Notes under the pieces: generated by a model
What the model was told of the DNA's origin: nothing
Seen by the model: the letters and a program-made list of their open reading frames with translations, nothing else
The model's database searches: none
Translations under genes and position numbers: made by a program
Source of the DNA: Flavobacteriaceae bacterium
Lineage (GTDB): Bacteria; Bacteroidota; Bacteroidia; Flavobacteriales; Flavobacteriaceae
DNA length: 64,000 bases
Direction of reading: 5' to 3'
NCBI GenBank assembly: GCA_022428005.1
Contig: JAKMDI010000006.1
Coordinates: 1 to 64,000, forward strand
Shown here: one piece after another, positions 1-64,000 of the stretch
Layout of the letters: each line of letters opens with the position of its first letter
Numbering within the stretch: the stretch's first letter is position 1

Positions 1-47
1 GATGTAAACTATTTAGTATATTTAAAAATTAACCAATTAAACTTTTT

Positions 48-3000
48 ATGAAATTAACACATTATCATTATTTGATCGTGTTTCTTTTATTGAACCTCAA
101 TTTTATATTTGCGCAGCAAAGTATTTCTGGTGTCGTTACAGACGACGCTGGCGTACCCTTGCCAGGTGTAAATGTGGTCATTAAAGGAACACAAAATGGA
201 ACTACCACAGACTTTGACGGCAATTATACCATCAGTGCATCTGACACTGACGTGCTGAGCTTCTCGTTTGTTGGATTTTTGGAAAAAGAAATTGAGGTAG
301 CCAACGCCGACTCATTTAATATTTCTTTGGAGATGGGATCCGATGAGTTGGAGGAGATTGTTTTAACTGGATATGGTTCTGTAAAGAAAAGAGACTTGAC
401 AGGAGCCATTTCCCAAATTAAAACAGAAGTTATTCAAAGGGCCAATCCAACCCAAGCTGCTGCTGCACTTCAAGGACAAGTAGCTGGGGTAAATGTTACC
501 AGATCTGGTGGAAAACCCGGCGATGCAATTGACATTAACATTAGGGGATTGAACAACTTCGACAACGAAAAAACAAGACCACTCGTTGTAGTGGATGGTA
601 TATTGGGTGCCGATTTAAACGATATCAACCCTGCGGATATTCAAACCATTGACGTTCTTAAGGATGCTTCTTCTACTGCGGTCTATGGAGCCCGAGGGGC
701 CAACGGGGTAATCATTGTTACCACCAAAAAAGGATCAGAGGGCAAACCCAGTGTTTCCTACAATGGTTATTACGGTGTGAAAACACAAGCACACATGCCC
801 AACATGATGACTTCTCAACAGTATTATGACTTGTACCAAGACGAAGATAAATACGGAAGAGGATTTACAGCTCAGGAATTGTACAATGTCAACAACGGCA
901 TTACTACAGATTGGTTGGATCTCATTTCGCAAAGAGCAGTTCAACAAAATCACACAGTATCTGTAGCAGGTGGTTCAGAATCTACAACCTATAACTTCTC
1001 TGCGGGTAAGCAAGAGGAAAACGGTATGGTGCAAAACAACAGCTACACACGTTTGAGCTTGAATGCCGGTGTAGAAAGTCAAATTTCTGATAAATTTAAA
1101 GTTGGATTTACAGCCTATATAACCGACAATGAGAGAGACTGGGGATCTAATGAAGCGGTAAGATCCGCTATGAGAGCAAGACCCACCGGAACAGCTTACT
1201 TCGATGATATTGTTGAACCCAACAAAAGAGACACCAATTTTGGCCCTGTAGGTCCTTATGCTTTTTATATGGGAATCAATGACTCTCAAGTAATCAACCC
1301 ATTGGTTGAAATCAGTCCCGATAATTTTCAAAGGAAAAGAAGATCAAACTCTGTGATTGCAAATGCTTATCTGCAATATGAAATCATGCCTGGTTTGAAA
1401 TTCAAAACTTCCTATTCTGCTTATAATAATAACCAGAGGGAGGGACAATATAGGGGTACCTTTACAAAGTCTCAAAAAGGATCACGAAACCCGAAAGCGT
1501 ACACCAACAATATAAAAACAGCCAATTATACTATTGATAACACTTTAGATTATCAAAAAGTAATTGGAAAACACTCCATTAATGCTACAGCGCTATTAAG
1601 TGTATTTGAGGAGTACCAAGAGCTTATGCAAATTGATGTTGAAGATCTTCCTTACAGATCACTATGGCACAATATGGGCTCTGGAGCTACAATCAAAGCG
1701 TATAACACAAACCTTCAAGAGTTTTCCATTGTATCATATATGGGGAGGATCAACTATGCCTTTGACAACAAATACTTATTGACCGTTACCGGTCGTCGTG
1801 ATGGAGCTTCTCAATTGGCCGATGGAAACAAGTGGGCTTTCTTCCCCTCTGCTGCAATTGGTTGGAGATTGTCAGAAGAATCTTTTATAAAAGGATTGGG
1901 ATTATTTTCAAATCTTAAATTGAGAGCCAGTTATGGAGAGGTTGGAAACAATTCAAGTATCTCTCCCTACGCGACACAAGCCAATATTTACCAAACTTAT
2001 TACGACTTTGACGGATCTGCCTCTTTGGGGTACACCATCAATGCTTTATCAAATCAAGGACTGGTTTGGGAGAGAAGTAAAGAGATAAATGTCGGTTTAG
2101 ATTTTGCGCTGAACAACATTAAAGTCAGTGGAACAATAGAGTACTACAAAAGAAATACTGAAGATTTGATCTTAGATGATAAAGTTCCCAACTCCACAGG
2201 GTTTAACAATGTTTTAGACAATGTAGGAGAAATTGAAAATAGCGGAATCGAGATTTCATTAAACTCAGTGAACCTCACACTACCCGATTTTTCGTGGTCA
2301 ACCAATCTAACTTTTACTGCCAACCAAGACAAAGTAGTAAAACTTGCGGGTGGACTTCTTGAAGACAAAGGAAACAAGCGTTTCGTCGGAGAGTCAGTGA
2401 GAGCGCACTACTCCTACAAGTTCCTCGGAATTTGGCAATTGGGTGAGGAAGCACAAGCTGCTGAATTCGGTCAGGTGCCAGGACAGATTAAAGTCAAGGA
2501 TCTAAATGGCGATAAAACGATCAACTCAGAAGACAGGATGATCTTGGGTAGTGAAACACCCGATTGGACCGCAGGTCTAAGAAATCAGATCAATTATAAA
2601 AATTGGGATTTATCCTTTTTTATCTACACCAGACAAGGTCTAATGTATTCCAATGCATTCCTCAATGGAACTATGGGTGACATTGCAAGTGATCGTTACA
2701 ACCGATCTGCAGACATCGATTATTGGACACCAACCAATCCGAGTAATACCTACTACAGTCCTGAAACAGGACCTGGATTGAATTCCAAGAATGAGTCAAA
2801 AGGAGGAACCTCAAGAGTTGCACTCAGCTATCAGTTGGCAGACTTTGTAAGAATTTCTGACATCACCATGGGATACAGTCTTCCCAAATCGGTGCTGAAT
2901 GAACTCGGCGTTTCAAGGTTTAGAGTTTATGGTCAATTACAAAATCCATTTGTATTTACCGACTTTCTGACTTTCGATCCAGAATACAACTCTGGTGCTT

Positions 3001-3056
3001 ATGACGATGATTTCCCAGCATTGACTATGTTGATTGGAATTAACCTAAACTTTTAA
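48..3056 (+). CDS. SusC-family TonB-dependent outer-membrane receptor (pair 1)
   Basis: Outer-membrane barrel that imports oligosaccharides with its SusD lid, driven by TonB. The 1002-residue protein has a signal peptide ending near FAQ (residue 22), a carboxypeptidase-regulatory-like beta-sandwich (about 25-95, with GVPLPGVNVVIKGT and DFDGNY), a TonB-box-like stretch and plug (ELEEIVLTGYGS, about 105-240, with VLKDASSTAVYGARGANGVI) and a barrel ending in the aromatic-terminated strand GINLNF. The length is normal for SusC. The susD gene follows after 18 bases. Only 47 bases lie upstream; they hold a TATATTTA at 17-24 that resembles the Bacteroidetes -7 box, but no LacI-type palindrome like those before the other two susC genes. 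The substrate is inferred from the locus, not from this protein. Confidence 0.95.
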   Translation: MKLTHYHYLIVFLLLNLNFIFAQQSISGVVTDDAGVPLPGVNVVIKGTQNGTTTDFDGNYTISASDTDVLSFSFVGFLEKEIEVANADSFNISLEMGSDELEEIVLTGYGSVKKRDLTGAISQIKTEVIQRANPTQAAAALQGQVAGVNVTRSGGKPGDAIDINIRGLNNFDNEKTRPLVVVDGILGADLNDINPADIQTIDVLKDASSTAVYGARGANGVIIVTTKKGSEGKPSVSYNGYYGVKTQAHMPNMMTSQQYYDLYQDEDKYGRGFTAQELYNVNNGITTDWLDLISQRAVQQNHTVSVAGGSESTTYNFSAGKQEENGMVQNNSYTRLSLNAGVESQISDKFKVGFTAYITDNERDWGSNEAVRSAMRARPTGTAYFDDIVEPNKRDTNFGPVGPYAFYMGINDSQVINPLVEISPDNFQRKRRSNSVIANAYLQYEIMPGLKFKTSYSAYNNNQREGQYRGTFTKSQKGSRNPKAYTNNIKTANYTIDNTLDYQKVIGKHSINATALLSVFEEYQELMQIDVEDLPYRSLWHNMGSGATIKAYNTNLQEFSIVSYMGRINYAFDNKYLLTVTGRRDGASQLADGNKWAFFPSAAIGWRLSEESFIKGLGLFSNLKLRASYGEVGNNSSISPYATQANIYQTYYDFDGSASLGYTINALSNQGLVWERSKEINVGLDFALNNIKVSGTIEYYKRNTEDLILDDKVPNSTGFNNVLDNVGEIENSGIEISLNSVNLTLPDFSWSTNLTFTANQDKVVKLAGGLLEDKGNKRFVGESVRAHYSYKFLGIWQLGEEAQAAEFGQVPGQIKVKDLNGDKTINSEDRMILGSETPDWTAGLRNQINYKNWDLSFFIYTRQGLMYSNAFLNGTMGDIASDRYNRSADIDYWTPTNPSNTYYSPETGPGLNSKNESKGGTSRVALSYQLADFVRISDITMGYSLPKSVLNELGVSRFRVYGQLQNPFVFTDFLTFDPEYNSGAYDDDFPALTMLIGINLNF

Positions 3057-3074
3057 TTTCAAAAATATAGAACG

Positions 3075-4946
3075 ATGAAAAATTTAAATGAAATTAATTC
3101 AAAAATGAAAACACTAAATAAAATCATATTGGCATTTGCTTTGATTTTTACCATTAGCTGTGATACAGAAGAAATATTAATTGAAGAAAGTATCTCCAAT
3201 CAAACGGCTTCTGATTATTTTTCTTCTGCCACTGGTTTTGAAGATTTGAGCAAGTCAATTTATCCATTGTTGAGACCCATTTCTCAAATGAGAGCACTCA
3301 CATTAAATGGCACGGATATCTTTTCTGGTGCTACGGCTTGGGATCAAGTGGGAAACCAGCTCAACACAAGTATTGAGACCTATGGGCCAGAATTAACTGA
3401 AGGTATCGCCGAAGTTCAAGATTTGTGGGTTTATAATTATAAGAATATCAACCGAGCCAACACGGTCATCAGCCGTGCCGCCAATATTAATGATGATACT
3501 TATGCTGCCACCCTCAACATCAGAGTGGCCGAAGCCAAATTCATCAGATCCTTGGCGTTGTTTGATTTGGTTCAGCATTTTGGTGACATACCCATGCCTC
3601 TTGATGAAACAACTTCTGCTAACAAAGAAGTTACGCGTGTTCCCTCAGCAGAGGTCTATACTCAGATTATTTCAGATCTGACTGCTGCCGAAGCTGTTTT
3701 ACCTGCTACTGCCTCAGATTATGGAAGAGCGACCAAAGGAGCTGCGCAACACCTTTTGGCAAGAGTTTACCTGACCAGAGGTTGGAATTTCCAGAATGCA
3801 CTTGGAGGGTCCAACGCAGACTTTAATCTCGCCAGAGAATATGCTGATAAAGTAATTGCTGCACATCCAATGGTAAGTGACTACTTAGATTTATTTCCCA
3901 GAAAATCTGAGGATCCTACCAATCAAACACATGGTCCTGGGGATCAGAATGCAAGGAACAGCGAAGTCGTATTTGCCGTTCAATATTCTGATGCTGCATT
4001 GACCAATGTTTTGGAAACAGCTGATCAATCGGGTGCTTCTTTTACCGGAGACGGTGGCAACAATTCTCATAGTATTTTTGGTGGAGGTCACGATGAGTCA
4101 CCCGGTAGCCCTGGTAGAACAGAGGATTACAACAGACAGTTAGGACAGCACAACACACTTCCTGGTGTATGGAGATTATTTGATCCCAATACCGATTCCC
4201 GATACGCATTGAACTTTGTAGAGAAAGTTTATGCCGTGGTGGATAACCCAGGATTTGTTCCGGCCGAAGGGGTTGCAGCCATTGATATCTCCGCAGGTGA
4301 TGTTGTTGTAGAATACAGAGATTGGAACAATCCTGCTACAACACTAGCCGAGAGAGGAAAAGATGTTGGGGGAGACCAAAATTTTGCGGTAATCAATATC
4401 GATGAAATTGGTAAAATCGATGAATCTAATTATCACAATGCCAATAAAACACCGATGATGTGGAAATTTTGGGAGCCTGGAATTCCCTATGGAAACGGTT
4501 TTGGTCAATTCGACCATCCGCTCATGAGATCTTCAGAGGCTTATCTAATCGCCGCAGAAGCCATTGTAAAAGGAGCCAGTGCTGGAACTTTAGGTTCCGC
4601 TGCTGACTATTACAATGCTGTGGTAAACAGAGCCGTTGGAGCCTCAAATTCCGCCAATATGGCTGCTGATCCCAATGATTTATCTTCTCTCGCTACTAAA
4701 AGTTACAGGGCCACTGGTTCGGTAACCATTGACATGATTCTCGATGAAAGAGCACGTGAATTCATGGGAGAAGGTTTAAGATGGTACGATCTTAAAAGAA
4801 CTGGAAAGCTCATTGAAAGAGCTAAAGCGTTTAACCCATGGATCGGTGGGCTCAATTATATTCAAGAGCATCACTATCTAAGACCCATACCGCTTACAGA
4901 AATTGATTTAGCGACAAACGATGTTAGTCAAAACCCTGGATACTAA
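3075..4946 (+). CDS. SusD/RagB-family surface glycan-binding lipoprotein (pair 1)
   Basis: Surface lipoprotein that caps SusC and binds oligosaccharide. The lipobox FTISC gives an acylated Cys at the end of a short hydrophobic signal. The signal reads best from the second Met at 3105 (MKTLNKI), since the ten residues before it are polar, so 3105 is the more likely start. TPR-like helices of the SusD fold are visible (KFIRSLALFDLVQHFGD, about residue 155-171) and the C-terminus carries the typical RAREFMGEGLRWYDLKRTGK and LRPIPLTEIDL...QNPGY signature. It is the second gene of a two-gene operon closed by the terminator at 4964. It shares the RARE/GEG.RWYDL.RTG C-terminal pattern with SusD 2 at 31982. 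Confidence 0.95.
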   Translation: MKNLNEINSKMKTLNKIILAFALIFTISCDTEEILIEESISNQTASDYFSSATGFEDLSKSIYPLLRPISQMRALTLNGTDIFSGATAWDQVGNQLNTSIETYGPELTEGIAEVQDLWVYNYKNINRANTVISRAANINDDTYAATLNIRVAEAKFIRSLALFDLVQHFGDIPMPLDETTSANKEVTRVPSAEVYTQIISDLTAAEAVLPATASDYGRATKGAAQHLLARVYLTRGWNFQNALGGSNADFNLAREYADKVIAAHPMVSDYLDLFPRKSEDPTNQTHGPGDQNARNSEVVFAVQYSDAALTNVLETADQSGASFTGDGGNNSHSIFGGGHDESPGSPGRTEDYNRQLGQHNTLPGVWRLFDPNTDSRYALNFVEKVYAVVDNPGFVPAEGVAAIDISAGDVVVEYRDWNNPATTLAERGKDVGGDQNFAVINIDEIGKIDESNYHNANKTPMMWKFWEPGIPYGNGFGQFDHPLMRSSEAYLIAAEAIVKGASAGTLGSAADYYNAVVNRAVGASNSANMAADPNDLSSLATKSYRATGSVTIDMILDERAREFMGEGLRWYDLKRTGKLIERAKAFNPWIGGLNYIQEHHYLRPIPLTEIDLATNDVSQNPGY

Positions 4947-4963
4947 TTAGATATTTATTCTAT

Positions 4964-5002
4964 AAAACCCGTTTTTAGTCAATAACAAAAACGGGTTTTT
5001 TT
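4964..5002 (+). terminator. Rho-independent terminator after SusC/SusD pair 1
   Basis: A 13-bp inverted repeat (4964-4976, AAAACCCGTTTTT, pairing with 4987-4999) encloses a 10-nt loop and runs into a T tract. It lies 18 bases after the susD stop and separates the pair from the serine hydrolase gene. Confidence 0.85.
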
Positions 5003-5041
5003 ATATCTATTATTATACAATATCCTGTTTAGCTTTTCAGT

Positions 5042-6235
5042 ATGAGACGTCTATTCCTCTTTACTTTTTTTAGCCTTTCCCTGGCGGCTCAGTACAATTT
5101 TGAAACGTTAGATCAAAGGATGCGACAACTTGTTTCCGACGGTGAATTAATCGGGTTTCAAACATTGATCATCAAAGAAGGAAAAATTATCCATTCCGAT
5201 TTGTATGGCCATGACAACCTTCAGGAGGGCAAACTACTCCAGCAAAACAGTATTTACAGAATCGCCTCCATGACCAAATGCATTGTTGCTGTTGCCATCA
5301 TGAAGCTTTATGAAAAGGGATATTTCGATTTAGAGGATCCCATTGGTCGCTACATTCCAGAATATAGTAACCCAATGGTTTACCAAGCAGATGGAACGCT
5401 CAAACCGGCTTCAAATCCCATTCTTGTAATTGATGTTCTAAGACATACCACTGGTATTGGAAAAACATACCCCGCGTTGAGAAAGCAATTTGATGTATTA
5501 AAATCCAACCGCTCCTTCGATTTGGAGACAGAAGTAAAGCGGATGAGTGAAATTCCACTCGCTGCAGAACCAGGAACCTCATGGATATATGGCCCATCAG
5601 TCAGTATCGGGGCTTATCTTATTGAAAAACTAACAGGCCAGAAAATAGATGCTTTTCTAAAAAAAGAAATTTTTGACCCCCTGAACATGCAGGATACTTT
5701 TTTTGAAATTCCCAAAGAGAAACAACATCGTTTTACATCGGGTTATTTTTTAGAGAGACCCGGGCAGCACAGCCTAATTGATCACCCAACGAGCTCGCCA
5801 TATACCCATAATGTAACCTTTTGTAATCCAGCAGGAGGTTTGGCCTCCACCATGCAGGATTTTTCTGTTTTCTGTAGGATGCTATTGAACAATGGGACCT
5901 ATCAAGGAACCACAATATTAAAACCCCAAACGGTAGCATTGATGACCAGTGACCAACTGAAACACATCAAGAATGCCAAACCGAGTAACGACAATCATAA
6001 ACCCAACGATGCTATTGGTTTTGGCTTTACATTCAATGTGATTAAAAATATTGAAGCATATCCTTTTCCCGGTAGCCAAGGGAGTTACGGCTGGTTTGGA
6101 TCTTGGGGACCTTACTTTAGAATTGACCCAAAGCAGGACATGATAATGATACTGATGACACAAATGAAAGGATGGCATTACTCCCGTAGAGAAATTTTTG
6201 AAAATCATGTTTACAATGCTATATTAGACCTATAA
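5042..6235 (+). CDS. Exported serine hydrolase, beta-lactamase/family VIII esterase fold
   Basis: Class C beta-lactamase-like (PF00144) protein of 397 residues with a short signal peptide (MRRLFLFTFFSLSLAAQ), so probably periplasmic. The S-x-x-K nucleophile motif is S76-M-T-K79, followed by KLYEKGYFDLEDPIGRYIPEY, typical of the fold. Y183 (WIYGPS) is the likely Tyr of the second motif, and a GS.GSYGW.GSWGPYF segment near the C-terminus matches the third region. Family VIII carboxylesterases with this fold remove acyl groups, so in this PUL it may deacetylate the glycan or its side chains; that is inference. True beta-lactamase activity is less likely. It stands alone between two terminators and so looks monocistronic. 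Confidence 0.85.
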   Translation: MRRLFLFTFFSLSLAAQYNFETLDQRMRQLVSDGELIGFQTLIIKEGKIIHSDLYGHDNLQEGKLLQQNSIYRIASMTKCIVAVAIMKLYEKGYFDLEDPIGRYIPEYSNPMVYQADGTLKPASNPILVIDVLRHTTGIGKTYPALRKQFDVLKSNRSFDLETEVKRMSEIPLAAEPGTSWIYGPSVSIGAYLIEKLTGQKIDAFLKKEIFDPLNMQDTFFEIPKEKQHRFTSGYFLERPGQHSLIDHPTSSPYTHNVTFCNPAGGLASTMQDFSVFCRMLLNNGTYQGTTILKPQTVALMTSDQLKHIKNAKPSNDNHKPNDAIGFGFTFNVIKNIEAYPFPGSQGSYGWFGSWGPYFRIDPKQDMIMILMTQMKGWHYSRREIFENHVYNAILDL

Positions 6236-6250
6236 AAAATCATTAGTTTG

Positions 6251-6281
6251 AACCCTTAAAAATTATGATTTAAGGGTTTTT
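6251..6281 (+). terminator. Rho-independent terminator after the serine hydrolase
   Basis: Inverted repeat AACCCTTAAA (6251-6260) and TTTAAGGGTT (6269-6278) with an 8-nt loop and a short T run. It sits just after the esterase-like gene and before the sulfatase operon, so the operon must have its own promoter between here and 6342. A TGCATTTG at 6297-6304 is one base off the TAnnTTTG -7 box but has no clear -33 partner. Confidence 0.75.
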
Positions 6282-6341
6282 AGAACTATTTTTAAGTGCA
6301 TTTGAAATTCGACATACCAAAACCAAGAAAGATTTAAACAG

Positions 6342-7757
6342 ATGAAAACCCTTCCACCATATTCATGTTATTTGAATGTAATTTTTTTAACAGTCGTTTT
6401 TGTATTTTCATCTGCTTACGGTCAAACGGTAAAGGAGAGAAAACCAAACTTTATCGTTATCCTAACCGATGATCAAAGTTGGGTGGGCACCTCTTTTTTA
6501 GCCGATCCAAATGATCCGCGCTCCAAAAGTGATTACTATCAAACACCCAATATGGAAAGATTGGCAAACAGTGGTATGCGCATGACCAATGGATATGCAC
6601 CTGCACCCTTTTGCTCGCCTACCAGAAAAAGCATATTGACCGGATTGACCCCTGCAAAGCACGAATATCAAAAAGACAGAGAACATTGGACAAAGGCTTT
6701 TAGAAAGCAAATGACCATACCCAAAATTCTAAAAACGGCAGACCCCGAATATGTCACCGCTCATTTTGGGAAATGGGACGCCCGCTACGACAATTTTACC
6801 CCAGAGGAAATGGGTTACGATTTCAGCGATGGGCTCACTTCAAACAACACTGGAGGGGGAAAGAAAACCCTTCAAAAAGAGGGAAAAGACATTCCTTTTC
6901 CTATGGGAGAAGCCTGGCCAAAAGCCTATGATGACCCAAAATTGATTTTTTCCTTGGCCCAGAGATCAAATGATTTTATCGAAACTCAAACAAAAAACAA
7001 CAAGCCCTTCTATCTTCAAATCTCCCACTATGCAGTTCACTTGGCCATCACTCATTCAGAAAAAAACATTCATAAATATAGTAAGCTAAAAAAAGGACAA
7101 AAACACTTTGTTCCAGCCTTCGCTGCTATGACCGAGGATATGGATGAAGGAATAGGGATTTTATTGGATAAAATAGCAGCACTAGGAATTGGAGACAACA
7201 CTTATATTTTCTTTTTGTCTGATAATGGTGGAAGAACCTCTATCCCCATTGGGCCGAAGCAAAAACACGACCGAAATTTTCCTTTAAGAGGGGGCAAGGG
7301 ATCGATGTATGAGGGCGGTCTTAGGGTTCCTTTTGTGGTCTCTGGGCCAGGAGTTTCCTCCAATACCCATTCCGATGTTCCCGTCACTGGATTAGACATT
7401 TTACCCACAGTGGCCAGACTGGCAGGCTATAACGACCCACTCCCAGAAATCATAGATGGAGGAAACTTGGAAAGTATAATCCACAACAATGGAATTGGAA
7501 AGGTGGAGCGCAACACACCTTATTTAATTTTCCACCAAGCCGCCAATAGAAAACCTACTTCTGCCATTCGCTGGGGGGATTATAAGTTGGTTAAAAATTG
7601 GGAAACCAATGTGCTGGAATTATTTGATTTATCTGAGGATGTGGAAGAAAAAAATGATCTTTCAAAACAAATGCCGGAGCGGGTGATCAAACTAAACAAG
7701 GCTTTAGAGGAATTCCTCGATAAGGCCAATGCTGTAACAAGTCGAACTGAAATTTAA
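6342..7757 (+). CDS. Formylglycine-type sulfatase (family S1), variant GKWD
   Basis: First gene of the 14-gene operon. It hydrolyses a sulfate ester, probably in the periplasm (signal peptide ending near SAYGQ). The N-terminal metal site is FIVILTDDQ. The maturation motif is C91-S-P-T-R95, where the Cys would be converted to formylglycine, followed by KSILTG. The second metal site is LSDNGG, and the Lys/basic region is RGGKGSMYEGGLRVPF. The usual GKWHLG is replaced by GKWDARYD, so the His that normally contacts sulfate is Asp here. At 471 residues it is of normal length. Eight bases separate it from the next gene. The exact S1 subfamily and sulfate position cannot be told from sequence alone. 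Confidence 0.9.
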   Translation: MKTLPPYSCYLNVIFLTVVFVFSSAYGQTVKERKPNFIVILTDDQSWVGTSFLADPNDPRSKSDYYQTPNMERLANSGMRMTNGYAPAPFCSPTRKSILTGLTPAKHEYQKDREHWTKAFRKQMTIPKILKTADPEYVTAHFGKWDARYDNFTPEEMGYDFSDGLTSNNTGGGKKTLQKEGKDIPFPMGEAWPKAYDDPKLIFSLAQRSNDFIETQTKNNKPFYLQISHYAVHLAITHSEKNIHKYSKLKKGQKHFVPAFAAMTEDMDEGIGILLDKIAALGIGDNTYIFFLSDNGGRTSIPIGPKQKHDRNFPLRGGKGSMYEGGLRVPFVVSGPGVSSNTHSDVPVTGLDILPTVARLAGYNDPLPEIIDGGNLESIIHNNGIGKVERNTPYLIFHQAANRKPTSAIRWGDYKLVKNWETNVLELFDLSEDVEEKNDLSKQMPERVIKLNKALEEFLDKANAVTSRTEI

Positions 7758-7765
7758 ATGATATT

Positions 7766-8983
7766 ATGATTAATACCAGAAGGAAGTTTATCAAACAAAC
7801 CAGCGGGATATTACCCTTACTGCTCGCGCCCAGTTTTCTACACCGCCCGTGGGCCCATTCCACAAAACAGATAAAGATCGATGAGATTAATTTATTTTTA
7901 ATCAATGTAACAAAGGAGCGTAACTTTAGTTTTGGTGTATGGAAAAACAGGCAACATGTAATGATCAATATCAAAGGAGCCAATCACATAGGCTGGGGGG
8001 AGACAAAAGTTTCCAGTAACCAACCAGATTTTGACCTGTCCAAATGGTCTGAGGTTTTTCAAAAACTCAAGGGGATGACCGTGACCGATGCCATAGAAGA
8101 GGTCAGAAATCAATTTTTACAGGGACATTGGAGACCCATTATAACTGAAGGTTTACTCATGACGCTTTATGACCTTATGGGTAAGGTTGAAAATAAACCA
8201 ACGGTAAAAATCTGGGGATTAGAAGGGGAAGATCCAGTACCCGCTATCTTTTGTATTTTAGAAAGAGAAGAAGAGATGGTGGTCAAACAAGCTCAAATTG
8301 CCAAAGATCAAAACATGCACCGCTATGTCAAAATCAAAATGTTTGGTGATTTTGAAACGGATAAAAAAAATGTGACTGCTTTGCGTAAATTCTTGGGTCC
8401 CGATGCTTTCATTCTGGGGGATCCCAACCGCGGCTATGATCATGTCAAAGATCTGAATGAGTTATCACAGATTATGGTGGCCTTGCATAAGGCAGGAATG
8501 GATGGGGTAGAGGACCCCTCTAATCTGAAAAAAGAAGAACTGATTTTTTTACAGTCCAACGTTGGAAAACTTTCTATCGTCCCAGATCATATTATGAGAC
8601 CCGCAGCGAAAAGTATTAAGTATTTCGATGAAAGAATGGGAAATTTCTTCAACCTTCATCCAAATTGCATGGGTACTTTTCAGGAGATCAATCAAATGGC
8701 CAAGGTCATCAAAGAATCAGGAAAAGGAATCATGATTGGCGACTCCAGCCTCGTCGGTGCTGCCTGTACTTTTTGGCAACAAATTGCCATTGGGAATAAA
8801 GCCTCTTGGGTAGAAGCAATGGAAAAGCCACAGGAACAAGATGCATTTATAAACTGCATCGAAGAAAAAGCGACGCAGTTGAATGCTGAGGGAAAAGTCT
8901 CTGTGGACTTTAAACCTGGTTTTGGACTCAAAGTGAATGAAACTAAATTAAAATTCCTTGCGGACAAATATCTAAATATTTAA
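7766..8983 (+). CDS. Tat-exported enolase-superfamily (mandelate racemase/muconate lactonising-like) protein
   Basis: 405 residues. The N-terminus has a twin-arginine leader (NTRRKFIKQ followed by a hydrophobic run), so it should be exported folded. The barrel domain shows superfamily landmarks: K189-I-K191 on the second strand and acidic metal ligands at D219 (GDPNRG), E249 (VEDPS) and D274 (VPDH). These match the Lys/Asp/Glu/Asp layout of the mandelate racemase/muconate lactonising enzymes, which abstract a proton next to a carboxylate. A sugar-acid dehydratase, epimerase or cycloisomerase acting on an uronate is plausible; the precise reaction is not recognisable. Known relatives are mostly cytoplasmic, so export within a sulfatase operon is odd. 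It lies 8 bases after one gene and 2 before the next. Confidence 0.85.
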   Translation: MINTRRKFIKQTSGILPLLLAPSFLHRPWAHSTKQIKIDEINLFLINVTKERNFSFGVWKNRQHVMINIKGANHIGWGETKVSSNQPDFDLSKWSEVFQKLKGMTVTDAIEEVRNQFLQGHWRPIITEGLLMTLYDLMGKVENKPTVKIWGLEGEDPVPAIFCILEREEEMVVKQAQIAKDQNMHRYVKIKMFGDFETDKKNVTALRKFLGPDAFILGDPNRGYDHVKDLNELSQIMVALHKAGMDGVEDPSNLKKEELIFLQSNVGKLSIVPDHIMRPAAKSIKYFDERMGNFFNLHPNCMGTFQEINQMAKVIKESGKGIMIGDSSLVGAACTFWQQIAIGNKASWVEAMEKPQEQDAFINCIEEKATQLNAEGKVSVDFKPGFGLKVNETKLKFLADKYLNI

Positions 8984-8985
8984 TT

Positions 8986-11367
8986 ATGAAAAACATATAC
9001 TATTTTTTAATTCTTTTAAGTGCATTGACCTTTGCTCAGCGACCTGTAGATTTGGTCAACCCCTTAGTAGATTCTGCCAATTCAAGGTGGTTTTTCTTTA
9101 CCTCAGCAACACGTCCTTTTGGAATGGTCAACCTCAGTCCCGATATGGGGACGGCTGGTGCCTGGGCCTCGGGTTACCGATACAATGAAAAAACCATAAA
9201 TTTTTTCAGCCACATTCACGCGTGGCAGTTGTCAGGAGTTCCTGTTTTACCCACCACAGGAGTCATAAAAGCGCATTTGGGTCCTAAGGCATACGGATCG
9301 GCCTATTCCCACGACAGAGAAACGGTGGAACCCGGTTACCACTCCGTTGTATTGGACGATTATAATGTCAAAGCTGAGCTTACGTCAACGGTCAGAGTTG
9401 GCTTTCACCGATATACTTTTCCAAAATCTGATCAAAGTGCGGTAATTATTGATCTTTCAACCCAATTGGGACCTAGTGGAACAGAGAGTGGCTTCGTTAA
9501 TCGAGTCTCTAAGAAAAAAATTCAGGGCTATGCCGTTATGGAAGGAACCGTCAGACGTCCTAAACCTACTAAAGTGTTTTTCTCAATCCATTTTGACAAA
9601 CCTTTTGAAGCACTTCACGCCTTTCAAGAAGGTGAACTCATGGGGGAAGTAAGGAAATTTGAAGGAGAAAACGGAGGGGTGTATCCTGTGTTTAAAACTG
9701 AAGAAGGTGAACAGCTACTTATGAAAGTTGGAATTTCCTATGTCAGCATGGATCAGGCCGAACTAAACCTGCAAACAGAACTGAGTCATTGGGATTTTGA
9801 TGCTGTTGTTGAAGATTCTAAAAACCAATGGAACGATTACCTCAGCAGAATTGAAATCAAAGGAAATACAAAAGACCAACAGGTGAGGTTTTACACCGAT
9901 TTGTGGCATGCATTGCAAGGCCGGAGAATTATCAGTGATGTCAATGGCAAATACAGCGACATGACAGGAGAAAAGCAGCGAATTGGTCAAATTCCATTGG
10001 ATTCAGAGGGAAAACCGAAATTCAATCATTACAATTCCGATTCTTTTTGGGGCGCTCAGTGGACCCTCAACACGCTATGGCATTTGGTTTACCCGAGAAT
10101 AACAGAGGAGTTTGTCAACTCCATGCTGATGATGTACGACGATGGTGGCTTGATTCCCAGGGGGCCTTCAGGCGGAAATTACACTTATGTGATGACAGGT
10201 GCTTCAACAACCCCTTTTATCGTTAGCGCCTACATGAAAGGCATCAGAGGATATGACATTGACAAAGCCTATGAAGGCCTGCTCAAAAATGCCCTCCCGG
10301 GAGGCATCATGAGTAAAGTCGGATACGAACACTATACCAACAAAGGGGGTGGAATAGAGTTTTACATTGACCGAGGATATGTACCCTTTCCCTTATATGA
10401 AAAGCAATATGGCTATCATCAATGTGGACCTGGTGTTACCATGGAATACGCCTATCAGGACTGGACCCTGGCACAAATGGCCAAGGCACTCAACAAAAAT
10501 GATGATTATGAAATGTTACTAAAGAGATCTGCAAACTACAAAAATATATACGACCCGTCATCGGGTTGGATGCGTGCGAGAACCTTAGATGGCGCATGGA
10601 TTGAACCTTTCGATCCTTTGGTTTACGAAGGAGATTATAAAGATCCCTTAGGTTCAGGGTTTGTGGAGGCTACTGCCGCTGCGGCCACATGGTTTGTCCC
10701 CCACGACTTGGCTGGACTTGCTGCTTTAATGGGTGGGAAAAATACTGCAGCCAAAAGATTAAACCAATCGTTTCTCATCGCAGAACAGCATGGATTTGTA
10801 GCCCACAACTATCGCGGTGACTCATTTGTCTCCAGCCATCGCAGAAGGGCATTTATAAATTACGGAAATCAGCCGTCTATGCAAACTGGCTATATATTCA
10901 ATTATTTGGGACAACCCTGGTTGACACAAAAATGGATCAGAGATGTGATTGAAGACGTTTATAGTGACAACAGTCCTCAAAAAGGATATAGCGGAGACGA
11001 GGACCAAGGACTTATGGGATCCTTGGCTGTATTGATGAAAATGGGGCTGTTTGAAATGAAAGGGGGAACGGAAATCAAACCTGCCTATGATATATCAAGC
11101 CCTATATTTGATGAAATCACCATCCACTTGGATCCTGACTATTACCCAGGAAAAAGTTTTACCATTTCTACAGAAAATAACAGTCAGAAGAACAAATACA
11201 TTCAAAGTGTTCAGCTTAACGGGAAGCCCTTGAATCAGTCATGGTTTTACCATACAGATTTGGTAAACGGGGGTACTTTAGATTTCGTTTTGGGGGAAGA
11301 ACCCAACTATGATTGGGCGACCAATATGGAAACACTACCTACCAGTATGTCGGACAATCATAAATAA
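8986..11367 (+). CDS. GH92-family glycosidase (alpha-mannosidase-like), divergent
   Basis: 793 residues with a signal peptide (ends LTFAQ). It has the two-domain GH92 architecture: an N-terminal beta-sandwich (RPFGMVNLSPD) and a helical barrel. E487 in TMEYAYQDW corresponds to the GH92 catalytic acid motif, and SGDEDQG (669-675, D671 and D673) corresponds to the acidic GNDDxG base motif. GH92 enzymes are calcium-dependent exo-alpha-mannosidases of inverting mechanism. The usual N-terminal glycine/histidine-rich segment (IGT..GH..PGA) is replaced by DSANSRWFFFTSAT, so specificity may differ. Placed inside the sulfatase operon, it suggests mannose or a mannose-like residue in the substrate, which is inference. 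Confidence 0.88.
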   Translation: MKNIYYFLILLSALTFAQRPVDLVNPLVDSANSRWFFFTSATRPFGMVNLSPDMGTAGAWASGYRYNEKTINFFSHIHAWQLSGVPVLPTTGVIKAHLGPKAYGSAYSHDRETVEPGYHSVVLDDYNVKAELTSTVRVGFHRYTFPKSDQSAVIIDLSTQLGPSGTESGFVNRVSKKKIQGYAVMEGTVRRPKPTKVFFSIHFDKPFEALHAFQEGELMGEVRKFEGENGGVYPVFKTEEGEQLLMKVGISYVSMDQAELNLQTELSHWDFDAVVEDSKNQWNDYLSRIEIKGNTKDQQVRFYTDLWHALQGRRIISDVNGKYSDMTGEKQRIGQIPLDSEGKPKFNHYNSDSFWGAQWTLNTLWHLVYPRITEEFVNSMLMMYDDGGLIPRGPSGGNYTYVMTGASTTPFIVSAYMKGIRGYDIDKAYEGLLKNALPGGIMSKVGYEHYTNKGGGIEFYIDRGYVPFPLYEKQYGYHQCGPGVTMEYAYQDWTLAQMAKALNKNDDYEMLLKRSANYKNIYDPSSGWMRARTLDGAWIEPFDPLVYEGDYKDPLGSGFVEATAAAATWFVPHDLAGLAALMGGKNTAAKRLNQSFLIAEQHGFVAHNYRGDSFVSSHRRRAFINYGNQPSMQTGYIFNYLGQPWLTQKWIRDVIEDVYSDNSPQKGYSGDEDQGLMGSLAVLMKMGLFEMKGGTEIKPAYDISSPIFDEITIHLDPDYYPGKSFTISTENNSQKNKYIQSVQLNGKPLNQSWFYHTDLVNGGTLDFVLGEEPNYDWATNMETLPTSMSDNHK

Positions 11368-11373
11368 CATCCA

Positions 11374-12402
11374 ATGGAAGCATCAGTCGGTTTTGGAATC
11401 ATAGGAACAGGTAATATTGCCCAATTTCATGCAGCTTGCATTGAAAAAATATCTAATGCCGAACTATTGGGTGTGTTGAGTAAATCACAGTCAAGAGCCT
11501 TGCAGATGGCGCCAAAATTTAATGCGCCTGTTTTTTGGGAGGAAGAAGCTGTTTTGGAAAACCCAAAAGTTGATGTGATCATTGTTTGTAACGAAAGTGG
11601 ACTCCACGGGGAAACCATATCGAAAATTGCAAAAGCCGGAAAACACATACTGTGCGAAAAACCACTGGAAACAAGCCTTGAAAAAATTGATGCCATTGAA
11701 AGTGTGGTCAAAAAAAATCAAGTCAAATTGGCTTGTGTTTTTCAAAACAGGGAAAACCCAGAATTCAAAAAACTTAAAAAATTTTTAGCTGCAGGGGTGT
11801 TGGGAAAACCACTTCTTTGTCAAACGTCAATCAACTGGTTCCGTCCCGAGGAGTATTATCGTGATTCCTGGCGGGGGACCAAAAAACTCGATGGTGGCGC
11901 AGCACTTATGAATCAGGGCATTCATACCATCGATTTGATGCTGGACCTGATGGGTGATGTGAGTGAAATCAGTGGGTATATCGACACCCTTCACCACAAG
12001 ATCGAAGGGGAAGATGTTGGGGTAGCCTCCTATAAATTTAAAAACGGTGCGCTGGGAACTTTATCGGGGGGGACTGCATTATTCCCTGGTTTGCCGGAGT
12101 CCATTCATATTTATGGGACCCAGGGCAGTATATTTTTTAGTGGAGGTAAAATCACTTCCTCGACCATAGAAAGCGTTCAAAAGGAATTGGAGAATACTGC
12201 AGCGGATTCTGGCTCAGGGGCATCAGACCCTATGGCCATTACCGATCAATTTCACCAGGCAGTAATCAAAGACATGATTGAGGTCGTTACCTTAGATAAA
12301 AAACCCAAAGTGGATTTGCAGGAGGCCAAAAAATCAGTTGCCCTGATCAATGCTATTTATAAATCTAATGGTAATGCGGTATTATTAAAATCATTAAAAT
12401 GA
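11374..12402 (+). CDS. Gfo/Idh/MocA-family NAD(P)-dependent oxidoreductase
   Basis: 342 residues, no signal peptide, so cytoplasmic. The N-terminal Rossmann motif is GIIGTGNIAQFH (about 8-19). The family signature C94-E-K-P97 holds the catalytic Lys96, and the C-terminal alpha/beta domain includes DGGAALMNQGIHTIDL, a usual substrate-side His region. The family oxidises or reduces sugar hydroxyls, inositols or glycosidic linkages by an NAD redox mechanism. Substrate unknown. Its last 4 bases overlap the next sulfatase, implying translational coupling. It is one of very few proteins in this operon predicted to stay in the cytoplasm. Confidence 0.88.
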   Translation: MEASVGFGIIGTGNIAQFHAACIEKISNAELLGVLSKSQSRALQMAPKFNAPVFWEEEAVLENPKVDVIIVCNESGLHGETISKIAKAGKHILCEKPLETSLEKIDAIESVVKKNQVKLACVFQNRENPEFKKLKKFLAAGVLGKPLLCQTSINWFRPEEYYRDSWRGTKKLDGGAALMNQGIHTIDLMLDLMGDVSEISGYIDTLHHKIEGEDVGVASYKFKNGALGTLSGGTALFPGLPESIHIYGTQGSIFFSGGKITSSTIESVQKELENTAADSGSGASDPMAITDQFHQAVIKDMIEVVTLDKKPKVDLQEAKKSVALINAIYKSNGNAVLLKSLK

Positions 12403-13742
12403 AAATGAAAAATATTTTGAGATGTTTATTGATATTGTCTCTTTTGGCCGTTTCATGCCAAGAGACACCCCCAAAAACTGTAAAGCCCAACGTTATCTTG
12501 ATTATGGCAGATGATATCGGATATGAATGTTTGAGCATCAATGGTAGCTTATCTTATAAAACTCCAGTGTTGGATTCCTTGGCCCGCAATGGGATCAACT
12601 TTGCCAACGCCATTTCACAGCCTTTGTGTACCCCTTCACGAGTTAAAATAATGACGGGAAAACACAATTACAGAAACTATGAATATTTTACTTATCTCAA
12701 TCCCCGAGAAAAATCATTTGGTAATCTATTCAAAGAAAATGGATATAAAACAGCCATTGTTGGGAAATGGCAACTCAATGGGATTGAACACCAGATCGAG
12801 GGTAACGATGACAATACAAGACCTTATCATTTTGGTTTTGATGAATATTGTCTGTGGCAATTGACAAAGGTCAAAAGACAAGGAGAACGTTTTGCCAACC
12901 CCTTGCTGGAGCAAAATGGGGAGGTGCTGCCGAGAGACGAAAATGCTTATGGGCCCGATGTCGTTTCGGATTATGCGGTTGATTTTATTAAAAAAAATAA
13001 AGACCAACCCTTTTTTATTTACTATCCCATGCTGTTGGTTCACGATCCTTTTGTTCCAACCCCCGATACGCCAGAGTGGCAATCGCTTGATACCCGATCA
13101 AAAAGAGACAACCGATTTTACGTCGATATGGTAAAATACATGGATAAAATCGTTGGAAAATTGGTTAATGAGTTAAAAAATCAAGGGATCGCAGAAAATA
13201 CCTTGGTCCTGTTTGTCGGTGACAATGGCACGAAAAAAACATTGGTTTCGCAAACGGTAGATGGCCCTATCAGAGGCGCAAAGGGGAATACCATTACCCA
13301 CGGGAATCATGTTCCTATGGTGGGCAGTTGGCCCAATAAAATAAAAAAATCCACCCGTTTTGAGGGAATGATTAATTTCACGGACTTCTATGCTACCTTC
13401 ACAGACATTCTGGGGGTACCCAATACCAGTGACGGGCTGAGTATGATGGATATTTTTACAGGGGAAAATATCAAAGCACGAGAAACAGCTACGACCTACT
13501 ACGACCCCATGTGGGGTGAAAGTGTGAGTAAATACAGAAATGTATACACGCAGAATGCGAGGTATAAACTGTATAAAGACGGTAGATTTTTTGACCTGCT
13601 GCAAGATGTTTTGGAGACCGAACCGCTTCAGGATAACAATCTTACTGCCGAACAAATTGAGATAAAAGGAGTTTTGGCTTCTGAGTTAGCGACTTTTCCG
13701 GACCTTCCAGCAACATCTTATGTCAGGGGGCAAAAAAAATAA
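12399..13742 (+). CDS. Sulfatase lipoprotein (family S1), variant GKWQ
   Basis: 447 residues. Lipobox LAVSC suggests membrane anchoring. Metal site ILIMADDIG, formylglycine motif C77-T-P-S-R81 (then VKIMTG) and second metal site FVGDNG are intact. The canonical GKWHLG reads GKWQLNG, replacing the sulfate-contacting His with Gln. The EGGxRVP stretch is altered to THGNHVP after RGAKGN. These changes suggest a divergent subfamily with different substrate recognition or reduced generic activity. It overlaps the upstream oxidoreductase by 4 bases. A second Met two codons in (12405) could be the actual start. Subfamily and sulfate position unknown. Confidence 0.88.
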   Translation: MKMKNILRCLLILSLLAVSCQETPPKTVKPNVILIMADDIGYECLSINGSLSYKTPVLDSLARNGINFANAISQPLCTPSRVKIMTGKHNYRNYEYFTYLNPREKSFGNLFKENGYKTAIVGKWQLNGIEHQIEGNDDNTRPYHFGFDEYCLWQLTKVKRQGERFANPLLEQNGEVLPRDENAYGPDVVSDYAVDFIKKNKDQPFFIYYPMLLVHDPFVPTPDTPEWQSLDTRSKRDNRFYVDMVKYMDKIVGKLVNELKNQGIAENTLVLFVGDNGTKKTLVSQTVDGPIRGAKGNTITHGNHVPMVGSWPNKIKKSTRFEGMINFTDFYATFTDILGVPNTSDGLSMMDIFTGENIKARETATTYYDPMWGESVSKYRNVYTQNARYKLYKDGRFFDLLQDVLETEPLQDNNLTAEQIEIKGVLASELATFPDLPATSYVRGQKK

Positions 13743-13747
13743 ATCAA

Positions 13748-15409
13748 TTGGGGTCAACGAAAAAAATAATGTTATTGTGCCTGTTGCTGTTACTCAGTTA
13801 CTGTTCGGGTTTAGAGAAGCAACAACAGACCCAGCCAAATATTGTTTTTATCTCGATTGACGATCTCAACGACTGGGTAGGTTTTTTGGGATACAAACAA
13901 GTAAAAACACCCCACATGGACCGCTTGGCTGCACGTGGTTTCTCCTTTAGCAACGCCCATTGCCCTGCTCCAGTCTGTGGTCCTTCCCGGACGGCCATCC
14001 TCAGTGGAATGCGACCCGTCACCTCAGGGGTATATGACAATAACATCAAGTTCAGCCGTGACCTGCCTCATGTGGTCAGCCTTCCCGAACATTTTAAAAA
14101 CAACGGATACCAAGTCTATGGTATTGGTAAATTATTTCATGGCAGCACTGCCAACGTACCAACCACAGCTTTTGATGCCTATGGTGGTAAATTGGGTGCT
14201 GCGGCACCTTTTACCTCATCTGATTTACAGATTAGTAAACAAAACCCTTATCACGAGATCTCCAAATTAGGTAAAACATTTAAACTACCCCTCAATGGTA
14301 TGCCCGCAGATCGATACTGGAGCAGGGCCAATACTTTTGATTGGGGCCCTGTAGATTTACCAGACAGTCTTTTTTCAGATCGTCAAAGTGTGGATTGGAG
14401 CATCGACAAACTCCACAAAATCAAAGACCAACCCTTTTTGTTGACCTTGGGCTTTGAACGTCCACACCAACCCCTATTCAATCCCAAGCGTTTCCACGAT
14501 ATGTATCCGCTTACTGAGGTCGAATTGCCCAAAACCCCCGCCGACGATCTTCGGGATCTTCCCCAACGAGCAAAGCAGCTCGCTTTGTATCCAAAAACCT
14601 CTGGCAAGCACGAAACCGTGGTGAAATACGGACAGTGGGAGAATGCTGTAGCTTCCTATTTGGCTTCAGTTTCATTTGTGGACGAGCTTATCGGCGATCT
14701 TGTAAAAGCCCTCGAGACCTTGAAGTTGAACAACACCTGGATTGTACTTTGGTCAGATCACGGTTGGCATCTCGGAGAAAAATCCCATTGGGGAAAGGCC
14801 ACTGGCTGGTACAGAAGTACTCGTGTGCCATTTTTAATTATTCCTCCCGCGGGCTCAACCGATTATAATAAAGCCATAGAGATCAAAAACATGGTCAATC
14901 TGTTGGATTTGGCACCCACCTTGGCCGACATCGCAGGAATTCCAAAAAAAATATCTTGGGAAGGAAGGAGTTTAATGCCACTTCTCAGAGAGGAAGCCAG
15001 CGACTGGGAGGAGGTTAGTTTAACCACTTTCTCTATTGGATCGCATACCATATCTACTCCAGACTGGCAGTTGATCTCTTATTTCGACGGAAGCTTTGAG
15101 TTGTATGACTTGGTCAACGACCCCAATCAATTCAAAAATATCGCTGATCTTCCAGAAAGTAAAATAGTTGTAGAGCAATTAAAAAAACATATCCCTGAAG
15201 AACCGTACTGGAAGTATTTTATTCGCTATGGCGATTACAAAATCTTAATTCCAAAAAATGGAAGTATTAAAATTTTTGATCAAATGCTGGAGGGAAAAAA
15301 TGACAAGGATATGGCTGGAGCGCTACCCGGTTTGGTAAAAAAGATTGAAAGCTATATCGAACGATATTCTCCCCAAGAAAAGAAATTTATAATAGCAGCT
15401 TTAGAATAA
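13748..15409 (+). CDS. Iduronate-2-sulfatase-like sulfatase (family S1), TTG start
   Basis: 553 residues. The SIDDLNDWVG metal site, C77-G-P-S-R81 formylglycine motif, IGKLFHG and VLWSDHGWHLGEK signatures are those of the iduronate-2-sulfatase-like group, whose human member removes 2-O-sulfate from iduronate. A 2-O-sulfated uronic acid substrate is a reasonable inference. The start is TTG at 13748. The next in-frame ATG at 13769 would drop the two Lys residues before the hydrophobic run and leave a signal with no positive charge, so TTG is preferred. LLSYC looks like a lipobox. It lies 5 bases after the previous gene and resembles the sulfatase at 22620. The C-terminal 60 residues extend past the usual end. 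Confidence 0.88.
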   Translation: MGSTKKIMLLCLLLLLSYCSGLEKQQQTQPNIVFISIDDLNDWVGFLGYKQVKTPHMDRLAARGFSFSNAHCPAPVCGPSRTAILSGMRPVTSGVYDNNIKFSRDLPHVVSLPEHFKNNGYQVYGIGKLFHGSTANVPTTAFDAYGGKLGAAAPFTSSDLQISKQNPYHEISKLGKTFKLPLNGMPADRYWSRANTFDWGPVDLPDSLFSDRQSVDWSIDKLHKIKDQPFLLTLGFERPHQPLFNPKRFHDMYPLTEVELPKTPADDLRDLPQRAKQLALYPKTSGKHETVVKYGQWENAVASYLASVSFVDELIGDLVKALETLKLNNTWIVLWSDHGWHLGEKSHWGKATGWYRSTRVPFLIIPPAGSTDYNKAIEIKNMVNLLDLAPTLADIAGIPKKISWEGRSLMPLLREEASDWEEVSLTTFSIGSHTISTPDWQLISYFDGSFELYDLVNDPNQFKNIADLPESKIVVEQLKKHIPEEPYWKYFIRYGDYKILIPKNGSIKIFDQMLEGKNDKDMAGALPGLVKKIESYIERYSPQEKKFIIAALE

Positions 15410-15416
15410 AACAAGC

Positions 15417-16829
15417 ATGATAAAATCAATAAATAACCGCATTTTATACTTTTTCTGTTGGGGGCTCTCGATTCTGGCGTTTTATCATATGTCTGCGCAA
15501 GACCAACCCAATATTATTTTTATCATGGCAGACGATTTGGGGTATGGGGACGTGGGCCTTTATGGTCAACAAAGAATTAAAACGCCCAACATCGATCGAT
15601 TGGGAAGCGGGGGCATAAAGTTTACAGACTATTACTCAGGTGCTGCAGTATGCGCTCCTGCCCGCAGTGTGCTAATGTCTGGTCTTCATACGGGTCATAC
15701 CCGTGTCCGCGGAAACTTTGGAAAAGGAGGGGTCGTAGGCTTGGCGGGAAAAAAGGGCAGAGTTCCCATTAAAAAAGAGGATCTTACTATTGCTGAGGTG
15801 CTCCAAGAACAGGGGTACAGAACAGCAATGATAGGGAAGTGGGGATTGGGAGAACCCAATACCTCAGGAGCGCCCAACAAAAAAGGGTTCGACTATTTTT
15901 ATGGTTTTTACAACCAAAGAAGGGCCCATTCCTATTATCCTGAATACCTGTGGGAAAACACCGAAAAAATAATACTACACGGAAACGAGAAGGAGGCGAA
16001 TCATCAGTACACACACAACCTATTTGCCGACCAAACCATCAATTTTATCGACAGAAATCACCACCAACCCTTTTTCCTCTATCTGCCAGTTTGCATCCCA
16101 CACAGCCGATATGAACTCCCCGATGATGGTATGTACACCCACAAAAAAAATTGGACCGACCTCCAAAAAAAATACGCCGCGATGGTTACCCGTTTGGATG
16201 AAACTGTGGGCAGGATTTTAAAACGTTTAGAAGTATTGGGAATTGCCGAGAATACTTATATTTTCTTTACTTCCGACAATGGTCCAGCAGAGATTTCTGG
16301 AGACTGGGAAGTATTTAACAGCAATGGTATTTTCCGAGGAATGAAAAGAGACCCCTATGAAGGGGGGATACGGGTTCCTTTTGTAGTGTACCATCCAAAA
16401 AAAATAAAAGCGGGTACCCAAACCAGTCAGGTAGGCTATTTTGCTGATTTTTTCCCTACAGTGATGGAATTGTTAGGCATTAAAAGCGAGATCCCTTTTG
16501 ATGGCCAAAGCATTGCAGGTGTGTTCCATGCTACCCGAAAGGCAGAGGAGGTTCCCCCGCTGTATTGGGAATTTTATGAGAAAAATGGCTGGCGGGCAAC
16601 GCGTTTTGGTAAATGGAAAGCGATCCAAAATAACCTCCATAGCGGGGATCAAGGTCCTATTGAACTCTATGACCTTTACCGCGATCCAGGAGAAACTTTT
16701 GATGTGAGCCAGGCGCACCCCCAACTCATCGAAAAAGCAAAGAAAATATTTAAATCCGAACACACTCCCTCTGAACATTATTTTTGGAAGTACCAACAAC
16801 AAGGCTCAGCAGAAGTATACAACCAGTAG
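15417..16829 (+). CDS. Arylsulfatase-type sulfatase (family S1), GKWGLG type
   Basis: 470 residues, signal peptide ending near HMSAQ. It has IIFIMADDLGYGD, the formylglycine motif C79-A-P-A-R83 followed by SVLMSG, IGKWGLGEP and FTSDNGPAEIS, then RGMKRDPYEGGIRVPF. The Gly in place of His in GKW(H)LG is common in one large arylsulfatase subgroup with the C-A-P-A-R motif, so this looks like an active enzyme of that subgroup. Exolytic or endolytic action cannot be decided. Neighbours are an iduronate-sulfatase-like gene (7 bases before) and the GH105-DUF1961 fusion (9 bases after), consistent with desulfation of lyase products before removal of the unsaturated uronate. Confidence 0.9.
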   Translation: MIKSINNRILYFFCWGLSILAFYHMSAQDQPNIIFIMADDLGYGDVGLYGQQRIKTPNIDRLGSGGIKFTDYYSGAAVCAPARSVLMSGLHTGHTRVRGNFGKGGVVGLAGKKGRVPIKKEDLTIAEVLQEQGYRTAMIGKWGLGEPNTSGAPNKKGFDYFYGFYNQRRAHSYYPEYLWENTEKIILHGNEKEANHQYTHNLFADQTINFIDRNHHQPFFLYLPVCIPHSRYELPDDGMYTHKKNWTDLQKKYAAMVTRLDETVGRILKRLEVLGIAENTYIFFTSDNGPAEISGDWEVFNSNGIFRGMKRDPYEGGIRVPFVVYHPKKIKAGTQTSQVGYFADFFPTVMELLGIKSEIPFDGQSIAGVFHATRKAEEVPPLYWEFYEKNGWRATRFGKWKAIQNNLHSGDQGPIELYDLYRDPGETFDVSQAHPQLIEKAKKIFKSEHTPSEHYFWKYQQQGSAEVYNQ

Positions 16830-16838
16830 AAAAAACCC

Positions 16839-18671
16839 ATGAAAATTCACCAACAGAGATATACAGTCCTTTTTTTATTATTGAGTTACCCCCTGATGGC
16901 GCAACCACAGCATACGACAGAACAGCAGGTCGCTGCATTAATTGATAATGTCATTGGTTGGCAAAGTCAACAGACCGAGCACATTGAAAAATTCACCTTG
17001 ACCAACTGGCAATTCGCTACCTATTACATCGGTATGATGAAGGCCTACAAAACCACAGGGAATAAAGCTTATCAGGAGTTCCTTATTCAAATCGGTGAGG
17101 ACCACCAATGGGAAACTCCACCAGATATGTATCATGCTGATAAAATTGCCATATCACAGGTTTATCTGGACCTATATCAACAAATCGGGGATACAGCACT
17201 CATCAAAAATACCAAGTGGGTTTTGGATGCTCATTTGTTGAGAAACAAACCTAACCCCGACGTGAGATACAATAACAACCCCTACAAGCACGAATGGTGG
17301 AGTTGGTGTGATGCACTCTTTATGGCGCCCCCTACTTTTGCAAAAATGTACGAGATCACTGGGGAGGAGAAATATTTAAACTATGCCATTGACCACTGGC
17401 TGATCACCACAGATTATTTATGGGACAAAAATGAAGATTTAATCTACCGTGATGATCGTTATTTTAGTAAAAAAACAAAATCGGGAAAGAAAATTTTCTG
17501 GAGCAGGGGCAATGGTTGGGTTTTCGGAGGTTTGGTCCACATGTTGGAGATTGTACCTGAGGACCATCCCAAACGCCAAATCCTTGTCGATCAATTTACA
17601 GCCATGGCCCACAAGCTGTTAAAACTTCAGGAGCTTACCTCCGATGGATTGTGGCGGTCCAACCTGTTGGATCCGGGGGTATTTGCCTACCTCAACAGAA
17701 AAGGGGACAAATTCATTCAAACAGCAGAAATTGACATCCCAGAGAACAGTGGAAGCGCCTTTTTTTGCTATGGTTTTGCCTGGGGTATCAATCATGGCCT
17801 ATTGGATCGCAACTTATTTGAAAAACCGATGATAGGTGCTTGGGAAGCCTTGACCCAACATGTCAATAAAGAAGGACGATTGGGATTTGTCCAGCCCGTA
17901 GGAAAAGACCCGAAACCTTACACGGCAGATTCGTGGCAGGAATTTGGTACGGGTGCATTTTTATTGGCGGCCTCAGAATACATCGAATTTTTGAGAAATC
18001 CCGTTGCCTTCAATCCTATTGCGTACAACAAAAAAGACCTTGTTTATGAAAACAGCTTTTCATCTAAAGCAGATCTTAACGACTGGAGATTGGAGGGAGC
18101 TGCTAAAGCCCTGATCAGGGACAATCGATTAGAAATGTACTCTCCCGATCAAAAATCTCATCACGTATTTTGGTGCCCTCAGGAGTTACCCTCCAATTTT
18201 ATGGCCGAGTGGGAAATGCAGAATCTCAATCCCAAAGCAGGCCTCTGCATCGTTTTTTTTGCCGCCAAAGGAGTGAATGGGGAAGATGTTATGGATCCTG
18301 CACTGGAAAAGAGAACAGGGGTTTTTAGTCAATACACCAAGGGAGATTTAAACAACTATCATATTTCTTATTATACCAACAACCCCAAAAAACCCAATCG
18401 CCCGTTCAGTCATTTAAGAAAAAACAAGGGGTTTAAGACAGTGCAATATGGCGCGCGTGGGATACCCGTCAATTCAACTGCTACCCACCAGCTACAATTA
18501 ATAAAAAAAGAAAACCACATCAGTATGTCTGTCGATGGTCGTGAGATCATTAACTGGAAGGATGAAAGCAAAGAATTGGGCCTTCCCTTAGCGGAAGGAA
18601 AATTTGCATTCCGACAGATGCAATGGTCACATTTTACCTATAAAAATTTAAAAATATGGAATATAAATTAA
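16839..18671 (+). CDS. GH105 unsaturated uronyl hydrolase fused to a DUF1961 (YesU-like) domain
   Basis: 610 residues with a signal peptide ending LMAQ. Residues about 25-385 form an alpha/alpha barrel of the GH88/GH105 type (PF07470). WSWCD158ALFMAPP carries the conserved Asp that protonates the vinyl ether, and SRGNGWVFGGL and FQEFGTGAFLLA are family signatures. Such enzymes hydrate the 4,5-double bond left by lyases and release 5-dehydro-4-deoxyuronate. Residues about 400-610 match a DUF1961 jelly-roll (VYENSF, FWCPQELPSNFMAEWEM, HQLQLIKKENHISMSVDG.EI), known as the stand-alone YesU protein in Bacillus pectin loci. The fusion roughly adds 230 residues to a normal GH105 and may act as a carbohydrate-binding module. 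It overlaps the start of the next gene. Confidence 0.88.
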   Translation: MKIHQQRYTVLFLLLSYPLMAQPQHTTEQQVAALIDNVIGWQSQQTEHIEKFTLTNWQFATYYIGMMKAYKTTGNKAYQEFLIQIGEDHQWETPPDMYHADKIAISQVYLDLYQQIGDTALIKNTKWVLDAHLLRNKPNPDVRYNNNPYKHEWWSWCDALFMAPPTFAKMYEITGEEKYLNYAIDHWLITTDYLWDKNEDLIYRDDRYFSKKTKSGKKIFWSRGNGWVFGGLVHMLEIVPEDHPKRQILVDQFTAMAHKLLKLQELTSDGLWRSNLLDPGVFAYLNRKGDKFIQTAEIDIPENSGSAFFCYGFAWGINHGLLDRNLFEKPMIGAWEALTQHVNKEGRLGFVQPVGKDPKPYTADSWQEFGTGAFLLAASEYIEFLRNPVAFNPIAYNKKDLVYENSFSSKADLNDWRLEGAAKALIRDNRLEMYSPDQKSHHVFWCPQELPSNFMAEWEMQNLNPKAGLCIVFFAAKGVNGEDVMDPALEKRTGVFSQYTKGDLNNYHISYYTNNPKKPNRPFSHLRKNKGFKTVQYGARGIPVNSTATHQLQLIKKENHISMSVDGREIINWKDESKELGLPLAEGKFAFRQMQWSHFTYKNLKIWNIN

Positions 18672-20041
18672 CATTGATGAAGATTGTTTTTTTGGGCTTA
18701 ACAGCAGTATTTTGCCTGAATGCTAACCTTATTTTCGCACAAAAAAAACCCAATGTCATCGTCATATACACAGATGACCAGGCAACGTTGGATGTAAATA
18801 TTTTGGGCGCTAAAGACTTGGTGACTCCCCACATGGACAAACTCATGTTGAGTGGGACTACCTTTACCCAGTTTTATGCGTCTCCCGTTTGCTCTCCTTC
18901 CCGTGCCTCGTTGTTGACAGGCAAAACCCCTCAAAGGGCGGGAGTACCTGGAAATGCAGGGCAAGATTTGAGTAGAAAATCTGGACTTCCCCCATCCGAA
19001 TTCACCATGGCGGAAATGTTTAAGGAAAATGGTTATAATACTTATTTGATTGGCAAATGGCACCTGGGATATCAGCCAGAAACGCGTCCCAACCAACAAG
19101 GATTTGATTACAGTTTTGGCCACTTGGTGGGATGTATAGACAACTACTCTCATTTTTATTACTGGGGAGGCGACAACAATTACGTAGGTGGCCCCAATCG
19201 TCACGATTTATACAGAAACAATGAGGAAATCTTTTTAGATGGACAATATTTTCCTGATCTCATGGTGCAGGAGGCAAAACAGGTCATAGAAAACAAGTCA
19301 GAAGATCCCTTTTTTATTTTCTTCTCTATGAACACCCCACACTATCCCTACCAAGGCTATGCTAAGTGGATTAAATATTACAGAGAAAAGGGCGTTGTGC
19401 ACCCACGGGATCTTTACGCTGCTTTTCTGACTACACAAGATGAAAAAATTGGAGCGCTTATCGGACTTCTGGAGGCAAACAACCTCAGAGAGGATACCAT
19501 CATTATATTTCAATCGGACAACGGCCATTCTACAGAAACTCGCGCTTACCACGGAGGGGGATATACCGGTCCTTATCGCGGTGCAAAGCAATGTTTGTTT
19601 GAAGGGGGCATTCGGGTGCCAGCAGCCATATCTTGGCCAGGAAAAATCCCTTCCAATCAGTTTAGAGACCAAATGAGTGTAAACGTGGACTGGATGCCGA
19701 CACTGATCGATTTGTGTGGATTTGATACAGATACTTCTGATATGGACGGAAAATCCCTGATGCCCATAATTTTAAATGAAAATGCTCCTTCCAATCATAA
19801 GGCAGGTTATTGCTGGGAGTTTAAATGGCGAAATGGATTGACCTGGGTAGCCCGAAAAGGGAAATGGAAATTGTATTCAAATCCTTTTGATACCAGCAGG
19901 CGTGATTATACTTATTCAGAAGATTTTGTACTCTTTGATTTGGAAAGCGACCCTGGGGAATCCAACAATTTATACCATCGAGAGCCAGAGGTTGTCGCTG
20001 AACTCAAAAATTTATACAAAACATGGAAAAGTCAGCAGTAA
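18656..20041 (+). CDS. Sulfatase (family S1), canonical active site
   Basis: 461 residues as called from 18656; the Met at 18677 (MKIVFLG, giving a clean signal peptide ending IFAQ) is the more likely start. Active-site features are canonical: VIVIYTDDQ, formylglycine motif C79-S-P-S-R83 (C72 from the shorter start) then ASLLTGKTP, IGKWHLGY, FQSDNGHSTE and RGAKQCLFEGGIRVPA. This is therefore one of the two sulfatases here with an unmodified GKWHLG. The long start overlaps the previous gene by 16 bases; the short start would leave 5 bases between them. The lyase gene begins inside its last 19 bases. Sulfate position unknown. Confidence 0.9.
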   Translation: MEYKLTLMKIVFLGLTAVFCLNANLIFAQKKPNVIVIYTDDQATLDVNILGAKDLVTPHMDKLMLSGTTFTQFYASPVCSPSRASLLTGKTPQRAGVPGNAGQDLSRKSGLPPSEFTMAEMFKENGYNTYLIGKWHLGYQPETRPNQQGFDYSFGHLVGCIDNYSHFYYWGGDNNYVGGPNRHDLYRNNEEIFLDGQYFPDLMVQEAKQVIENKSEDPFFIFFSMNTPHYPYQGYAKWIKYYREKGVVHPRDLYAAFLTTQDEKIGALIGLLEANNLREDTIIIFQSDNGHSTETRAYHGGGYTGPYRGAKQCLFEGGIRVPAAISWPGKIPSNQFRDQMSVNVDWMPTLIDLCGFDTDTSDMDGKSLMPIILNENAPSNHKAGYCWEFKWRNGLTWVARKGKWKLYSNPFDTSRRDYTYSEDFVLFDLESDPGESNNLYHREPEVVAELKNLYKTWKSQQ

Positions 20042-22623
20042 AAAAGAATTTATTATCCGTAATCTTATTGATTCTATTTGTGCTACCAGGCAGTGTGCTG
20101 CGTTCCCAGCAAGCCCCAGCCGGAGAATCTGAACTTCCGCAAATGGTATACCCAAAGTACCGCAGGTGGATGTCACCCGACAAGGCTGAGGTGGTTAGAT
20201 TTACCAGCCCCAGCTTGCAGTGGCCTTCCAAAAAATTTCAAAAATTCGACGTCAGAGTTTCCCAGGACAGCCTTTTTAGAGCGTCATTGGTTCAGATAAA
20301 GGAGATTCCATTCTCCATGATCAATATACACCAAAGTCTTGCAGCGGGGGAGTGGTATTGGCAATACAGGATCTCGGGTAAGGAATGGAGCGATTTTGCA
20401 TCATTTACCGTCAATGATTCTTCTGTGGATTTTGCTCCAGTAGGTATTGAAACCCTCATTAAATCCATTCCCAAAACCCACCCCAGGGTGATGTTCGAAA
20501 AAGAAGATTGGTCGGCGTTACAGACAAAAACAAAATCCTATAAAGAGCGGTCCCATATTGTACAGCGGGCCAATAATATAATCGGTGAACGCATCCCGAG
20601 TGAAAGAGATGCGACAATACAATTTAAGGGTAGAGATGAAAACGAGACAGATAAAATCAAGAAGATATTCAGTAAAGAGGTGGGGTATGAATTTGGAAAA
20701 TCACTCCACACACTGACGCAGGCCTATGCATTGACAAAAGAGAAAAAATATTTTGATACTGCACTTTTGTGGATGCGCGAGGCCACCAGCTGGGATCCAG
20801 AGGGTCTAACACGCATTAATGACTTCGGAGACTCCTATATCATGGAATCTTTGGCACTGGCAGTAGATGTTTTTTGGGAGGAATTGGATCCCACAGACAG
20901 AAAAGCCATTCTTGAACAGGTGGCCGCACGTGCAAATGGTTTTTATGATAAATGGACCAATTACTTGGAAAATCGAAACTCATCCATGCATGTATGGCAA
21001 CACATACTTCATAGAATTTTCCTCACTTCCCTGGCCACAATAGACGAAATTCCCGAAGCGGAAAAGTGGTTGGCCTATAGCTACGAATTGTGGCTGGCGC
21101 AACACCCCAAAATGGCTGAAGAAGATGGGGCATGGTTTAACGGAACGGGTTATATGCGAATGAACGTGATGACCTTATTGGATATCCCTATGAAATTAGG
21201 AGCCTACACAGGACAAAACTTTTTTAAAGCCCCTTGGTATGGCAATTTTATGAAGTGGCTTTTTTATGCCTACCCCCCGGGGGCCACCAGCGATGGCTTT
21301 TGTAACGATGGGAAAAAGTGGCCCATGCCCAATTTGGAATACGGAGCTTTTGCAGATGCTTATGCAAGAATTACTGGCGATCCCATTGCCTTACAATACT
21401 CAAAGGCCGTTTTTTCGAAATTGGATGCCTTGGAGGCCCCGCTAATTGATTTAGATTACACAGGTGGGCCAATCGAAAAGGCAGTATTGTCCGATGATCA
21501 AGATTATGCATGGTTTAGGCTCAGTGAAGGATATGACCTACCGCCTCCCTCGGTTGATGAAAATGTAAATCTAAGTGAGGCTGCTTTTTTTCCTGATGTT
21601 GGCGTGGCTTATTTTAATTCCAATCGAAAGGATATCGAAAATAACCTCAGGGTTTCCATCAAGAGTTCGCCCATGGGACCTCTCGCCCATACCCATGCCG
21701 AACACAATACTTTCAATATTGCGTATAAAGGAAAGCGACTGTTTTACAATTCTGGATACCGCCCTTGGATGGGTGCTCCCCATACACAGGCTTGGTACAA
21801 ACACACCCAAGGGCACAACGGTATTTTGGTCGATCAACAAGGACAACCCTACGATTCAGGGGCCTATGGCTTCCTCCCCAGATTCATCGAGGGAAACCAG
21901 CTGATCTATGCCGTAGGGGATGCCTCTCATGCCTACCAAGCGCACGAACTATCACCTAAGGCCAGAAAAGACAATACTCCCAACGATATGGAGGTCAAGC
22001 ACTTTAGAAGACACTATCTGCTTTTGAAACCCAATATCGTTGTGGTCTATGATGAGATGGAGGCACACAAACCGGTTGACTGGAGTTGGTTGATTCACAA
22101 CTACCACGGCCTAAAAATAAACGATGTAGACCAGACTGTGGAAACTACCTATGAGGACCGTGGAGGTAAAGTCTCTCTTTATGGCTCCACTCCCTTGGAC
22201 AGAGAAGTTACCGATCAGTTTTCTGTTGCGCCCAAAAACTTCCTGAGGAAAAAAGACGCCTATGGCAACTTGCTTACCTATGACAATCATTGGCATTTCA
22301 AAGCAACGACACAAAAAAAACAAGAAAAAATGCGTTTTTTAGCCATTATACAAGTCAGTGATGATTTAAAGTATAAAGAAATATCGCGGATGGGGGCTGG
22401 TGATGTATTTGAAATAGAGGGTTGGAAAATTAATGCTCAAATGGATACGAATAAATCCGCTAAAATATCGATTGAACGTAAGGATGGACAGCTTAAATTT
22501 TCATCTCATACTGAGCCACTAAACCAATTGTCTAAGCTCATTGAAAATGTCAATGGAAAAACAGTTGTAAAAACAGCAAAAGATCAATATCCAAAAAGCA
22601 TAATAAACGCAGCAAAAAGATGA
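20023..22623 (+). CDS. Heparinase II/III-fold polysaccharide lyase with N-terminal DUF4962-like domain
   Basis: 866 residues, exported (signal to about 29). Residues about 45-145 form a fibronectin-like domain typical of DUF4962 (PSLQWPS, AAGEWYWQYRISG). Then an alpha/alpha toroid and a C-terminal beta-sandwich follow. Candidate catalytic residues, in the order and spacing seen in heparinase II, are H323 (NSSMHVWQH), Y377 (GTGYMRMN) and H556/H558 (AHTHAEHNTF). Such lyases break the glycosidic bond 4 to a uronate by beta-elimination, leaving an unsaturated end for GH105. The CAZy PL family is not assigned here; the DUF4962 arrangement occurs in several. The name heparinase refers only to fold, not to a heparin substrate. 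It overlaps both neighbouring genes by a few bases. Confidence 0.82.
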   Translation: MEKSAVKKNLLSVILLILFVLPGSVLRSQQAPAGESELPQMVYPKYRRWMSPDKAEVVRFTSPSLQWPSKKFQKFDVRVSQDSLFRASLVQIKEIPFSMINIHQSLAAGEWYWQYRISGKEWSDFASFTVNDSSVDFAPVGIETLIKSIPKTHPRVMFEKEDWSALQTKTKSYKERSHIVQRANNIIGERIPSERDATIQFKGRDENETDKIKKIFSKEVGYEFGKSLHTLTQAYALTKEKKYFDTALLWMREATSWDPEGLTRINDFGDSYIMESLALAVDVFWEELDPTDRKAILEQVAARANGFYDKWTNYLENRNSSMHVWQHILHRIFLTSLATIDEIPEAEKWLAYSYELWLAQHPKMAEEDGAWFNGTGYMRMNVMTLLDIPMKLGAYTGQNFFKAPWYGNFMKWLFYAYPPGATSDGFCNDGKKWPMPNLEYGAFADAYARITGDPIALQYSKAVFSKLDALEAPLIDLDYTGGPIEKAVLSDDQDYAWFRLSEGYDLPPPSVDENVNLSEAAFFPDVGVAYFNSNRKDIENNLRVSIKSSPMGPLAHTHAEHNTFNIAYKGKRLFYNSGYRPWMGAPHTQAWYKHTQGHNGILVDQQGQPYDSGAYGFLPRFIEGNQLIYAVGDASHAYQAHELSPKARKDNTPNDMEVKHFRRHYLLLKPNIVVVYDEMEAHKPVDWSWLIHNYHGLKINDVDQTVETTYEDRGGKVSLYGSTPLDREVTDQFSVAPKNFLRKKDAYGNLLTYDNHWHFKATTQKKQEKMRFLAIIQVSDDLKYKEISRMGAGDVFEIEGWKINAQMDTNKSAKISIERKDGQLKFSSHTEPLNQLSKLIENVNGKTVVKTAKDQYPKSIINAAKR

Positions 22624-24077
22624 AAGTATTCATAAGCTTGAGCATCGCACTTTTGGCACCGTTGTTTTTTTCAATCATGGGTTGTGCTTCAACGCCAGAG
22701 AAAGATCCCCCCCTGAATGTATTGATGATCAGTGTAGATGATCTCAATGACTGGGTTGGAGTTTTAAAAGCCAATCCCGATGTAAAAACACCAAATATTG
22801 ATCGCCTGGCCCAAGAAGGTATTTTGTTTACAAACGCCCATTGTCAAGCTCCCATATGTGGGCCCTCGCGTGCCTCACTGCTTTCAGGACTGAGGCCTTC
22901 TACTACTGGGATTTATGGTCAGATCAAGGACCAGAATCTCAGAAAAGGCAACGCTGCCATGAAAACGGTTCGATTTTTACCCCAATACTTTAAAGATCAC
23001 GGTTATAAAACCCTCGGTGTTGGGAAAATTTTTCACAATCATGCTCCGAAGGAAGTTTTTGACGTCTCAGGGGGGAGGATACAAGGTTTTGGACCCCTTC
23101 CCGAAAAAAGGATAAAGTGGGACAAGAAAGGCACTTCTACCGACTGGGGTGCGTATCCGAGTCAAGACAGCTTGATGTATGATTACGGCTATGCGCAATG
23201 GGCGACTAAACAATTGAAAAAAAGTCACGTTCAACCGTTTTTTATGGCCGTTGGATTCATTCGCCCGCATGTTCCTTGGTATGCCCCAAAACAATGGTTT
23301 GATCTTTATCCTTCAGACGAATTGACATTGCCATCCTACCTGCCCAACGATTGGGATGACCTTCCCGAAATCGCGAAACAAATTGCCTTTAAAGGGATGA
23401 TGCCCACCACAGACTGGGCCATTGAAAGCGGGGAGTGGAGCAAAATCGTTCAAGCTTATTTGGCTTGTGTTTCTTTTGTAGACCATCAAGTGGGTGTTGT
23501 ACTCGACGCACTAGAAAACAGTGCCTACAAGGACAACACCATTGTTGTGCTTTGGTCCGATCACGGCTATGAACTTGGTGAAAAAGGATCTTTTGGCAAA
23601 CAGACCCTATGGAGTGAATCCACCCGTGTTCCGCTGATTTTTAAGTCCCCAAAAATAGATGTACAGCAGTCGATTCCACAGGCCGTAGAACTTCTGGATG
23701 TGTACCCTACACTTTTAGATCTGGCAGCGTTGCCGCCAAATCCAACCAATGAAGGGAAAAGTTTGCTGCCTCTTATCAATCAACAAATAGATTCTACTGC
23801 CGTGGCGATTACAACCTATGGGCAAAACAATCACAGCATGATCAATATGCGCTACCGCTATATCCTTTATGAGAACGGTGCCGAGGAGTTATACGATTTA
23901 CAAAAAGACCCAGAGGAGCGCAACAATATTGCAAATCAAGAAGCATTTGATGCCTTGAAAACGTCCATGCGAAAAAACGTGCCTAAGACAAATGTGGACT
24001 GGAAAGTAGGGAGTAACTATTCCATCAACGATTATTTTATAAGAACATCAAAGCAAAGTAAAAATCAAAAGAAATGA
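22620..24077 (+). CDS. Iduronate-2-sulfatase-like sulfatase lipoprotein (family S1)
   Basis: 485 residues, lipobox IMGC. It has MISVDDLNDWVG, formylglycine motif C80-G-P-S-R84 (ASLLSGLRPST), VGKIFHNH and LWSDHGYELGEKGSFGKQ, all of the iduronate-2-sulfatase-like group. It is a paralogue of the 13748 enzyme, sharing the same landmark order but about 70 residues shorter at the C-terminus. Two such enzymes in one operon suggest two distinct sulfated uronate contexts. It overlaps the preceding lyase and the following PhoD gene by 4 bases on each side, consistent with strict translational coupling. A glucuronate 2- or 3-sulfatase is as plausible as an iduronate enzyme. Confidence 0.9.
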   Translation: MKVFISLSIALLAPLFFSIMGCASTPEKDPPLNVLMISVDDLNDWVGVLKANPDVKTPNIDRLAQEGILFTNAHCQAPICGPSRASLLSGLRPSTTGIYGQIKDQNLRKGNAAMKTVRFLPQYFKDHGYKTLGVGKIFHNHAPKEVFDVSGGRIQGFGPLPEKRIKWDKKGTSTDWGAYPSQDSLMYDYGYAQWATKQLKKSHVQPFFMAVGFIRPHVPWYAPKQWFDLYPSDELTLPSYLPNDWDDLPEIAKQIAFKGMMPTTDWAIESGEWSKIVQAYLACVSFVDHQVGVVLDALENSAYKDNTIVVLWSDHGYELGEKGSFGKQTLWSESTRVPLIFKSPKIDVQQSIPQAVELLDVYPTLLDLAALPPNPTNEGKSLLPLINQQIDSTAVAITTYGQNNHSMINMRYRYILYENGAEELYDLQKDPEERNNIANQEAFDALKTSMRKNVPKTNVDWKVGSNYSINDYFIRTSKQSKNQKK

Positions 24078-25555
24078 GCATTAAAACCTTTTATATACCG
24101 AGCGCAATTTTTTTATTAATACTTATCATGACCCCTTTGGCGTTGATGTCTCAGTCAGAAAGTGACCAAGGTCCATACCTCGCCACTGGGATTAGGATAG
24201 GCGATGTATCACAAACTGAAGCTGTTATTTGGGCGCGATTAACTAAAAATAAAAATCGTGTAAATGATGCGCCTTTGCCTATCTCGTTGTACACCGACCC
24301 TACGACTAACAAAAGACATTTAAGAAAAACAAGGAGGGATAAAGATGGCACGGTATATTTTCCACAAGGCTATGATATCAATACAGTAGAAGGTGCCGTT
24401 CCCGGGATCAAGGGAGAGCTCAGGGTTCATTACAAGCCCAATGATGTGTCTTCATGGAAGTACACCGATTGGGAAGCAGTGGACCCTGAAGCCAACTACA
24501 GCAAAAAATTCATTCTGGATAAATTACATCCTGGTAAAACATATGAACTGTTGGTAGAGGCCCGTCCTAAAAATGGAAAAACTTCCGCCCAAATGAAAGG
24601 AAAATTCAAAACTCCCCCAGATATCAATTCTTCTCGAAAGATTGTTTTCGGGGCGAGTACTTGTCAGGGTTACCCCGATCAAGACCATCCCGATGGTTAT
24701 AAAATCTATCAATTTCTGGAAAGTCTTGATCTCGATTTTTTTGTTCATGCAGGGGACATCCTTTACTATGATAATTTGGCGAAAAACAAAAGTATGGCCC
24801 ACTACCATTGGGACAGAATGTTCAGTTTGCCGACCAATAAATCTTTCCATGCACAAGTGACCAGTTATTTTGAAAAAGACGATCACGATGCATGGTTTAA
24901 CGACAGTTACCGTGGAATTAAATCCTCTTTTATGGGAGATTTCACCTTTGAACAAGGCCTGGCTGTTTTTCGTCAGGAGATGCCGATCAAAGACAAAACA
25001 TACAGGACTTTCCGTTGGGGAAAAGATTTACAGATATGGTTGGTTGAGGGGCGAGATTACAGAAGTCCCAATACCCAAGCCGATGGCCCAGACAAAACCA
25101 TTTGGGGTAAAGAACAAATGGAGTGGTTTAAGCAAACAGTAGAAGCCTCAGACGCTACGTTCAAGATATTGATCAGCCCAACTCCTGTGATTGGCCCCGA
25201 TCGCAGCCAGAAAAAAGACAATCATTCCAATAAAGGGTTCTATCACGAGGGTGAAATCATTCGAAAATTTATTGCATCTCAGCCCAATATGTATGTAATT
25301 TGTGGAGACCGTCATTGGCAGTATGTCTCTGAGCACCAAGATTACGGTATCGTCGAGTTTTCAATAGGGGCCAACAGTGATGATCACGCTGGAGGTTGGA
25401 AGCAAGAGGACGTCAGGCCCGAACATCTGTATTTAAATGTGGTGGGAGGAACCATGACAGTAACCATAGACCCCAAAGGAAAAGGAAGCATCTCAGTGGT
25501 TCACTACGATGTGAATGGAAATCCACTCAATGAATTTTTGGCAGATGCTAAGTAG
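24074..25555 (+). CDS. PhoD-like metallophosphoesterase (paralogue 1)
   Basis: 493 residues with a signal peptide ending LMSQ, so periplasmic. An N-terminal Ig-like domain (DQGPYLATG, VIWARL) precedes a calcineurin-like metallophosphatase domain of the PhoD family (PF09423). Metal-binding motifs are HAGD228ILYYD, KDD270HD272AWFNDSY and GDRHWQYVS. PhoD enzymes are iron/calcium phosphodiesterases or phosphatases. A phosphate-releasing role is not obvious in a sulfate-rich locus, so a glycan phosphoester or even sulfoester substrate is possible but unproven. A paralogue at 45830 shares IWGKEQ, RHWQYV and HAGGWKQED-RPEH. It overlaps the previous sulfatase by 4 bases. Confidence 0.88.
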   Translation: MSIKTFYIPSAIFLLILIMTPLALMSQSESDQGPYLATGIRIGDVSQTEAVIWARLTKNKNRVNDAPLPISLYTDPTTNKRHLRKTRRDKDGTVYFPQGYDINTVEGAVPGIKGELRVHYKPNDVSSWKYTDWEAVDPEANYSKKFILDKLHPGKTYELLVEARPKNGKTSAQMKGKFKTPPDINSSRKIVFGASTCQGYPDQDHPDGYKIYQFLESLDLDFFVHAGDILYYDNLAKNKSMAHYHWDRMFSLPTNKSFHAQVTSYFEKDDHDAWFNDSYRGIKSSFMGDFTFEQGLAVFRQEMPIKDKTYRTFRWGKDLQIWLVEGRDYRSPNTQADGPDKTIWGKEQMEWFKQTVEASDATFKILISPTPVIGPDRSQKKDNHSNKGFYHEGEIIRKFIASQPNMYVICGDRHWQYVSEHQDYGIVEFSIGANSDDHAGGWKQEDVRPEHLYLNVVGGTMTVTIDPKGKGSISVVHYDVNGNPLNEFLADAK

Positions 25556-25572
25556 TTTTATAGAAATATAGC

Positions 25573-27090
25573 ATGATAAAAATGACGTTAAAAAAAGTAT
25601 CCTTAGTTTATTATTTTTTAGTCTTCTTTATGGTTTTGGGTTGTGCTACCGAGCAGCAACAAAAACCGAATCGTCCCAATATCATTTATATTTTGGCCGA
25701 CGATTTGGGTTATGGTGATTTAAAACATTACAACAACAACAGTAAAATTAAAACACCCCATTTAGATCGGCTGGCGCGCCAAGGAATGTCTTTTATGGAC
25801 ATGCATTCTACTTCCTCTGTTTGTACCCCCACGCGATACAGTATATTGACAGGAGAATATGCATGGCGTACCCAACTTAAAAAGGGAGTGCTGTGGAGTT
25901 ATGGACCGTTGATGATTCCCTACCAAAAAGAAACAGTGGCCAAGCTCTTACAACGCAACGACTATCAAACGGCTGTGGTGGGCAAATGGCATTTGGGGTT
26001 GGATTGGCAACTCAAACCCAATTACCGAGAAGACCAAGTCATCAGAAGGGCCCCTGGAATGGTCACTGACCACAGTGAGGAGATCATTGATTTTTCAAAA
26101 AATCCAACCAAAGGCCCCCGCGATGTTGGTTTTGATTACAGTTATATCCTGCCTGCTTCACTCGATATCCCGCCTTATGTCTACTTGGAAAACGAAAAGT
26201 TTACACAACCTGTAAACGACTATAGCGATGGGAGTAATTTAGATGGGGATAAAGACTATGATTTTTGGCGTCCTGGACCTATGGCAGAGGGCTTTGATTT
26301 CTATGAGGTACTTCCGACTTTTATTCAAAAAGCCAAAGCCTACATCAATCAGGCTACCCAAAAAGAAGCGCCTTTTTTTCTGTACTTACCCTTGGCAGCA
26401 CCCCATACCCCCTGGGTCCCCAAAGAAAAACACCGGAGTAAGTCAGCAGCAGGTATGTATGGTGAATTTGTACAAATGGTGGACGAGCAGGTGGGTCAAC
26501 TTCTCGAGCACCTGGATGCCAAAGGAATAACGGACCAGACCTTAGTGGTTTTTACCAGTGACAATGGTCCCTACTGGAAGCCGCACCATATTGATGAATT
26601 TGGTCATCGGGCAGCGGCCAATTTACGCGGTATGAAAGGCGATATTTACGAGGCGGGTCACCGCGTACCATTTATTGTAAAATGGCCCGGAAAAGTAGCG
26701 TCCAACAGTAAAAGTAATCAGATCAATTCCTTGGCCAATTTTTATGCCACTGTGTCCGACCTTTTGGGCGTCCCCTCCAATGCTCGAGACAGCTTTAGTC
26801 TCTTCGATGAGCTTACAGGCGCAACGGTGGATGCCGTCAGGCAACCGATCGTTCACCACAGTTCACAAGGACATTTTGCCTTGCGTTATGGAGATTGGAA
26901 GCTTATAGAAAAAAGAGGCTCTGGAGGATTCACCCCACCTGCTTTTATGGCTGTACCTCCTGGCGCATCCGAAGCGCGTATATTCAATCTAAAAAATGAC
27001 CCCAGTGAAAAAAATGACCTCGCAAAAGAATACCCAAATCAATTGGAAATAATGAAACTAAAGCTTGATTCTATCAGGCGACCCAACTAA
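25573..27090 (+). CDS. Arylsulfatase lipoprotein (family S1), canonical active site
   Basis: 505 residues, lipobox MVLGC. It shows IIYILADDLGYGD, formylglycine motif C84-T-P-T-R88 then YSILTGEY, VGKWHLGLDW, FTSDNGPYWKP and RGMKGDIYEAGHRVPF. The pattern and the insertion between GKWHLG and GFDYSY resemble the N-acetylgalactosamine-6-sulfatase/arylsulfatase A group. The substrate cannot be deduced to that level, since no hexosamine genes are seen nearby. Starts at 25573 or at the Met three codons on (25582) are both acceptable. It lies 17 bases after the PhoD gene and 11 before the last sulfatase. Confidence 0.9.
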   Translation: MIKMTLKKVSLVYYFLVFFMVLGCATEQQQKPNRPNIIYILADDLGYGDLKHYNNNSKIKTPHLDRLARQGMSFMDMHSTSSVCTPTRYSILTGEYAWRTQLKKGVLWSYGPLMIPYQKETVAKLLQRNDYQTAVVGKWHLGLDWQLKPNYREDQVIRRAPGMVTDHSEEIIDFSKNPTKGPRDVGFDYSYILPASLDIPPYVYLENEKFTQPVNDYSDGSNLDGDKDYDFWRPGPMAEGFDFYEVLPTFIQKAKAYINQATQKEAPFFLYLPLAAPHTPWVPKEKHRSKSAAGMYGEFVQMVDEQVGQLLEHLDAKGITDQTLVVFTSDNGPYWKPHHIDEFGHRAAANLRGMKGDIYEAGHRVPFIVKWPGKVASNSKSNQINSLANFYATVSDLLGVPSNARDSFSLFDELTGATVDAVRQPIVHHSSQGHFALRYGDWKLIEKRGSGGFTPPAFMAVPPGASEARIFNLKNDPSEKNDLAKEYPNQLEIMKLKLDSIRRPN

Positions 27091-27101
27091 AAATTACAGA
27101 T

Positions 27102-28664
27102 ATGAAATTACCCATCATCAGACAGGGCTTATTGGTCTTTATTTTATTACCCCTATTGGCTTGTTCTCCCCCGACCAAAAGCAAGAAAAAAACCCCTAAT
27201 ATTCTGATTGCCATAGCAGACGATCAGTCCTATCCCCACACGGGCATCTACGGTTTTGCAGAAACCCAAACACCTGGTTTTGACTACGTGGCCAAAAATG
27301 GAGTATTATTTCACAATGCGTTTGTCGCAGCTCCACAGTGCAGTCCCTCTCGTGCGGCTATTTTGACTGGAAAAAATATTTGGGAATTGGAAGAGGCAGG
27401 AACCCACGCCAGTAATTTCCCTAAAAAATTTAAGGTTTTTACTGAGGTATTGGCCGACCAAGGATATGTTGTTGGTTACACCGGAAAGCCTTGGGGGCCG
27501 GGGAATTGGCAAATTTCTGGAAGAAAGCAAAATCCAGCAGGGAAGGGGTACAACCAACATTTGCTGGAAACGCCACCCACCACGGGGATCCGATTGAACG
27601 ATTATTTTAAAAACTTTCAGGAATTTTACAGTCAAAAAACAGCGGATAACCCTTTTGTTTTTTGGTTTGGCTCCTATGAGCCCCATCGTGTTTATGAGTA
27701 TCAAACAGGGGTGAAAGCAGGAAAAAGCTTAGATAAAGTGTCGGTTCCAAAGTTCCTTCCTGACAACGAGGTAGTTAGAAACGACGTACTAGACTATATT
27801 TTGGAGATAGAGCATTTTGACAACCACTTGCTTCAAATGATTCAGTTTTTAGAGAAAAAAGGGGAATTAGAGAACACCTTTATTATTGTTACCGCAGACA
27901 ACGGAATGCCCTTCCCCTATGCCAAAGCCAATGTCCAGGAGTTTGGAACACACGTTCCTTTGGCGATCTCAATGCCGCAGGGCATCAAGGGAAAAGAAGT
28001 CCATGAACCTGTGGGTACCATCGACATAGCACCCACGCTGATGGAGTTGGTTGGCATTACAGACAAAATGGACACCACGGGTAAGAGTTTGATGCCGGTA
28101 CTTACCGAAATGGAGCATCCGCAACATCGGGAGTATGTCCTTACTGGCCGGGAGCGCCATACTCACGCCCGGCCTGACAATCTGGGGTATCCCGCCAGGG
28201 CCATCAGAACCAGTAAGTATTTATATGTACACCATTTTATGCCAGACCGCTGGCCACAGGGAGATCCAGTGCCAAAAAATCCAGAGAATGACCGCAGGAG
28301 TGAGGTGACTGGTTTTAAAGGGCTTTATCCCGGCTATCACGATGTGGACGCTTCTCCTTCTAAAGATGAAGTCATGGCGCAAGCTGAAGGAATTTATTTT
28401 GAGTTGGCTTTCTCCAAAAGACCGCAGTATCAATTATACGACATAGCGGAAGACCCATATTGTATAGACAACATCGCCGACCGAAAAGAGTACGCCGAAA
28501 TAGTATCGGAACTTCAAGAGACGCTTATGACAGACCTTAAAGCTCAGGGAGATCCCCGTGCTTTTGGAAATCCAATTTTTGACAGCTATCCCCGATACTC
28601 TTCTATGCGTAACTTTAAAGGATTTAATGAAAGGGGAGCGTATAACCCAGCTTTTAAGCCCTGA
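27102..28664 (+). CDS. Sulfatase lipoprotein resembling N-sulfoglucosamine sulfohydrolase (family S1)
   Basis: 520 residues, lipobox LLAC. ILIAIADDQSYPHTGIYG, formylglycine motif C80-S-P-S-R84 (AAILTGKN), TGKPWGPG, VTADNGMPFPYAKAN and EFGTHVPLAI follow the sulfamidase-like (SGSH) branch, which lacks the usual GKWHLG and EGGxRVP blocks. Members of this branch include heparan N-sulfatases but also plain O-sulfatases of marine bacteria, so the N-sulfate activity must not be assumed. It is the last gene of the operon; a strong terminator follows 30 bases later. Confidence 0.9.
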   Translation: MKLPIIRQGLLVFILLPLLACSPPTKSKKKTPNILIAIADDQSYPHTGIYGFAETQTPGFDYVAKNGVLFHNAFVAAPQCSPSRAAILTGKNIWELEEAGTHASNFPKKFKVFTEVLADQGYVVGYTGKPWGPGNWQISGRKQNPAGKGYNQHLLETPPTTGIRLNDYFKNFQEFYSQKTADNPFVFWFGSYEPHRVYEYQTGVKAGKSLDKVSVPKFLPDNEVVRNDVLDYILEIEHFDNHLLQMIQFLEKKGELENTFIIVTADNGMPFPYAKANVQEFGTHVPLAISMPQGIKGKEVHEPVGTIDIAPTLMELVGITDKMDTTGKSLMPVLTEMEHPQHREYVLTGRERHTHARPDNLGYPARAIRTSKYLYVHHFMPDRWPQGDPVPKNPENDRRSEVTGFKGLYPGYHDVDASPSKDEVMAQAEGIYFELAFSKRPQYQLYDIAEDPYCIDNIADRKEYAEIVSELQETLMTDLKAQGDPRAFGNPIFDSYPRYSSMRNFKGFNERGAYNPAFKP

Positions 28665-28694
28665 TTATTTCGTAATACAGTAAGATCTATTTAT

Positions 28695-28722
28695 AAAAAA
28701 ACCGCCTTCGGGCGGTTTTTTT
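28695..28722 (+). terminator. Rho-independent terminator closing the sulfatase operon
   Basis: Stem ACCGCC (28701-28706), UUCG tetraloop, GGCGGT (28711-28716), flanked by A and T tracts. The 16-nt hairpin ACCGCCTTCGGGCGGT is identical to the one at 33670-33685 after SusD 2. Confidence 0.95.
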
Positions 28723-28818
28723 AATTACATATCTAAATATGCTCAAATCAAATCAGCACCAATTTTATTTACTCAATAAATAATATGTTAAAATTTTAGA
28801 TTTCTTTAACATTTTAAA

Positions 28819-28826
28819 TATATTTG
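28819..28826 (+). promoter_or_regulatory. Candidate -7 promoter box upstream of susC 2
   Basis: TATATTTG matches the Bacteroidetes TAnnTTTG -7 element exactly and lies 8 bases upstream of the GTGTTCGAACAC operator core. No clear TTG -33 element is visible. The same box-to-operator arrangement is found before the MFS gene at 48466. Confidence 0.55.
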
Positions 28827-28830
28827 CTTT

Positions 28831-28850
28831 CTACGTGTTCGAACACGTAG
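28831..28850 (+). promoter_or_regulatory. LacI-type operator upstream of susC 2 (perfect 20-bp palindrome)
   Basis: CTACGTGTTC followed by its exact reverse complement GAACACGTAG. The 12-bp core GTGTTCGAACAC (28835-28846) has the central CG typical of LacI-family operators. It sits just after a TATATTTG box, so a bound repressor would block the start of transcription of susC/susD 2. The core recurs at 33734 and, with one changed base per half, at 48483 beside the lacI-type gene. Confidence 0.75.
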
Positions 28851-28893
28851 ATGAAATAGTTTAAAAATAATTATTAATTAAATTTACAAAAGT

Positions 28894-31800
28894 ATGAGTT
28901 CTATTGAACTGGGCACATTAAAGACCCATGTGAAATCACTGTCACTTTTAAAGAAAAGCGTGATTTGTGTATTTTTCCTAATAGGTTCATTTGTATCAGC
29001 ACAGCAATCTGTGAGTGGTACTGTGGCTGATCCCGCAGGCGTACCCCTACCCGGTGTGAATGTTGTTATAAAAGGAACCAATTCAGGAACTTCAACAGAC
29101 TTTGATGGAAATTTTACGATTGATGCGGCCAACACTGATGTGTTGATTTTTTCTTTCGTTGGATTCCAAGATCAAGAGGTTACTGTTGGAGAAAATTCGA
29201 CATTCACTATTTCTCTTGCTGAGGAAGCGAGTTTCTTAGATGAAATCATTGTTACTGGTTATGGTACACAAACCCGACGTGAGGTAACCGCCTCGATCGT
29301 CAGGGTTGATTCTGAGACCATCGAGCGAGTAGCAGCGGGGAGTAGTGTAGATGCCATTAAAGGTCAAGTTGCCGGTGTGGACATTACTGCTTCAGGGGGT
29401 AGACCTGGACAAAGTCCACAGGTGCGTATTCGTGGTAGAAGATCTATTTCTGCTTCCAACGATCCACTTTATGTTGTTGATGGAATTCCTGTGACCAGTA
29501 GTGTTGACGGAGGTGCGATTTTTGATATTGCTCCCCAAGACATTGAGTCTATGGAAATCTTAAAGGATGCGGCAGCTACAGCGATCTACGGATCTCGAGG
29601 TGCGAATGGTGTAATCATCATTACCACCAAAAGAGGTAAGTCGGGTGAGCAAACGCAAGTGAGTTACTCTGGTTACTACGGAACCACTGAGGTTCTTAAT
29701 GTACCAGACATGATGAATGGTGAGGAATACAAAGCCATGCGTGCTGAAGCCTTTAGAAAAAATGCAAACAATCAGTTTTCATGGGATGGTCAAATCGAGT
29801 CTGACCTTTATGTTCTTTTTGATGGAGAGCAAGCATTGGTAGATAACTATAATGCTGGTCAGGATTTTAGATACTTAGATGCTGTTCTTAGAACTGGTTC
29901 TCAGCAGTCTCACAATATCTCTGCCAGAGGAGGTACTGAGAAAACTGCTTATAACGCCTCTATAGGCTACTTTAAAGAAGAAGGGATTGTTCCAGGTATG
30001 GATTATGAGCGTATCAACGCGAGACTTAATCTGGACCACAGGATCAATGACATGTTTAAGTTTGGAATGTCTACCACCCTTACTCAGGCGACCAACAACT
30101 GGGGGTCCAATGCAGTGATGAACGAAGCATTGAGAAACTTACCCTTGGGACGCCCTTATTTAGATGACGGTGTTACGCCAAGAATGTTTACTTGGAATGA
30201 TGGTATTGCTACCAACCCATTGGCGGAGATTGTTCCAGGTGCTTACATAGATGAGCGATTGTCTACACGTATATTCTTGCCTACCTATCTTCAGATTACA
30301 TTCAATCCTGATTTAAGGTTTACTACTACTTTTGGACCTGACCTTCGATTTGTTAGAAGAGGTGAATTCAGAAGTGCTGCAACCAACGACAACCGTTTGG
30401 GCCCTGCAGATGCTGAAACTGAAACCAGAAGAGAGCAAGGGTTTACATTAGAAAACCTTTTGACGTATAATAAGGAATTAGGTCCTGGTACATTGAAACT
30501 TACTTTCCTTCAATCGATTCAGGAGTTTACCAGCGAGAGAGGAAAAGCAGAGGTTTTGAATTTACCTTATGAGTCTCAGTTGTGGTACAACATAGGTACT
30601 GCTGCTGTAAAAGGTAACCTGAGTTCTGCACTTTCAGAATGGCAATTACAGTCCTATATGGGCCGTGTGAACTATGATATTAACGGAAAATATTTATTCC
30701 AAGCTTCTATAAGGGGTGATGGATCTTCCAGGTTATCAGAAGGAAACAAGTGGGCGTACTTCCCAGGTGTCTCTGCCGGTTGGAGAATCAACGAGGAAAG
30801 CTTTATGGAGAACGCACCCTTTGATGAATTAAAACTTCGTTTGTCTTATGGAGAAGTAGGAAACACTGCTATCAGCCCCTACCAAACTCAAGGAGGATTG
30901 GCCAGGACGGTTTATTCTTGGAGTGGATCCAGTGCTTTTGGATATCGTGTAAACGACATTCCTAACGCTGATTTAGGTTGGGAAATATCTAAAACATTAG
31001 ACTTTGGTTTAGATTTCTCTTTGATGAATGGAAATATTACAGGTACGTTTGATATTTATCAGACCAAGACCAGTGATTTGATATTGGCGAGAAACTTACC
31101 TTGGACTTCAGGATACGAGAGCGTTTTCCAAAACGTTGGATCTACAGAGACCAATGGTGTAGAATTTGGAGTTAACGCTGTTATTTTAGACAATCCTGAC
31201 GGATTGAACTTTGATGTTAACTTTAACATTTCCAGCTATGACGAGAAGATCACAGAGTTGGCACTTAAAGACGAAAACGGAAATCCACAAGATGACGTAG
31301 GTAATGCTTGGTTTATAGGCCAGCCTGTAAGGGTATTCTACAACTACCAGTATGGTGGAATATATGGTACCAGCGAAGCGGCATTGGCCAGTACTCTCGA
31401 AGGTAAATTACCGGGTGAGATCAGAAGAGCCGATACCAACGGAGATGGTCAGATTACCCCTGATGATAGGGTAGTATTAGGATCTGATGTACCTGATTAC
31501 TTTGGTGGTTTGACGACAAACTTCAGTTATGGAAACTGGGATTTGAGCGCTTTCTTCTACTTTAAGCAAGGACAGATGATCAACAGTAATTTCCACAGAG
31601 GAAATAACTCACTTCAAGGAAGGTACAACAACCTTGATGTTGACTACTGGACACCAGATAATCAAAGCGCAATGTATCCGAGACCAAATATCGGAAACGA
31701 AAGAGCGGTTGATGGAGACCTGTTGAGATATTTTGATGGTAGCTATGTTAAGTTGAGAAACCTAACATTGGGTTATAACTTCGATTCAGAGGTTGTATCT

Positions 31801-31962
31801 GCTATTGGAATGAAAAACCTGAGGGTTTATCTCCAAGGACAGAACCTATGGTTTGGCGCAGACTACGATACTTTTGACCCAGAAGTTGGGGAGGAAACCA
31901 TCGATAGTGGTGTTGCTCCTTCTTCGAGCATGTGGGCATTTGGTGTAAGAGCTAATTTTTAA
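28894..31962 (+). CDS. SusC-family TonB-dependent outer-membrane receptor (pair 2)
   Basis: 1022 residues. The signal peptide has a long polar lead and ends FVSAQ near residue 38. The carboxypeptidase-like domain follows (GVPLPGVNVVIKGT, DFDGNF), then the TonB-box/plug region (FLDEIIVTGYGTQ, ILKDAAATAIYGSRGANGVI) and a barrel ending VRANF. Its N-terminal domain closely resembles SusC 1, suggesting a duplicated import system. A terminator, a TATATTTG box and a LacI-type palindrome precede it, so it starts its own transcript, and susD follows after 19 bases. Likely repressed by the LacI regulator at 47288. Confidence 0.95.
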   Translation: MSSIELGTLKTHVKSLSLLKKSVICVFFLIGSFVSAQQSVSGTVADPAGVPLPGVNVVIKGTNSGTSTDFDGNFTIDAANTDVLIFSFVGFQDQEVTVGENSTFTISLAEEASFLDEIIVTGYGTQTRREVTASIVRVDSETIERVAAGSSVDAIKGQVAGVDITASGGRPGQSPQVRIRGRRSISASNDPLYVVDGIPVTSSVDGGAIFDIAPQDIESMEILKDAAATAIYGSRGANGVIIITTKRGKSGEQTQVSYSGYYGTTEVLNVPDMMNGEEYKAMRAEAFRKNANNQFSWDGQIESDLYVLFDGEQALVDNYNAGQDFRYLDAVLRTGSQQSHNISARGGTEKTAYNASIGYFKEEGIVPGMDYERINARLNLDHRINDMFKFGMSTTLTQATNNWGSNAVMNEALRNLPLGRPYLDDGVTPRMFTWNDGIATNPLAEIVPGAYIDERLSTRIFLPTYLQITFNPDLRFTTTFGPDLRFVRRGEFRSAATNDNRLGPADAETETRREQGFTLENLLTYNKELGPGTLKLTFLQSIQEFTSERGKAEVLNLPYESQLWYNIGTAAVKGNLSSALSEWQLQSYMGRVNYDINGKYLFQASIRGDGSSRLSEGNKWAYFPGVSAGWRINEESFMENAPFDELKLRLSYGEVGNTAISPYQTQGGLARTVYSWSGSSAFGYRVNDIPNADLGWEISKTLDFGLDFSLMNGNITGTFDIYQTKTSDLILARNLPWTSGYESVFQNVGSTETNGVEFGVNAVILDNPDGLNFDVNFNISSYDEKITELALKDENGNPQDDVGNAWFIGQPVRVFYNYQYGGIYGTSEAALASTLEGKLPGEIRRADTNGDGQITPDDRVVLGSDVPDYFGGLTTNFSYGNWDLSAFFYFKQGQMINSNFHRGNNSLQGRYNNLDVDYWTPDNQSAMYPRPNIGNERAVDGDLLRYFDGSYVKLRNLTLGYNFDSEVVSAIGMKNLRVYLQGQNLWFGADYDTFDPEVGEETIDSGVAPSSSMWAFGVRANF

Positions 31963-31981
31963 TTTATAAATATTAAAAGAA

Positions 31982-33643
31982 ATGAAAAAATTTAGATTTT
32001 TATTATCATTTTTAGCCATTGCTGCTTTCACTTCATGTGAGGATTATTTGGATGAAAATAACATAGCCAATGTAACAGCATCCGGTTATTATACAACTGC
32101 ATCTGGATTAGAAGATGCAGTAAGAGCTACTTACGGGATCATGAAAGAATTTTATGGTCCTGAGATAGGCTGGACGATGACTGTGTTTGGAACCGATACT
32201 TACCAGACTGGAGCTGACGGAAGTCACAAGTACATGGGAAGTTATGATTCTGGACACAATTCCGAAGCCCGTTATATGCGTGATACGTGGAGAATTTTTT
32301 ACCGACAGATCAACCAGGCCAATGCCGTTATAGCAAGGTCAGAGGGTGTTGAAGATATGGCTGCAGCTACTAAAACCATGAGAATCGCTGAGGCGAGGTT
32401 TTTAAGAGCGTTGGCTTACTTTAACTTGACCCGTCATTATGGTGACATTCACCTTTCTTTGGAAGAAACTGAAGGAGTGGAGATTGAAGCGAACAAGACG
32501 GCTGCGAGTGAAATTTATTCACAAGCGATTGTACCTGATTTAGAGTTTGCTATTTCAAACTTAGAGGACAACCCAAGCGATTATGGTCGTGCTTCTATCC
32601 CAGCAGCACAGTTTCTACTGGCAAAAGTATTGCTAAGAAGAAGTTATAGTTCTTTTGCAGCTGGAGACGATGCTTCCAGAGCAGAGACATTGATGACCTC
32701 TGTGATCAATAATCCAAGATTTAGCTTATTGGAGAACTTCTCTGATTTGTGGAAGATTGATAACGAGCAAAATGCTGAAGTTATCTGGACGGTACAAAAC
32801 GCCAAGTCACAAGTGGACGAAGGTTTAGATGGTTACGGACACCGTGGTCACTTGTACTTCTTGATGGAGTATGACAAGAAGCCAGCGATGACCCGTGATA
32901 CAGAAAACGGAAGACCATGGAAAAGGTTTAGACCTACGCCTTACTTATTAAGGTTGTGGGACAGAACCATAGACCGTCGTTATGACGAAACATTTAAGCA
33001 TGTTTGGTATGCTAATGTTGGCAATGATGGAGGTCCTAACGGAGTTCCCGTAGCCGTAGGTGATACCGCGCTGTTTATTCCTGGACCAGGAGTGGACAAA
33101 AATGGTGTCGATCAAGATGGTTATTGGAATGCTGCCAAGCAAGCTTCGGTAAACTATGAAGTTTACACATCTGATGAGTGGGATACGCGAACTTTCCCTT
33201 CACTGAACAAGTGGATCGACAATACGCGTCCCAACCGTCAGCACACCCAAGGGCAGAGAGATTTTATCTTGATGCGATTGGCAGATGCTCATTTGATTAG
33301 AGCTGAGGCGCGCTTAAAGCAAGGCAACACTACAGGTGCTGCAGAAGACATCAACCTGATCCGAACCCGTGGTGCTTGGGATGGAAAAGAAGCTGATATG
33401 CAAATTGCAGCTGCTGTTGTTGACTTGGATATGATTCTTGAGGAAAGAGCACGTGAACTGGTAGGAGAAGGCCACAGATGGTACGACCTTACCAGAACGG
33501 GAACTTTGGTTGACAGGGTAAGAGCTCACAACAGTGATGCACAAGCCAATATTCAGTCTCATAATATTATTCGACCTATACCTTTGAGTCAGATTGACAG
33601 AACGCAAGGAGGGTATCCCCAGAATCCTGGATACGCTCAATAA
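31982..33643 (+). CDS. SusD/RagB-family surface glycan-binding lipoprotein (pair 2)
   Basis: 553 residues with lipobox FTSC. SusD-type helices are visible (EARFLRALAYFNLTRHYGDI) and the C-terminal signature ILEERARELVGEGHRWYDL, RTG, IRPIPLSQID and QNPGY is close to that of SusD 1. Partner of SusC 2 in a two-gene operon closed by the terminator at 33666. The glycan specificity cannot be read from sequence. Confidence 0.95.
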   Translation: MKKFRFLLSFLAIAAFTSCEDYLDENNIANVTASGYYTTASGLEDAVRATYGIMKEFYGPEIGWTMTVFGTDTYQTGADGSHKYMGSYDSGHNSEARYMRDTWRIFYRQINQANAVIARSEGVEDMAAATKTMRIAEARFLRALAYFNLTRHYGDIHLSLEETEGVEIEANKTAASEIYSQAIVPDLEFAISNLEDNPSDYGRASIPAAQFLLAKVLLRRSYSSFAAGDDASRAETLMTSVINNPRFSLLENFSDLWKIDNEQNAEVIWTVQNAKSQVDEGLDGYGHRGHLYFLMEYDKKPAMTRDTENGRPWKRFRPTPYLLRLWDRTIDRRYDETFKHVWYANVGNDGGPNGVPVAVGDTALFIPGPGVDKNGVDQDGYWNAAKQASVNYEVYTSDEWDTRTFPSLNKWIDNTRPNRQHTQGQRDFILMRLADAHLIRAEARLKQGNTTGAAEDINLIRTRGAWDGKEADMQIAAAVVDLDMILEERARELVGEGHRWYDLTRTGTLVDRVRAHNSDAQANIQSHNIIRPIPLSQIDRTQGGYPQNPGYAQ

Positions 33644-33665
33644 TCAATTTTTTATAGGATTATAT

Positions 33666-33693
33666 AAAAACCGCCTTCGGGCGGTTTTTTTTT
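33666..33693 (+). terminator. Rho-independent terminator after SusC/SusD pair 2
   Basis: Stem ACCGCC (33670-33675), UUCG loop, GGCGGT (33680-33685), then a run of nine T. The hairpin is identical to that at 28701-28716, suggesting duplication of the unit or a favoured terminator sequence in this genome. Confidence 0.95.
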
Positions 33694-33733
33694 ATACATT
33701 TTTTTATTTACTATAATATACATATATTGTGCT

Positions 33734-33745
33734 GTGTTCGAACAC
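33734..33745 (+). promoter_or_regulatory. LacI-type operator upstream of susC 3
   Basis: Perfect 12-bp palindrome GTGTTCGAACAC, identical to the core of the site at 28835. An AATATTTG lies just downstream (33751-33758), with a TTG at 33727-33729 at 21-base spacing. The operator would then fall between the -33 and -7 elements and occlude RNA polymerase. A weaker TATATTGT at 33723 is an alternative -7 box. Confidence 0.72.
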
Positions 33746-33844
33746 GATTTAATATTTGTGTTCTATTAATTTTTAAACACTAGTTGTTTAAATTTTTTTT
33801 ACACCGAATAAACCAATAAACTATTATTAATTAAAAATTCATTT

Positions 33845-36800
33845 ATGATTCGTTTCAAAAGTTTATCAGACCAAAGTCAGCTTTTGAGCTTTTTCAAAAG
33901 AAGCTTGCTTTTGATTTTGGTTTTTGTAGGATCTCAAGTCATGGGACAGCAGTCGATTAGCGGTACTGTCTCTGATGAAAATGGTCCACTACCAGGAGCC
34001 ACAGTTGTGGTTCAAGGAACCAGTAATGGAGTATCTACCGATTTTGACGGTAATTTTTCCATTCAGGCCAGTGCAGGTGATGTATTGGAAGTCTCTTATG
34101 TAGGTTTTCAAACGCAACTGATCACTGTCTCCGCCAACCAAGACACAATTGCAGCAGTTCTTGCCGCTGACAATGAGCTCGAGGAAGTGGTGGTAACTGG
34201 CTACGGTACTCAGAAAAAAGTAAATCTAACGGGTGCTGTTGCGGCAGTTTCTGGAGAGGTTTTAGAGGACCGTCCTATTGTTAATGTTGGAGAAGGATTA
34301 CAAGGTGTGATTCCGAACCTAAACATTGACATTAGAAATGGTGATCCTACTACGGCGCCTGAGTTCAACATTAGAGGGTTTGAGTCTATCAACGGTGGTA
34401 CGCCACTTATCTTGGTAGATAATGTTCCTATGGACATTGGAAGTCTAAACCCCAATGACATTGAGAGCATCAGTGTATTAAAGGATGCTTCCTCAGCGGC
34501 GATCTACGGAGCGCGTGCGGCTTTTGGTGTGATACTGATTACCACCAAAAAAGGAAAGCCTGGAAAAGCTGTTGTTAACCTAACCACAGAGTTTTCTTGG
34601 GGAAAGCCAATCATGCGAATGGATCCAATTACCGATCCCTATGAGTATGCCAAAGCGAGAAATATCGCTAATATCAGGACCAATGGTGCGCCTTCTTATG
34701 ATGACGATTATATGGCTGCAGCATTGAACTACAGTCAAAACCCAACACCGGAGAATGCTTGGTTTAGAGATGGTACAACTTTAACTTTTGTTGGTTACAA
34801 CGATTTTATGGACATGTATCTAAAAGACTGGATCCCACAGCAGCGTCATAATTTGAGTGTATCTGGAGCTACAGAAAAATCTAACTACTATGTGTCTCTC
34901 GGATTCCTTAATAAAGAAGGTTGGATAAAAAATGATGCTCACAACATCAATTATGACCGTTACAACGTTTTGGCCAAGGTCAACTATCAGATTACTGATT
35001 GGTTAGAAATGGACACCAAAACGCTTATAACCATGGAAGAGAACGATGAGCCTCACTTTTACAACTGGGACGTAAACATCAACTCTTTTGCCAGAATGGG
35101 TGCAAGAGCCACTCATTTTCCTGACTTGCCTTACTATTTAACTCCTGGGGACCGCTCGCAGTATGAGCAGCATATTGGACAGCCATTTATGACCACGAGT
35201 CCTATCCCTTACTATGAGCAAGGAGGAAGAGACCTAATGCACTCCATGGATGTATTAGTAACTCAAGGTATAACCATTAAGCCTATGGATGGGTTGAAAG
35301 TTAGGGCCGAGTTCTCTCCCAATTACACTTACATCAAAACAGAAGACCAAAGAACCAGAGTGACTGGTATTGAAGCTAGTACCAGTATTGATTTGTCTAA
35401 TATTCGATACGGAAATGGATTCTCCGCTACTGATTTTCTTGAGAATCGATACGACAAAAGGTTCTACTATGTATTTAACGCTTATGCAGATTATACTTTT
35501 GAGCCAGAAAATTCTCCGCACTACTTGAATGCTATTGTTGGATTCAACCAAGAACTTGGAGAAAGACATTACCTTAGAGGTAAAGCTTACAGTTTGATCA
35601 CTCCAGCGATTACGAATATAAATGCTACGGTGGGTGCTCAAGAAGCTTATAGTGGTGCTTCTCATGTATCTTTAAGAGGGGTGTTTTACAGGTTGAATTA
35701 TATTTTTCAGGACAAATATTTAATTGAACTTAACGGTCGATACGACGCTAGTTCAAGGTTCCCCACTGATGATCGATTTGATTTCTTCCCTTCATTTTCT
35801 GCAGGGTGGAAAATTTCAGAAGAGGACTTTATGGCTGATCTTACCGGCGCATGGTTAGACAACTTAAAAATTAGAGGTTCTTATGGAGAACTGGGTAACC
35901 AGTTGCTGGGAAGTAACTACTATCCTTACATTCCCACTATGGGCTCAGGTACTTCTAACTATTTAATCGGTTCAGGTTCAAGAGCACCTTATGTATCTCC
36001 TGCTGGACTGGTCAGTGATGATCTAACCTGGGAAACAGTAGCTTCTACCAACTTTGGTGTTGATGCAACCTTATTGGACAGCCGTTTAGACATTACTTTT
36101 GATTTGTTTAAAAGAGAAACAAGAGATATGTTGATGCAAGTTGAGCAACCCGATATTTTGGGAACAGGTGCACCTGATACCAATGCTGCTGATCTTGAAA
36201 CAAAAGGTTGGGAACTTTCTGCAACTTGGAAAAACCAAGTGGATGATGATTGGTACTACGGTGTAACCTTAGCCCTTTCTGATAGCCAGGCTGAGATTAC
36301 CAAGTACGATAACCCAACAGGTTCCTTGAACGAATATTATGTTGGACAACAAATCGGAGAGATTTGGGGTTATAGAACGGGTGGATTATTCCAAACCGAT
36401 GCTGCTGCTCAAGAAAATGACCTTTCTGATCTCGGTAACAACTGGGGTGCTGGAGACGTTGCTTTCTTAGATCTTACAGGAGATGGCAAAGTTGACCCAG
36501 GAAACCAAACTTTGGAAAATCCTGGTGATAGAACCATCATTGGAAACTCCAGTATGCGTTACAGATTTGGATTGAACCTGGATTTGAGATACAAAAACTG
36601 GACATTGAACACCTTTTTCCAAGGTATTTTAGATGGAGATTACTTCCCGCCAACAGGAAACTGGAATGCTTTCTGGCCATGGAATGCTGGAAATGCAGAG
36701 TGGTATTATATCACCGATTCTTGGACACCTGAGAATCCTAACGCATATTTCCCAGCACCACATATTGGTTATAACGATAAGAAAAACTATCATGTAAACG

Positions 36801-37039
36801 ATCGTTATTTACAAGATGCTGCTTATATCCGATTGAAGCAATTGACTTTGAACTACAGAGTACCTTCGGAGATTGTTGACCAACTTGGTCTTCAGTCCCT
36901 CAACTTGTACTACTCAGGTCAAAACTTGTGGGAACAAACAAACATGAGAGCTCCTTTAGATCCAGAGGTAAGACCAACGCTTACTCAGGAGTACTACAAG
37001 AACAGAACTCATGCATTTGGACTAAAAATCGGCATATAA
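33845..37039 (+). CDS. SusC-family TonB-dependent outer-membrane receptor (pair 3)
   Basis: 1064 residues, the largest of the three. Signal peptide ending VMGQ near residue 35, carboxypeptidase-like domain (GPLPGATVVVQGT, DFDGNF), TonB-box/plug (LEEVVVTGYGTQKKVNLTGA, VLKDASSAAIYGARAAFGVI) and barrel ending GLKIGI. Its plug and barrel differ clearly from SusC 1 and 2, with insertions giving a longer protein, so it may take a different size or branch of oligosaccharide. A LacI-type operator precedes it, and susD follows after 18 bases. Confidence 0.95.
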   Translation: MIRFKSLSDQSQLLSFFKRSLLLILVFVGSQVMGQQSISGTVSDENGPLPGATVVVQGTSNGVSTDFDGNFSIQASAGDVLEVSYVGFQTQLITVSANQDTIAAVLAADNELEEVVVTGYGTQKKVNLTGAVAAVSGEVLEDRPIVNVGEGLQGVIPNLNIDIRNGDPTTAPEFNIRGFESINGGTPLILVDNVPMDIGSLNPNDIESISVLKDASSAAIYGARAAFGVILITTKKGKPGKAVVNLTTEFSWGKPIMRMDPITDPYEYAKARNIANIRTNGAPSYDDDYMAAALNYSQNPTPENAWFRDGTTLTFVGYNDFMDMYLKDWIPQQRHNLSVSGATEKSNYYVSLGFLNKEGWIKNDAHNINYDRYNVLAKVNYQITDWLEMDTKTLITMEENDEPHFYNWDVNINSFARMGARATHFPDLPYYLTPGDRSQYEQHIGQPFMTTSPIPYYEQGGRDLMHSMDVLVTQGITIKPMDGLKVRAEFSPNYTYIKTEDQRTRVTGIEASTSIDLSNIRYGNGFSATDFLENRYDKRFYYVFNAYADYTFEPENSPHYLNAIVGFNQELGERHYLRGKAYSLITPAITNINATVGAQEAYSGASHVSLRGVFYRLNYIFQDKYLIELNGRYDASSRFPTDDRFDFFPSFSAGWKISEEDFMADLTGAWLDNLKIRGSYGELGNQLLGSNYYPYIPTMGSGTSNYLIGSGSRAPYVSPAGLVSDDLTWETVASTNFGVDATLLDSRLDITFDLFKRETRDMLMQVEQPDILGTGAPDTNAADLETKGWELSATWKNQVDDDWYYGVTLALSDSQAEITKYDNPTGSLNEYYVGQQIGEIWGYRTGGLFQTDAAAQENDLSDLGNNWGAGDVAFLDLTGDGKVDPGNQTLENPGDRTIIGNSSMRYRFGLNLDLRYKNWTLNTFFQGILDGDYFPPTGNWNAFWPWNAGNAEWYYITDSWTPENPNAYFPAPHIGYNDKKNYHVNDRYLQDAAYIRLKQLTLNYRVPSEIVDQLGLQSLNLYYSGQNLWEQTNMRAPLDPEVRPTLTQEYYKNRTHAFGLKIGI

Positions 37040-37057
37040 TTTTAAAATTTTTAGAAA

Positions 37058-38857
37058 ATGAAAACATTAACAAAAAATATATTTAAAATATTTGCACTTC
37101 TATTTGTAGTCTATGGCTGTGAATTGAATGACGAATTCTTAGAAAGACAACCACTGGACAGAATCAGTGACTCTTCTTTTTGGAATACGGAAAATGACCT
37201 TATGGTTTATAACCATACGTTTTATAACATGACCAAGAATGATAATACTTATCCCTTTTTAATGGGTCATGATGACGGATTTGACAGTCACAGGATTTCC
37301 TACCTTCACCTTGACGGTATGTCTGACAACACTGCACCACGACACGGGAGACACAGTACTTACCAGAGAATAAGATCAGGGGTTTACAACGCTCCTTCTA
37401 GTAAGAACTCTCAAGCTCCTGGAGGCTGGTATGGTTATAAAGGTTTTGGATTGGTCAGGGCCATAAACATTGGTTTGGCCAATTATGACAAAGCCGATAT
37501 TTCTGATGAAGCCAAAAATCATTTCAAGGCTGAAGCGCGTCTTTTTAGAGCGATGTTCTATGCCGACAAGATCAAAAATTTTGGTTCTGTTCAGTTTGTT
37601 GACAAGGAAGTAACCCTTGCTGATGAAGACATCCTTTATGGAGCAAGAGATTCCAGAGACCTTGTAATGGGTAAAGTTTTGGAAGATTTAAATTTTGCTG
37701 TAGCCAATATCAGGGATCACAGCAACCAGAATAAATTGGGAAGATCTGCTGCACAATTGATCAAATCGAGAATATGCTTGTTAGAAGGAACTTGGAGAAA
37801 GTACCACGGATTGGGAGGCGAGACTGCTTTCCTTCAGGCGGCAGCTGATGCAGCTAAGGCATTAATAGACAGCGGTAAGCACAGTCTGCACCAAGGTGGA
37901 GCTGGGCGTACTTACAACGCGTTGCACAGCATGGAAGGTTTGGATGGGATTTCCGAGGTTATCTTTTTCCAACGCTATGAGCGGGGCACCAGAACCAACC
38001 ACGTTCAGTCTTATAATAGAGGCTACAATGGTGGTGCTACTAAGAGTATGGTAGAGGATTACCTTTGTTCCGATGGTCTTCCTATTACTCTTTCTCCTCT
38101 TTATCAAGGGGACACCAATTATGCAGATATTTTTGCAAACAGAGACCCTAGGTTAAGACAGTCGATCCTACATCCAGACGATCAGCCGATCTACAGTTAC
38201 GGGAACCATGCATTTGATGCCAACACCTATCCAAGGATTCAGGGTATGCCTGGTGGTTTGAAAACCTATACAGGTTATCATATTATTAAGGTTTACAATG
38301 TAGCTTCTGCACACGCTTCTTATAACTCTTCAGTAACTCCTGGACTCAGTCTGCGCTATGCAGAAGCATTGTTAAACTATGCCGAGGCACAAGCTGAATT
38401 GGGAGGAGGAACTATATCTCAAGCGGATTTAGACATCAGCATCAACAAGTTGAGAGATCGTGATGGAATGGTTCATTTGACCAACAGCCCTCCGATGGAT
38501 CCTCGCTATGCTGCTGACGGTATTTCTGCGGCCTTGGTAGAAATCAGAAGAGAGCGAAGAGTAGAATTGTTTTTCGAAGGCTTCAGATATGATGACCTGA
38601 GAAGATGGGGACAAGGAAGTAAACTCGAGCAGAAAGACTATGGTATGCGATGGGATGCTGCAACAAGGGCAGTGGTTGATCCTGAAGGAAAAGCTACGGT
38701 TCAAACAGGTGTTGTAGACGGAGTTGAGTACCTTGAGCCTTATAAGGGTACAGACTTTGAAAATCCAACATTTGATGTGAATAAGCACTACTATTGGCCA
38801 TTGCCATTGGATGTGTTGTCTCAGAACCCAGCCTTGGAACAAAACCCTGGTTGGTAA
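37058..38857 (+). CDS. SusD/RagB-family surface glycan-binding lipoprotein (pair 3)
   Basis: 599 residues, lipobox VVYGC. SusD features include EARLFRAMFYADKIKNFGSV and a C-terminal IRRERRVELFFEGFRYDDLRRW block with YYWPLPLDVL and QNPGW at the end. It belongs to a different SusD branch from SusD 1 and 2 (RRERRVELFFEG rather than RARE..GEG.RWYDL). It pairs with SusC 3 and is followed by a strong terminator. Confidence 0.95.
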   Translation: MKTLTKNIFKIFALLFVVYGCELNDEFLERQPLDRISDSSFWNTENDLMVYNHTFYNMTKNDNTYPFLMGHDDGFDSHRISYLHLDGMSDNTAPRHGRHSTYQRIRSGVYNAPSSKNSQAPGGWYGYKGFGLVRAINIGLANYDKADISDEAKNHFKAEARLFRAMFYADKIKNFGSVQFVDKEVTLADEDILYGARDSRDLVMGKVLEDLNFAVANIRDHSNQNKLGRSAAQLIKSRICLLEGTWRKYHGLGGETAFLQAAADAAKALIDSGKHSLHQGGAGRTYNALHSMEGLDGISEVIFFQRYERGTRTNHVQSYNRGYNGGATKSMVEDYLCSDGLPITLSPLYQGDTNYADIFANRDPRLRQSILHPDDQPIYSYGNHAFDANTYPRIQGMPGGLKTYTGYHIIKVYNVASAHASYNSSVTPGLSLRYAEALLNYAEAQAELGGGTISQADLDISINKLRDRDGMVHLTNSPPMDPRYAADGISAALVEIRRERRVELFFEGFRYDDLRRWGQGSKLEQKDYGMRWDAATRAVVDPEGKATVQTGVVDGVEYLEPYKGTDFENPTFDVNKHYYWPLPLDVLSQNPALEQNPGW

Positions 38858-38881
38858 GTCAATCCCATTACTACAAATATT

Positions 38882-38915
38882 ACAAAGCCATCTTTTTAGA
38901 TGGCTTTGTTTTTTT
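38882..38915 (+). terminator. Rho-independent terminator after SusC/SusD pair 3
   Basis: A perfect 12-bp stem, ACAAAGCCATCT (38882-38893) with AGATGGCTTTGT (38898-38909), a TTTT loop and a T run. It separates the SusC/SusD units from the lyase operon. The roughly 140 bases to the next start at 39058 are AT-rich with no clear operator. Confidence 0.93.
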
Positions 38916-39057
38916 GCAATGGTCTGATTTTAAGAATATAATTTTTTTTTTATTGATTCATTTTTGCTATTTTGTATTAGAAATACCAAACCAAATTACA
39001 TACCTTATATAGTACTTTTTATGAGTGAGTATAAGGTTAAACCAAACAATTAACCAA

Positions 39058-40980
39058 ATGAAATTTTTAAAGCCAGCTTTATTGCTCACTTTTTTGTTTT
39101 TGTATTCCTGTAAAGGAGATGCAATTAAAGAAAACGCAAATGAGGAAACACCATTGTCCAATCCATTTACATCCTCATTTCTTACCAACAACCTCAGAGA
39201 GGATTTGCCCAGATTGGTATTAAATGAAGAAATAGACCAAGTACTACGAACCAAGCTGAAAACAGATCCTGTGGTACAAAATATCTATGAGGCCATCAAA
39301 AGGAATGCCGAACAAGTGATGCAAAAATCTTTTTTAGAGCGCATAAAAATCGGCAGGCGTTTGCTTTCAGTTTCTAGAGAAATGCTTTACAGAATTAATA
39401 TGTTGGGGATGGTGTATCATGTAGACAAGGACCCAATGGTTTTGAAACGTATTGAAGGAGAGCTAAAAGCTGTTTGTACATTTTCAGACTGGAACCCCTC
39501 TCATTATCTCGATGTTGGAGAAATGTCAATGGCAGTAGCTTTCGCTCTTGATTGGACCGCAGGAGCATTACCAGACAGTACTAAAGAGCTGGCCATTAAT
39601 GCTTTAATTGAAAAAGGTATCAATCCAAGTTATGAAACCGATAAAAGGTCTAATACATGGTGGATTAATGGAAATAATAATTGGAATCAGGTTTGTAATG
39701 GAGGTATGATCGCTGCTGCTATAGCCATAGCAGAACGCGATCCCGAATTGGCAGCAAAAACCATCAGAAGATCCATAGACGGACTACCTCATGCCCTGGA
39801 CGAATACGGGCCCGATGGGGTATATCCTGAGGGGTCCACCTATTGGGGTTATGGGACAGTCTTTTCTGTTGTTACCAATGCCATGCTTGAAAGTGCTTTT
39901 GGAACCGATTTTGGTTTAGGGGATTACCCAGCATTTAAGGAAAGCGCCCTTTTTAGGGTGTTGATGAATACACCCTCTGGATGGTATTATAATTTTGCCG
40001 ATTGTGGAGACAAACGCAGCGAAAATGGAGATATTACTTTAGCCTGGTTTGCAGCCAAGTCTGGAGATGAATTGTATTACGAGAGAAATAGATTACTCAG
40101 ATCACCCAGTAAAATAGGAAAACTCAGGCGATTGGATGGCGCTGGTTTGGTGTGGTTGGCACAATATGAAAAAAAAATGGACAGTAATTTACCGTTTTCA
40201 TGGAAAGGAGAAGGTGCTAACCCGATAGCGGTTTTTACTGGAGGAACCGATGACCCATATGGATATTATTTTGGAGGTAAAGGTGGGCGTGGAACCGTAA
40301 ATCACGGCAATATGGATGGGGGTTCTTTTATTTTTGAACTCAACGGTGTAAGATGGGTATTCGATCCAGGAAATCAAAACTATAACGCCTTAGAACAAAC
40401 AGGTTTTGATCTTTGGAATAAGTCGCAAGACAGTGAAAGGTGGACTTTACTCAACAAGGGTAATTTTGGACACAGTACCCTTACCGTTAACAACCAATTA
40501 CATGTAGTAGACGGAAAAGCAACCATCATAGATTTTAAAGAAGGGGATACTCCACAGGTTACTTTTGACCTCAGTCCTACCTTTGAAGGCCAGCTTAAAA
40601 GTGCACAGCGCACTTTTACCAAGGACAGTAATGTATCATTAGTGATCGACGACAAAATTGAAGTCTCAGACGAGACTGAACTGATTACATGGCAATTAAT
40701 GACCACATTAGACGTAGAAATCACCAGTAATGGAGCAACGCTTAGTAAACCAGAGTATTCCTCGATTACTCCAGTGAAAAAATTATACATAGAAAACTTA
40801 AGCCATTCCGATATAAAGATGAATGTCGTTTCTCTGGATCCACCACCATTGGAATTAGACCGAAGAATTGAAAACCTCAAAAGGATAGAATTAAAGATCC
40901 CAGCATCCCGAGCTGAAAGTGGGAAATTAGACATTAAAGTAAAACTCAGGGGCCAAAAAAATTGGCGGGAGGGATATTAG
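39058..40980 (+). CDS. Heparinase II/III-fold lipoprotein, possible polysaccharide lyase or uronate dehydratase
   Basis: 640 residues from the ATG at 39058 (MKFLKPALL, lipobox LYSC). A longer reading from GTG at 39025 adds only a polar tail and would hide the signal. It has an alpha/alpha toroid (NGNNNWNQVCNGG, 205-216; STYWGYG with Y262 and Y265) and a C-terminal beta-sandwich with N415-H416-G-N-M-D420-G-G-S-F, the motif region that carries the catalytic or metal-binding His in heparinase-like lyases. It differs from both other heparinase-fold proteins here. Some homologues of this fold in marine ulvan loci act on chain-end uronates as dehydratases rather than lyases; which applies here is unknown. 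First gene of a five-gene operon. Confidence 0.8.
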   Translation: MKFLKPALLLTFLFLYSCKGDAIKENANEETPLSNPFTSSFLTNNLREDLPRLVLNEEIDQVLRTKLKTDPVVQNIYEAIKRNAEQVMQKSFLERIKIGRRLLSVSREMLYRINMLGMVYHVDKDPMVLKRIEGELKAVCTFSDWNPSHYLDVGEMSMAVAFALDWTAGALPDSTKELAINALIEKGINPSYETDKRSNTWWINGNNNWNQVCNGGMIAAAIAIAERDPELAAKTIRRSIDGLPHALDEYGPDGVYPEGSTYWGYGTVFSVVTNAMLESAFGTDFGLGDYPAFKESALFRVLMNTPSGWYYNFADCGDKRSENGDITLAWFAAKSGDELYYERNRLLRSPSKIGKLRRLDGAGLVWLAQYEKKMDSNLPFSWKGEGANPIAVFTGGTDDPYGYYFGGKGGRGTVNHGNMDGGSFIFELNGVRWVFDPGNQNYNALEQTGFDLWNKSQDSERWTLLNKGNFGHSTLTVNNQLHVVDGKATIIDFKEGDTPQVTFDLSPTFEGQLKSAQRTFTKDSNVSLVIDDKIEVSDETELITWQLMTTLDVEITSNGATLSKPEYSSITPVKKLYIENLSHSDIKMNVVSLDPPPLELDRRIENLKRIELKIPASRAESGKLDIKVKLRGQKNWREGY

Positions 40981-41005
40981 TCGATCATTTAATTTAAACT
41001 AAAAA

Positions 41006-43093
41006 ATGATTTATAATTTAAAATTGCAAAGCGTTGTAATTATTGCGTTCTTATGGGTCGCGTTTGGTGGAAAGTCAATAGCCCAACTATCAAAAACAGA
41101 TATTGATAAGGCCATTGATATTTCCGCATTGGAACATCCCTATCTCTATTTCAACAATTTAGAAAAGCAACAACTGATCAACAGAATTGAAAACGATCAG
41201 GAAAGCAATGATGTTTTTCGACAATTGGAAGCGAAGGCAAAGGTATGGATGGCCATGCCCTTAGAAAAAAACATACCCACTCAGGGAAAAAATACTCGAG
41301 CTAACTGGTCTGAGGATGATAGAAGTGGCAACTATGCAGCCTATTACAACGCGAACAGGAACAACGCATTCTACCTTGCCTTTCTCTATCAGATTACTGG
41401 AGAGGAAAGCTATGCACAAAAAGCATTTGAGTTTGCCGATGCCTTTTGTGATCTAACCACATGGACCCAACGTGCACACGAATTTCCAATAATCTACTCA
41501 AGAATAATGCCATGGAATGTACCTGATGATCAGGTAAATTTTAATTTTGACCACTTCAATGGAGATTCTGGTCGAATGATGGCAGCTGTTTATGACTGGT
41601 TGTACCCAGCGCTCTCCCAATTGCAAAGAGACCGAATCCGTGGAGCGCTCATAGAAAAAGTAATCACTCGGGTTAGGGGTGATTACGAATTTCATTGGTG
41701 GGCTACCGCCTACCGATGCAATTGGTGTGGTGTCTGTAATTCTGGTGTGGGTTTGGCAGGCTTAACGCTACTTAAAGAACACCCCCAATTGACCGATATA
41801 GTGGCAGAGTCCTATAACCGAATCAACAGTATGTTTGATGAACTGGGGGTTGATGGAGGCTGGCAGGAAGGAGGTTCCTATTGGAATTATGGGGTACATA
41901 CGTCTTCTTTTTTTGCGGATGCTTTAAAACGTTTAACGCGTGGAAAGCACAACCTCTTTAAAAATAAAAGACTGTCCGAGAACCCTGTGACTTTTCCTTT
42001 AAACATATCCTTACCAGGAAAAAAATCCCTCAACTTTGAAGACTCTGGCGGGGGGGGATTAGTTGGTAGTGCCCATTTGATAAACAAATTGGCAACAGAG
42101 ACAAAAAACCCACAAGCAGCATGGTACCGAGAATATATGAACAGACCCGCAGATAATATTTTTGATATAATATGGCCACGCCCCGATTTTAAGGGAGTTC
42201 CACCAGAACAAGCCTCTATTCATTTTAAAACAATTGATTGGTGGGTAATGAGGAGTGATTTTTCCAGTTCAGAAAAGGTAATCGTTGCCGGAAAGGCAGG
42301 GAAAAACGATGATCCGCATCACGGTCATCTCGATATAGGTCACTTTATTGTTTATTGGAACAAGGAGTATTATATCAAAGACTTGGGAAAAAGTGGTTAC
42401 GACGAGAAATACTTTGACGAAGTGCGATTTGATTATCCCGAGGCCTCCAGTGCAGGTCACAATACCATTTCCGTCGATGGAGAACAGCAAATTTCAGGGA
42501 AATATTACAAACAGCCCTATGACTACAGTGTAGGAGGGAAGGTGTTGGAGTTTAGATCTACAAGAGCGCGCGACTATGTCCTTATGGATCCCACTGATGC
42601 TTATCCCAAAAAATCATTAAAAAAATGGAGGAGAAGCATTCTCTTGAGCAAGCCAGAGATCACCCTTGTTTTGGATGAAATCCATACCGAGAAAAACGCA
42701 AATATTGAAGTTCGATTCCACCCAGGGGTATCCGCTGAGGTAAAAAAAGAACACGTTTTGCTTTCGGGTAAAGAAGGGAAAATGGCATTGATCCCCATCT
42801 CAGTATCTGATTTTTCAATCGACAAAGGAAGACATCCCTCCCAAATGGTCAACGCTACTCAACCCTTTAGTTGGATTGAATACTTTGACATAACCATACA
42901 ATCTAAATCTAATAAGACTCTGGTGGCTACCCTAATACTTCCTGTATCAGATGAAAATCAAATTCAGGAAATCATCGCATCAAAATATATGAAGCCCGAG
43001 AAGAATGGAGGTATTAGTTTGAATTTTAGTGTTGACAACAGACCGTTTACCTATTATTTTAAGAAAACAAAAGAGGGGCTGGTTTTAGAATAA
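41006..43093 (+). CDS. Heparinase II/III-fold polysaccharide lyase
   Basis: 695 residues, signal peptide ending SIAQ. The N-terminal alpha/alpha toroid contains CNWCGVCN245SG and EGGSY292WNYG, and the C-terminal beta-sandwich contains DPHH439GH441LD443IGHF. Asn/Tyr/His in this order matches the catalytic layout of heparinase III and alginate-lyase-like families, with the beta-sandwich His cluster as a likely metal site. Predicted beta-elimination beside a uronic acid, periplasmic. Substrate and PL family are not identified. It follows the preceding heparinase-fold gene by 25 bases and precedes the BNR_4 protein by 40. Confidence 0.83.
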   Translation: MIYNLKLQSVVIIAFLWVAFGGKSIAQLSKTDIDKAIDISALEHPYLYFNNLEKQQLINRIENDQESNDVFRQLEAKAKVWMAMPLEKNIPTQGKNTRANWSEDDRSGNYAAYYNANRNNAFYLAFLYQITGEESYAQKAFEFADAFCDLTTWTQRAHEFPIIYSRIMPWNVPDDQVNFNFDHFNGDSGRMMAAVYDWLYPALSQLQRDRIRGALIEKVITRVRGDYEFHWWATAYRCNWCGVCNSGVGLAGLTLLKEHPQLTDIVAESYNRINSMFDELGVDGGWQEGGSYWNYGVHTSSFFADALKRLTRGKHNLFKNKRLSENPVTFPLNISLPGKKSLNFEDSGGGGLVGSAHLINKLATETKNPQAAWYREYMNRPADNIFDIIWPRPDFKGVPPEQASIHFKTIDWWVMRSDFSSSEKVIVAGKAGKNDDPHHGHLDIGHFIVYWNKEYYIKDLGKSGYDEKYFDEVRFDYPEASSAGHNTISVDGEQQISGKYYKQPYDYSVGGKVLEFRSTRARDYVLMDPTDAYPKKSLKKWRRSILLSKPEITLVLDEIHTEKNANIEVRFHPGVSAEVKKEHVLLSGKEGKMALIPISVSDFSIDKGRHPSQMVNATQPFSWIEYFDITIQSKSNKTLVATLILPVSDENQIQEIIASKYMKPEKNGGISLNFSVDNRPFTYYFKKTKEGLVLE

Positions 43094-43133
43094 GTTTCCT
43101 GTACTCAATGATAAATATCCTAAAATCATAAAG

Positions 43134-44561
43134 ATGAAAAACATCCTTTTGCTCATAGCATTTCCTTTATTGATTCATTGTGAAAACAGCACAAAAAAGC
43201 AGCTTGTTATTGATGAGTCAGATTACAAAGAGGTGGTTGAACAAGTCATTAAGATCGATTCCGTTTGGTCAGGACACAGTGTGGGATTTGCTTTGCTAAC
43301 CCATGAGCAAAGGCAATACATTGCTTACTACAACGCCAATCGAAATATGGTTGTGGGACAGAGAAATTTGAGTGATGATCAATTTGAACTACACATATTA
43401 CCCTCTCCAGCAAGGGCGCCAAATTCACCAGAGCAGGGCAGAAGATATTCGGCCACTCAAATAGGTTGGGATTCTCACAATTACATTACCATGGCTGTTG
43501 ATAAAACAGGATACCTGCACCTTTCAGGAAATATACACGTTGATCCCTTGACTTATTTTAGAAGTGAAAAACCGCATGATATTACTAGCTTAAAGCAACA
43601 CTATACTATGGTAGGCCCCAATGAGAAACGTACCACTTACCCCAAATTCATGCACACTAAAGAAAATGAGTTGCTTTACCACTACCGCGATGGAAGCAGT
43701 GGAAATGGCAACGAAATTTACAATCGATACGAGGTGGATTCTCAGCAATGGAAACGAATGTTGGATGTCCCACTGACCGATGGTGAAGGCCTCATGAACG
43801 CCTACCAGTCGCAGCCAGAGATTAGAGAGGACGGATGGTATCACGTTTATTGGGTTTGGAGAGATACCCCCGATTGCTCTACCAATCACGACCTATCCTA
43901 TATGAAAAGTCCTGACCTCAAAAACTGGTATAATGCCTTTGACCAACCCATTAGTCTCCCTGCTACATTAAATCAAAAATCGTTGATCGTAGATCCCATC
44001 CCAGTAAAAGGAGGGATCATTAATTTGGCAGCAAAATTGCAACTGGATAAAAATAATAAAGCTGTTTTTACCTACCACAAATATGACCAAGCAGGAAATC
44101 TTCAAATCTACATAGCTCAAGTCAAAGGCCAAAAGTGGGTTTACAAGCAGCTCACTGATTGGGATTACCGTTGGGCATTTTCTGGAAATGGAAGTATCCA
44201 AAATGAATTTAGATTTAGAAGTTTTAAAAAAAGACCTGATGGACTCTACGAAATTGGCTATTGGCACATCAAGTATGGAGAAGGCATAATTTTACTCGAC
44301 GATGAATTTGATCCAGTTGGAACGGTTATTAGAGATTTACCACTTTTTTCCAGCAGCCGCTTTGAAAAAAGGATAAAGACTGAGGGTGCTTTTAAAGGCT
44401 TGAATGTGGTGAGCTCAAAAGACTTAGGAAGTTCTCCAAACCAGGGGATAAGGTATGCGCTGAAGTGGGAGGCACTCGATCGCTTTAGGGATCGCCCCAG
44501 ACCAAAGCCCTGGCCCAAACCAAGTAAATTATATCTTTATAAATTAAAAAAAACACCTTGA
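43134..44561 (+). CDS. BNR_4-type beta-propeller lipoprotein, candidate ulvan-lyase-like polysaccharide lyase
   Basis: 475 residues, with lipobox LIHC. It matches the BNR_4 (PF15892) pattern: GYLH129LSGNIH135VDPLTYFRS, then YPKFMH, LLYH183YRDGSSGNGNEI and QPEIREDGWYHVYWVWR. Seven-bladed propellers of this type include ulvan lyase families PL24 and PL25, where His and Tyr/Arg residues around the central funnel act in catalysis; H129, H135, H183 and R185 are candidates here. Ulvan-lyase assignment is a hypothesis from fold and context, not a demonstrated match. The C-terminal tail is proline/lysine-rich (RPRPKPWPKPSK). It lies between a lyase and a GH105 gene, as expected for a lyase. A sialidase-like glycosidase is less likely. 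Confidence 0.7.
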   Translation: MKNILLLIAFPLLIHCENSTKKQLVIDESDYKEVVEQVIKIDSVWSGHSVGFALLTHEQRQYIAYYNANRNMVVGQRNLSDDQFELHILPSPARAPNSPEQGRRYSATQIGWDSHNYITMAVDKTGYLHLSGNIHVDPLTYFRSEKPHDITSLKQHYTMVGPNEKRTTYPKFMHTKENELLYHYRDGSSGNGNEIYNRYEVDSQQWKRMLDVPLTDGEGLMNAYQSQPEIREDGWYHVYWVWRDTPDCSTNHDLSYMKSPDLKNWYNAFDQPISLPATLNQKSLIVDPIPVKGGIINLAAKLQLDKNNKAVFTYHKYDQAGNLQIYIAQVKGQKWVYKQLTDWDYRWAFSGNGSIQNEFRFRSFKKRPDGLYEIGYWHIKYGEGIILLDDEFDPVGTVIRDLPLFSSSRFEKRIKTEGAFKGLNVVSSKDLGSSPNQGIRYALKWEALDRFRDRPRPKPWPKPSKLYLYKLKKTP

Positions 44562-44660
44562 GGTAATCCAGCATTATGATCCTAAGAATGAGCACATTTT
44601 TACCAAACTTTAATTACACTAAACTGTTAAGTATTATATTTAAAAAATAATTATAAAAAC

Positions 44661-45803
44661 ATGAAAAAAATTATCAACTGCATCACATTTTTATTTGTTT
44701 CAGCTGCATTATTTGCACAAAACGACAAAGTTACTGAGATAAAAAACATAATGGAAAAAGTGGCCGACTGGCAAATTGAAAATCATGACAATTTAGAATA
44801 CAGGGCCCAAAATAAGAGATTGTCCAGAGGGAAGCATCATCCGTTAGACTGGACCAATGGGGCATTGTATGTGGGCATGTCTAAATGGGCAGAAATGGCA
44901 GACAGTGACAAGTATTATGAGTGGCTAAAAGGTATAGGTGAAACCCATGATTGGAAACTGCACTTGAGAAATGGTTATTATGCCAGAGTTTTTCATGCAG
45001 ATGACCATACTGTAGGGCAAACCTATTTTCATCTTTATAGAAAATACAAAGAAGAAAAAATGATAAAGCCTACAATCAAGCAATTTGATTTTATTCTATA
45101 CCATCCTTCCAAAACAAAAATGGATTGGCAATCCCCCTTTCATCAGGACAGATGGAACTGGTGTGATGCTTTGTTCATGTCACCACCGGTATGGGTAATG
45201 GCATCCAATCTGACCAGAGATAGGAAATACATCGACTTTATGGTCAAAGAGTGGAAAGCCACTACAGACCATTTGTTTGATAAAAAGGAAAGCCTGTATT
45301 ACAGAGATGGTTCTTACTTTAATAAACTCGATAACGGAACCAAAATTTTCTGGGGCAGAGGAAATGGATGGGTATTTGCGGGATTATCGAATGTTATGGA
45401 TGAGCTTGGACCTGATGATAAAGAGTATCCTTATTTCCTAAAGCTTTATAAAAAAATGGCGAAAAAACTCTTAGAGATTCAAACTCCTGAGGGGCATTGG
45501 GCAATGAGTCTATTGGGGCAAGAATTTTATCCTACGCCAGAGACCAGTGGATCTTCATTCTTCACTTTTGGTTTGGCTTGGGGTATCAATGAAGGGATAC
45601 TGGACCGTGCCACTTACCTTCCTGCGGTAGAAAAGGCATGGAAAGCCATGATGGGTCATGTCACAGAAGAAGGGATGCTTTCCTATGTTCAGCCCATTGG
45701 TGCAGAGCCTGGTGAAGCCTATCCCGACAAAACTGAGGTTTATGGGGTTGGTGCTTTTTTAAGTGCTGGTTCAGAGATGTATAAACTTTATGGAGGGAAA
45801 TAG
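44661..45803 (+). CDS. GH105-family unsaturated uronyl hydrolase
   Basis: 380 residues, a typical single-domain length, with a signal peptide ending LFAQ. The (alpha/alpha)6 barrel shows WNWCD169ALFMSPP, with the conserved Asp, and WGRGNGWVFAGL, ETSGSSFFTFGLAWG and VYGVGAFLSAG. It should hydrate the double bond of the terminal unsaturated uronate, releasing 5-dehydro-4-deoxyuronate for KduI. It is similar to the catalytic half of the fusion at 16839 but lacks the DUF1961 tail. Separated from the BNR_4 gene by 99 bases, enough for a separate promoter, though none is clearly visible. Confidence 0.92.
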   Translation: MKKIINCITFLFVSAALFAQNDKVTEIKNIMEKVADWQIENHDNLEYRAQNKRLSRGKHHPLDWTNGALYVGMSKWAEMADSDKYYEWLKGIGETHDWKLHLRNGYYARVFHADDHTVGQTYFHLYRKYKEEKMIKPTIKQFDFILYHPSKTKMDWQSPFHQDRWNWCDALFMSPPVWVMASNLTRDRKYIDFMVKEWKATTDHLFDKKESLYYRDGSYFNKLDNGTKIFWGRGNGWVFAGLSNVMDELGPDDKEYPYFLKLYKKMAKKLLEIQTPEGHWAMSLLGQEFYPTPETSGSSFFTFGLAWGINEGILDRATYLPAVEKAWKAMMGHVTEEGMLSYVQPIGAEPGEAYPDKTEVYGVGAFLSAGSEMYKLYGGK

Positions 45804-45829
45804 TATTTTTTCAGTTTTATAACAACAAT

Positions 45830-47287
45830 ATGCATATACGATTATTCTGTTTGGGGGTTTTACTGCTGTCTTTTTCCTGTAAAACTTCCCCAGAAGTGGT
45901 TCAGGGTCCTTATTTCGCAAATGGTCTTAAAAATGGTTGGGCCGATCAGAATTCAATTGTGATTTGGACCCGGCTGACGCAGGAAAAAGCCGCTTTTTAT
46001 GAGGGCCAACCTTTTTTGGAAATCCCCAGAAAAGAAATGCTTTCTTTAGCCAAAAACCCTGATGTTGAGGCCATATATGCTTCCCAAATTCCCACTGGAG
46101 CATCCTTAGAAGACATGGAGGGCTACTGCCCGGGTGCTGCTGGTCAGGTAAGGTTAAAATATCATCAGTTGGGAAAGGAAAATGAAGTGGTGGTCACCAA
46201 GTGGACTGAGGTCGATTCGGACAAAGATTATACCCATCAGTGGAAATTGGAGGGACTTTCGGCTGGTAGTACCTATCGTCTTAAGATATATGCCAGGGCA
46301 AAGGAGGGGTCCAGAGTTTCAGACAGTATTAGTGGAAAGTTTATTTTACCCCCTCATAAAGAAATCAGCAGCGATGTGAAGTTCTGCGTAGTATCTTGTC
46401 ATGACTACAACCGCCGAGACGATTTGGAAAATGGGCATAAAATATATCCCAGTATGACAGATTTAAAACCAGATTTTTATGTGCATACTGGAGACATTGA
46501 ATACATGGATAAACCCACTCCCTATGCCCTAACGGAGGAATTGGTTCGATTTAAATGGAATCGTTTGTTTTCACTACCCTTTCAAAAGAAATTTTACAAC
46601 CAGCACACCTCTTATTTTATGAAAGATGATCACGATGTGGGATTCGATGACAGCTATCCAGGAAGAGATTATGGTACCGTAACTTTTGAGCGGGGTTTAG
46701 AGATATTCGACGAGGAGCAATTTCCAAGTTATTCCAAAAGGTACAAGACCGTCAGATGGGGTAAAGACTTACAAGTATGGATCGTAGAAGGCCGTAACTA
46801 CAGAAATCAAAACTCCTTAAAAGACGGTCCCGAAAAGACCATTTGGGGTAAAGAACAAAAGCAATGGTTTTTTGAAACTGTTACTCAGTCCGACGCTACC
46901 TATAAGGTATTGATTACCTCATCGCCAATTTTGGGTCCAGATCGCAGCTCAAAAAATGATAATCTCAGCAATGCTACTTACTCTTATGAACAAGGGGAAA
47001 TTTTGAGTTTTATAAAAAAGCAGAAAAATATCTTTATCGTTAACGGAGACCGGCATTGGCAATACGTTACCCACATAAAGGATACCAACCTTTGGGAATT
47101 TGGATGTGGTGCAGGAGCAGACGTTCATGCGGGCGGATGGAAACAAGAAGATTTCCGACCAGAACATCAATTCCTCAGAGTCAAGGGCGGCTTTCTATCG
47201 GTGAGCGTTACCCATAACGATAACCCTAAAATCCAGTTTATCCATCACGATGTGGAGGGCAACCCGGTCAATGAGGGTACTTTTTAG
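45830..47287 (+). CDS. PhoD-like metallophosphoesterase lipoprotein (paralogue 2)
   Basis: 485 residues, lipobox LSFSC. Same architecture as the protein at 24074: an Ig-like N-domain (QGPYFANG, VIWTRL), then a metallophosphatase domain with HTGDIEYMD, KDDHDVGFDDSY, GDRHWQYVT and HAGGWKQEDFRPEH. The two are evident paralogues but differ in cell location (lipid-anchored versus soluble periplasmic). Both are in the PUL and both sit beside uronate-releasing genes, so a glycan substituent is a likely target. Its stop codon abuts that of the convergent LacI gene with no bases between, and no terminator hairpin is seen. Confidence 0.88.
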   Translation: MHIRLFCLGVLLLSFSCKTSPEVVQGPYFANGLKNGWADQNSIVIWTRLTQEKAAFYEGQPFLEIPRKEMLSLAKNPDVEAIYASQIPTGASLEDMEGYCPGAAGQVRLKYHQLGKENEVVVTKWTEVDSDKDYTHQWKLEGLSAGSTYRLKIYARAKEGSRVSDSISGKFILPPHKEISSDVKFCVVSCHDYNRRDDLENGHKIYPSMTDLKPDFYVHTGDIEYMDKPTPYALTEELVRFKWNRLFSLPFQKKFYNQHTSYFMKDDHDVGFDDSYPGRDYGTVTFERGLEIFDEEQFPSYSKRYKTVRWGKDLQVWIVEGRNYRNQNSLKDGPEKTIWGKEQKQWFFETVTQSDATYKVLITSSPILGPDRSSKNDNLSNATYSYEQGEILSFIKKQKNIFIVNGDRHWQYVTHIKDTNLWEFGCGAGADVHAGGWKQEDFRPEHQFLRVKGGFLSVSVTHNDNPKIQFIHHDVEGNPVNEGTF

Positions 47288-48358
47288 TTACTCAATGGAA
47301 TATTTTCTTTCCTCAGAGTGACTGAACATGTAATTTTCCTTGGTAATGATTTCTAAAGGCGTTGGGATTTCATTGCTTGGAATTTCTTTGTGGACCAGGA
47401 AATTTGCAATGGTTATTATAGATTTATAGCCTTGGTTAAATGATTTTTGTGAGATGAGAAATGTAACATCACCACGCTTTAAAAAATCAATGTTTTGAGG
47501 GGTAGTGTCAAAACCGATGATTCTGAGATCAACAAGCTTTTCTTTATCGATCGCTTTACAAACAACTGACACCCTACTCGATGGAACAACAACCCCTTTC
47601 ACTTTAGGGTGCTTTTCTATAAATTGATTTATTTTTTCTCTGCTCCTAAAGACTTCATCGGGCTGGTTGAACTGTAATTTGTGAATTTTGGTTTTGGAAT
47701 TACTCTTCTGATGAAAATCGAGAAAACCCTCTATACGATCCTGAATTGCTTCGTGATTAAACAAGTTTTTTCGCGTAAGCACCATTAGAATTTCATCATC
47801 TTCAGTAGTACATATATTCGATAGTTTACCAGCAAGAATACCAGCTTCAAAAGACTTTTGTCCAATATAACACAAGCTATCAGAGCCTTTTAAATTAATG
47901 TTGAGAAATAGGTAGGGAATTTTTTTGTTCTTGAGTGTTTCTATAATTGCTTTTGTTTCTTTTAAAAAAATTGGGACTAAAATAACCGCGTCAGGACTGG
48001 TTTTGATCAATTCCCGAAAAGCTTTAGCATAGCTATTGGGATCAAATTGATTGAAGGTAAAGATATGGTTTTCGATACCATAGGCTTTTACTTCCTGACT
48101 GCCTTTTTCAATTCCTGAGTGTGGTGATTTCCAAAAAATATTTTGTTGATCAAAGTTTGGGATGAGGGTGGCCAATGTATGGTTTTTCTTCATGGCCAAA
48201 GAGCTCGCGATCAAATTGATCTTAAAGTTACGCTCCTTTAAAATTTTATTGACTTTCTGCTCTGTTTCAGTCGATACCCCACCGCGATTGTGCAATACCC
48301 GGTCTACAGTACCCGCAGACACATTAGCTTCCTTTGCAATGTCCTTTATGGTTATCAA
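47288..48358 (-). CDS. LacI-family transcriptional regulator
   Basis: 356 residues. An N-terminal helix-turn-helix (residues 4-30: IKDIAKEANVSAGTVDRVL) is followed by a hinge helix (about 48-57) with L54 in the place where LacI proteins insert a Leu at a central CG step. A periplasmic-binding-protein-like ligand domain runs to the end (FDQQNIFW, PDAVILVP, VVVPSSR, IIGFDTTP). It lies divergent to the MFS/uronate operon, with a palindromic operator between them, so it most likely represses that operon and is released by a uronate or KDG-like intermediate. Matching palindromes before susC 2 and susC 3 suggest they are also targets. Ligand unknown. Confidence 0.92.
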   Translation of the reverse strand: MITIKDIAKEANVSAGTVDRVLHNRGGVSTETEQKVNKILKERNFKINLIASSLAMKKNHTLATLIPNFDQQNIFWKSPHSGIEKGSQEVKAYGIENHIFTFNQFDPNSYAKAFRELIKTSPDAVILVPIFLKETKAIIETLKNKKIPYLFLNINLKGSDSLCYIGQKSFEAGILAGKLSNICTTEDDEILMVLTRKNLFNHEAIQDRIEGFLDFHQKSNSKTKIHKLQFNQPDEVFRSREKINQFIEKHPKVKGVVVPSSRVSVVCKAIDKEKLVDLRIIGFDTTPQNIDFLKRGDVTFLISQKSFNQGYKSIITIANFLVHKEIPSNEIPTPLEIITKENYMFSHSEERKYSIE

Positions 48359-48465
48359 TATTCTTTGATTAGTTCCTACTCATAACTAAATAAAATTAGT
48401 ATTAATTTCTTACAATTATGTAAATAATATCAAGATCTTGGGGGGCACTTTTAAAATCCTTTCAA

Positions 48466-48473
48466 TATATTTG
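48466..48473 (+). promoter_or_regulatory. Candidate -7 promoter box for the uronate operon
   Basis: TATATTTG, an exact TAnnTTTG match, lies 9 bases upstream of the operator core at 48483 and 43 bases upstream of the MFS start. The same box at nearly the same distance precedes the operator at 28835. No good -33 TTG is at standard spacing (the nearest TTG is 25 bases upstream). Confidence 0.55.
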
Positions 48474-48482
48474 TAAGTAGGT

Positions 48483-48494
48483 GTGTACGCACAC
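48483..48494 (+). promoter_or_regulatory. LacI-type operator upstream of the MFS/uronate operon
   Basis: GTGTACGCACAC, a palindrome with one mismatch in each half and a central CG, fits GTGTnCGnACAC together with the two GTGTTCGAACAC sites. It lies in the 150-base gap between the divergent LacI and MFS genes, just downstream of a TATATTTG box, where repression by roadblock would be expected. Autoregulation of the lacI-type gene is possible. Confidence 0.7.
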
Positions 48495-48508
48495 GAAATT
48501 TGACTTAA

Positions 48509-49843
48509 ATGACCAAATCATTAAAATGGATTATCGTAGCGGCTTTGTCAGGCTTTTTGTTTGGCTTTGATACTGTAGTCATCTCTGGGGCCAACTTACC
48601 GATAAAGGAGTTGTGGTCCACGGGCCCTTTTTTCCATGGTTTTTTTATCATGTCAATGGCGCTTTGGGGTACTGTCATTGGTGCATTGTTTGGTGCCTAT
48701 CCCACCAATGTTTTGGGTCGTAAAAAAACATTGACCTGGGTTGGTTTTTTCTTTTTTATCTCTGCTTTGGGTTCTGCTTTTGCTATGGATCCCTACACCT
48801 TTTCTTTTTTTAGATTTATAGGTGGTTTGGCCGTTGGGGTTTCCTCAATTGCTGCACCGATTTACATTTCCGAAATTTCATCCCCAAAGAATCGAGGTTC
48901 CTTAGGTGTCCTCTATCAATTTAGTTTGGTTTTTGGTATCCTAATCGCCTTTTTATCAAATTATTTCCTCACTGGATTCCAAGGGGGACAAGATTGGAGG
49001 TGGATGCTCGGAATAGAGGCCCTACCCGCTGTGCTTTATTTATTGATGACATTCAGGATTCCTGATACCCCAAGGTGGCAAATTTTGTATAAAAAGAACG
49101 ATCAATTGGCCTTGCAAACACTTGAAAAGATTTACGGTGATTCTTCCACCGCAAACGAAGTTTTACAACAAATAAAATCCAATGATGCTCACCAGGCCTC
49201 AAAACCTCAAAATTTTTGGAGCAAGAAAAACAACAGAGTGATTATTTTAGCGTTCGTTATTTCTTTTTTCAACCAGCTTTCAGGAATAAATTTCATCCTT
49301 TATTATGCTCCAGAAATCCTTGAATTGGCAGGTTTTGCTACTAAGGAATCTTTGTTTAATTCTGTTTTTATTGGTCTTACGAACATCGTGTTTACCTTCG
49401 CTGGATTGTTGTTGATAGACAAACTGGGACGCAAACAATTACTAATTGCTGGTTCTATAGGCTACATCGTCAGTTTAACAGGTGTTTCTGTTGCTTTTTA
49501 TCAAGCTTTAGATTCCCAATGGATTGCACTATTTATTTTCGCATTTATAGCTTCCCATGCCGTAGGGCAAGGAACCGTTATTTGGGTATTTATTTCTGAA
49601 ATTTTCCCCAATCGGGCGAGGGCCCTTGGACAGTCTTTTGGCGCGGGTGTGCATTGGGTTTTTGCTGCCCTAATCACTTTGGTCGGTCCTTCAGTAATCG
49701 CTATATACAATACTAATCCATGGCCAATTTTTTCTTTTTTTGCCTTTATGATGGTGCTTCAGCTTTTTTTCTCGATTTTTATGATGCCCGAGACCAAAGG
49801 CAAATCACTTGAAGAAATAGACTTGGTTATCAATAAAAAATAA
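48509..49843 (+). CDS. MFS sugar-porter family transporter
   Basis: 444 residues with 12 predicted membrane spans. Sugar-porter signatures are GFLFGFDTVVISGA in helix 1, a GRKK loop after helix 2, FNQLSGINFILYYAPEI (helix 7) and PETKGKSLEEID after helix 12. These proteins are proton-driven monosaccharide symporters of the inner membrane. Being first in the uronate operon, it is likely to import a uronate or a neutral sugar released alongside; the specificity is not readable. It is preceded by the LacI-type operator. A TRAP system sits in the same operon, so two transporters coexist. Confidence 0.9.
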   Translation: MTKSLKWIIVAALSGFLFGFDTVVISGANLPIKELWSTGPFFHGFFIMSMALWGTVIGALFGAYPTNVLGRKKTLTWVGFFFFISALGSAFAMDPYTFSFFRFIGGLAVGVSSIAAPIYISEISSPKNRGSLGVLYQFSLVFGILIAFLSNYFLTGFQGGQDWRWMLGIEALPAVLYLLMTFRIPDTPRWQILYKKNDQLALQTLEKIYGDSSTANEVLQQIKSNDAHQASKPQNFWSKKNNRVIILAFVISFFNQLSGINFILYYAPEILELAGFATKESLFNSVFIGLTNIVFTFAGLLLIDKLGRKQLLIAGSIGYIVSLTGVSVAFYQALDSQWIALFIFAFIASHAVGQGTVIWVFISEIFPNRARALGQSFGAGVHWVFAALITLVGPSVIAIYNTNPWPIFSFFAFMMVLQLFFSIFMMPETKGKSLEEIDLVINKK

Positions 49844-49849
49844 TTAAAA

Positions 49850-51037
49850 ATGAAACGACAAGAATTTATTCGTAACTCCAGTGGTATACTCCTCGGTAGT
49901 ATGGTTGCACCCCACCTGATGGCCCAGCTAAACACCAATAGTGTTATAAGTATTGGTGTTATTGGAACAGGAGGAAGAGGACAAGGAATTGTTAAACTTC
50001 TGAACAATATCCCTGGTTTTGAAGTTGTTGCTGTTTGCGACACTTTGGCATTTCGACTTGAAGAAGCCTTCGATTTAATCAAGGACAACAAGCGGGCTAA
50101 GGCATATTCAGATTACAGGAAACTATTGGATGACAAAAACATAGACAGTGTTGTTGTCGCAACACCTTTGAACACGCACGATGCTGTTGCCGTAGCTGCA
50201 TTAGATGCCGAAAAGAATGTCTATTGTGAAAAAACCATGGCCAAAGGAGTTGAAGCTACCAACCGAATTGTTAATCGATGTAAAGCATCTAATAAAATTT
50301 TTCAAACGGGTCACCAGTATCACAGTTCCCGAATGTACTCCCAATTGGTAGAAATGATTTGGGACGGTAAAGTAGGTAAGATTTCCGCCATTGAGGCGCA
50401 ATGGAACCGGAATGGCAATTGGAGAAGACCAGTTCCTGATCCGAAAATGGAGCGCCAGATCAATTGGAGAATGTATAGGGAATACTCCTACGGACTTTTG
50501 GCTGAGTTGAGTTCTCATCAAATTGATTTTGCGAATTGGGTACTCAAATCACAACCTGAAAAAGTTATTGGTTTTGGGGGAATAGATTATTGGAAAGACG
50601 GTCGTGAGACCTACGATAATACCAAGGTTGTTTATCAATTCCCAGGGGGTGTAAAAGCAACCTACACTTGTTTGACCTCAAATGCCAAAGATGATTACAA
50701 AATCATGGTTATGGGAGATAAAGGGACTTTGACCATATCTTATGATAAGGCGTGGTTTTTCCCTGAGGGAGAATACAAACCAGAGTATGGCGAGGTAGAC
50801 GGGGTATCGGGCGCAACGACAAATTGGACACAAAGTAAGGGCACTCCCATAGAGATTGGCCACATCGATCCAACCAAGCAAGCGTTGATAGATTTTAGAG
50901 ATGCGATACTTAACAATAAAGAACCCAATTCTGGAGTGATCACTGGCGCCAAAGCCGCCTATGCAGTAGAGATGGGTATTCAGGCGATGGACACTGAAAA
51001 AATAATACATTGGGATAACAAAAAATTTGTACTATAA
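49850..51037 (+). CDS. Gfo/Idh/MocA-family oxidoreductase with leader-like N-terminus
   Basis: 395 residues. The Rossmann motif GVIGTGGRGQGIV (about 36-48) and a CEKT motif in place of the usual EKP place it in the family. The first 26 residues (KRQEF followed by a hydrophobic run ending LMAQ) resemble a Tat-type export leader with one Arg replaced by Lys, so it may be periplasmic. Tat-exported members exist in Bacteroidetes and are thought to act on sugar derivatives with bound cofactor. The substrate is unknown. Six bases after the MFS gene and directly adjoining the SDR gene. It differs clearly from the cytoplasmic family member at 11374. Confidence 0.85.
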   Translation: MKRQEFIRNSSGILLGSMVAPHLMAQLNTNSVISIGVIGTGGRGQGIVKLLNNIPGFEVVAVCDTLAFRLEEAFDLIKDNKRAKAYSDYRKLLDDKNIDSVVVATPLNTHDAVAVAALDAEKNVYCEKTMAKGVEATNRIVNRCKASNKIFQTGHQYHSSRMYSQLVEMIWDGKVGKISAIEAQWNRNGNWRRPVPDPKMERQINWRMYREYSYGLLAELSSHQIDFANWVLKSQPEKVIGFGGIDYWKDGRETYDNTKVVYQFPGGVKATYTCLTSNAKDDYKIMVMGDKGTLTISYDKAWFFPEGEYKPEYGEVDGVSGATTNWTQSKGTPIEIGHIDPTKQALIDFRDAILNNKEPNSGVITGAKAAYAVEMGIQAMDTEKIIHWDNKKFVL

Positions 51038-51856
51038 ATGATGAAACCAAACTTTGAATTAAACGAAAAAGTTGCCGTAATAACTGGTGGAGGAGGAGCT
51101 CTGGGTGGTTGTGTAGCGAAAAGCTTATCTAAGTCGGGGGTTAAAATAGCAATTTTAGACCTGACACAAGAGGCGGCCAATAGCACGGTAGAAGAAATCC
51201 AAAAAGAAGGTGGAAATGCTATTGGATTTGCAGCCAATGTGCTCTCCAAAGAATCGATCGAGAACATCGCTGATGAAATAATAAAGCTATGGGGTCGAGT
51301 TGATATCCTGCTCAACGCCGCTGGAGGAAATATGCCAGGAGCAACGATAGCAGTAGATCAAACAATATTCGACCTGTCTATGGATGATTTTAAGAAGGTA
51401 ACCGAACTCAATCTCAATGGATCGGTTATTCCTTCTCTTGTATTTGGAAAAATCATGGCCGATCAAAAAAGTGGATCTATTGTCAATTACTCTTCTATGA
51501 GTGTGGATCGCGTGATCACACGTGTGGTGGGGTATTCAGCTTCTAAGGCAGGTATAGAAAACTTTACGCGTTGGATGGCGGTTGAAATGGCTTTAAAATT
51601 TGGCCCTGGTGTAAGAGTCAACGCCATAGCCCCCGGATTTTTTGTAGGAAATCAAAATCGAAAATTATTGTTGAACGAAGATGGATCTTACACCGATAGA
51701 GGAGAAACCATTATCAGAAACACCCCCATGAAACGTTTTGGCGAGGCAGAAGAGCTCAATGGAGCCATTCATTTCCTTTGTAGTGATGCTGCTCAGTTTA
51801 TAACAGGAGTTGTACTTCCCATAGACGGTGGGTTCAGCGCATTTAGTGGGGTTTAA
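51038..51856 (+). CDS. SDR-family D-mannonate oxidoreductase (fructuronate reductase)
   Basis: 272 residues. NAD(P)-binding GGGGALGG (about 17-24), LNAAGG and the catalytic Y166-S-A-S-K170 motif mark a classical short-chain dehydrogenase. Together with UxuA and UxaC on either side of the step, the likely reaction is reduction of D-fructuronate to D-mannonate. This is the SDR version rather than the long-chain UxuB of E. coli. The assignment rests on context plus family likeness; another hexonate oxidoreductase is possible. It starts at the base after the previous gene's stop and uxuA follows after 15 bases. Confidence 0.85.
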   Translation: MMKPNFELNEKVAVITGGGGALGGCVAKSLSKSGVKIAILDLTQEAANSTVEEIQKEGGNAIGFAANVLSKESIENIADEIIKLWGRVDILLNAAGGNMPGATIAVDQTIFDLSMDDFKKVTELNLNGSVIPSLVFGKIMADQKSGSIVNYSSMSVDRVITRVVGYSASKAGIENFTRWMAVEMALKFGPGVRVNAIAPGFFVGNQNRKLLLNEDGSYTDRGETIIRNTPMKRFGEAEELNGAIHFLCSDAAQFITGVVLPIDGGFSAFSGV

Positions 51857-51871
51857 GTTAAAATATTTAAT

Positions 51872-53056
51872 ATGAAAATGACACAAACATGGCGCTGGTA
51901 TGGACCAAACGATCCTGTACGCTTATCTGACATAGTCCAAGCAGGTGCCACTGGAATAGTAAACGCATTGCACCACATCCCGAATGGAGAGATATGGTCG
52001 GTGGATGAAATTCAAAAAAGAAAAAATGAAATCGAATCTGCTGGGCTAACATGGGACGTGGTAGAATCCCTTCCCGTCCATGAGAAAATAAAAACCAGGA
52101 CTGCTGATTTTGAAAAAATTATTGAGAATTATAAGGTCAGTATGAAAAACTTGGCCTCCTGTGGGGTATATGTAATTTGTTACAATTTTATGCCCATTTT
52201 GGATTGGACCAGGACAAAATTGGATATGGTAATGGAAGATGGCTCCTTGGCCCTTGAATTCAATGCATCAGAGCTTAGGGTTTTTGATCTGTATATTCTT
52301 CAAAGAGCAGGTGCTGAAAAGGATTACACACCCGAGGTGATTCAGCAGACCAAAACCCACTTTGAAAGCTTGTCAGAGGAAGACATAGCAAGGATTTCAG
52401 ATAATGTATTAAAAGGGCTACCAGGTTCCGAAGAGGGATACTCCATGGAGGAGTTTAAGGAAATGTTGGAAACCTATCAGGGGATCGATGCAGATCAACT
52501 TCTATTACATTTGGTTCAGTTCTTGTCTGAGATTATTCCGTTAGCAGAAAGTTTGGGAATAAAGATGTGTATTCACCCTGACGACCCACCTTTTACATTG
52601 CTCGGTTTACCGCGTGTTGTCAGCACAATAGAGGATTATAAATATATTTTTGACAAGGTTACTCCTCTATCCAATGGAATCACATTTTGTACAGGTTCAT
52701 TGGGTGTAAGGGCAGACAATGATCTTCCAGCGATTTTTGATGCCTATGCAGATCGTGTTCATTTCCTTCATCTCAGAAGTACCAAGCGAGACCCTCAGGG
52801 AAATTTTTATGAAGCAGATCACTTGACGGGCGACGTAGATATGTTTGAAATCATAAAACGAGTACTTATAGAACAACGGCGCAGGGTTTCGGAAAACAGG
52901 GCCGATGCTTCCATCCCCATGCGACCCGATCACGGACATCAAATGTTGGACGATTTGGTTAAACCCAAAATCAATCCAGGATACTCCGCCATAGGTAGGT
53001 TGAGAGGCTTGGCAGAGCTAAGGGGCTTAGAATGGGGAATCGATAAAATGATCTAA
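51872..53056 (+). CDS. uxuA: D-mannonate dehydratase
   Basis: Dehydrates D-mannonate to 2-keto-3-deoxygluconate. 394 residues, the same length as the E. coli enzyme. Conserved blocks include [11 protein letters not shown] at the N-terminus, [28 protein letters not shown]-like [30 protein letters not shown] and [12 protein letters not shown], containing the metal-binding His/Cys/Asp residues. It is in the cytoplasm. The next gene, uxaC, follows after 2 bases. This is one of the firmest assignments in the window. Confidence 0.97.
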
Positions 53057-53058
53057 GC

Positions 53059-54471
53059 ATGGAGTTTAAAAATACAGACCCTTTTATTAAAGAGAATTTT
53101 TTACTGCAAAATAAAACAGCGGAACGCCTTTATTTTGAGTATGCCGAAAAGATGCCCATCATAGATTACCACAATCATTTACCCCCAGATGTTATTGCTG
53201 AAAATCGACCCTTTGAAGGAATAAATCAGGTGTGGCTCGATGGAGACCACTATAAGTGGAGGGCGATGAGAACCTTGGGCGTACCTGAAAAATTCATTAC
53301 GGGTAAAGAGGTAAGCAACAAGGAAAAATTTGACCAATGGGCTTACACCGTTCCTTTTACCGTTGGAAACCCGCTTTTTCATTGGACGCACCTCGAATTG
53401 GACCGCTATTTTGGAATCAGTACAATTTTACAACCTTCAACTGCGACAGCCATATTCGAAGAGACGAATAGGCAATTGGAGAACATCACCCCCAAGGGTT
53501 TATTAAACGATATGAAGGTTGAGATGTTGTGTACCACTGACGACCCTGTAGATGATCTTTCTCACCACCAAAAAATTGCTTCAAGTGGAGACAAAGGCCC
53601 AGAAGTTTTGGCCGGTTTCCGACCCGATAATATTTTCGGTATTAAGGAAGAACACTATCTGGATTACGTAGGATTCTTGAGCGAGGCTGCTGAAACTGAA
53701 ATTAATGATCTGGATGGTCTTTTGGATTCCCTCAAGTCGAGAATCAGCTATTTTCACGAAAATGGCTGCAGGATATCAGACCATGGTTTGGAATACACCT
53801 ATGCTTCTGATTTCACTCATGCAGCAGCAGATGATATTTTAAAGAAAAGAATAGGAGGCAACCTTCCCACGGTGGAGGAGGCCAATATCTTTAATTCGTG
53901 CGTGTTGTATGAGCTCTTTGTGATGTATCATGACTTTGGCTGGACGCAACAATTGCACCTCGGAGCTTTGAGAGGGAACAATCAAAAGTTAAAAAGACAG
54001 TTGGGTGCGGATGTAGGATGTGATTCTATAGGTGATTTTGCCCAAGCCAAAAACCTGTCAACCTTGTTGGGAAGACTCAATGATGCCGACAAACTAACCA
54101 ACACCATACTCTACAATCTCAACCCTGCAATGAATGAAGTTTTTGCTACCATGCCAGGGAATTTTAACAATGACAAAGTCGAGATTCAGTGGGGAACTGC
54201 TTGGTGGTTTTTAGATCAAAAAGAAGGTATGGAGTCTCAGATGAGGACACTTTCCAATATGGGGTTATTGTCTAAATTTATTGGGATGTTGACCGATAGC
54301 AGAAGTTTTCTTTCTTTTCCAAGACATGAATATTTCAGACGTTTGCTTTGTAATATGATGGGAGAAGATATTGAAAATGGATTGTTACCCAATGATATTT
54401 CCTTTTTTGGAAATGTGGTTGAAAATATTTGTTACCACAATTTGAAAGAATTTATTAATTATAAAAAATAA
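53059..54471 (+). CDS. uxaC: Glucuronate isomerase (uronate isomerase)
   Basis: Isomerises D-glucuronate to D-fructuronate (and galacturonate to tagaturonate). 470 residues, as in E. coli. The amidohydrolase-type H38-N-H40 metal motif lies in IIDYHNHLPP, and WLDGDHYKWRAMR, QLHLGALRGNN, GTAWWFLDQKEGM and DSRSFLSFPRHEYFRR are diagnostic. Together with the mannonate steps it routes saturated glucuronate to KDG, showing the PUL handles saturated as well as unsaturated uronate. Its TAA overlaps the dctP start by one base. Confidence 0.97.
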   Translation: MEFKNTDPFIKENFLLQNKTAERLYFEYAEKMPIIDYHNHLPPDVIAENRPFEGINQVWLDGDHYKWRAMRTLGVPEKFITGKEVSNKEKFDQWAYTVPFTVGNPLFHWTHLELDRYFGISTILQPSTATAIFEETNRQLENITPKGLLNDMKVEMLCTTDDPVDDLSHHQKIASSGDKGPEVLAGFRPDNIFGIKEEHYLDYVGFLSEAAETEINDLDGLLDSLKSRISYFHENGCRISDHGLEYTYASDFTHAAADDILKKRIGGNLPTVEEANIFNSCVLYELFVMYHDFGWTQQLHLGALRGNNQKLKRQLGADVGCDSIGDFAQAKNLSTLLGRLNDADKLTNTILYNLNPAMNEVFATMPGNFNNDKVEIQWGTAWWFLDQKEGMESQMRTLSNMGLLSKFIGMLTDSRSFLSFPRHEYFRRLLCNMMGEDIENGLLPNDISFFGNVVENICYHNLKEFINYKK

Positions 54472-55448
54472 TGTTGAAGATAAAAGCACTTTTTTTATTT
54501 GTAGCTCTGCTCAGTTTTTTGTCCTGTGACAATTTGAATTCCACAAGGATCATTAGATTGGGACACGGTTTGAGTACCAGTCACTCAGTGCACCAAGGAA
54601 TGGTTTATTTTGGTGAGCAACTCGAAGAAATATCAGGAGGAAAGTTCCAGGTTCAGATCTATCCCAGTCAACAGTTGGGGACGGAACGACAGTGTTTGGA
54701 GCTCCTTCAGATAGGGAGTTTGGACATGACGAAAGTTTCTGCTGGAGTCCTCGAGAACTTCTCTCCCAGCATAAAGGTATTTGGGATCCCTTATATTTTT
54801 AAAGACAAAGCACACACTTTTAGGGTACTGGATGGTCCTATTGGAGACGAATTGCTCAATGGAACTGAAAAGTATTGGTTAAAAGGGTTGGGCTATTATG
54901 ACTCGGGGAGCAGGAGTTTTTACACCATAAACAAACCCGTTGAAAAACCCAACGACTTGGAAGGGCTCAAAATCAGAGTGATGGAGAGTCAAACCGCCAT
55001 AGACATGGTAAAGTCTTTTGGTGGATCTCCTACACCGATTTCTTGGGGAGAGCTCTACACTGCCCTGCAACAAGGTGTTGTTGACGGCGCCGAAAACAAT
55101 CCCCCCAGCTTTTATTTATCCAGGCACTATGAAGTTTGTAAATACTATATTATTGACGAACATACCGTATTGCCCGATGTTGTGCTCATGAGTACACACA
55201 TTTGGAATACATTAAACGAGGAGGAACAGAATTGGATTCAAACGGCTTTGGACCTATCGGTTATTGAGCAGAGAAGGCTTTGGATGGAATCAGAACAAGA
55301 ATCATTGGAGGCTGTAAAAGCTGCTGGGGTCCAGGTCAGTTATCCCGACAAGTCCCCTTTTTCTGAAATGTCAAAATCTGTGGCCGAGGAATATGGAAAA
55401 GATCCATTGATCAAATCATTTATTGATAAAATCAAAAATACCGACTAA
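54471..55448 (+). CDS. dctP: TRAP transporter substrate-binding lipoprotein (DctP-like)
   Basis: 325 residues. Lipobox LSFLSC makes it membrane-anchored rather than free in the periplasm. The solute-binding fold shows HSVHQGMVYFGE, YPSQQLGTERQ, PYIFKDKAHTFRV, DLEGLKIRVM (with the Arg that typically pairs to the substrate carboxylate) and GVVDGAENNPPSFY. TRAP systems bind carboxylates; uronates are known ligands of the closest-looking group, and context agrees. dctQ and dctM follow immediately (2 bases, then a 4-base overlap), giving a complete tripartite system driven by ion gradients. Confidence 0.94.
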   Translation: MLKIKALFLFVALLSFLSCDNLNSTRIIRLGHGLSTSHSVHQGMVYFGEQLEEISGGKFQVQIYPSQQLGTERQCLELLQIGSLDMTKVSAGVLENFSPSIKVFGIPYIFKDKAHTFRVLDGPIGDELLNGTEKYWLKGLGYYDSGSRSFYTINKPVEKPNDLEGLKIRVMESQTAIDMVKSFGGSPTPISWGELYTALQQGVVDGAENNPPSFYLSRHYEVCKYYIIDEHTVLPDVVLMSTHIWNTLNEEEQNWIQTALDLSVIEQRRLWMESEQESLEAVKAAGVQVSYPDKSPFSEMSKSVAEEYGKDPLIKSFIDKIKNTD

Positions 55449-55450
55449 TT

Positions 55451-55915
55451 ATGAAAATAAGAGCACAAATAGATTCAGTACTCGAAAAAATATTGATCAT
55501 CATTATGTCACTGATGGTCATCAACGTCTTGTGGCAAGTTTTTTCTCGCTATTTATTGGGTGATCCCAGTTCTTTTACTGATGAATTGGCACGCTACCTC
55601 ATGATATGGGTAGGTGTATTGGGAGCTGCTTATGTGGCAGGAAAAGGAAATCATGTGGCCATTACTTATTTTACAGAAAAGTTGAGTCCCAGTAATTTCA
55701 AAAAAGTCCAAATCATCATCAATATTACCATACTCAGCTTCGCTATTTTTGGAATGTTTATTGGTGGTTCACGACTGGTCTACATTACCTTGGTTTTAGA
55801 ACAACTTTCTCCGGCCCTTAAAATCCCTCTGGGAGTTGTTTATTCCGTGATCCCGATCAGTGGGGTCTTGATCACATTTTATAAAATTTTAGATTTAAAA
55901 AAACAGGCACAATGA
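55451..55915 (+). CDS. dctQ: TRAP transporter small membrane subunit (DctQ-like)
   Basis: 154 residues with four hydrophobic spans. WQVFSRYLLGDPSSFTDELARYLMIWVG is represented here by the family-typical order of WQVFSRYLLG then FTDELAR and MIWVGVLGAA. It forms the membrane complex with DctM. Overlaps dctM by 4 bases, implying coupled translation. Confidence 0.93.
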   Translation: MKIRAQIDSVLEKILIIIMSLMVINVLWQVFSRYLLGDPSSFTDELARYLMIWVGVLGAAYVAGKGNHVAITYFTEKLSPSNFKKVQIIINITILSFAIFGMFIGGSRLVYITLVLEQLSPALKIPLGVVYSVIPISGVLITFYKILDLKKQAQ

Positions 55916-57210
55916 TTGAATTTTTACCCGTTATAATATTAGTTTTTAGCTTCTTAGTATTGTTGACCTTGGGAGTACCAGTTGCTTGGTGTATTGCCAT
56001 GTCCTCTATGTTTACCTTGATGGTGGCCATGCCATTTTCCGCAGCGACCACTACAGTTTCTCAACGTATCGGTACGGGACTGGACAGCTTTGCATTGTTG
56101 GCCATACCATTTTTTATACTCTCTGGTCAAATCATGAGTAGTGGAGGAATCGCACACCGACTGATTTCATTTGCCAAAACCTTGGTAGGTTTCCTCCCTG
56201 GAGGTCTGGCATTGATCAATATTGTATCTGCGATGATGATGGGAGCCATTGCGGGTTCCGCCATGGCATCGGCTTCTGCGATGGGAACAATCTTGGGACC
56301 TGAAATGGAAAAAGAAGGCTATTCGAAGGAGTTTGGAGCAGCAGTCAATATTACTTCATCAACAACCGGCTTGGTCATACCCCCCAGTAATACCTTAATA
56401 GTCTATTCTCTTGCCTCTGGTGGGGTTTCTATTGCCGCATTATTTTTAGCGGGATATATCCCAGGAATTCTCACTGGATTATTCATGATGATAGTTGCAA
56501 TTTTTTGGGCTAAAAAGCACAAATACCCTGTAGGTAAACGTTCTTCTCTGAAAGAAGTATTTGTAAAATTTGTCGATGCAGTCCCCAGTTTATTACTCTT
56601 GGTAATTGTTATTGGCGGTATCATAGGGGGAGTTTTTACAGCAACTGAAGCCTCGGCTGTTGCGGTTCTTTACACCCTATTACTTTCGTTTTATTATAAA
56701 GAATTGTCTTTAAAGGACCTTCCTAAAGTTATTCTTGAATCCACAGAAACCACTGCCATTGTGATGTTGCTCATCGGAGCATCGATGTGTATGTCGTGGG
56801 TTTTGTCCTATGAGAATATTCCACAAGACATCAGCAACTTTTTATTATCTGTCAGTGACAATAAGATCATCATTTTATTAATGATCAATGTCATTCTTCT
56901 CGCAGTAGGTGTGTTTATGGATGCTACCCCTGCAGTGTTGATTTTTACACCGATTTTTTTACCCATAGTAACAGAATTGGGCATGGACCCTACCCACTTT
57001 GGAATCGTACTGATGCTCAACCTCTGTATAGGCTTGTGTACCCCGCCGGTAGGTTCTGTATTATTTGTAGGAGTAGGTATTGCTAAAACCACCATCACAA
57101 AAGTTATTAAACCATTAATCCCTTTATTTTTGGTGATGATCTTATCTTTGTTTTTAGTGACTTATATACCTCAATTGAGCTTGTGGTTACCTGAGCTGTT
57201 CGGAGTTTAA
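55912..57210 (+). CDS. dctM: TRAP transporter large membrane subunit (DctM-like)
   Basis: 432 residues with about 12 membrane spans. Family signatures: AIPFFILSGQIM, GGLALINIVSAMMMGAIAGS (split across spans), ASAMGTI, IPPSNTLIVYS and the second-half GVFMDATPAVLIFTPIFLP and NLCIGLCTPPVG. It provides the sodium-driven transport path for the DctP ligand. Its size and arrangement are normal for a dctPQM set. Confidence 0.95.
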   Translation: MIEFLPVIILVFSFLVLLTLGVPVAWCIAMSSMFTLMVAMPFSAATTTVSQRIGTGLDSFALLAIPFFILSGQIMSSGGIAHRLISFAKTLVGFLPGGLALINIVSAMMMGAIAGSAMASASAMGTILGPEMEKEGYSKEFGAAVNITSSTTGLVIPPSNTLIVYSLASGGVSIAALFLAGYIPGILTGLFMMIVAIFWAKKHKYPVGKRSSLKEVFVKFVDAVPSLLLLVIVIGGIIGGVFTATEASAVAVLYTLLLSFYYKELSLKDLPKVILESTETTAIVMLLIGASMCMSWVLSYENIPQDISNFLLSVSDNKIIILLMINVILLAVGVFMDATPAVLIFTPIFLPIVTELGMDPTHFGIVLMLNLCIGLCTPPVGSVLFVGVGIAKTTITKVIKPLIPLFLVMILSLFLVTYIPQLSLWLPELFGV

Positions 57211-57231
57211 CTATCACTTAAATTTATACTC

Positions 57232-58398
57232 ATGATATCAAAAAAAACTTTAAACTTATTGGGACTCATGATCCTGATTACATCCTGTGCTCCAGCGCCG
57301 GTAAACATCCTTATAACCAACAACACCGATCTATTAAGAGAGAATGAAGTGGTTGAAATCGCGCTGAATTCCCTGCCCGAACAAACCCGAGCAATCATTG
57401 ATGATATAGGTGTTTTTGACCCGTCGCAGAATAAATTTTTGACCACCCAGTTAATTGATAAAGATCAAGATGGGATTGTGGATGAACTTATATTTCAACC
57501 CCAGTTAAACCCCATGGAAACAAAAAGTTTTCAACTGAAGGTTCGGGAGCTTGATGAAGAAGCTATTGAGTATTGCTATTCAAGAATAGTACCCACACGA
57601 ATTGATGATTACACTTGGGAAAACGATAAAGTAGCCTTCAGGACTTATGGTCCCGCTGCACAATTGTTGGTGGAAGAAGGAAAAAAAGGAGGGATTATCT
57701 CCAGTGGATTTGACTGTTGGTTAAAAAAAGTTGACTATCCCATAATCAATAAGTGGTACAAAAACAGCGAGGAAAAAGGGATCAGCTATCACGAGGACCA
57801 CGGTGAGGGATTGGACAACTATCATGTGGGTATCAGTAGAGGTGCTGGAGGATTGGCCATAAAAGGAGAAGACGATCAGTATTTTGTTTCCAAAAACTTT
57901 ACTTCCCACAAAACCATTGCAACGGGTCCTCTTAGAACACTTTTTGAATTGGATTACGAGGATTGGCAAGGGCCCAATGGAGCTGTCTCTGAAAAGAAAA
58001 CCATCAGTTTGGACTACGGTAATAATTTGATGAAAATAGAGGTAGACATTGCGGGAACTGAAAACGTCGCTGCCGGGATCTCTCTTCAAGAGAATAATGG
58101 TACAGTACTCGACAGAAATAATATCGTGATTTACAAACAAAATCATTTTGAAACCATATTGAGTAATGCCATTTTAACCCCCCAAAAACACCATGAGGGC
58201 TACCATGTGCACAACCCGCAAATTCAGGATCAAAATCATGTATTTTTAGACCTTAAAGTCTTGAATCAGTCTTTGGTTTACTATGTAGGTTTCTATTGGT
58301 CAGAAAGCAATCAATTTTCCGATCACGATGCCTGGGAGCAATACCTCAATGAAATGGCAATAAAAATTGAAAACCCTTTACAAATAGATATTAATTAA
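57232..58398 (+). CDS. DUF4861-family lipoprotein of unknown function
   Basis: 388 residues, lipobox ITSC. It matches the DUF4861 pattern with an N-terminal PVNILITNN..LLRENEVVEI, then DKDQDGIVDELIFQ, YGPAAQLL, FDCWLKKVDYPIINKWY, HEDHGEGLDNYHVG and a C-terminal FYWSES..F.D..AWEQYL. Many aromatic and acidic residues suggest a beta-rich carbohydrate-active or -binding fold. Such genes recur in pectin and uronate loci, but no activity can be asserted here. It is the only surface or periplasmic lipoprotein between the transporter and the KDG genes, 21 bases after dctM and 8 before kdgK, so a role in handling imported uronates before uptake is a fair guess. Confidence 0.85.
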   Translation: MISKKTLNLLGLMILITSCAPAPVNILITNNTDLLRENEVVEIALNSLPEQTRAIIDDIGVFDPSQNKFLTTQLIDKDQDGIVDELIFQPQLNPMETKSFQLKVRELDEEAIEYCYSRIVPTRIDDYTWENDKVAFRTYGPAAQLLVEEGKKGGIISSGFDCWLKKVDYPIINKWYKNSEEKGISYHEDHGEGLDNYHVGISRGAGGLAIKGEDDQYFVSKNFTSHKTIATGPLRTLFELDYEDWQGPNGAVSEKKTISLDYGNNLMKIEVDIAGTENVAAGISLQENNGTVLDRNNIVIYKQNHFETILSNAILTPQKHHEGYHVHNPQIQDQNHVFLDLKVLNQSLVYYVGFYWSESNQFSDHDAWEQYLNEMAIKIENPLQIDIN

Positions 58399-58406
58399 TT
58401 TAAAGT

Positions 58407-59447
58407 ATGAGCAAAGTAGTAACTTTTGGTGAGATCATGTTGAGACTATCTCCACCAGGTCATTTAAGATTTTCACAAACCAATAACTTCGATGTGGTTT
58501 ACGGTGGTGGAGAATCAAATGTTGCGGTATCATTGGCCAATTATGGCGTTCCCGTAGAATTCGTGACCCGTTTACCTCAAAATGATCTTGGCGAATGTGC
58601 CAGGATGGAAATGCGAAAGCGGGGAGTAGGAACGGATCATATCGCTTTTGGAGGCGACCGATTGGGGATTTATTTTTTAGAAACAGGCGCCGTCAGCCGG
58701 GGGAGCAAAGTGGTATATGATCGCGCACACTCTGCCATGGCTGAAATTGAAAAAGGAATGATTGATTGGGATACTGTTTTTGAAGGGGTGGATTGGTTCC
58801 ATTGGACTGGTATTACACCTGCCATTTCTCAGGGTGCTGCAGACGCATGTTTGGAAGCTGTAAAAATTGCTAGTGATAAAGGAATCACCATCTCCACCGA
58901 CTTGAACTACCGCGCCAAGCTTTGGAAATACGGACAGCCTTCTGAGCCTATCATGACCGAATTGACCGCTTATTGCGATATTATTTTGGGTAACGAAGAA
59001 GATGCTGAAAAGCACTTTGGGATAAAACCAGAGGGCTTGGACATTACCACCCAAGGAGATCAAGTAAAAGCAGAAGCTTTCCAATCTGTTTGTGAACAGA
59101 TGATGCGCAAATTTCCAAAAGCAAAAAAAGTGATTACCACCCTTAGGGGATCAATTTCTGCTTCACACAATACCTGGGCGGGAATCCTCTACGACGGGAA
59201 CAATATCTATACCAGTACAGAATATCAAATAACTCATATTGTGGACAGAGTGGGAGGTGGCGATTCCTTTATGGGAGGGTTGATCTACGGATTGCTAAAA
59301 TATCCAGAAGATGACCAGAATGCATTGAATTTTGCAGTGGCTGCTTCTTGTTTAAAACACACCATCAAAGGCGATGCCAATTTGGTGACAGTAACCGAGG
59401 TTGAAAAATTAATGAGCGGAGACGCAAGTGGACGCGTAGCAAGATAA
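58407..59447 (+). CDS. kdgK: 2-keto-3-deoxygluconate kinase (PfkB family)
   Basis: Phosphorylates KDG to KDPG using ATP. 346 residues. N-terminal GGGESNVAVSLANYG and the ATP/phosphate motif DRVGGGD286SFMGG (with D286 the catalytic base) define the ribokinase/PfkB fold. FTDLNYRAKLW-like STDLNYRAKLW and ILGNEEDAEKHFG fit KDG kinase better than fructokinase. It is one of the central steps where both uronate branches meet. KdgA follows after 2 bases. Confidence 0.95.
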   Translation: MSKVVTFGEIMLRLSPPGHLRFSQTNNFDVVYGGGESNVAVSLANYGVPVEFVTRLPQNDLGECARMEMRKRGVGTDHIAFGGDRLGIYFLETGAVSRGSKVVYDRAHSAMAEIEKGMIDWDTVFEGVDWFHWTGITPAISQGAADACLEAVKIASDKGITISTDLNYRAKLWKYGQPSEPIMTELTAYCDIILGNEEDAEKHFGIKPEGLDITTQGDQVKAEAFQSVCEQMMRKFPKAKKVITTLRGSISASHNTWAGILYDGNNIYTSTEYQITHIVDRVGGGDSFMGGLIYGLLKYPEDDQNALNFAVAASCLKHTIKGDANLVTVTEVEKLMSGDASGRVAR

Positions 59448-59449
59448 AT

Positions 59450-60118
59450 ATGGCAAAATTTACACGAATAGAAGTAGTAACAAAAATGTCTGAAACGGGC
59501 ATGGTTCCCTTGTTTTACCACAGCGACATTGAGATTGCAAAAAAAACATTAAAAGCATGTTACGATGGAGGAGCAAGACTTTTAGAGTTTACGAGTAGGG
59601 GAGATTTTGCCCACAATATTTTTGAGGAACTCAACCAATACGCTCTTGCTGAACTCCCCGAGATGATCATGGGGGTAGGTTCTGTAACCGATGCTGCTGC
59701 TGCATCATTATACATGCAATTGGGTACTAACTTTATCGTAACACCGGTACTCAGAGAGGACATTGCTGTGGTTTGCAATCGCAGGAAGGTGTTGTGGTCT
59801 GCTGGATGTGGATCCCTTACCGAAATCGCCAAGGCTGAGGAATTGGGTGGTGAAATTATAAAACTCTTTCCGGGGAGTACCTATGGCCCAGGCTTTGTAA
59901 AAGCCATCAAAGGTCCACAGCCCTGGACCAGTATTATGCCTACCGGAGGTGTCAGCACCGAAGAAGATAATTTAAGGGGCTGGTTTGGAGCTGGCGTTAC
60001 TTGCGTAGGGATGGGATCCCAACTCATTTCCAAGGAAATATTGGCACAAGAAAATTATACAGGGCTTAAAGAAAAAGTGGCCGCTACGCTCTCATTAATA
60101 AAAAAAATAAGAGAATAA
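59450..60118 (+). CDS. kdgA: 2-keto-3-deoxy-6-phosphogluconate aldolase (KDPG/KHG aldolase)
   Basis: Cleaves KDPG to pyruvate and glyceraldehyde 3-phosphate through a Lys Schiff base. 222 residues (E. coli Eda is 213). E46 and R50 (EFTSRGD) and K138 (EIIKLFPGS) align with the catalytic Glu, Arg and Schiff-base Lys. SAGCGSLTEI and IMPTGGVS are the usual phosphate-binding loops. Its start is 2 bases after the kdgK stop. Confidence 0.96.
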   Translation: MAKFTRIEVVTKMSETGMVPLFYHSDIEIAKKTLKACYDGGARLLEFTSRGDFAHNIFEELNQYALAELPEMIMGVGSVTDAAAASLYMQLGTNFIVTPVLREDIAVVCNRRKVLWSAGCGSLTEIAKAEELGGEIIKLFPGSTYGPGFVKAIKGPQPWTSIMPTGGVSTEEDNLRGWFGAGVTCVGMGSQLISKEILAQENYTGLKEKVAATLSLIKKIRE

Positions 60119-60119
60119 A

Positions 60120-60962
60120 ATGAATCAAGACTACGAAGTTAGGTATGCTGTAGGCCAACGTGAGGCCAATCAAATGGGTACTCAAGCCCTGCGAGACGAA
60201 TTTTTAATAGAAGATGTTTTTGGCACCGATACCGTTAAGTGGGTGTACACCCATTATGACCGATATATGGCTGGAGGTGTTATTCCAAAATCAAAAAAAA
60301 TCTTTTTGGACACTCTGGATCCACTGAAATCTGATTATTTCTTGGAAAGAAGGGAAATGGGAATTATAAATATTGGCGGTAAAGGAACTGTTACTGCTGA
60401 TGGTACGGAATACAGCTTAGATTATAAAGAAGCCCTCTACTTGGGAAAAAGTACAAAAGAGGTGTTTTTTTCGAGTGACCAAAACAGTTCACCGGCAAAA
60501 TTCTACCTCAACTCTGCTCCTGCACATCATGCATACCCCAACAAAAAAGTGGGCAGGGATGATGCAGAAATCGTAGAAATGGGATCGGCAGAAACGGCCA
60601 ATGCAAGAACCATTAGGAAGTTGATAGTAAACAGTATTGTGGAGACTTGTCAATTACAAATGGGGATGACCGAGCTTAAATCTGGCTCTGTATGGAACAC
60701 CATGCCAGCCCACGTTCACGATAGACGAATGGAAGTTTATATGTATTTTGAACTTCCCGAGGATCAGGCGGTTTCTCATTTTATGGGAGCGCCAGATGAA
60801 ACCAGACATGTGTGGATGTCGAACGAACAAGCGATTATTTCTCCTCCGTGGTCCATTCACTCAGGATCAGGAACCTCCAACTATACTTTTATTTGGGGAA
60901 TGGCAGGAGAAAATTTAGATTATGGTGATATGGACGGTTGTCCCATTCCTGAATTAAGATAA
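60120..60962 (+). CDS. kduI: 5-keto-4-deoxyuronate isomerase
   Basis: Converts 5-dehydro-4-deoxyglucuronate, released by GH105 enzymes, to 2,5-diketo-3-deoxygluconate. 280 residues (E. coli 278). Zinc ligands H198, H200, E205 (PAHVHDRRMEVY) and H247 (WSIHSG) match the known site. HYDRYMAGG and ERREMGIINIGG are also characteristic. It lies directly before kduD, so the two form the unsaturated uronate branch. Confidence 0.97.
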   Translation: MNQDYEVRYAVGQREANQMGTQALRDEFLIEDVFGTDTVKWVYTHYDRYMAGGVIPKSKKIFLDTLDPLKSDYFLERREMGIINIGGKGTVTADGTEYSLDYKEALYLGKSTKEVFFSSDQNSSPAKFYLNSAPAHHAYPNKKVGRDDAEIVEMGSAETANARTIRKLIVNSIVETCQLQMGMTELKSGSVWNTMPAHVHDRRMEVYMYFELPEDQAVSHFMGAPDETRHVWMSNEQAIISPPWSIHSGSGTSNYTFIWGMAGENLDYGDMDGCPIPELR

Positions 60963-60966
60963 TATT

Positions 60967-61758
60967 ATGAGTACAAAACTCTTCGACTTATCGGATAAAG
61001 TAGCCCTGGTAACTGGCGCTACTCATGGTTTAGGACTGGCCATGGCCAGGGGAATAGGCCAAGCAGGGGCAAGCATTGTTATCAATGGAAACAGTTCGCA
61101 AGAGAAAATTGACAAAGCAGTAGCACATCTAAAAAACGAGGGGATCAATGCTTTTGGGTACCGTTTTGATGTGACTGATGAAAAAGCTGTTGTCGCCGCT
61201 GTTGCGCAAATTGAAAATGAGGTAGGTCCTATTGACATACTGGTCAATAACGCCGGAATTATTAAACGCACTCCGCTTGCAGAAATGGATTTAGCAGACT
61301 TCGAACAGGTGATTAAAGTTGATTTGGTCAGCCCCTTTATTGTCTCTAAAGTAGTAGTGGGCGGTATGCTTAAACGAAAGGCAGGAAAAATCATCAACAT
61401 CTGTTCGATGATGAGTGAATTGGGAAGAAATACAGTAGGGGCCTATGCTGCCGCCAAAGGAGGTCTTAAGATGCTTACTCAGAATATGTGTGTTGAATGG
61501 GCACCCCACAACATTCAGGTCAATGGAATTGGCCCGGGTTACTTCGCTACAGAACAAACCAAACCCATCCGTATTGCTGGCCATCCCATGAACGAGTTTA
61601 TCGTCAGCAGAACGCCAGCAGGTATTTGGGGTGACCCCGACGACCTTCAAGGCGCCGCTATTTTTCTGAGCTCTAAGGCCAGCGATTTTGTGAATGGTCA
61701 GGTGTTGTATGTAGACGGAGGAATCTTAGCAACCATAGGGAAGCCTTCCAACGAGTAG
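60967..61758 (+). CDS. kduD: 2-keto-3-deoxy-D-gluconate 5-dehydrogenase (SDR)
   Basis: Reduces 2,5-diketo-3-deoxygluconate to KDG. 263 residues. FDLSDKVALVTGATHGLG (cofactor motif), LVNNAGII and the catalytic Y160-A-A-A-K164 mark a short-chain dehydrogenase, and WGDPDDLQGAAIFLSSKAS.F is typical of KduD. Last gene of the uronate operon. The 31-base gap to the convergent galM gene shows no hairpin. Confidence 0.95.
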   Translation: MSTKLFDLSDKVALVTGATHGLGLAMARGIGQAGASIVINGNSSQEKIDKAVAHLKNEGINAFGYRFDVTDEKAVVAAVAQIENEVGPIDILVNNAGIIKRTPLAEMDLADFEQVIKVDLVSPFIVSKVVVGGMLKRKAGKIINICSMMSELGRNTVGAYAAAKGGLKMLTQNMCVEWAPHNIQVNGIGPGYFATEQTKPIRIAGHPMNEFIVSRTPAGIWGDPDDLQGAAIFLSSKASDFVNGQVLYVDGGILATIGKPSNE

Positions 61759-61789
61759 TAGGAATGTAATTCTGATTGTTTTTTATGGT

Positions 61790-62923
61790 CTACTCTGCCA
61801 AAGAAAACTGATATATGCTTTTGGTTTGATAAACCGCTCCTGGTGATAAAATCGTATTAGGGAATGTAGGTTGATTGGGACTATCGGGGAAATGTTGGGT
61901 TTCTAATGCAAAGGATTCACGGTACCCAAATTTATTCCCATTTTTTCCGACATCACTTCCGTCCATAAAATTTCCACCATAAAATTGAATACCAGGTTCT
62001 TCGGTAAAAATATCCATCTTTCTCCCACTTTTTGGATCTATAACACTCGCCGCCAAACTCATACCTCCTTCAGAGGGTTTATTCAACACAAAGTTATGGT
62101 CATAACCACCGCCATGCTTAAGCTGCTCATCGGATGCTTGTAAGTGCAGGTCACGTCCAATGGTTTTGGGTGTTCTAAAATCAAAGGGAGTACCTCCTAC
62201 CGATCGGATTTCCCCAGTTGGAATCAATGAGGGACCCACAGGAATAAACTGGTCAGCATTGAGCAACAATAAATGGTCATTTATGGTTCCATTGGCCTTT
62301 CCCGAAAGATTAAAAAAGGCATGATTGGTTAAATTAACTGGAGTGGCCTTGTCAGTCGAAGCTTCGTATTCAATGCTTAGTTGGTTGTCGTTAATCGCAT
62401 ATCGCACTGATACAGACAAGTTCCCAGGATACCCCATTTCTCCGTCTGCGGAAATATAGCGCATAGAGATGGAGCTCGCATCAACATCGGTTACCTCCCA
62501 TACTTGATTGTGAAATCCTTCTGGGCCACCGTGCAAATGGTTTTCATTATTGTTGATTGGCAGCTGATAAACCTCACCTTCCAATTCAAATTTTCCTAAT
62601 GCAATACGATTCCCATACCGACCAATCAGGCAGCCGTGATAGGGCGTATTCGCATGCTGGTAGTCATCGATACTTTTGAAACCCAAAACGATATCACCCA
62701 TAGCACCACTGTTGTCTGTGGTGAGTAGACTCACAATTCTTCCCCCATAATTGGTTATATAAACCTCAATCTGGTTGTTTTTCAGGTGGTAAAGGTCAGT
62801 AGTTTTACCCTTTATGGTTTTTTTAAATTCTTTAGCGTCTAACACAAATTCAGGTTTAGTATTCTGGGTACAAAATACAAACAATAATAAAAGAGAAAGA
62901 ATTAAAAACTGTTTTAAGTACAT
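61790..62923 (-). CDS. galM: Aldose 1-epimerase (mutarotase) lipoprotein
   Basis: 377 residues, lipobox LFVFC, so exported. The GalM fold is shown by NYGGRIVSLLT near residue 58, NLTNHAFFNLSG near 200 (with the catalytic-type His) and the catalytic base E341 in FALETQHFPDSPNQP. It interconverts alpha and beta anomers of free sugars. It follows the GH2 gene on the same strand after 22 bases, so the pair is probably co-transcribed, and an anomerase next to a beta-glycosidase is a common PUL combination. The uronate or galactose preference is not readable. Confidence 0.94.
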   Translation of the reverse strand: MYLKQFLILSLLLLFVFCTQNTKPEFVLDAKEFKKTIKGKTTDLYHLKNNQIEVYITNYGGRIVSLLTTDNSGAMGDIVLGFKSIDDYQHANTPYHGCLIGRYGNRIALGKFELEGEVYQLPINNNENHLHGGPEGFHNQVWEVTDVDASSISMRYISADGEMGYPGNLSVSVRYAINDNQLSIEYEASTDKATPVNLTNHAFFNLSGKANGTINDHLLLLNADQFIPVGPSLIPTGEIRSVGGTPFDFRTPKTIGRDLHLQASDEQLKHGGGYDHNFVLNKPSEGGMSLAASVIDPKSGRKMDIFTEEPGIQFYGGNFMDGSDVGKNGNKFGYRESFALETQHFPDSPNQPTFPNTILSPGAVYQTKSIYQFSLAE

Positions 62924-62945
62924 AAGCTATTATTAAATAATTGTT

Positions 62946-64000
62946 TTATTCCCTGTAAAGGTGTGTATGTATTTCTTTTAAAATTTCCTCGGGGATTTTA
63001 ATGACTTCCCTGTCATAGGTCATCAACCCATTCACTTCTCCCTCAACATCAGTCGTTTGGGTGTATACTGCACCAGATAAACCCTGCTTTTCTTTCATAT
63101 TGAGAATTTGTTTGAATTTATAGATATAATTTTTCAGTAAGTCTTCTGAAGTGTAATAAGTTTGGTAGCCCCAATTGGTCATCTCAGGGTTCCAAAGGTT
63201 TTTTTTCAGGGGCAATCCAATCCCACCAAACTCACCGATCACTGTTGCCCGATCTTGATGATAAGGAGGAATTGTCAGATCAACATCATAGGTATGGATA
63301 TCATAGATATCACCACAGTTTCGCAAAGACCAGCCACTGGTTGGCACCACCAAACGACTGGGATCTAAACCCTTCACCAAATCGCTAATTCTACAGGTGT
63401 CATATTGGCCCCATCCTTCATTGAATGGAACCCAAACAACGATACTGGGAGTATTGTAGTGAATGTTGATCATTTTTCTGAGTTCTTTCTCAAATTGAAG
63501 GGCTTCCTCCGTGTTTTTATTTAGATCATCTTCGTTTCTACCTACATACTGCAAATTGTCAAAATATCTTTTAACTCCTTTTCGGTTGGTGGTTGGGCCA
63601 TTTAATTTTTCCGCCATTTTTCCACCCGAGGGCATGTCTTGCCAAACCAAGATTCCCAATTGATCACAGTGATAGTACCAGCGATCGGGTTCAATTTTTA
63701 CATGTTTGCGAATCATGTTAAAGCCCATGGCTTTGGTTATTTCTATATCGTAACGCATCGCTTCATCTGACGGGGGGGTCAGTAGTCCTCCAGGCCACCA
63801 CCCTTGGTCTAGTGTACCATAATGAAAAAGGGGTTTGTTGTTGAGGAACATATATTTTACCCCTTTGTGATCTCCGAGACTTATTTTTCTCATCCCAAAG
63901 TAACTTTTTACTTCGTCAATCGTCTCTCCGTTTGGGTTTATTAGACGCAAATTGAGGTCATACAAATGGGGGGTTTCTGGTGACCAAAGCAATGGATTAT
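62946..64000 (-). CDS. GH2-family glycoside hydrolase (5' end beyond the window)
   Basis: Partial: 351 C-terminal residues are visible and the frame runs open through the window end at 64000, so the start lies outside. The last Ig-like domain (LLWSPETPHLYDL) leads into the TIM barrel, with acid/base E in VPFNEGWGQYD and nucleophile E in VIGEFGG, the classical GH2 retaining pair. Family members are beta-galactosidases, beta-glucuronidases and beta-mannosidases. The N-terminal barrel entry GFNMIRKHVKIEPDRWYYHCDQLG is typical. Given the uronate locus, a beta-glucuronidase is an appealing guess, but is not proven. Whether the protein is complete cannot be judged here. Confidence 0.9.
   Translation of the reverse strand, partial: NPLLWSPETPHLYDLNLRLINPNGETIDEVKSYFGMRKISLGDHKGVKYMFLNNKPLFHYGTLDQGWWPGGLLTPPSDEAMRYDIEITKAMGFNMIRKHVKIEPDRWYYHCDQLGILVWQDMPSGGKMAEKLNGPTTNRKGVKRYFDNLQYVGRNEDDLNKNTEEALQFEKELRKMINIHYNTPSIVVWVPFNEGWGQYDTCRISDLVKGLDPSRLVVPTSGWSLRNCGDIYDIHTYDVDLTIPPYHQDRATVIGEFGGIGLPLKKNLWNPEMTNWGYQTYYTSEDLLKNYIYKFKQILNMKEKQGLSGAVYTQTTDVEGEVNGLMTYDREVIKIPEEILKEIHTHLYRE

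Follow-up and report, generated by a model that had tools for sequence, protein, structure and literature searches.

Palindromic sites in the promoter gaps of a marine flavobacterial glycan-utilization locus are very probably the operators of a LacI-family, hexuronate-type repressor encoded at position 47288, which would govern the locus jointly. The bacterium appears to use one sugar-acid-sensing regulator for both the import of seaweed-type polysaccharide and the breakdown of sugar acids. We analysed a window of 64,000 nt and searched the genome from which it comes (1.72 Mb, 82.47% complete). The positions of the sites, their promoter context, their co-conservation with lacI and their recurrence at susC genes in relatives are all observed in the sequences.

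The window begins with a long forward-strand run of SusC1/SusD1, sulfatase, GH92, GH88 and lyase genes (48..28664), which lacks an exact operator of its own. Further along the same strand are a second SusC-like TonB-dependent receptor (28894..31962, with Plug and CarbopepD_reg_2 domains) and its SusD-like partner (31982..33643, SusD_RagB). A terminator-like hairpin (33666..33689, forward strand) separates SusD2 from the SusC3 promoter, and a similar structure was noticed by eye ahead of the SusC2 site. The third pair, SusC3 (33845..37039) and SusD3 (37058..38857), was recognised by domain search and heads a forward run of two heparinase II/III-type polysaccharide lyase-like genes (39025..43093), a BNR_4 protein resembling L-Rha-alpha-1,4-GlcA lyases among others (43134..44561), a GH88-type gene whose nearest solved relative is an unsaturated 3S-rhamnoglycuronyl hydrolase (44661..45803) and, as its last gene, a PhoD-like protein (45830..47287). 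The regulator gene follows on the reverse strand (47288..48358). Beyond it, on the forward strand, an MFS sugar porter (48509..49843) is the first gene of a uronate operon, the rest of which (49850..61758) encodes Gfo/Idh, a UxuB-like SDR, UxuA, UxaC, TRAP DctP/Q/M, DUF4861, a PfkB kinase, a KDPG-type aldolase, KduI and an SDR. The genome contains six SusD genes, three of them outside the window on contigs without any site.

The motif GTGTNCGNACAC has three exact matches in the window, compared with 0.00 expected from 100 dinucleotide-preserving shuffles. Predicted operator 1 has its core, GTGTTCGAACAC, at 28835-28846 within a 20-base perfect palindrome (28831..28850) upstream of SusC2; operator 2 (GTGTTCGAACAC, 33734..33745) lies in the gap preceding SusC3, 100 bases from its start codon; and operator 3 (GTGTACGCACAC, 48483..48494) lies between lacI and the uronate operon. 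Each has the central CG and precedes an ORF start (28894 and 33845, both SusC-like, and 48509, MFS), in agreement with the first-pass annotation, which had placed all three in promoter gaps. The positions it gave are right for all three, but its description of them as perfect palindromes fails for the 48483 site, which is symmetrical at 10 of 12 positions (reverse complement GTGTGCGTACAC). When up to two mismatches were allowed, the window contained seven matches against 13.07 expected; the excess is therefore limited to exact sites, the looser motif being rarer than chance. Genome-wide there are five exact copies, and one copy of the motif read backwards. Allowing one mismatch raised the count from five to seven, while the reversed control reached 20, and the analysis was therefore kept to exact sites. 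A search for many random copies away from promoters, which would have refuted the proposal, found that all five genomic copies sit in gaps preceding genes. The two outside the window are at positions 60276 and 65238 of contig C6, which probably adjoins the start of the window, and we take all five to mark promoter gaps of a single sulfated-glycan/uronate locus of ∼76 kb.

Two of the sites had been said to follow a box by 8-9 bases, and this is the case. A -7-type box, TATATTTG, is located on the forward strand at 28819..28826, 8 bases ahead of operator 1, and again at 48466..48473, 9 bases ahead of operator 3; no TAnnTTTG box lies directly upstream of the 33734 site. Across site-gene pairs, which are related sequences and not independent, TAnnTTTG occurs shortly upstream of the site in 53 of 100 and is absent in 47, compared with 1/100, 0/99 and 1/97 in shifted control windows. 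Where the box is recognisable, the site begins 1-12 bases past it in 48 of 53 cases. A protein bound there would probably lie over or beside the transcription start, a blocking position, and the frequent placement just behind the box suggests that the regulator acts as a repressor.

The protein predicted to bind these sites has the two parts expected of the LacI family, an N-terminal helix-turn-helix (PF00356, E 3.9e-14, residues 3-46) and a periplasmic-binding-protein-like sensor domain (Peripla_BP_4, PF13407, E 2.8e-30). Residue 54, numbered from the TTG start, is a leucine as the first-pass annotation had proposed, and it is invariant across 22 aligned sequences including its own. In the LacI family this hinge leucine contacts the central CG of the operator. 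An even palindrome with a central CG is the usual form of a LacI-family site, as described in PMC4052901, and the present system combines such a site with the hinge leucine. The gene adjoins the operon of UxuB-like, UxuA, UxaC and KduI genes, an arrangement kept in relatives, and a conserved site lies upstream of its own operon; both are traits of hexuronate-type regulators, the latter judged from sequence. It is also the only LacI-family helix-turn-helix detected in the genome. A second LacI-family gene was sought and not found in this assembly, although one could be missing because the genome is only 82.47% complete. Co-conservation of the site with orthologs of the 47288 protein, together with the single helix-turn-helix, makes this protein the probable binder.

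Among 17 same-genus loci with DNA upstream of lacI, 15 have the exact site and the remaining two a one-mismatch version; the 18th ortholog, that of G021, is divided over contigs, with an exact site upstream of its N-terminal fragment. In the closest relative, G017 (69%), the site has one mismatch, which alters the central CG. Almost all other genus sites are located at an ORF start (59 of 61, against 843 of 5000 random positions in the same DNA), and 16 of the 61 precede SusC/SusD, spread over 12 of the 21 other genus genomes. Four genomes without a detected intact ortholog, G006, G007, G013 and G018, nevertheless carry 1, 4, 1 and 2 sites, respectively; their assemblies are 67-91% complete.

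The association extends through the phylum. In the best 80 of 589 named Bacteroidota relatives, three of which are genus members also present in the genus set, an exact site was found within 500 bases upstream in 52, while eight control palindromes in the same DNA were found in 0-1 of the 80. The exact site is absent from the other 28, ten of which have a one-mismatch site (an uncontrolled count). Presence of the site is clustered on the LacI tree, requiring 12 changes against a shuffled mean of 23.4 (0 of 500 shuffles were as low), and uxuA, uxuB or uxaC lies nearby in 44 of the 52 relatives with the site vs 7 of the 28 without. Winogradskyella arenosi and Tamlana sedimentorum, both cultivable flavobacteria, are examples in which uxu genes adjoin the site. 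The matches in Bacteroides and Phocaeicola are 35-36% identical and adjoin UxaC; their site is a variant with two mismatches, GTTATCGAACAC.

In the model of operator binding, repression and effector that we infer, a LacI dimer would occupy GTGTNCGNACAC when inducer is lacking, mostly just behind TAnnTTTG where that box is recognisable, and block transcription of the MFS-uronate catabolic operon, of susCD2, and of susCD3 with its lyases and GH88. Three more units at the C6 end would be silenced likewise: a run from Gfo/Idh to GH78, a 3-keto-disaccharide-hydrolase/sulfatase run and a divergent sulfatase. A cytoplasmic product of uronate breakdown, such as glucuronate, fructuronate or KDG, would release the protein from DNA and derepress the locus as one, making it a self-contained local regulon. 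That a single regulator serves glycan import and uronate catabolism had been the central proposal of the first-pass annotation, and it gains support from the sole LacI helix-turn-helix, the co-conservation of site and ortholog, and the SusC/SusD sites elsewhere in the genus.

It is improbable that this LacI governs the uronate operon alone while a different regulator that recognises a similar operator, perhaps a LacI paralog absent from the incomplete assembly, binds the susC sites. The incompleteness of the genome leaves room for such a protein, a second LacI-type match of weak similarity occurs in several members of the genus (e.g. G001:C11, G005:C50), and the free inner bases vary by target: the second is C in 15 of 16 lacI-gap sites, and of the 16 sites labelled SusC/SusD, 7 have A there and 5 have C. 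However, the eight fixed bases are identical at both kinds of promoter, only one LacI helix-turn-helix was found here, and where sites precede SusC/SusD, in 12 genomes, an ortholog is present in 11 (with one internal stop in that of G002), and G018 retains just a broken copy.

We consider it similarly unlikely that the 47288 protein is an activator or a dual regulator whose bound sites are needed for transcription. This would accommodate the sites farther from the start codon, such as that of SusC3, and the pairs with no TAnnTTTG close upstream, but it fits poorly with the probable blocking position behind the box and with the rule that most LacI proteins bind DNA free of ligand, as stated in PMC4052901. 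Least probable by far is that the palindromes are hairpins or chance promoter sequence instead of protein sites. By eye, the palindrome at 28831-28850 could fold in RNA, but equivalent control palindromes scarcely occur in the same DNA, the sites track lacI and uxu genes throughout the Bacteroidota, and separate hairpins of the terminator type precede the SusC3 site and seemingly the SusC2 site.

The proposed regulation by the LacI protein, itself well supported, has precedents. Hexuronate LacI regulators of Bacteroides, KdgR (BT0487), UxaR (BT0824), UxmR (BT3613) and UxuR (BT1434), have regulons known from comparative genomics (PMC3878776, PMC4052901) and share with the 47288 regulator the protein family and the link to uronate catabolism. 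Few periplasmic or extracellular genes are described in the KdgR and UxmR regulons (PMC3878776). The SusC/D-containing regulons given there are those of ManR and AraR, each a single cytoplasmic regulator over monosaccharide catabolism and SusC/SusD uptake, although they belong to other families (GntR and NrtR) and concern other sugars; in the case of AraR, a hybrid two-component system acts on the SusC/D operon as well (PMC3878776). Zobellia galactanivorans, also a marine flavobacterium, is reported to have a repressor over a uronate-polymer PUL, but of the GntR family and for alginate catabolism (Dudek et al. 2020, mentioned in PMC7874173). SuxR of Xanthomonas campestris is a LacI/GalR repressor over a TonB-dependent receptor and sugar-use genes, in a Proteobacterium and for sucrose (PMC1790865, which reports no SusD-like protein for that genus). 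Titles and abstract openings among the literature matches listed gave no account of this operator or of a LacI-controlled ulvan-type PUL.

The first-pass annotation had noted that none of the usual PUL regulators (hybrid two-component, SusR or ECF/anti-sigma systems) is visible here. Among the 42 window ORFs scanned, none was recognised as part of a hybrid two-component or anti-sigma system, FecR had no match in the 82.47% of the genome available, and Reg_prop gave one weak single repeat outside the window. The suggestion that this is out of the ordinary is only partly right, because monosaccharide-type regulators that also control SusC/D have been described. Consistent with known regulators as it is, the arrangement suggests an entire glycan-use locus without the usual surface sensors. 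It is conceivable, although we lean slightly against it, that the members of this genus, marine flavobacteria with small genomes, have a ∼76-kb sulfated rhamnose/uronate polysaccharide locus with no glycan sensor at all, in which a single uronate-sensing LacI repressor in the cytoplasm is the sole control on import, desulfation, depolymerisation and catabolism, and that the operator was captured from the ancestral uronate operon promoter by promoter, in combinations differing between species. The locus offers a test case for PUL induction in which an intracellular end product takes the place of a surface-glycan sensor. It also provides a concrete operator sequence and likely regulator for marine polysaccharide degraders, here mostly from incomplete assemblies, from which co-responding operons can be predicted. 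Since this operator is found with related LacI proteins throughout the Bacteroidota, it should aid the reading of uronate-linked regulons, including SusC/SusD pairs, from genomes.

The SusC1 run is a separate case. Its visible upstream DNA contains no exact site, and loss of an operator at the contig break was considered and rejected, the contig ends sharing ∼20 bases. The run may therefore be transcribed from the promoter at C6:65238. SusC1 orthologs in G010, G002, G008 and G004 do have an operator-type site.

The palindrome GTGTNCGNACAC occurs in exact form three times in the window, at 28835 upstream of a SusC-like gene (start 28894), at 33734 upstream of another (start 33845), and at 48483 upstream of the MFS porter (start 48509). 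No exact copy arose in 100 dinucleotide shuffles of the window, and with two mismatches allowed the count in the window was below chance. The first-pass annotation had described all three as perfect palindromes; the positions hold, but the site at 48483 is symmetrical at only 10 of 12 positions. The site at 28835 lies at the centre of a perfect palindrome 20 bases long. That two sites lie 8–9 bases behind a promoter-like box was also borne out, TATATTTG being found 8 bases ahead of the site at 28835 and 9 bases ahead of that at 48483; directly upstream of the SusC3 site there was no such box. Random copies away from promoters, which the same annotation held to be incompatible with a shared operator, were not encountered in numbers: the assembly (1,721,375 bases, 23 contigs, 82.47% complete) contains only five exact sites, and the pattern read backwards occurs once. 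Allowing one mismatch raised the count from five to seven, with 20 for the reversed control.

The two further sites are located on contig C6. The site at 60276 precedes a Gfo/Idh gene heading a run of DUF6807, phosphatase, esterase, and GH78 rhamnosidase genes, and that at 65238 stands in the gap separating a 3-keto-disaccharide-hydrolase/sulfatase run from a divergent sulfatase, for which the mechanical ORF begins inside the site and the ATG at 15284 of L006, the stretch ending C6, was taken as start. The exact site is absent from the visible DNA upstream of SusC1. Six SusD genes are present in the genome: the window holds three, and contigs C2, C7, and C10 the others. Since the latter contigs are without any site, we read the operator as marking the glycan/uronate locus, not SusC/D genes generally.

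The window is bases 1–64000 of contig C20. Where this contig begins (window 1–47), it has 20 bases in common with the end of C6. In two comparison genomes, G010 and G002, C6-type genes precede SusC1 with one extra sulfatase-like gene between, and in G002 the C6-type genes, the SusC1 run, and the lacI/uronate operon share one contig, from which the SusC2 run, the SusC3 run, and the GH88 gene behind them are missing. C6 and C20 thus probably adjoin, and from the common bases and this gene order the five sites are provisionally taken as belonging to one locus of ∼76 kb. Downstream of it, in C20 beyond the window (L201, 3042–7260), PSCyt/PSD1 and DUF1501 genes adjoin 3-keto-disaccharide hydrolases; one domain there carries a Planctomycetes-derived name.

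The locus encodes sulfatases, GH88, and heparinase-type lyases, with GH78 on C6. Its BNR_4 protein resembles L-rhamnose-alpha-1,4-glucuronate lyases and, more weakly, short ulvan lyases; the best matches (5muk and others) are presumably GH145-type. The nearest match of GH88 is an unsaturated 3S-rhamnoglycuronyl hydrolase. These similarities suggest a substrate of the ulvan type, a sulfated polymer of rhamnose and uronate. The structures matched by the heparinase-type lyases are of chondroitinase and alginate-lyase type and do not include ulvan lyases, so the exact polymer is assigned only tentatively.

The predicted binder, a LacI-family regulator at 47288–48358 (minus strand), has a LacI HTH and a Peripla_BP_4 domain, and its HTH is the only one of this family detected in the 82.47% complete genome. 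The hinge residue Leu54, pointed out in the first-pass annotation, is present and invariant in all 22 aligned sequences. Among solved structures the best sequence match is 3gbv, a putative regulator of the LacI family that lacks the HTH part. The domain scan covered 42 of the 64 ORFs in the window, the other 22 being short and overlapping these, and revealed no further transcription factors; across the genome, FecR gave no matches and Reg_prop a single weak repeat, on C19.

The protein was matched in 41 of 60 genomes (own included), many matches covering its first part only. Among 17 genus lacI loci with upstream DNA (own included), 15 carry the exact site, 124–375 bases upstream, and two a one-mismatch site; for eight more distant loci the figures are four exact, two one-mismatch, and two without. 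In G021, where lacI is split, the exact site is upstream of the N-terminal fragment. The layout of TATATTTG, 8–11 bases, and GTGT.CG.ACACG recurs ahead of lacI in all 16 genus cases with an exact site. In 80 named loci, the best of 589 candidates (L121–L123 among them belong to the genus and recur as G017, G010, and G020), the exact site was found at most 500 bases upstream of lacI in 52, and each of eight control palindromes built alike in 0–1; across the whole 1.49 Mb of this DNA the site occurs 87 times, versus 0–3 times for the controls. Among the 28 remaining loci of these best 80, a site with one mismatch stands no more than 400 bases away in ten, a count without a control. Mapped on a tree of 81 proteins, the site label was strongly clustered (12 changes versus a shuffled mean of 23.4, 0 of 500 as low), and uxuA, uxuB, or uxaC (at least 40% identity) was nearby in 44 of the 52 site loci versus 7 of the 28 site-less loci among the best 80. 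Position and conservation of the operator are evident at the sequence level, and because the site follows lacI and the uxu/uxa genes in relatives, the LacI protein is likely its binder and the uronate operon likely an old target. Against this stand four genomes, G006, G007, G013, and G018, in which no intact ortholog was detected, yet 1, 4, 1, and 2 sites are kept; G013 also lacks uxuA. The G002 ortholog has one stop inside the reading frame, and in the closest relative, G017, the central CG of the lacI-gap site is altered. The missing exact site at SusC1 and the missing box at the SusC3 site also speak against the reading.

Two operators upstream of lacI are seen in relatives L125–L130, L133, L143, L148, L150, L153, L155–L158, and L167, spaced about 30–34, 60, or 89–90 bases apart, and in L160, L184, and L151 at 41, 56, and 76 bases; such set spacings suggest paired binding or looping. 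In Phocaeicola and Bacteroides relatives (L166, L187, L197), beside UxaC, GTTATCGAACAC is found upstream of lacI, perhaps a gut variant of the operator.

The LacI protein most likely acts by repression. We infer that it binds the operator and would block at the start site until released by an inducer, a cytoplasmic uronate intermediate, whereupon uptake and catabolism would be switched on jointly; entry of the first oligosaccharides would rely on low basal expression. LacI operators are usually even palindromes with a central CG, and the Bacteroides regulators UxaR, UxuR, and KdgR group in a single branch (PMC4052901). Eleven monosaccharide-use regulons have been reconstructed in Bacteroides, four of them LacI-type uronate ones (PMC3878776), and the ManR and AraR regulons take in SusC/D (PMC3878776; AraR also PMC4666351). 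Of 29 regulators annotated in alginate clusters from 32 genomes, 8 are LacI proteins (PMC7874173), and one LacI protein is named in xylan PULs of Gramella flava (PMC5306329). With such Bacteroides regulons and LacI proteins already described, the putatively LacI-run locus is a further, unusually clean example of known regulation. No closer parallel was seen in the available part of PMC10766802, and among the papers listed by literature searches no title or abstract opening described such an operator or an ulvan-type locus run by LacI.

Sites are present in 22 of 22 genus genomes (1–8 each, 81 in total; reversed control 11). All 61 that remain after dropping own and lacI-gap sites were examined, and 59 lie between −60 and +260 bases from an ORF start, unlabelled ORFs below 250 residues excluded, versus 843 of 5000 random positions in the same DNA; the exceptions are in G013 and G001. 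SusC or SusD genes follow 16 sites in 12 of 21 genomes, two of these matches being only 30–33% identical. Sulfatase-like genes follow 17, Gfo/Idh 11, and 3-keto-disaccharide hydrolases 9, in classes that overlap such that one site may count twice, and 12 sites precede only genes unmatched in the window/C6 set. A scan of ten unlabelled neighbours gave ThuA, DUF5916, H+-pyrophosphatase, glycerate kinase, DUF6807, DUF819, and GH39. A TAnnTTTG box ends shortly ahead of the site in 53 of 100 site-gene pairs, versus 1/100, 0/99, and 1/97 in shifted windows, the pairs being related sequences and the counts not independent.

The H+-pyrophosphatase gene is preceded by the operator in two genus members (G004, L087 3015; G018, L102 3065). 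In two genus members (L066, L067) the operator has SusC3 on one side and a divergent glycerate kinase gene on the other, and L108, with an ORF of the same size in that position, is perhaps alike. Farther afield, Pedobacter loci L193 (16117/16173) and L199 (17794/17850) carry an operator pair 56 bases apart ahead of SusC-like genes (about 30% identity), and in a Sphingobacteriales locus (L186, 599) the operator precedes a SusC-like gene of similar identity (about 30%).
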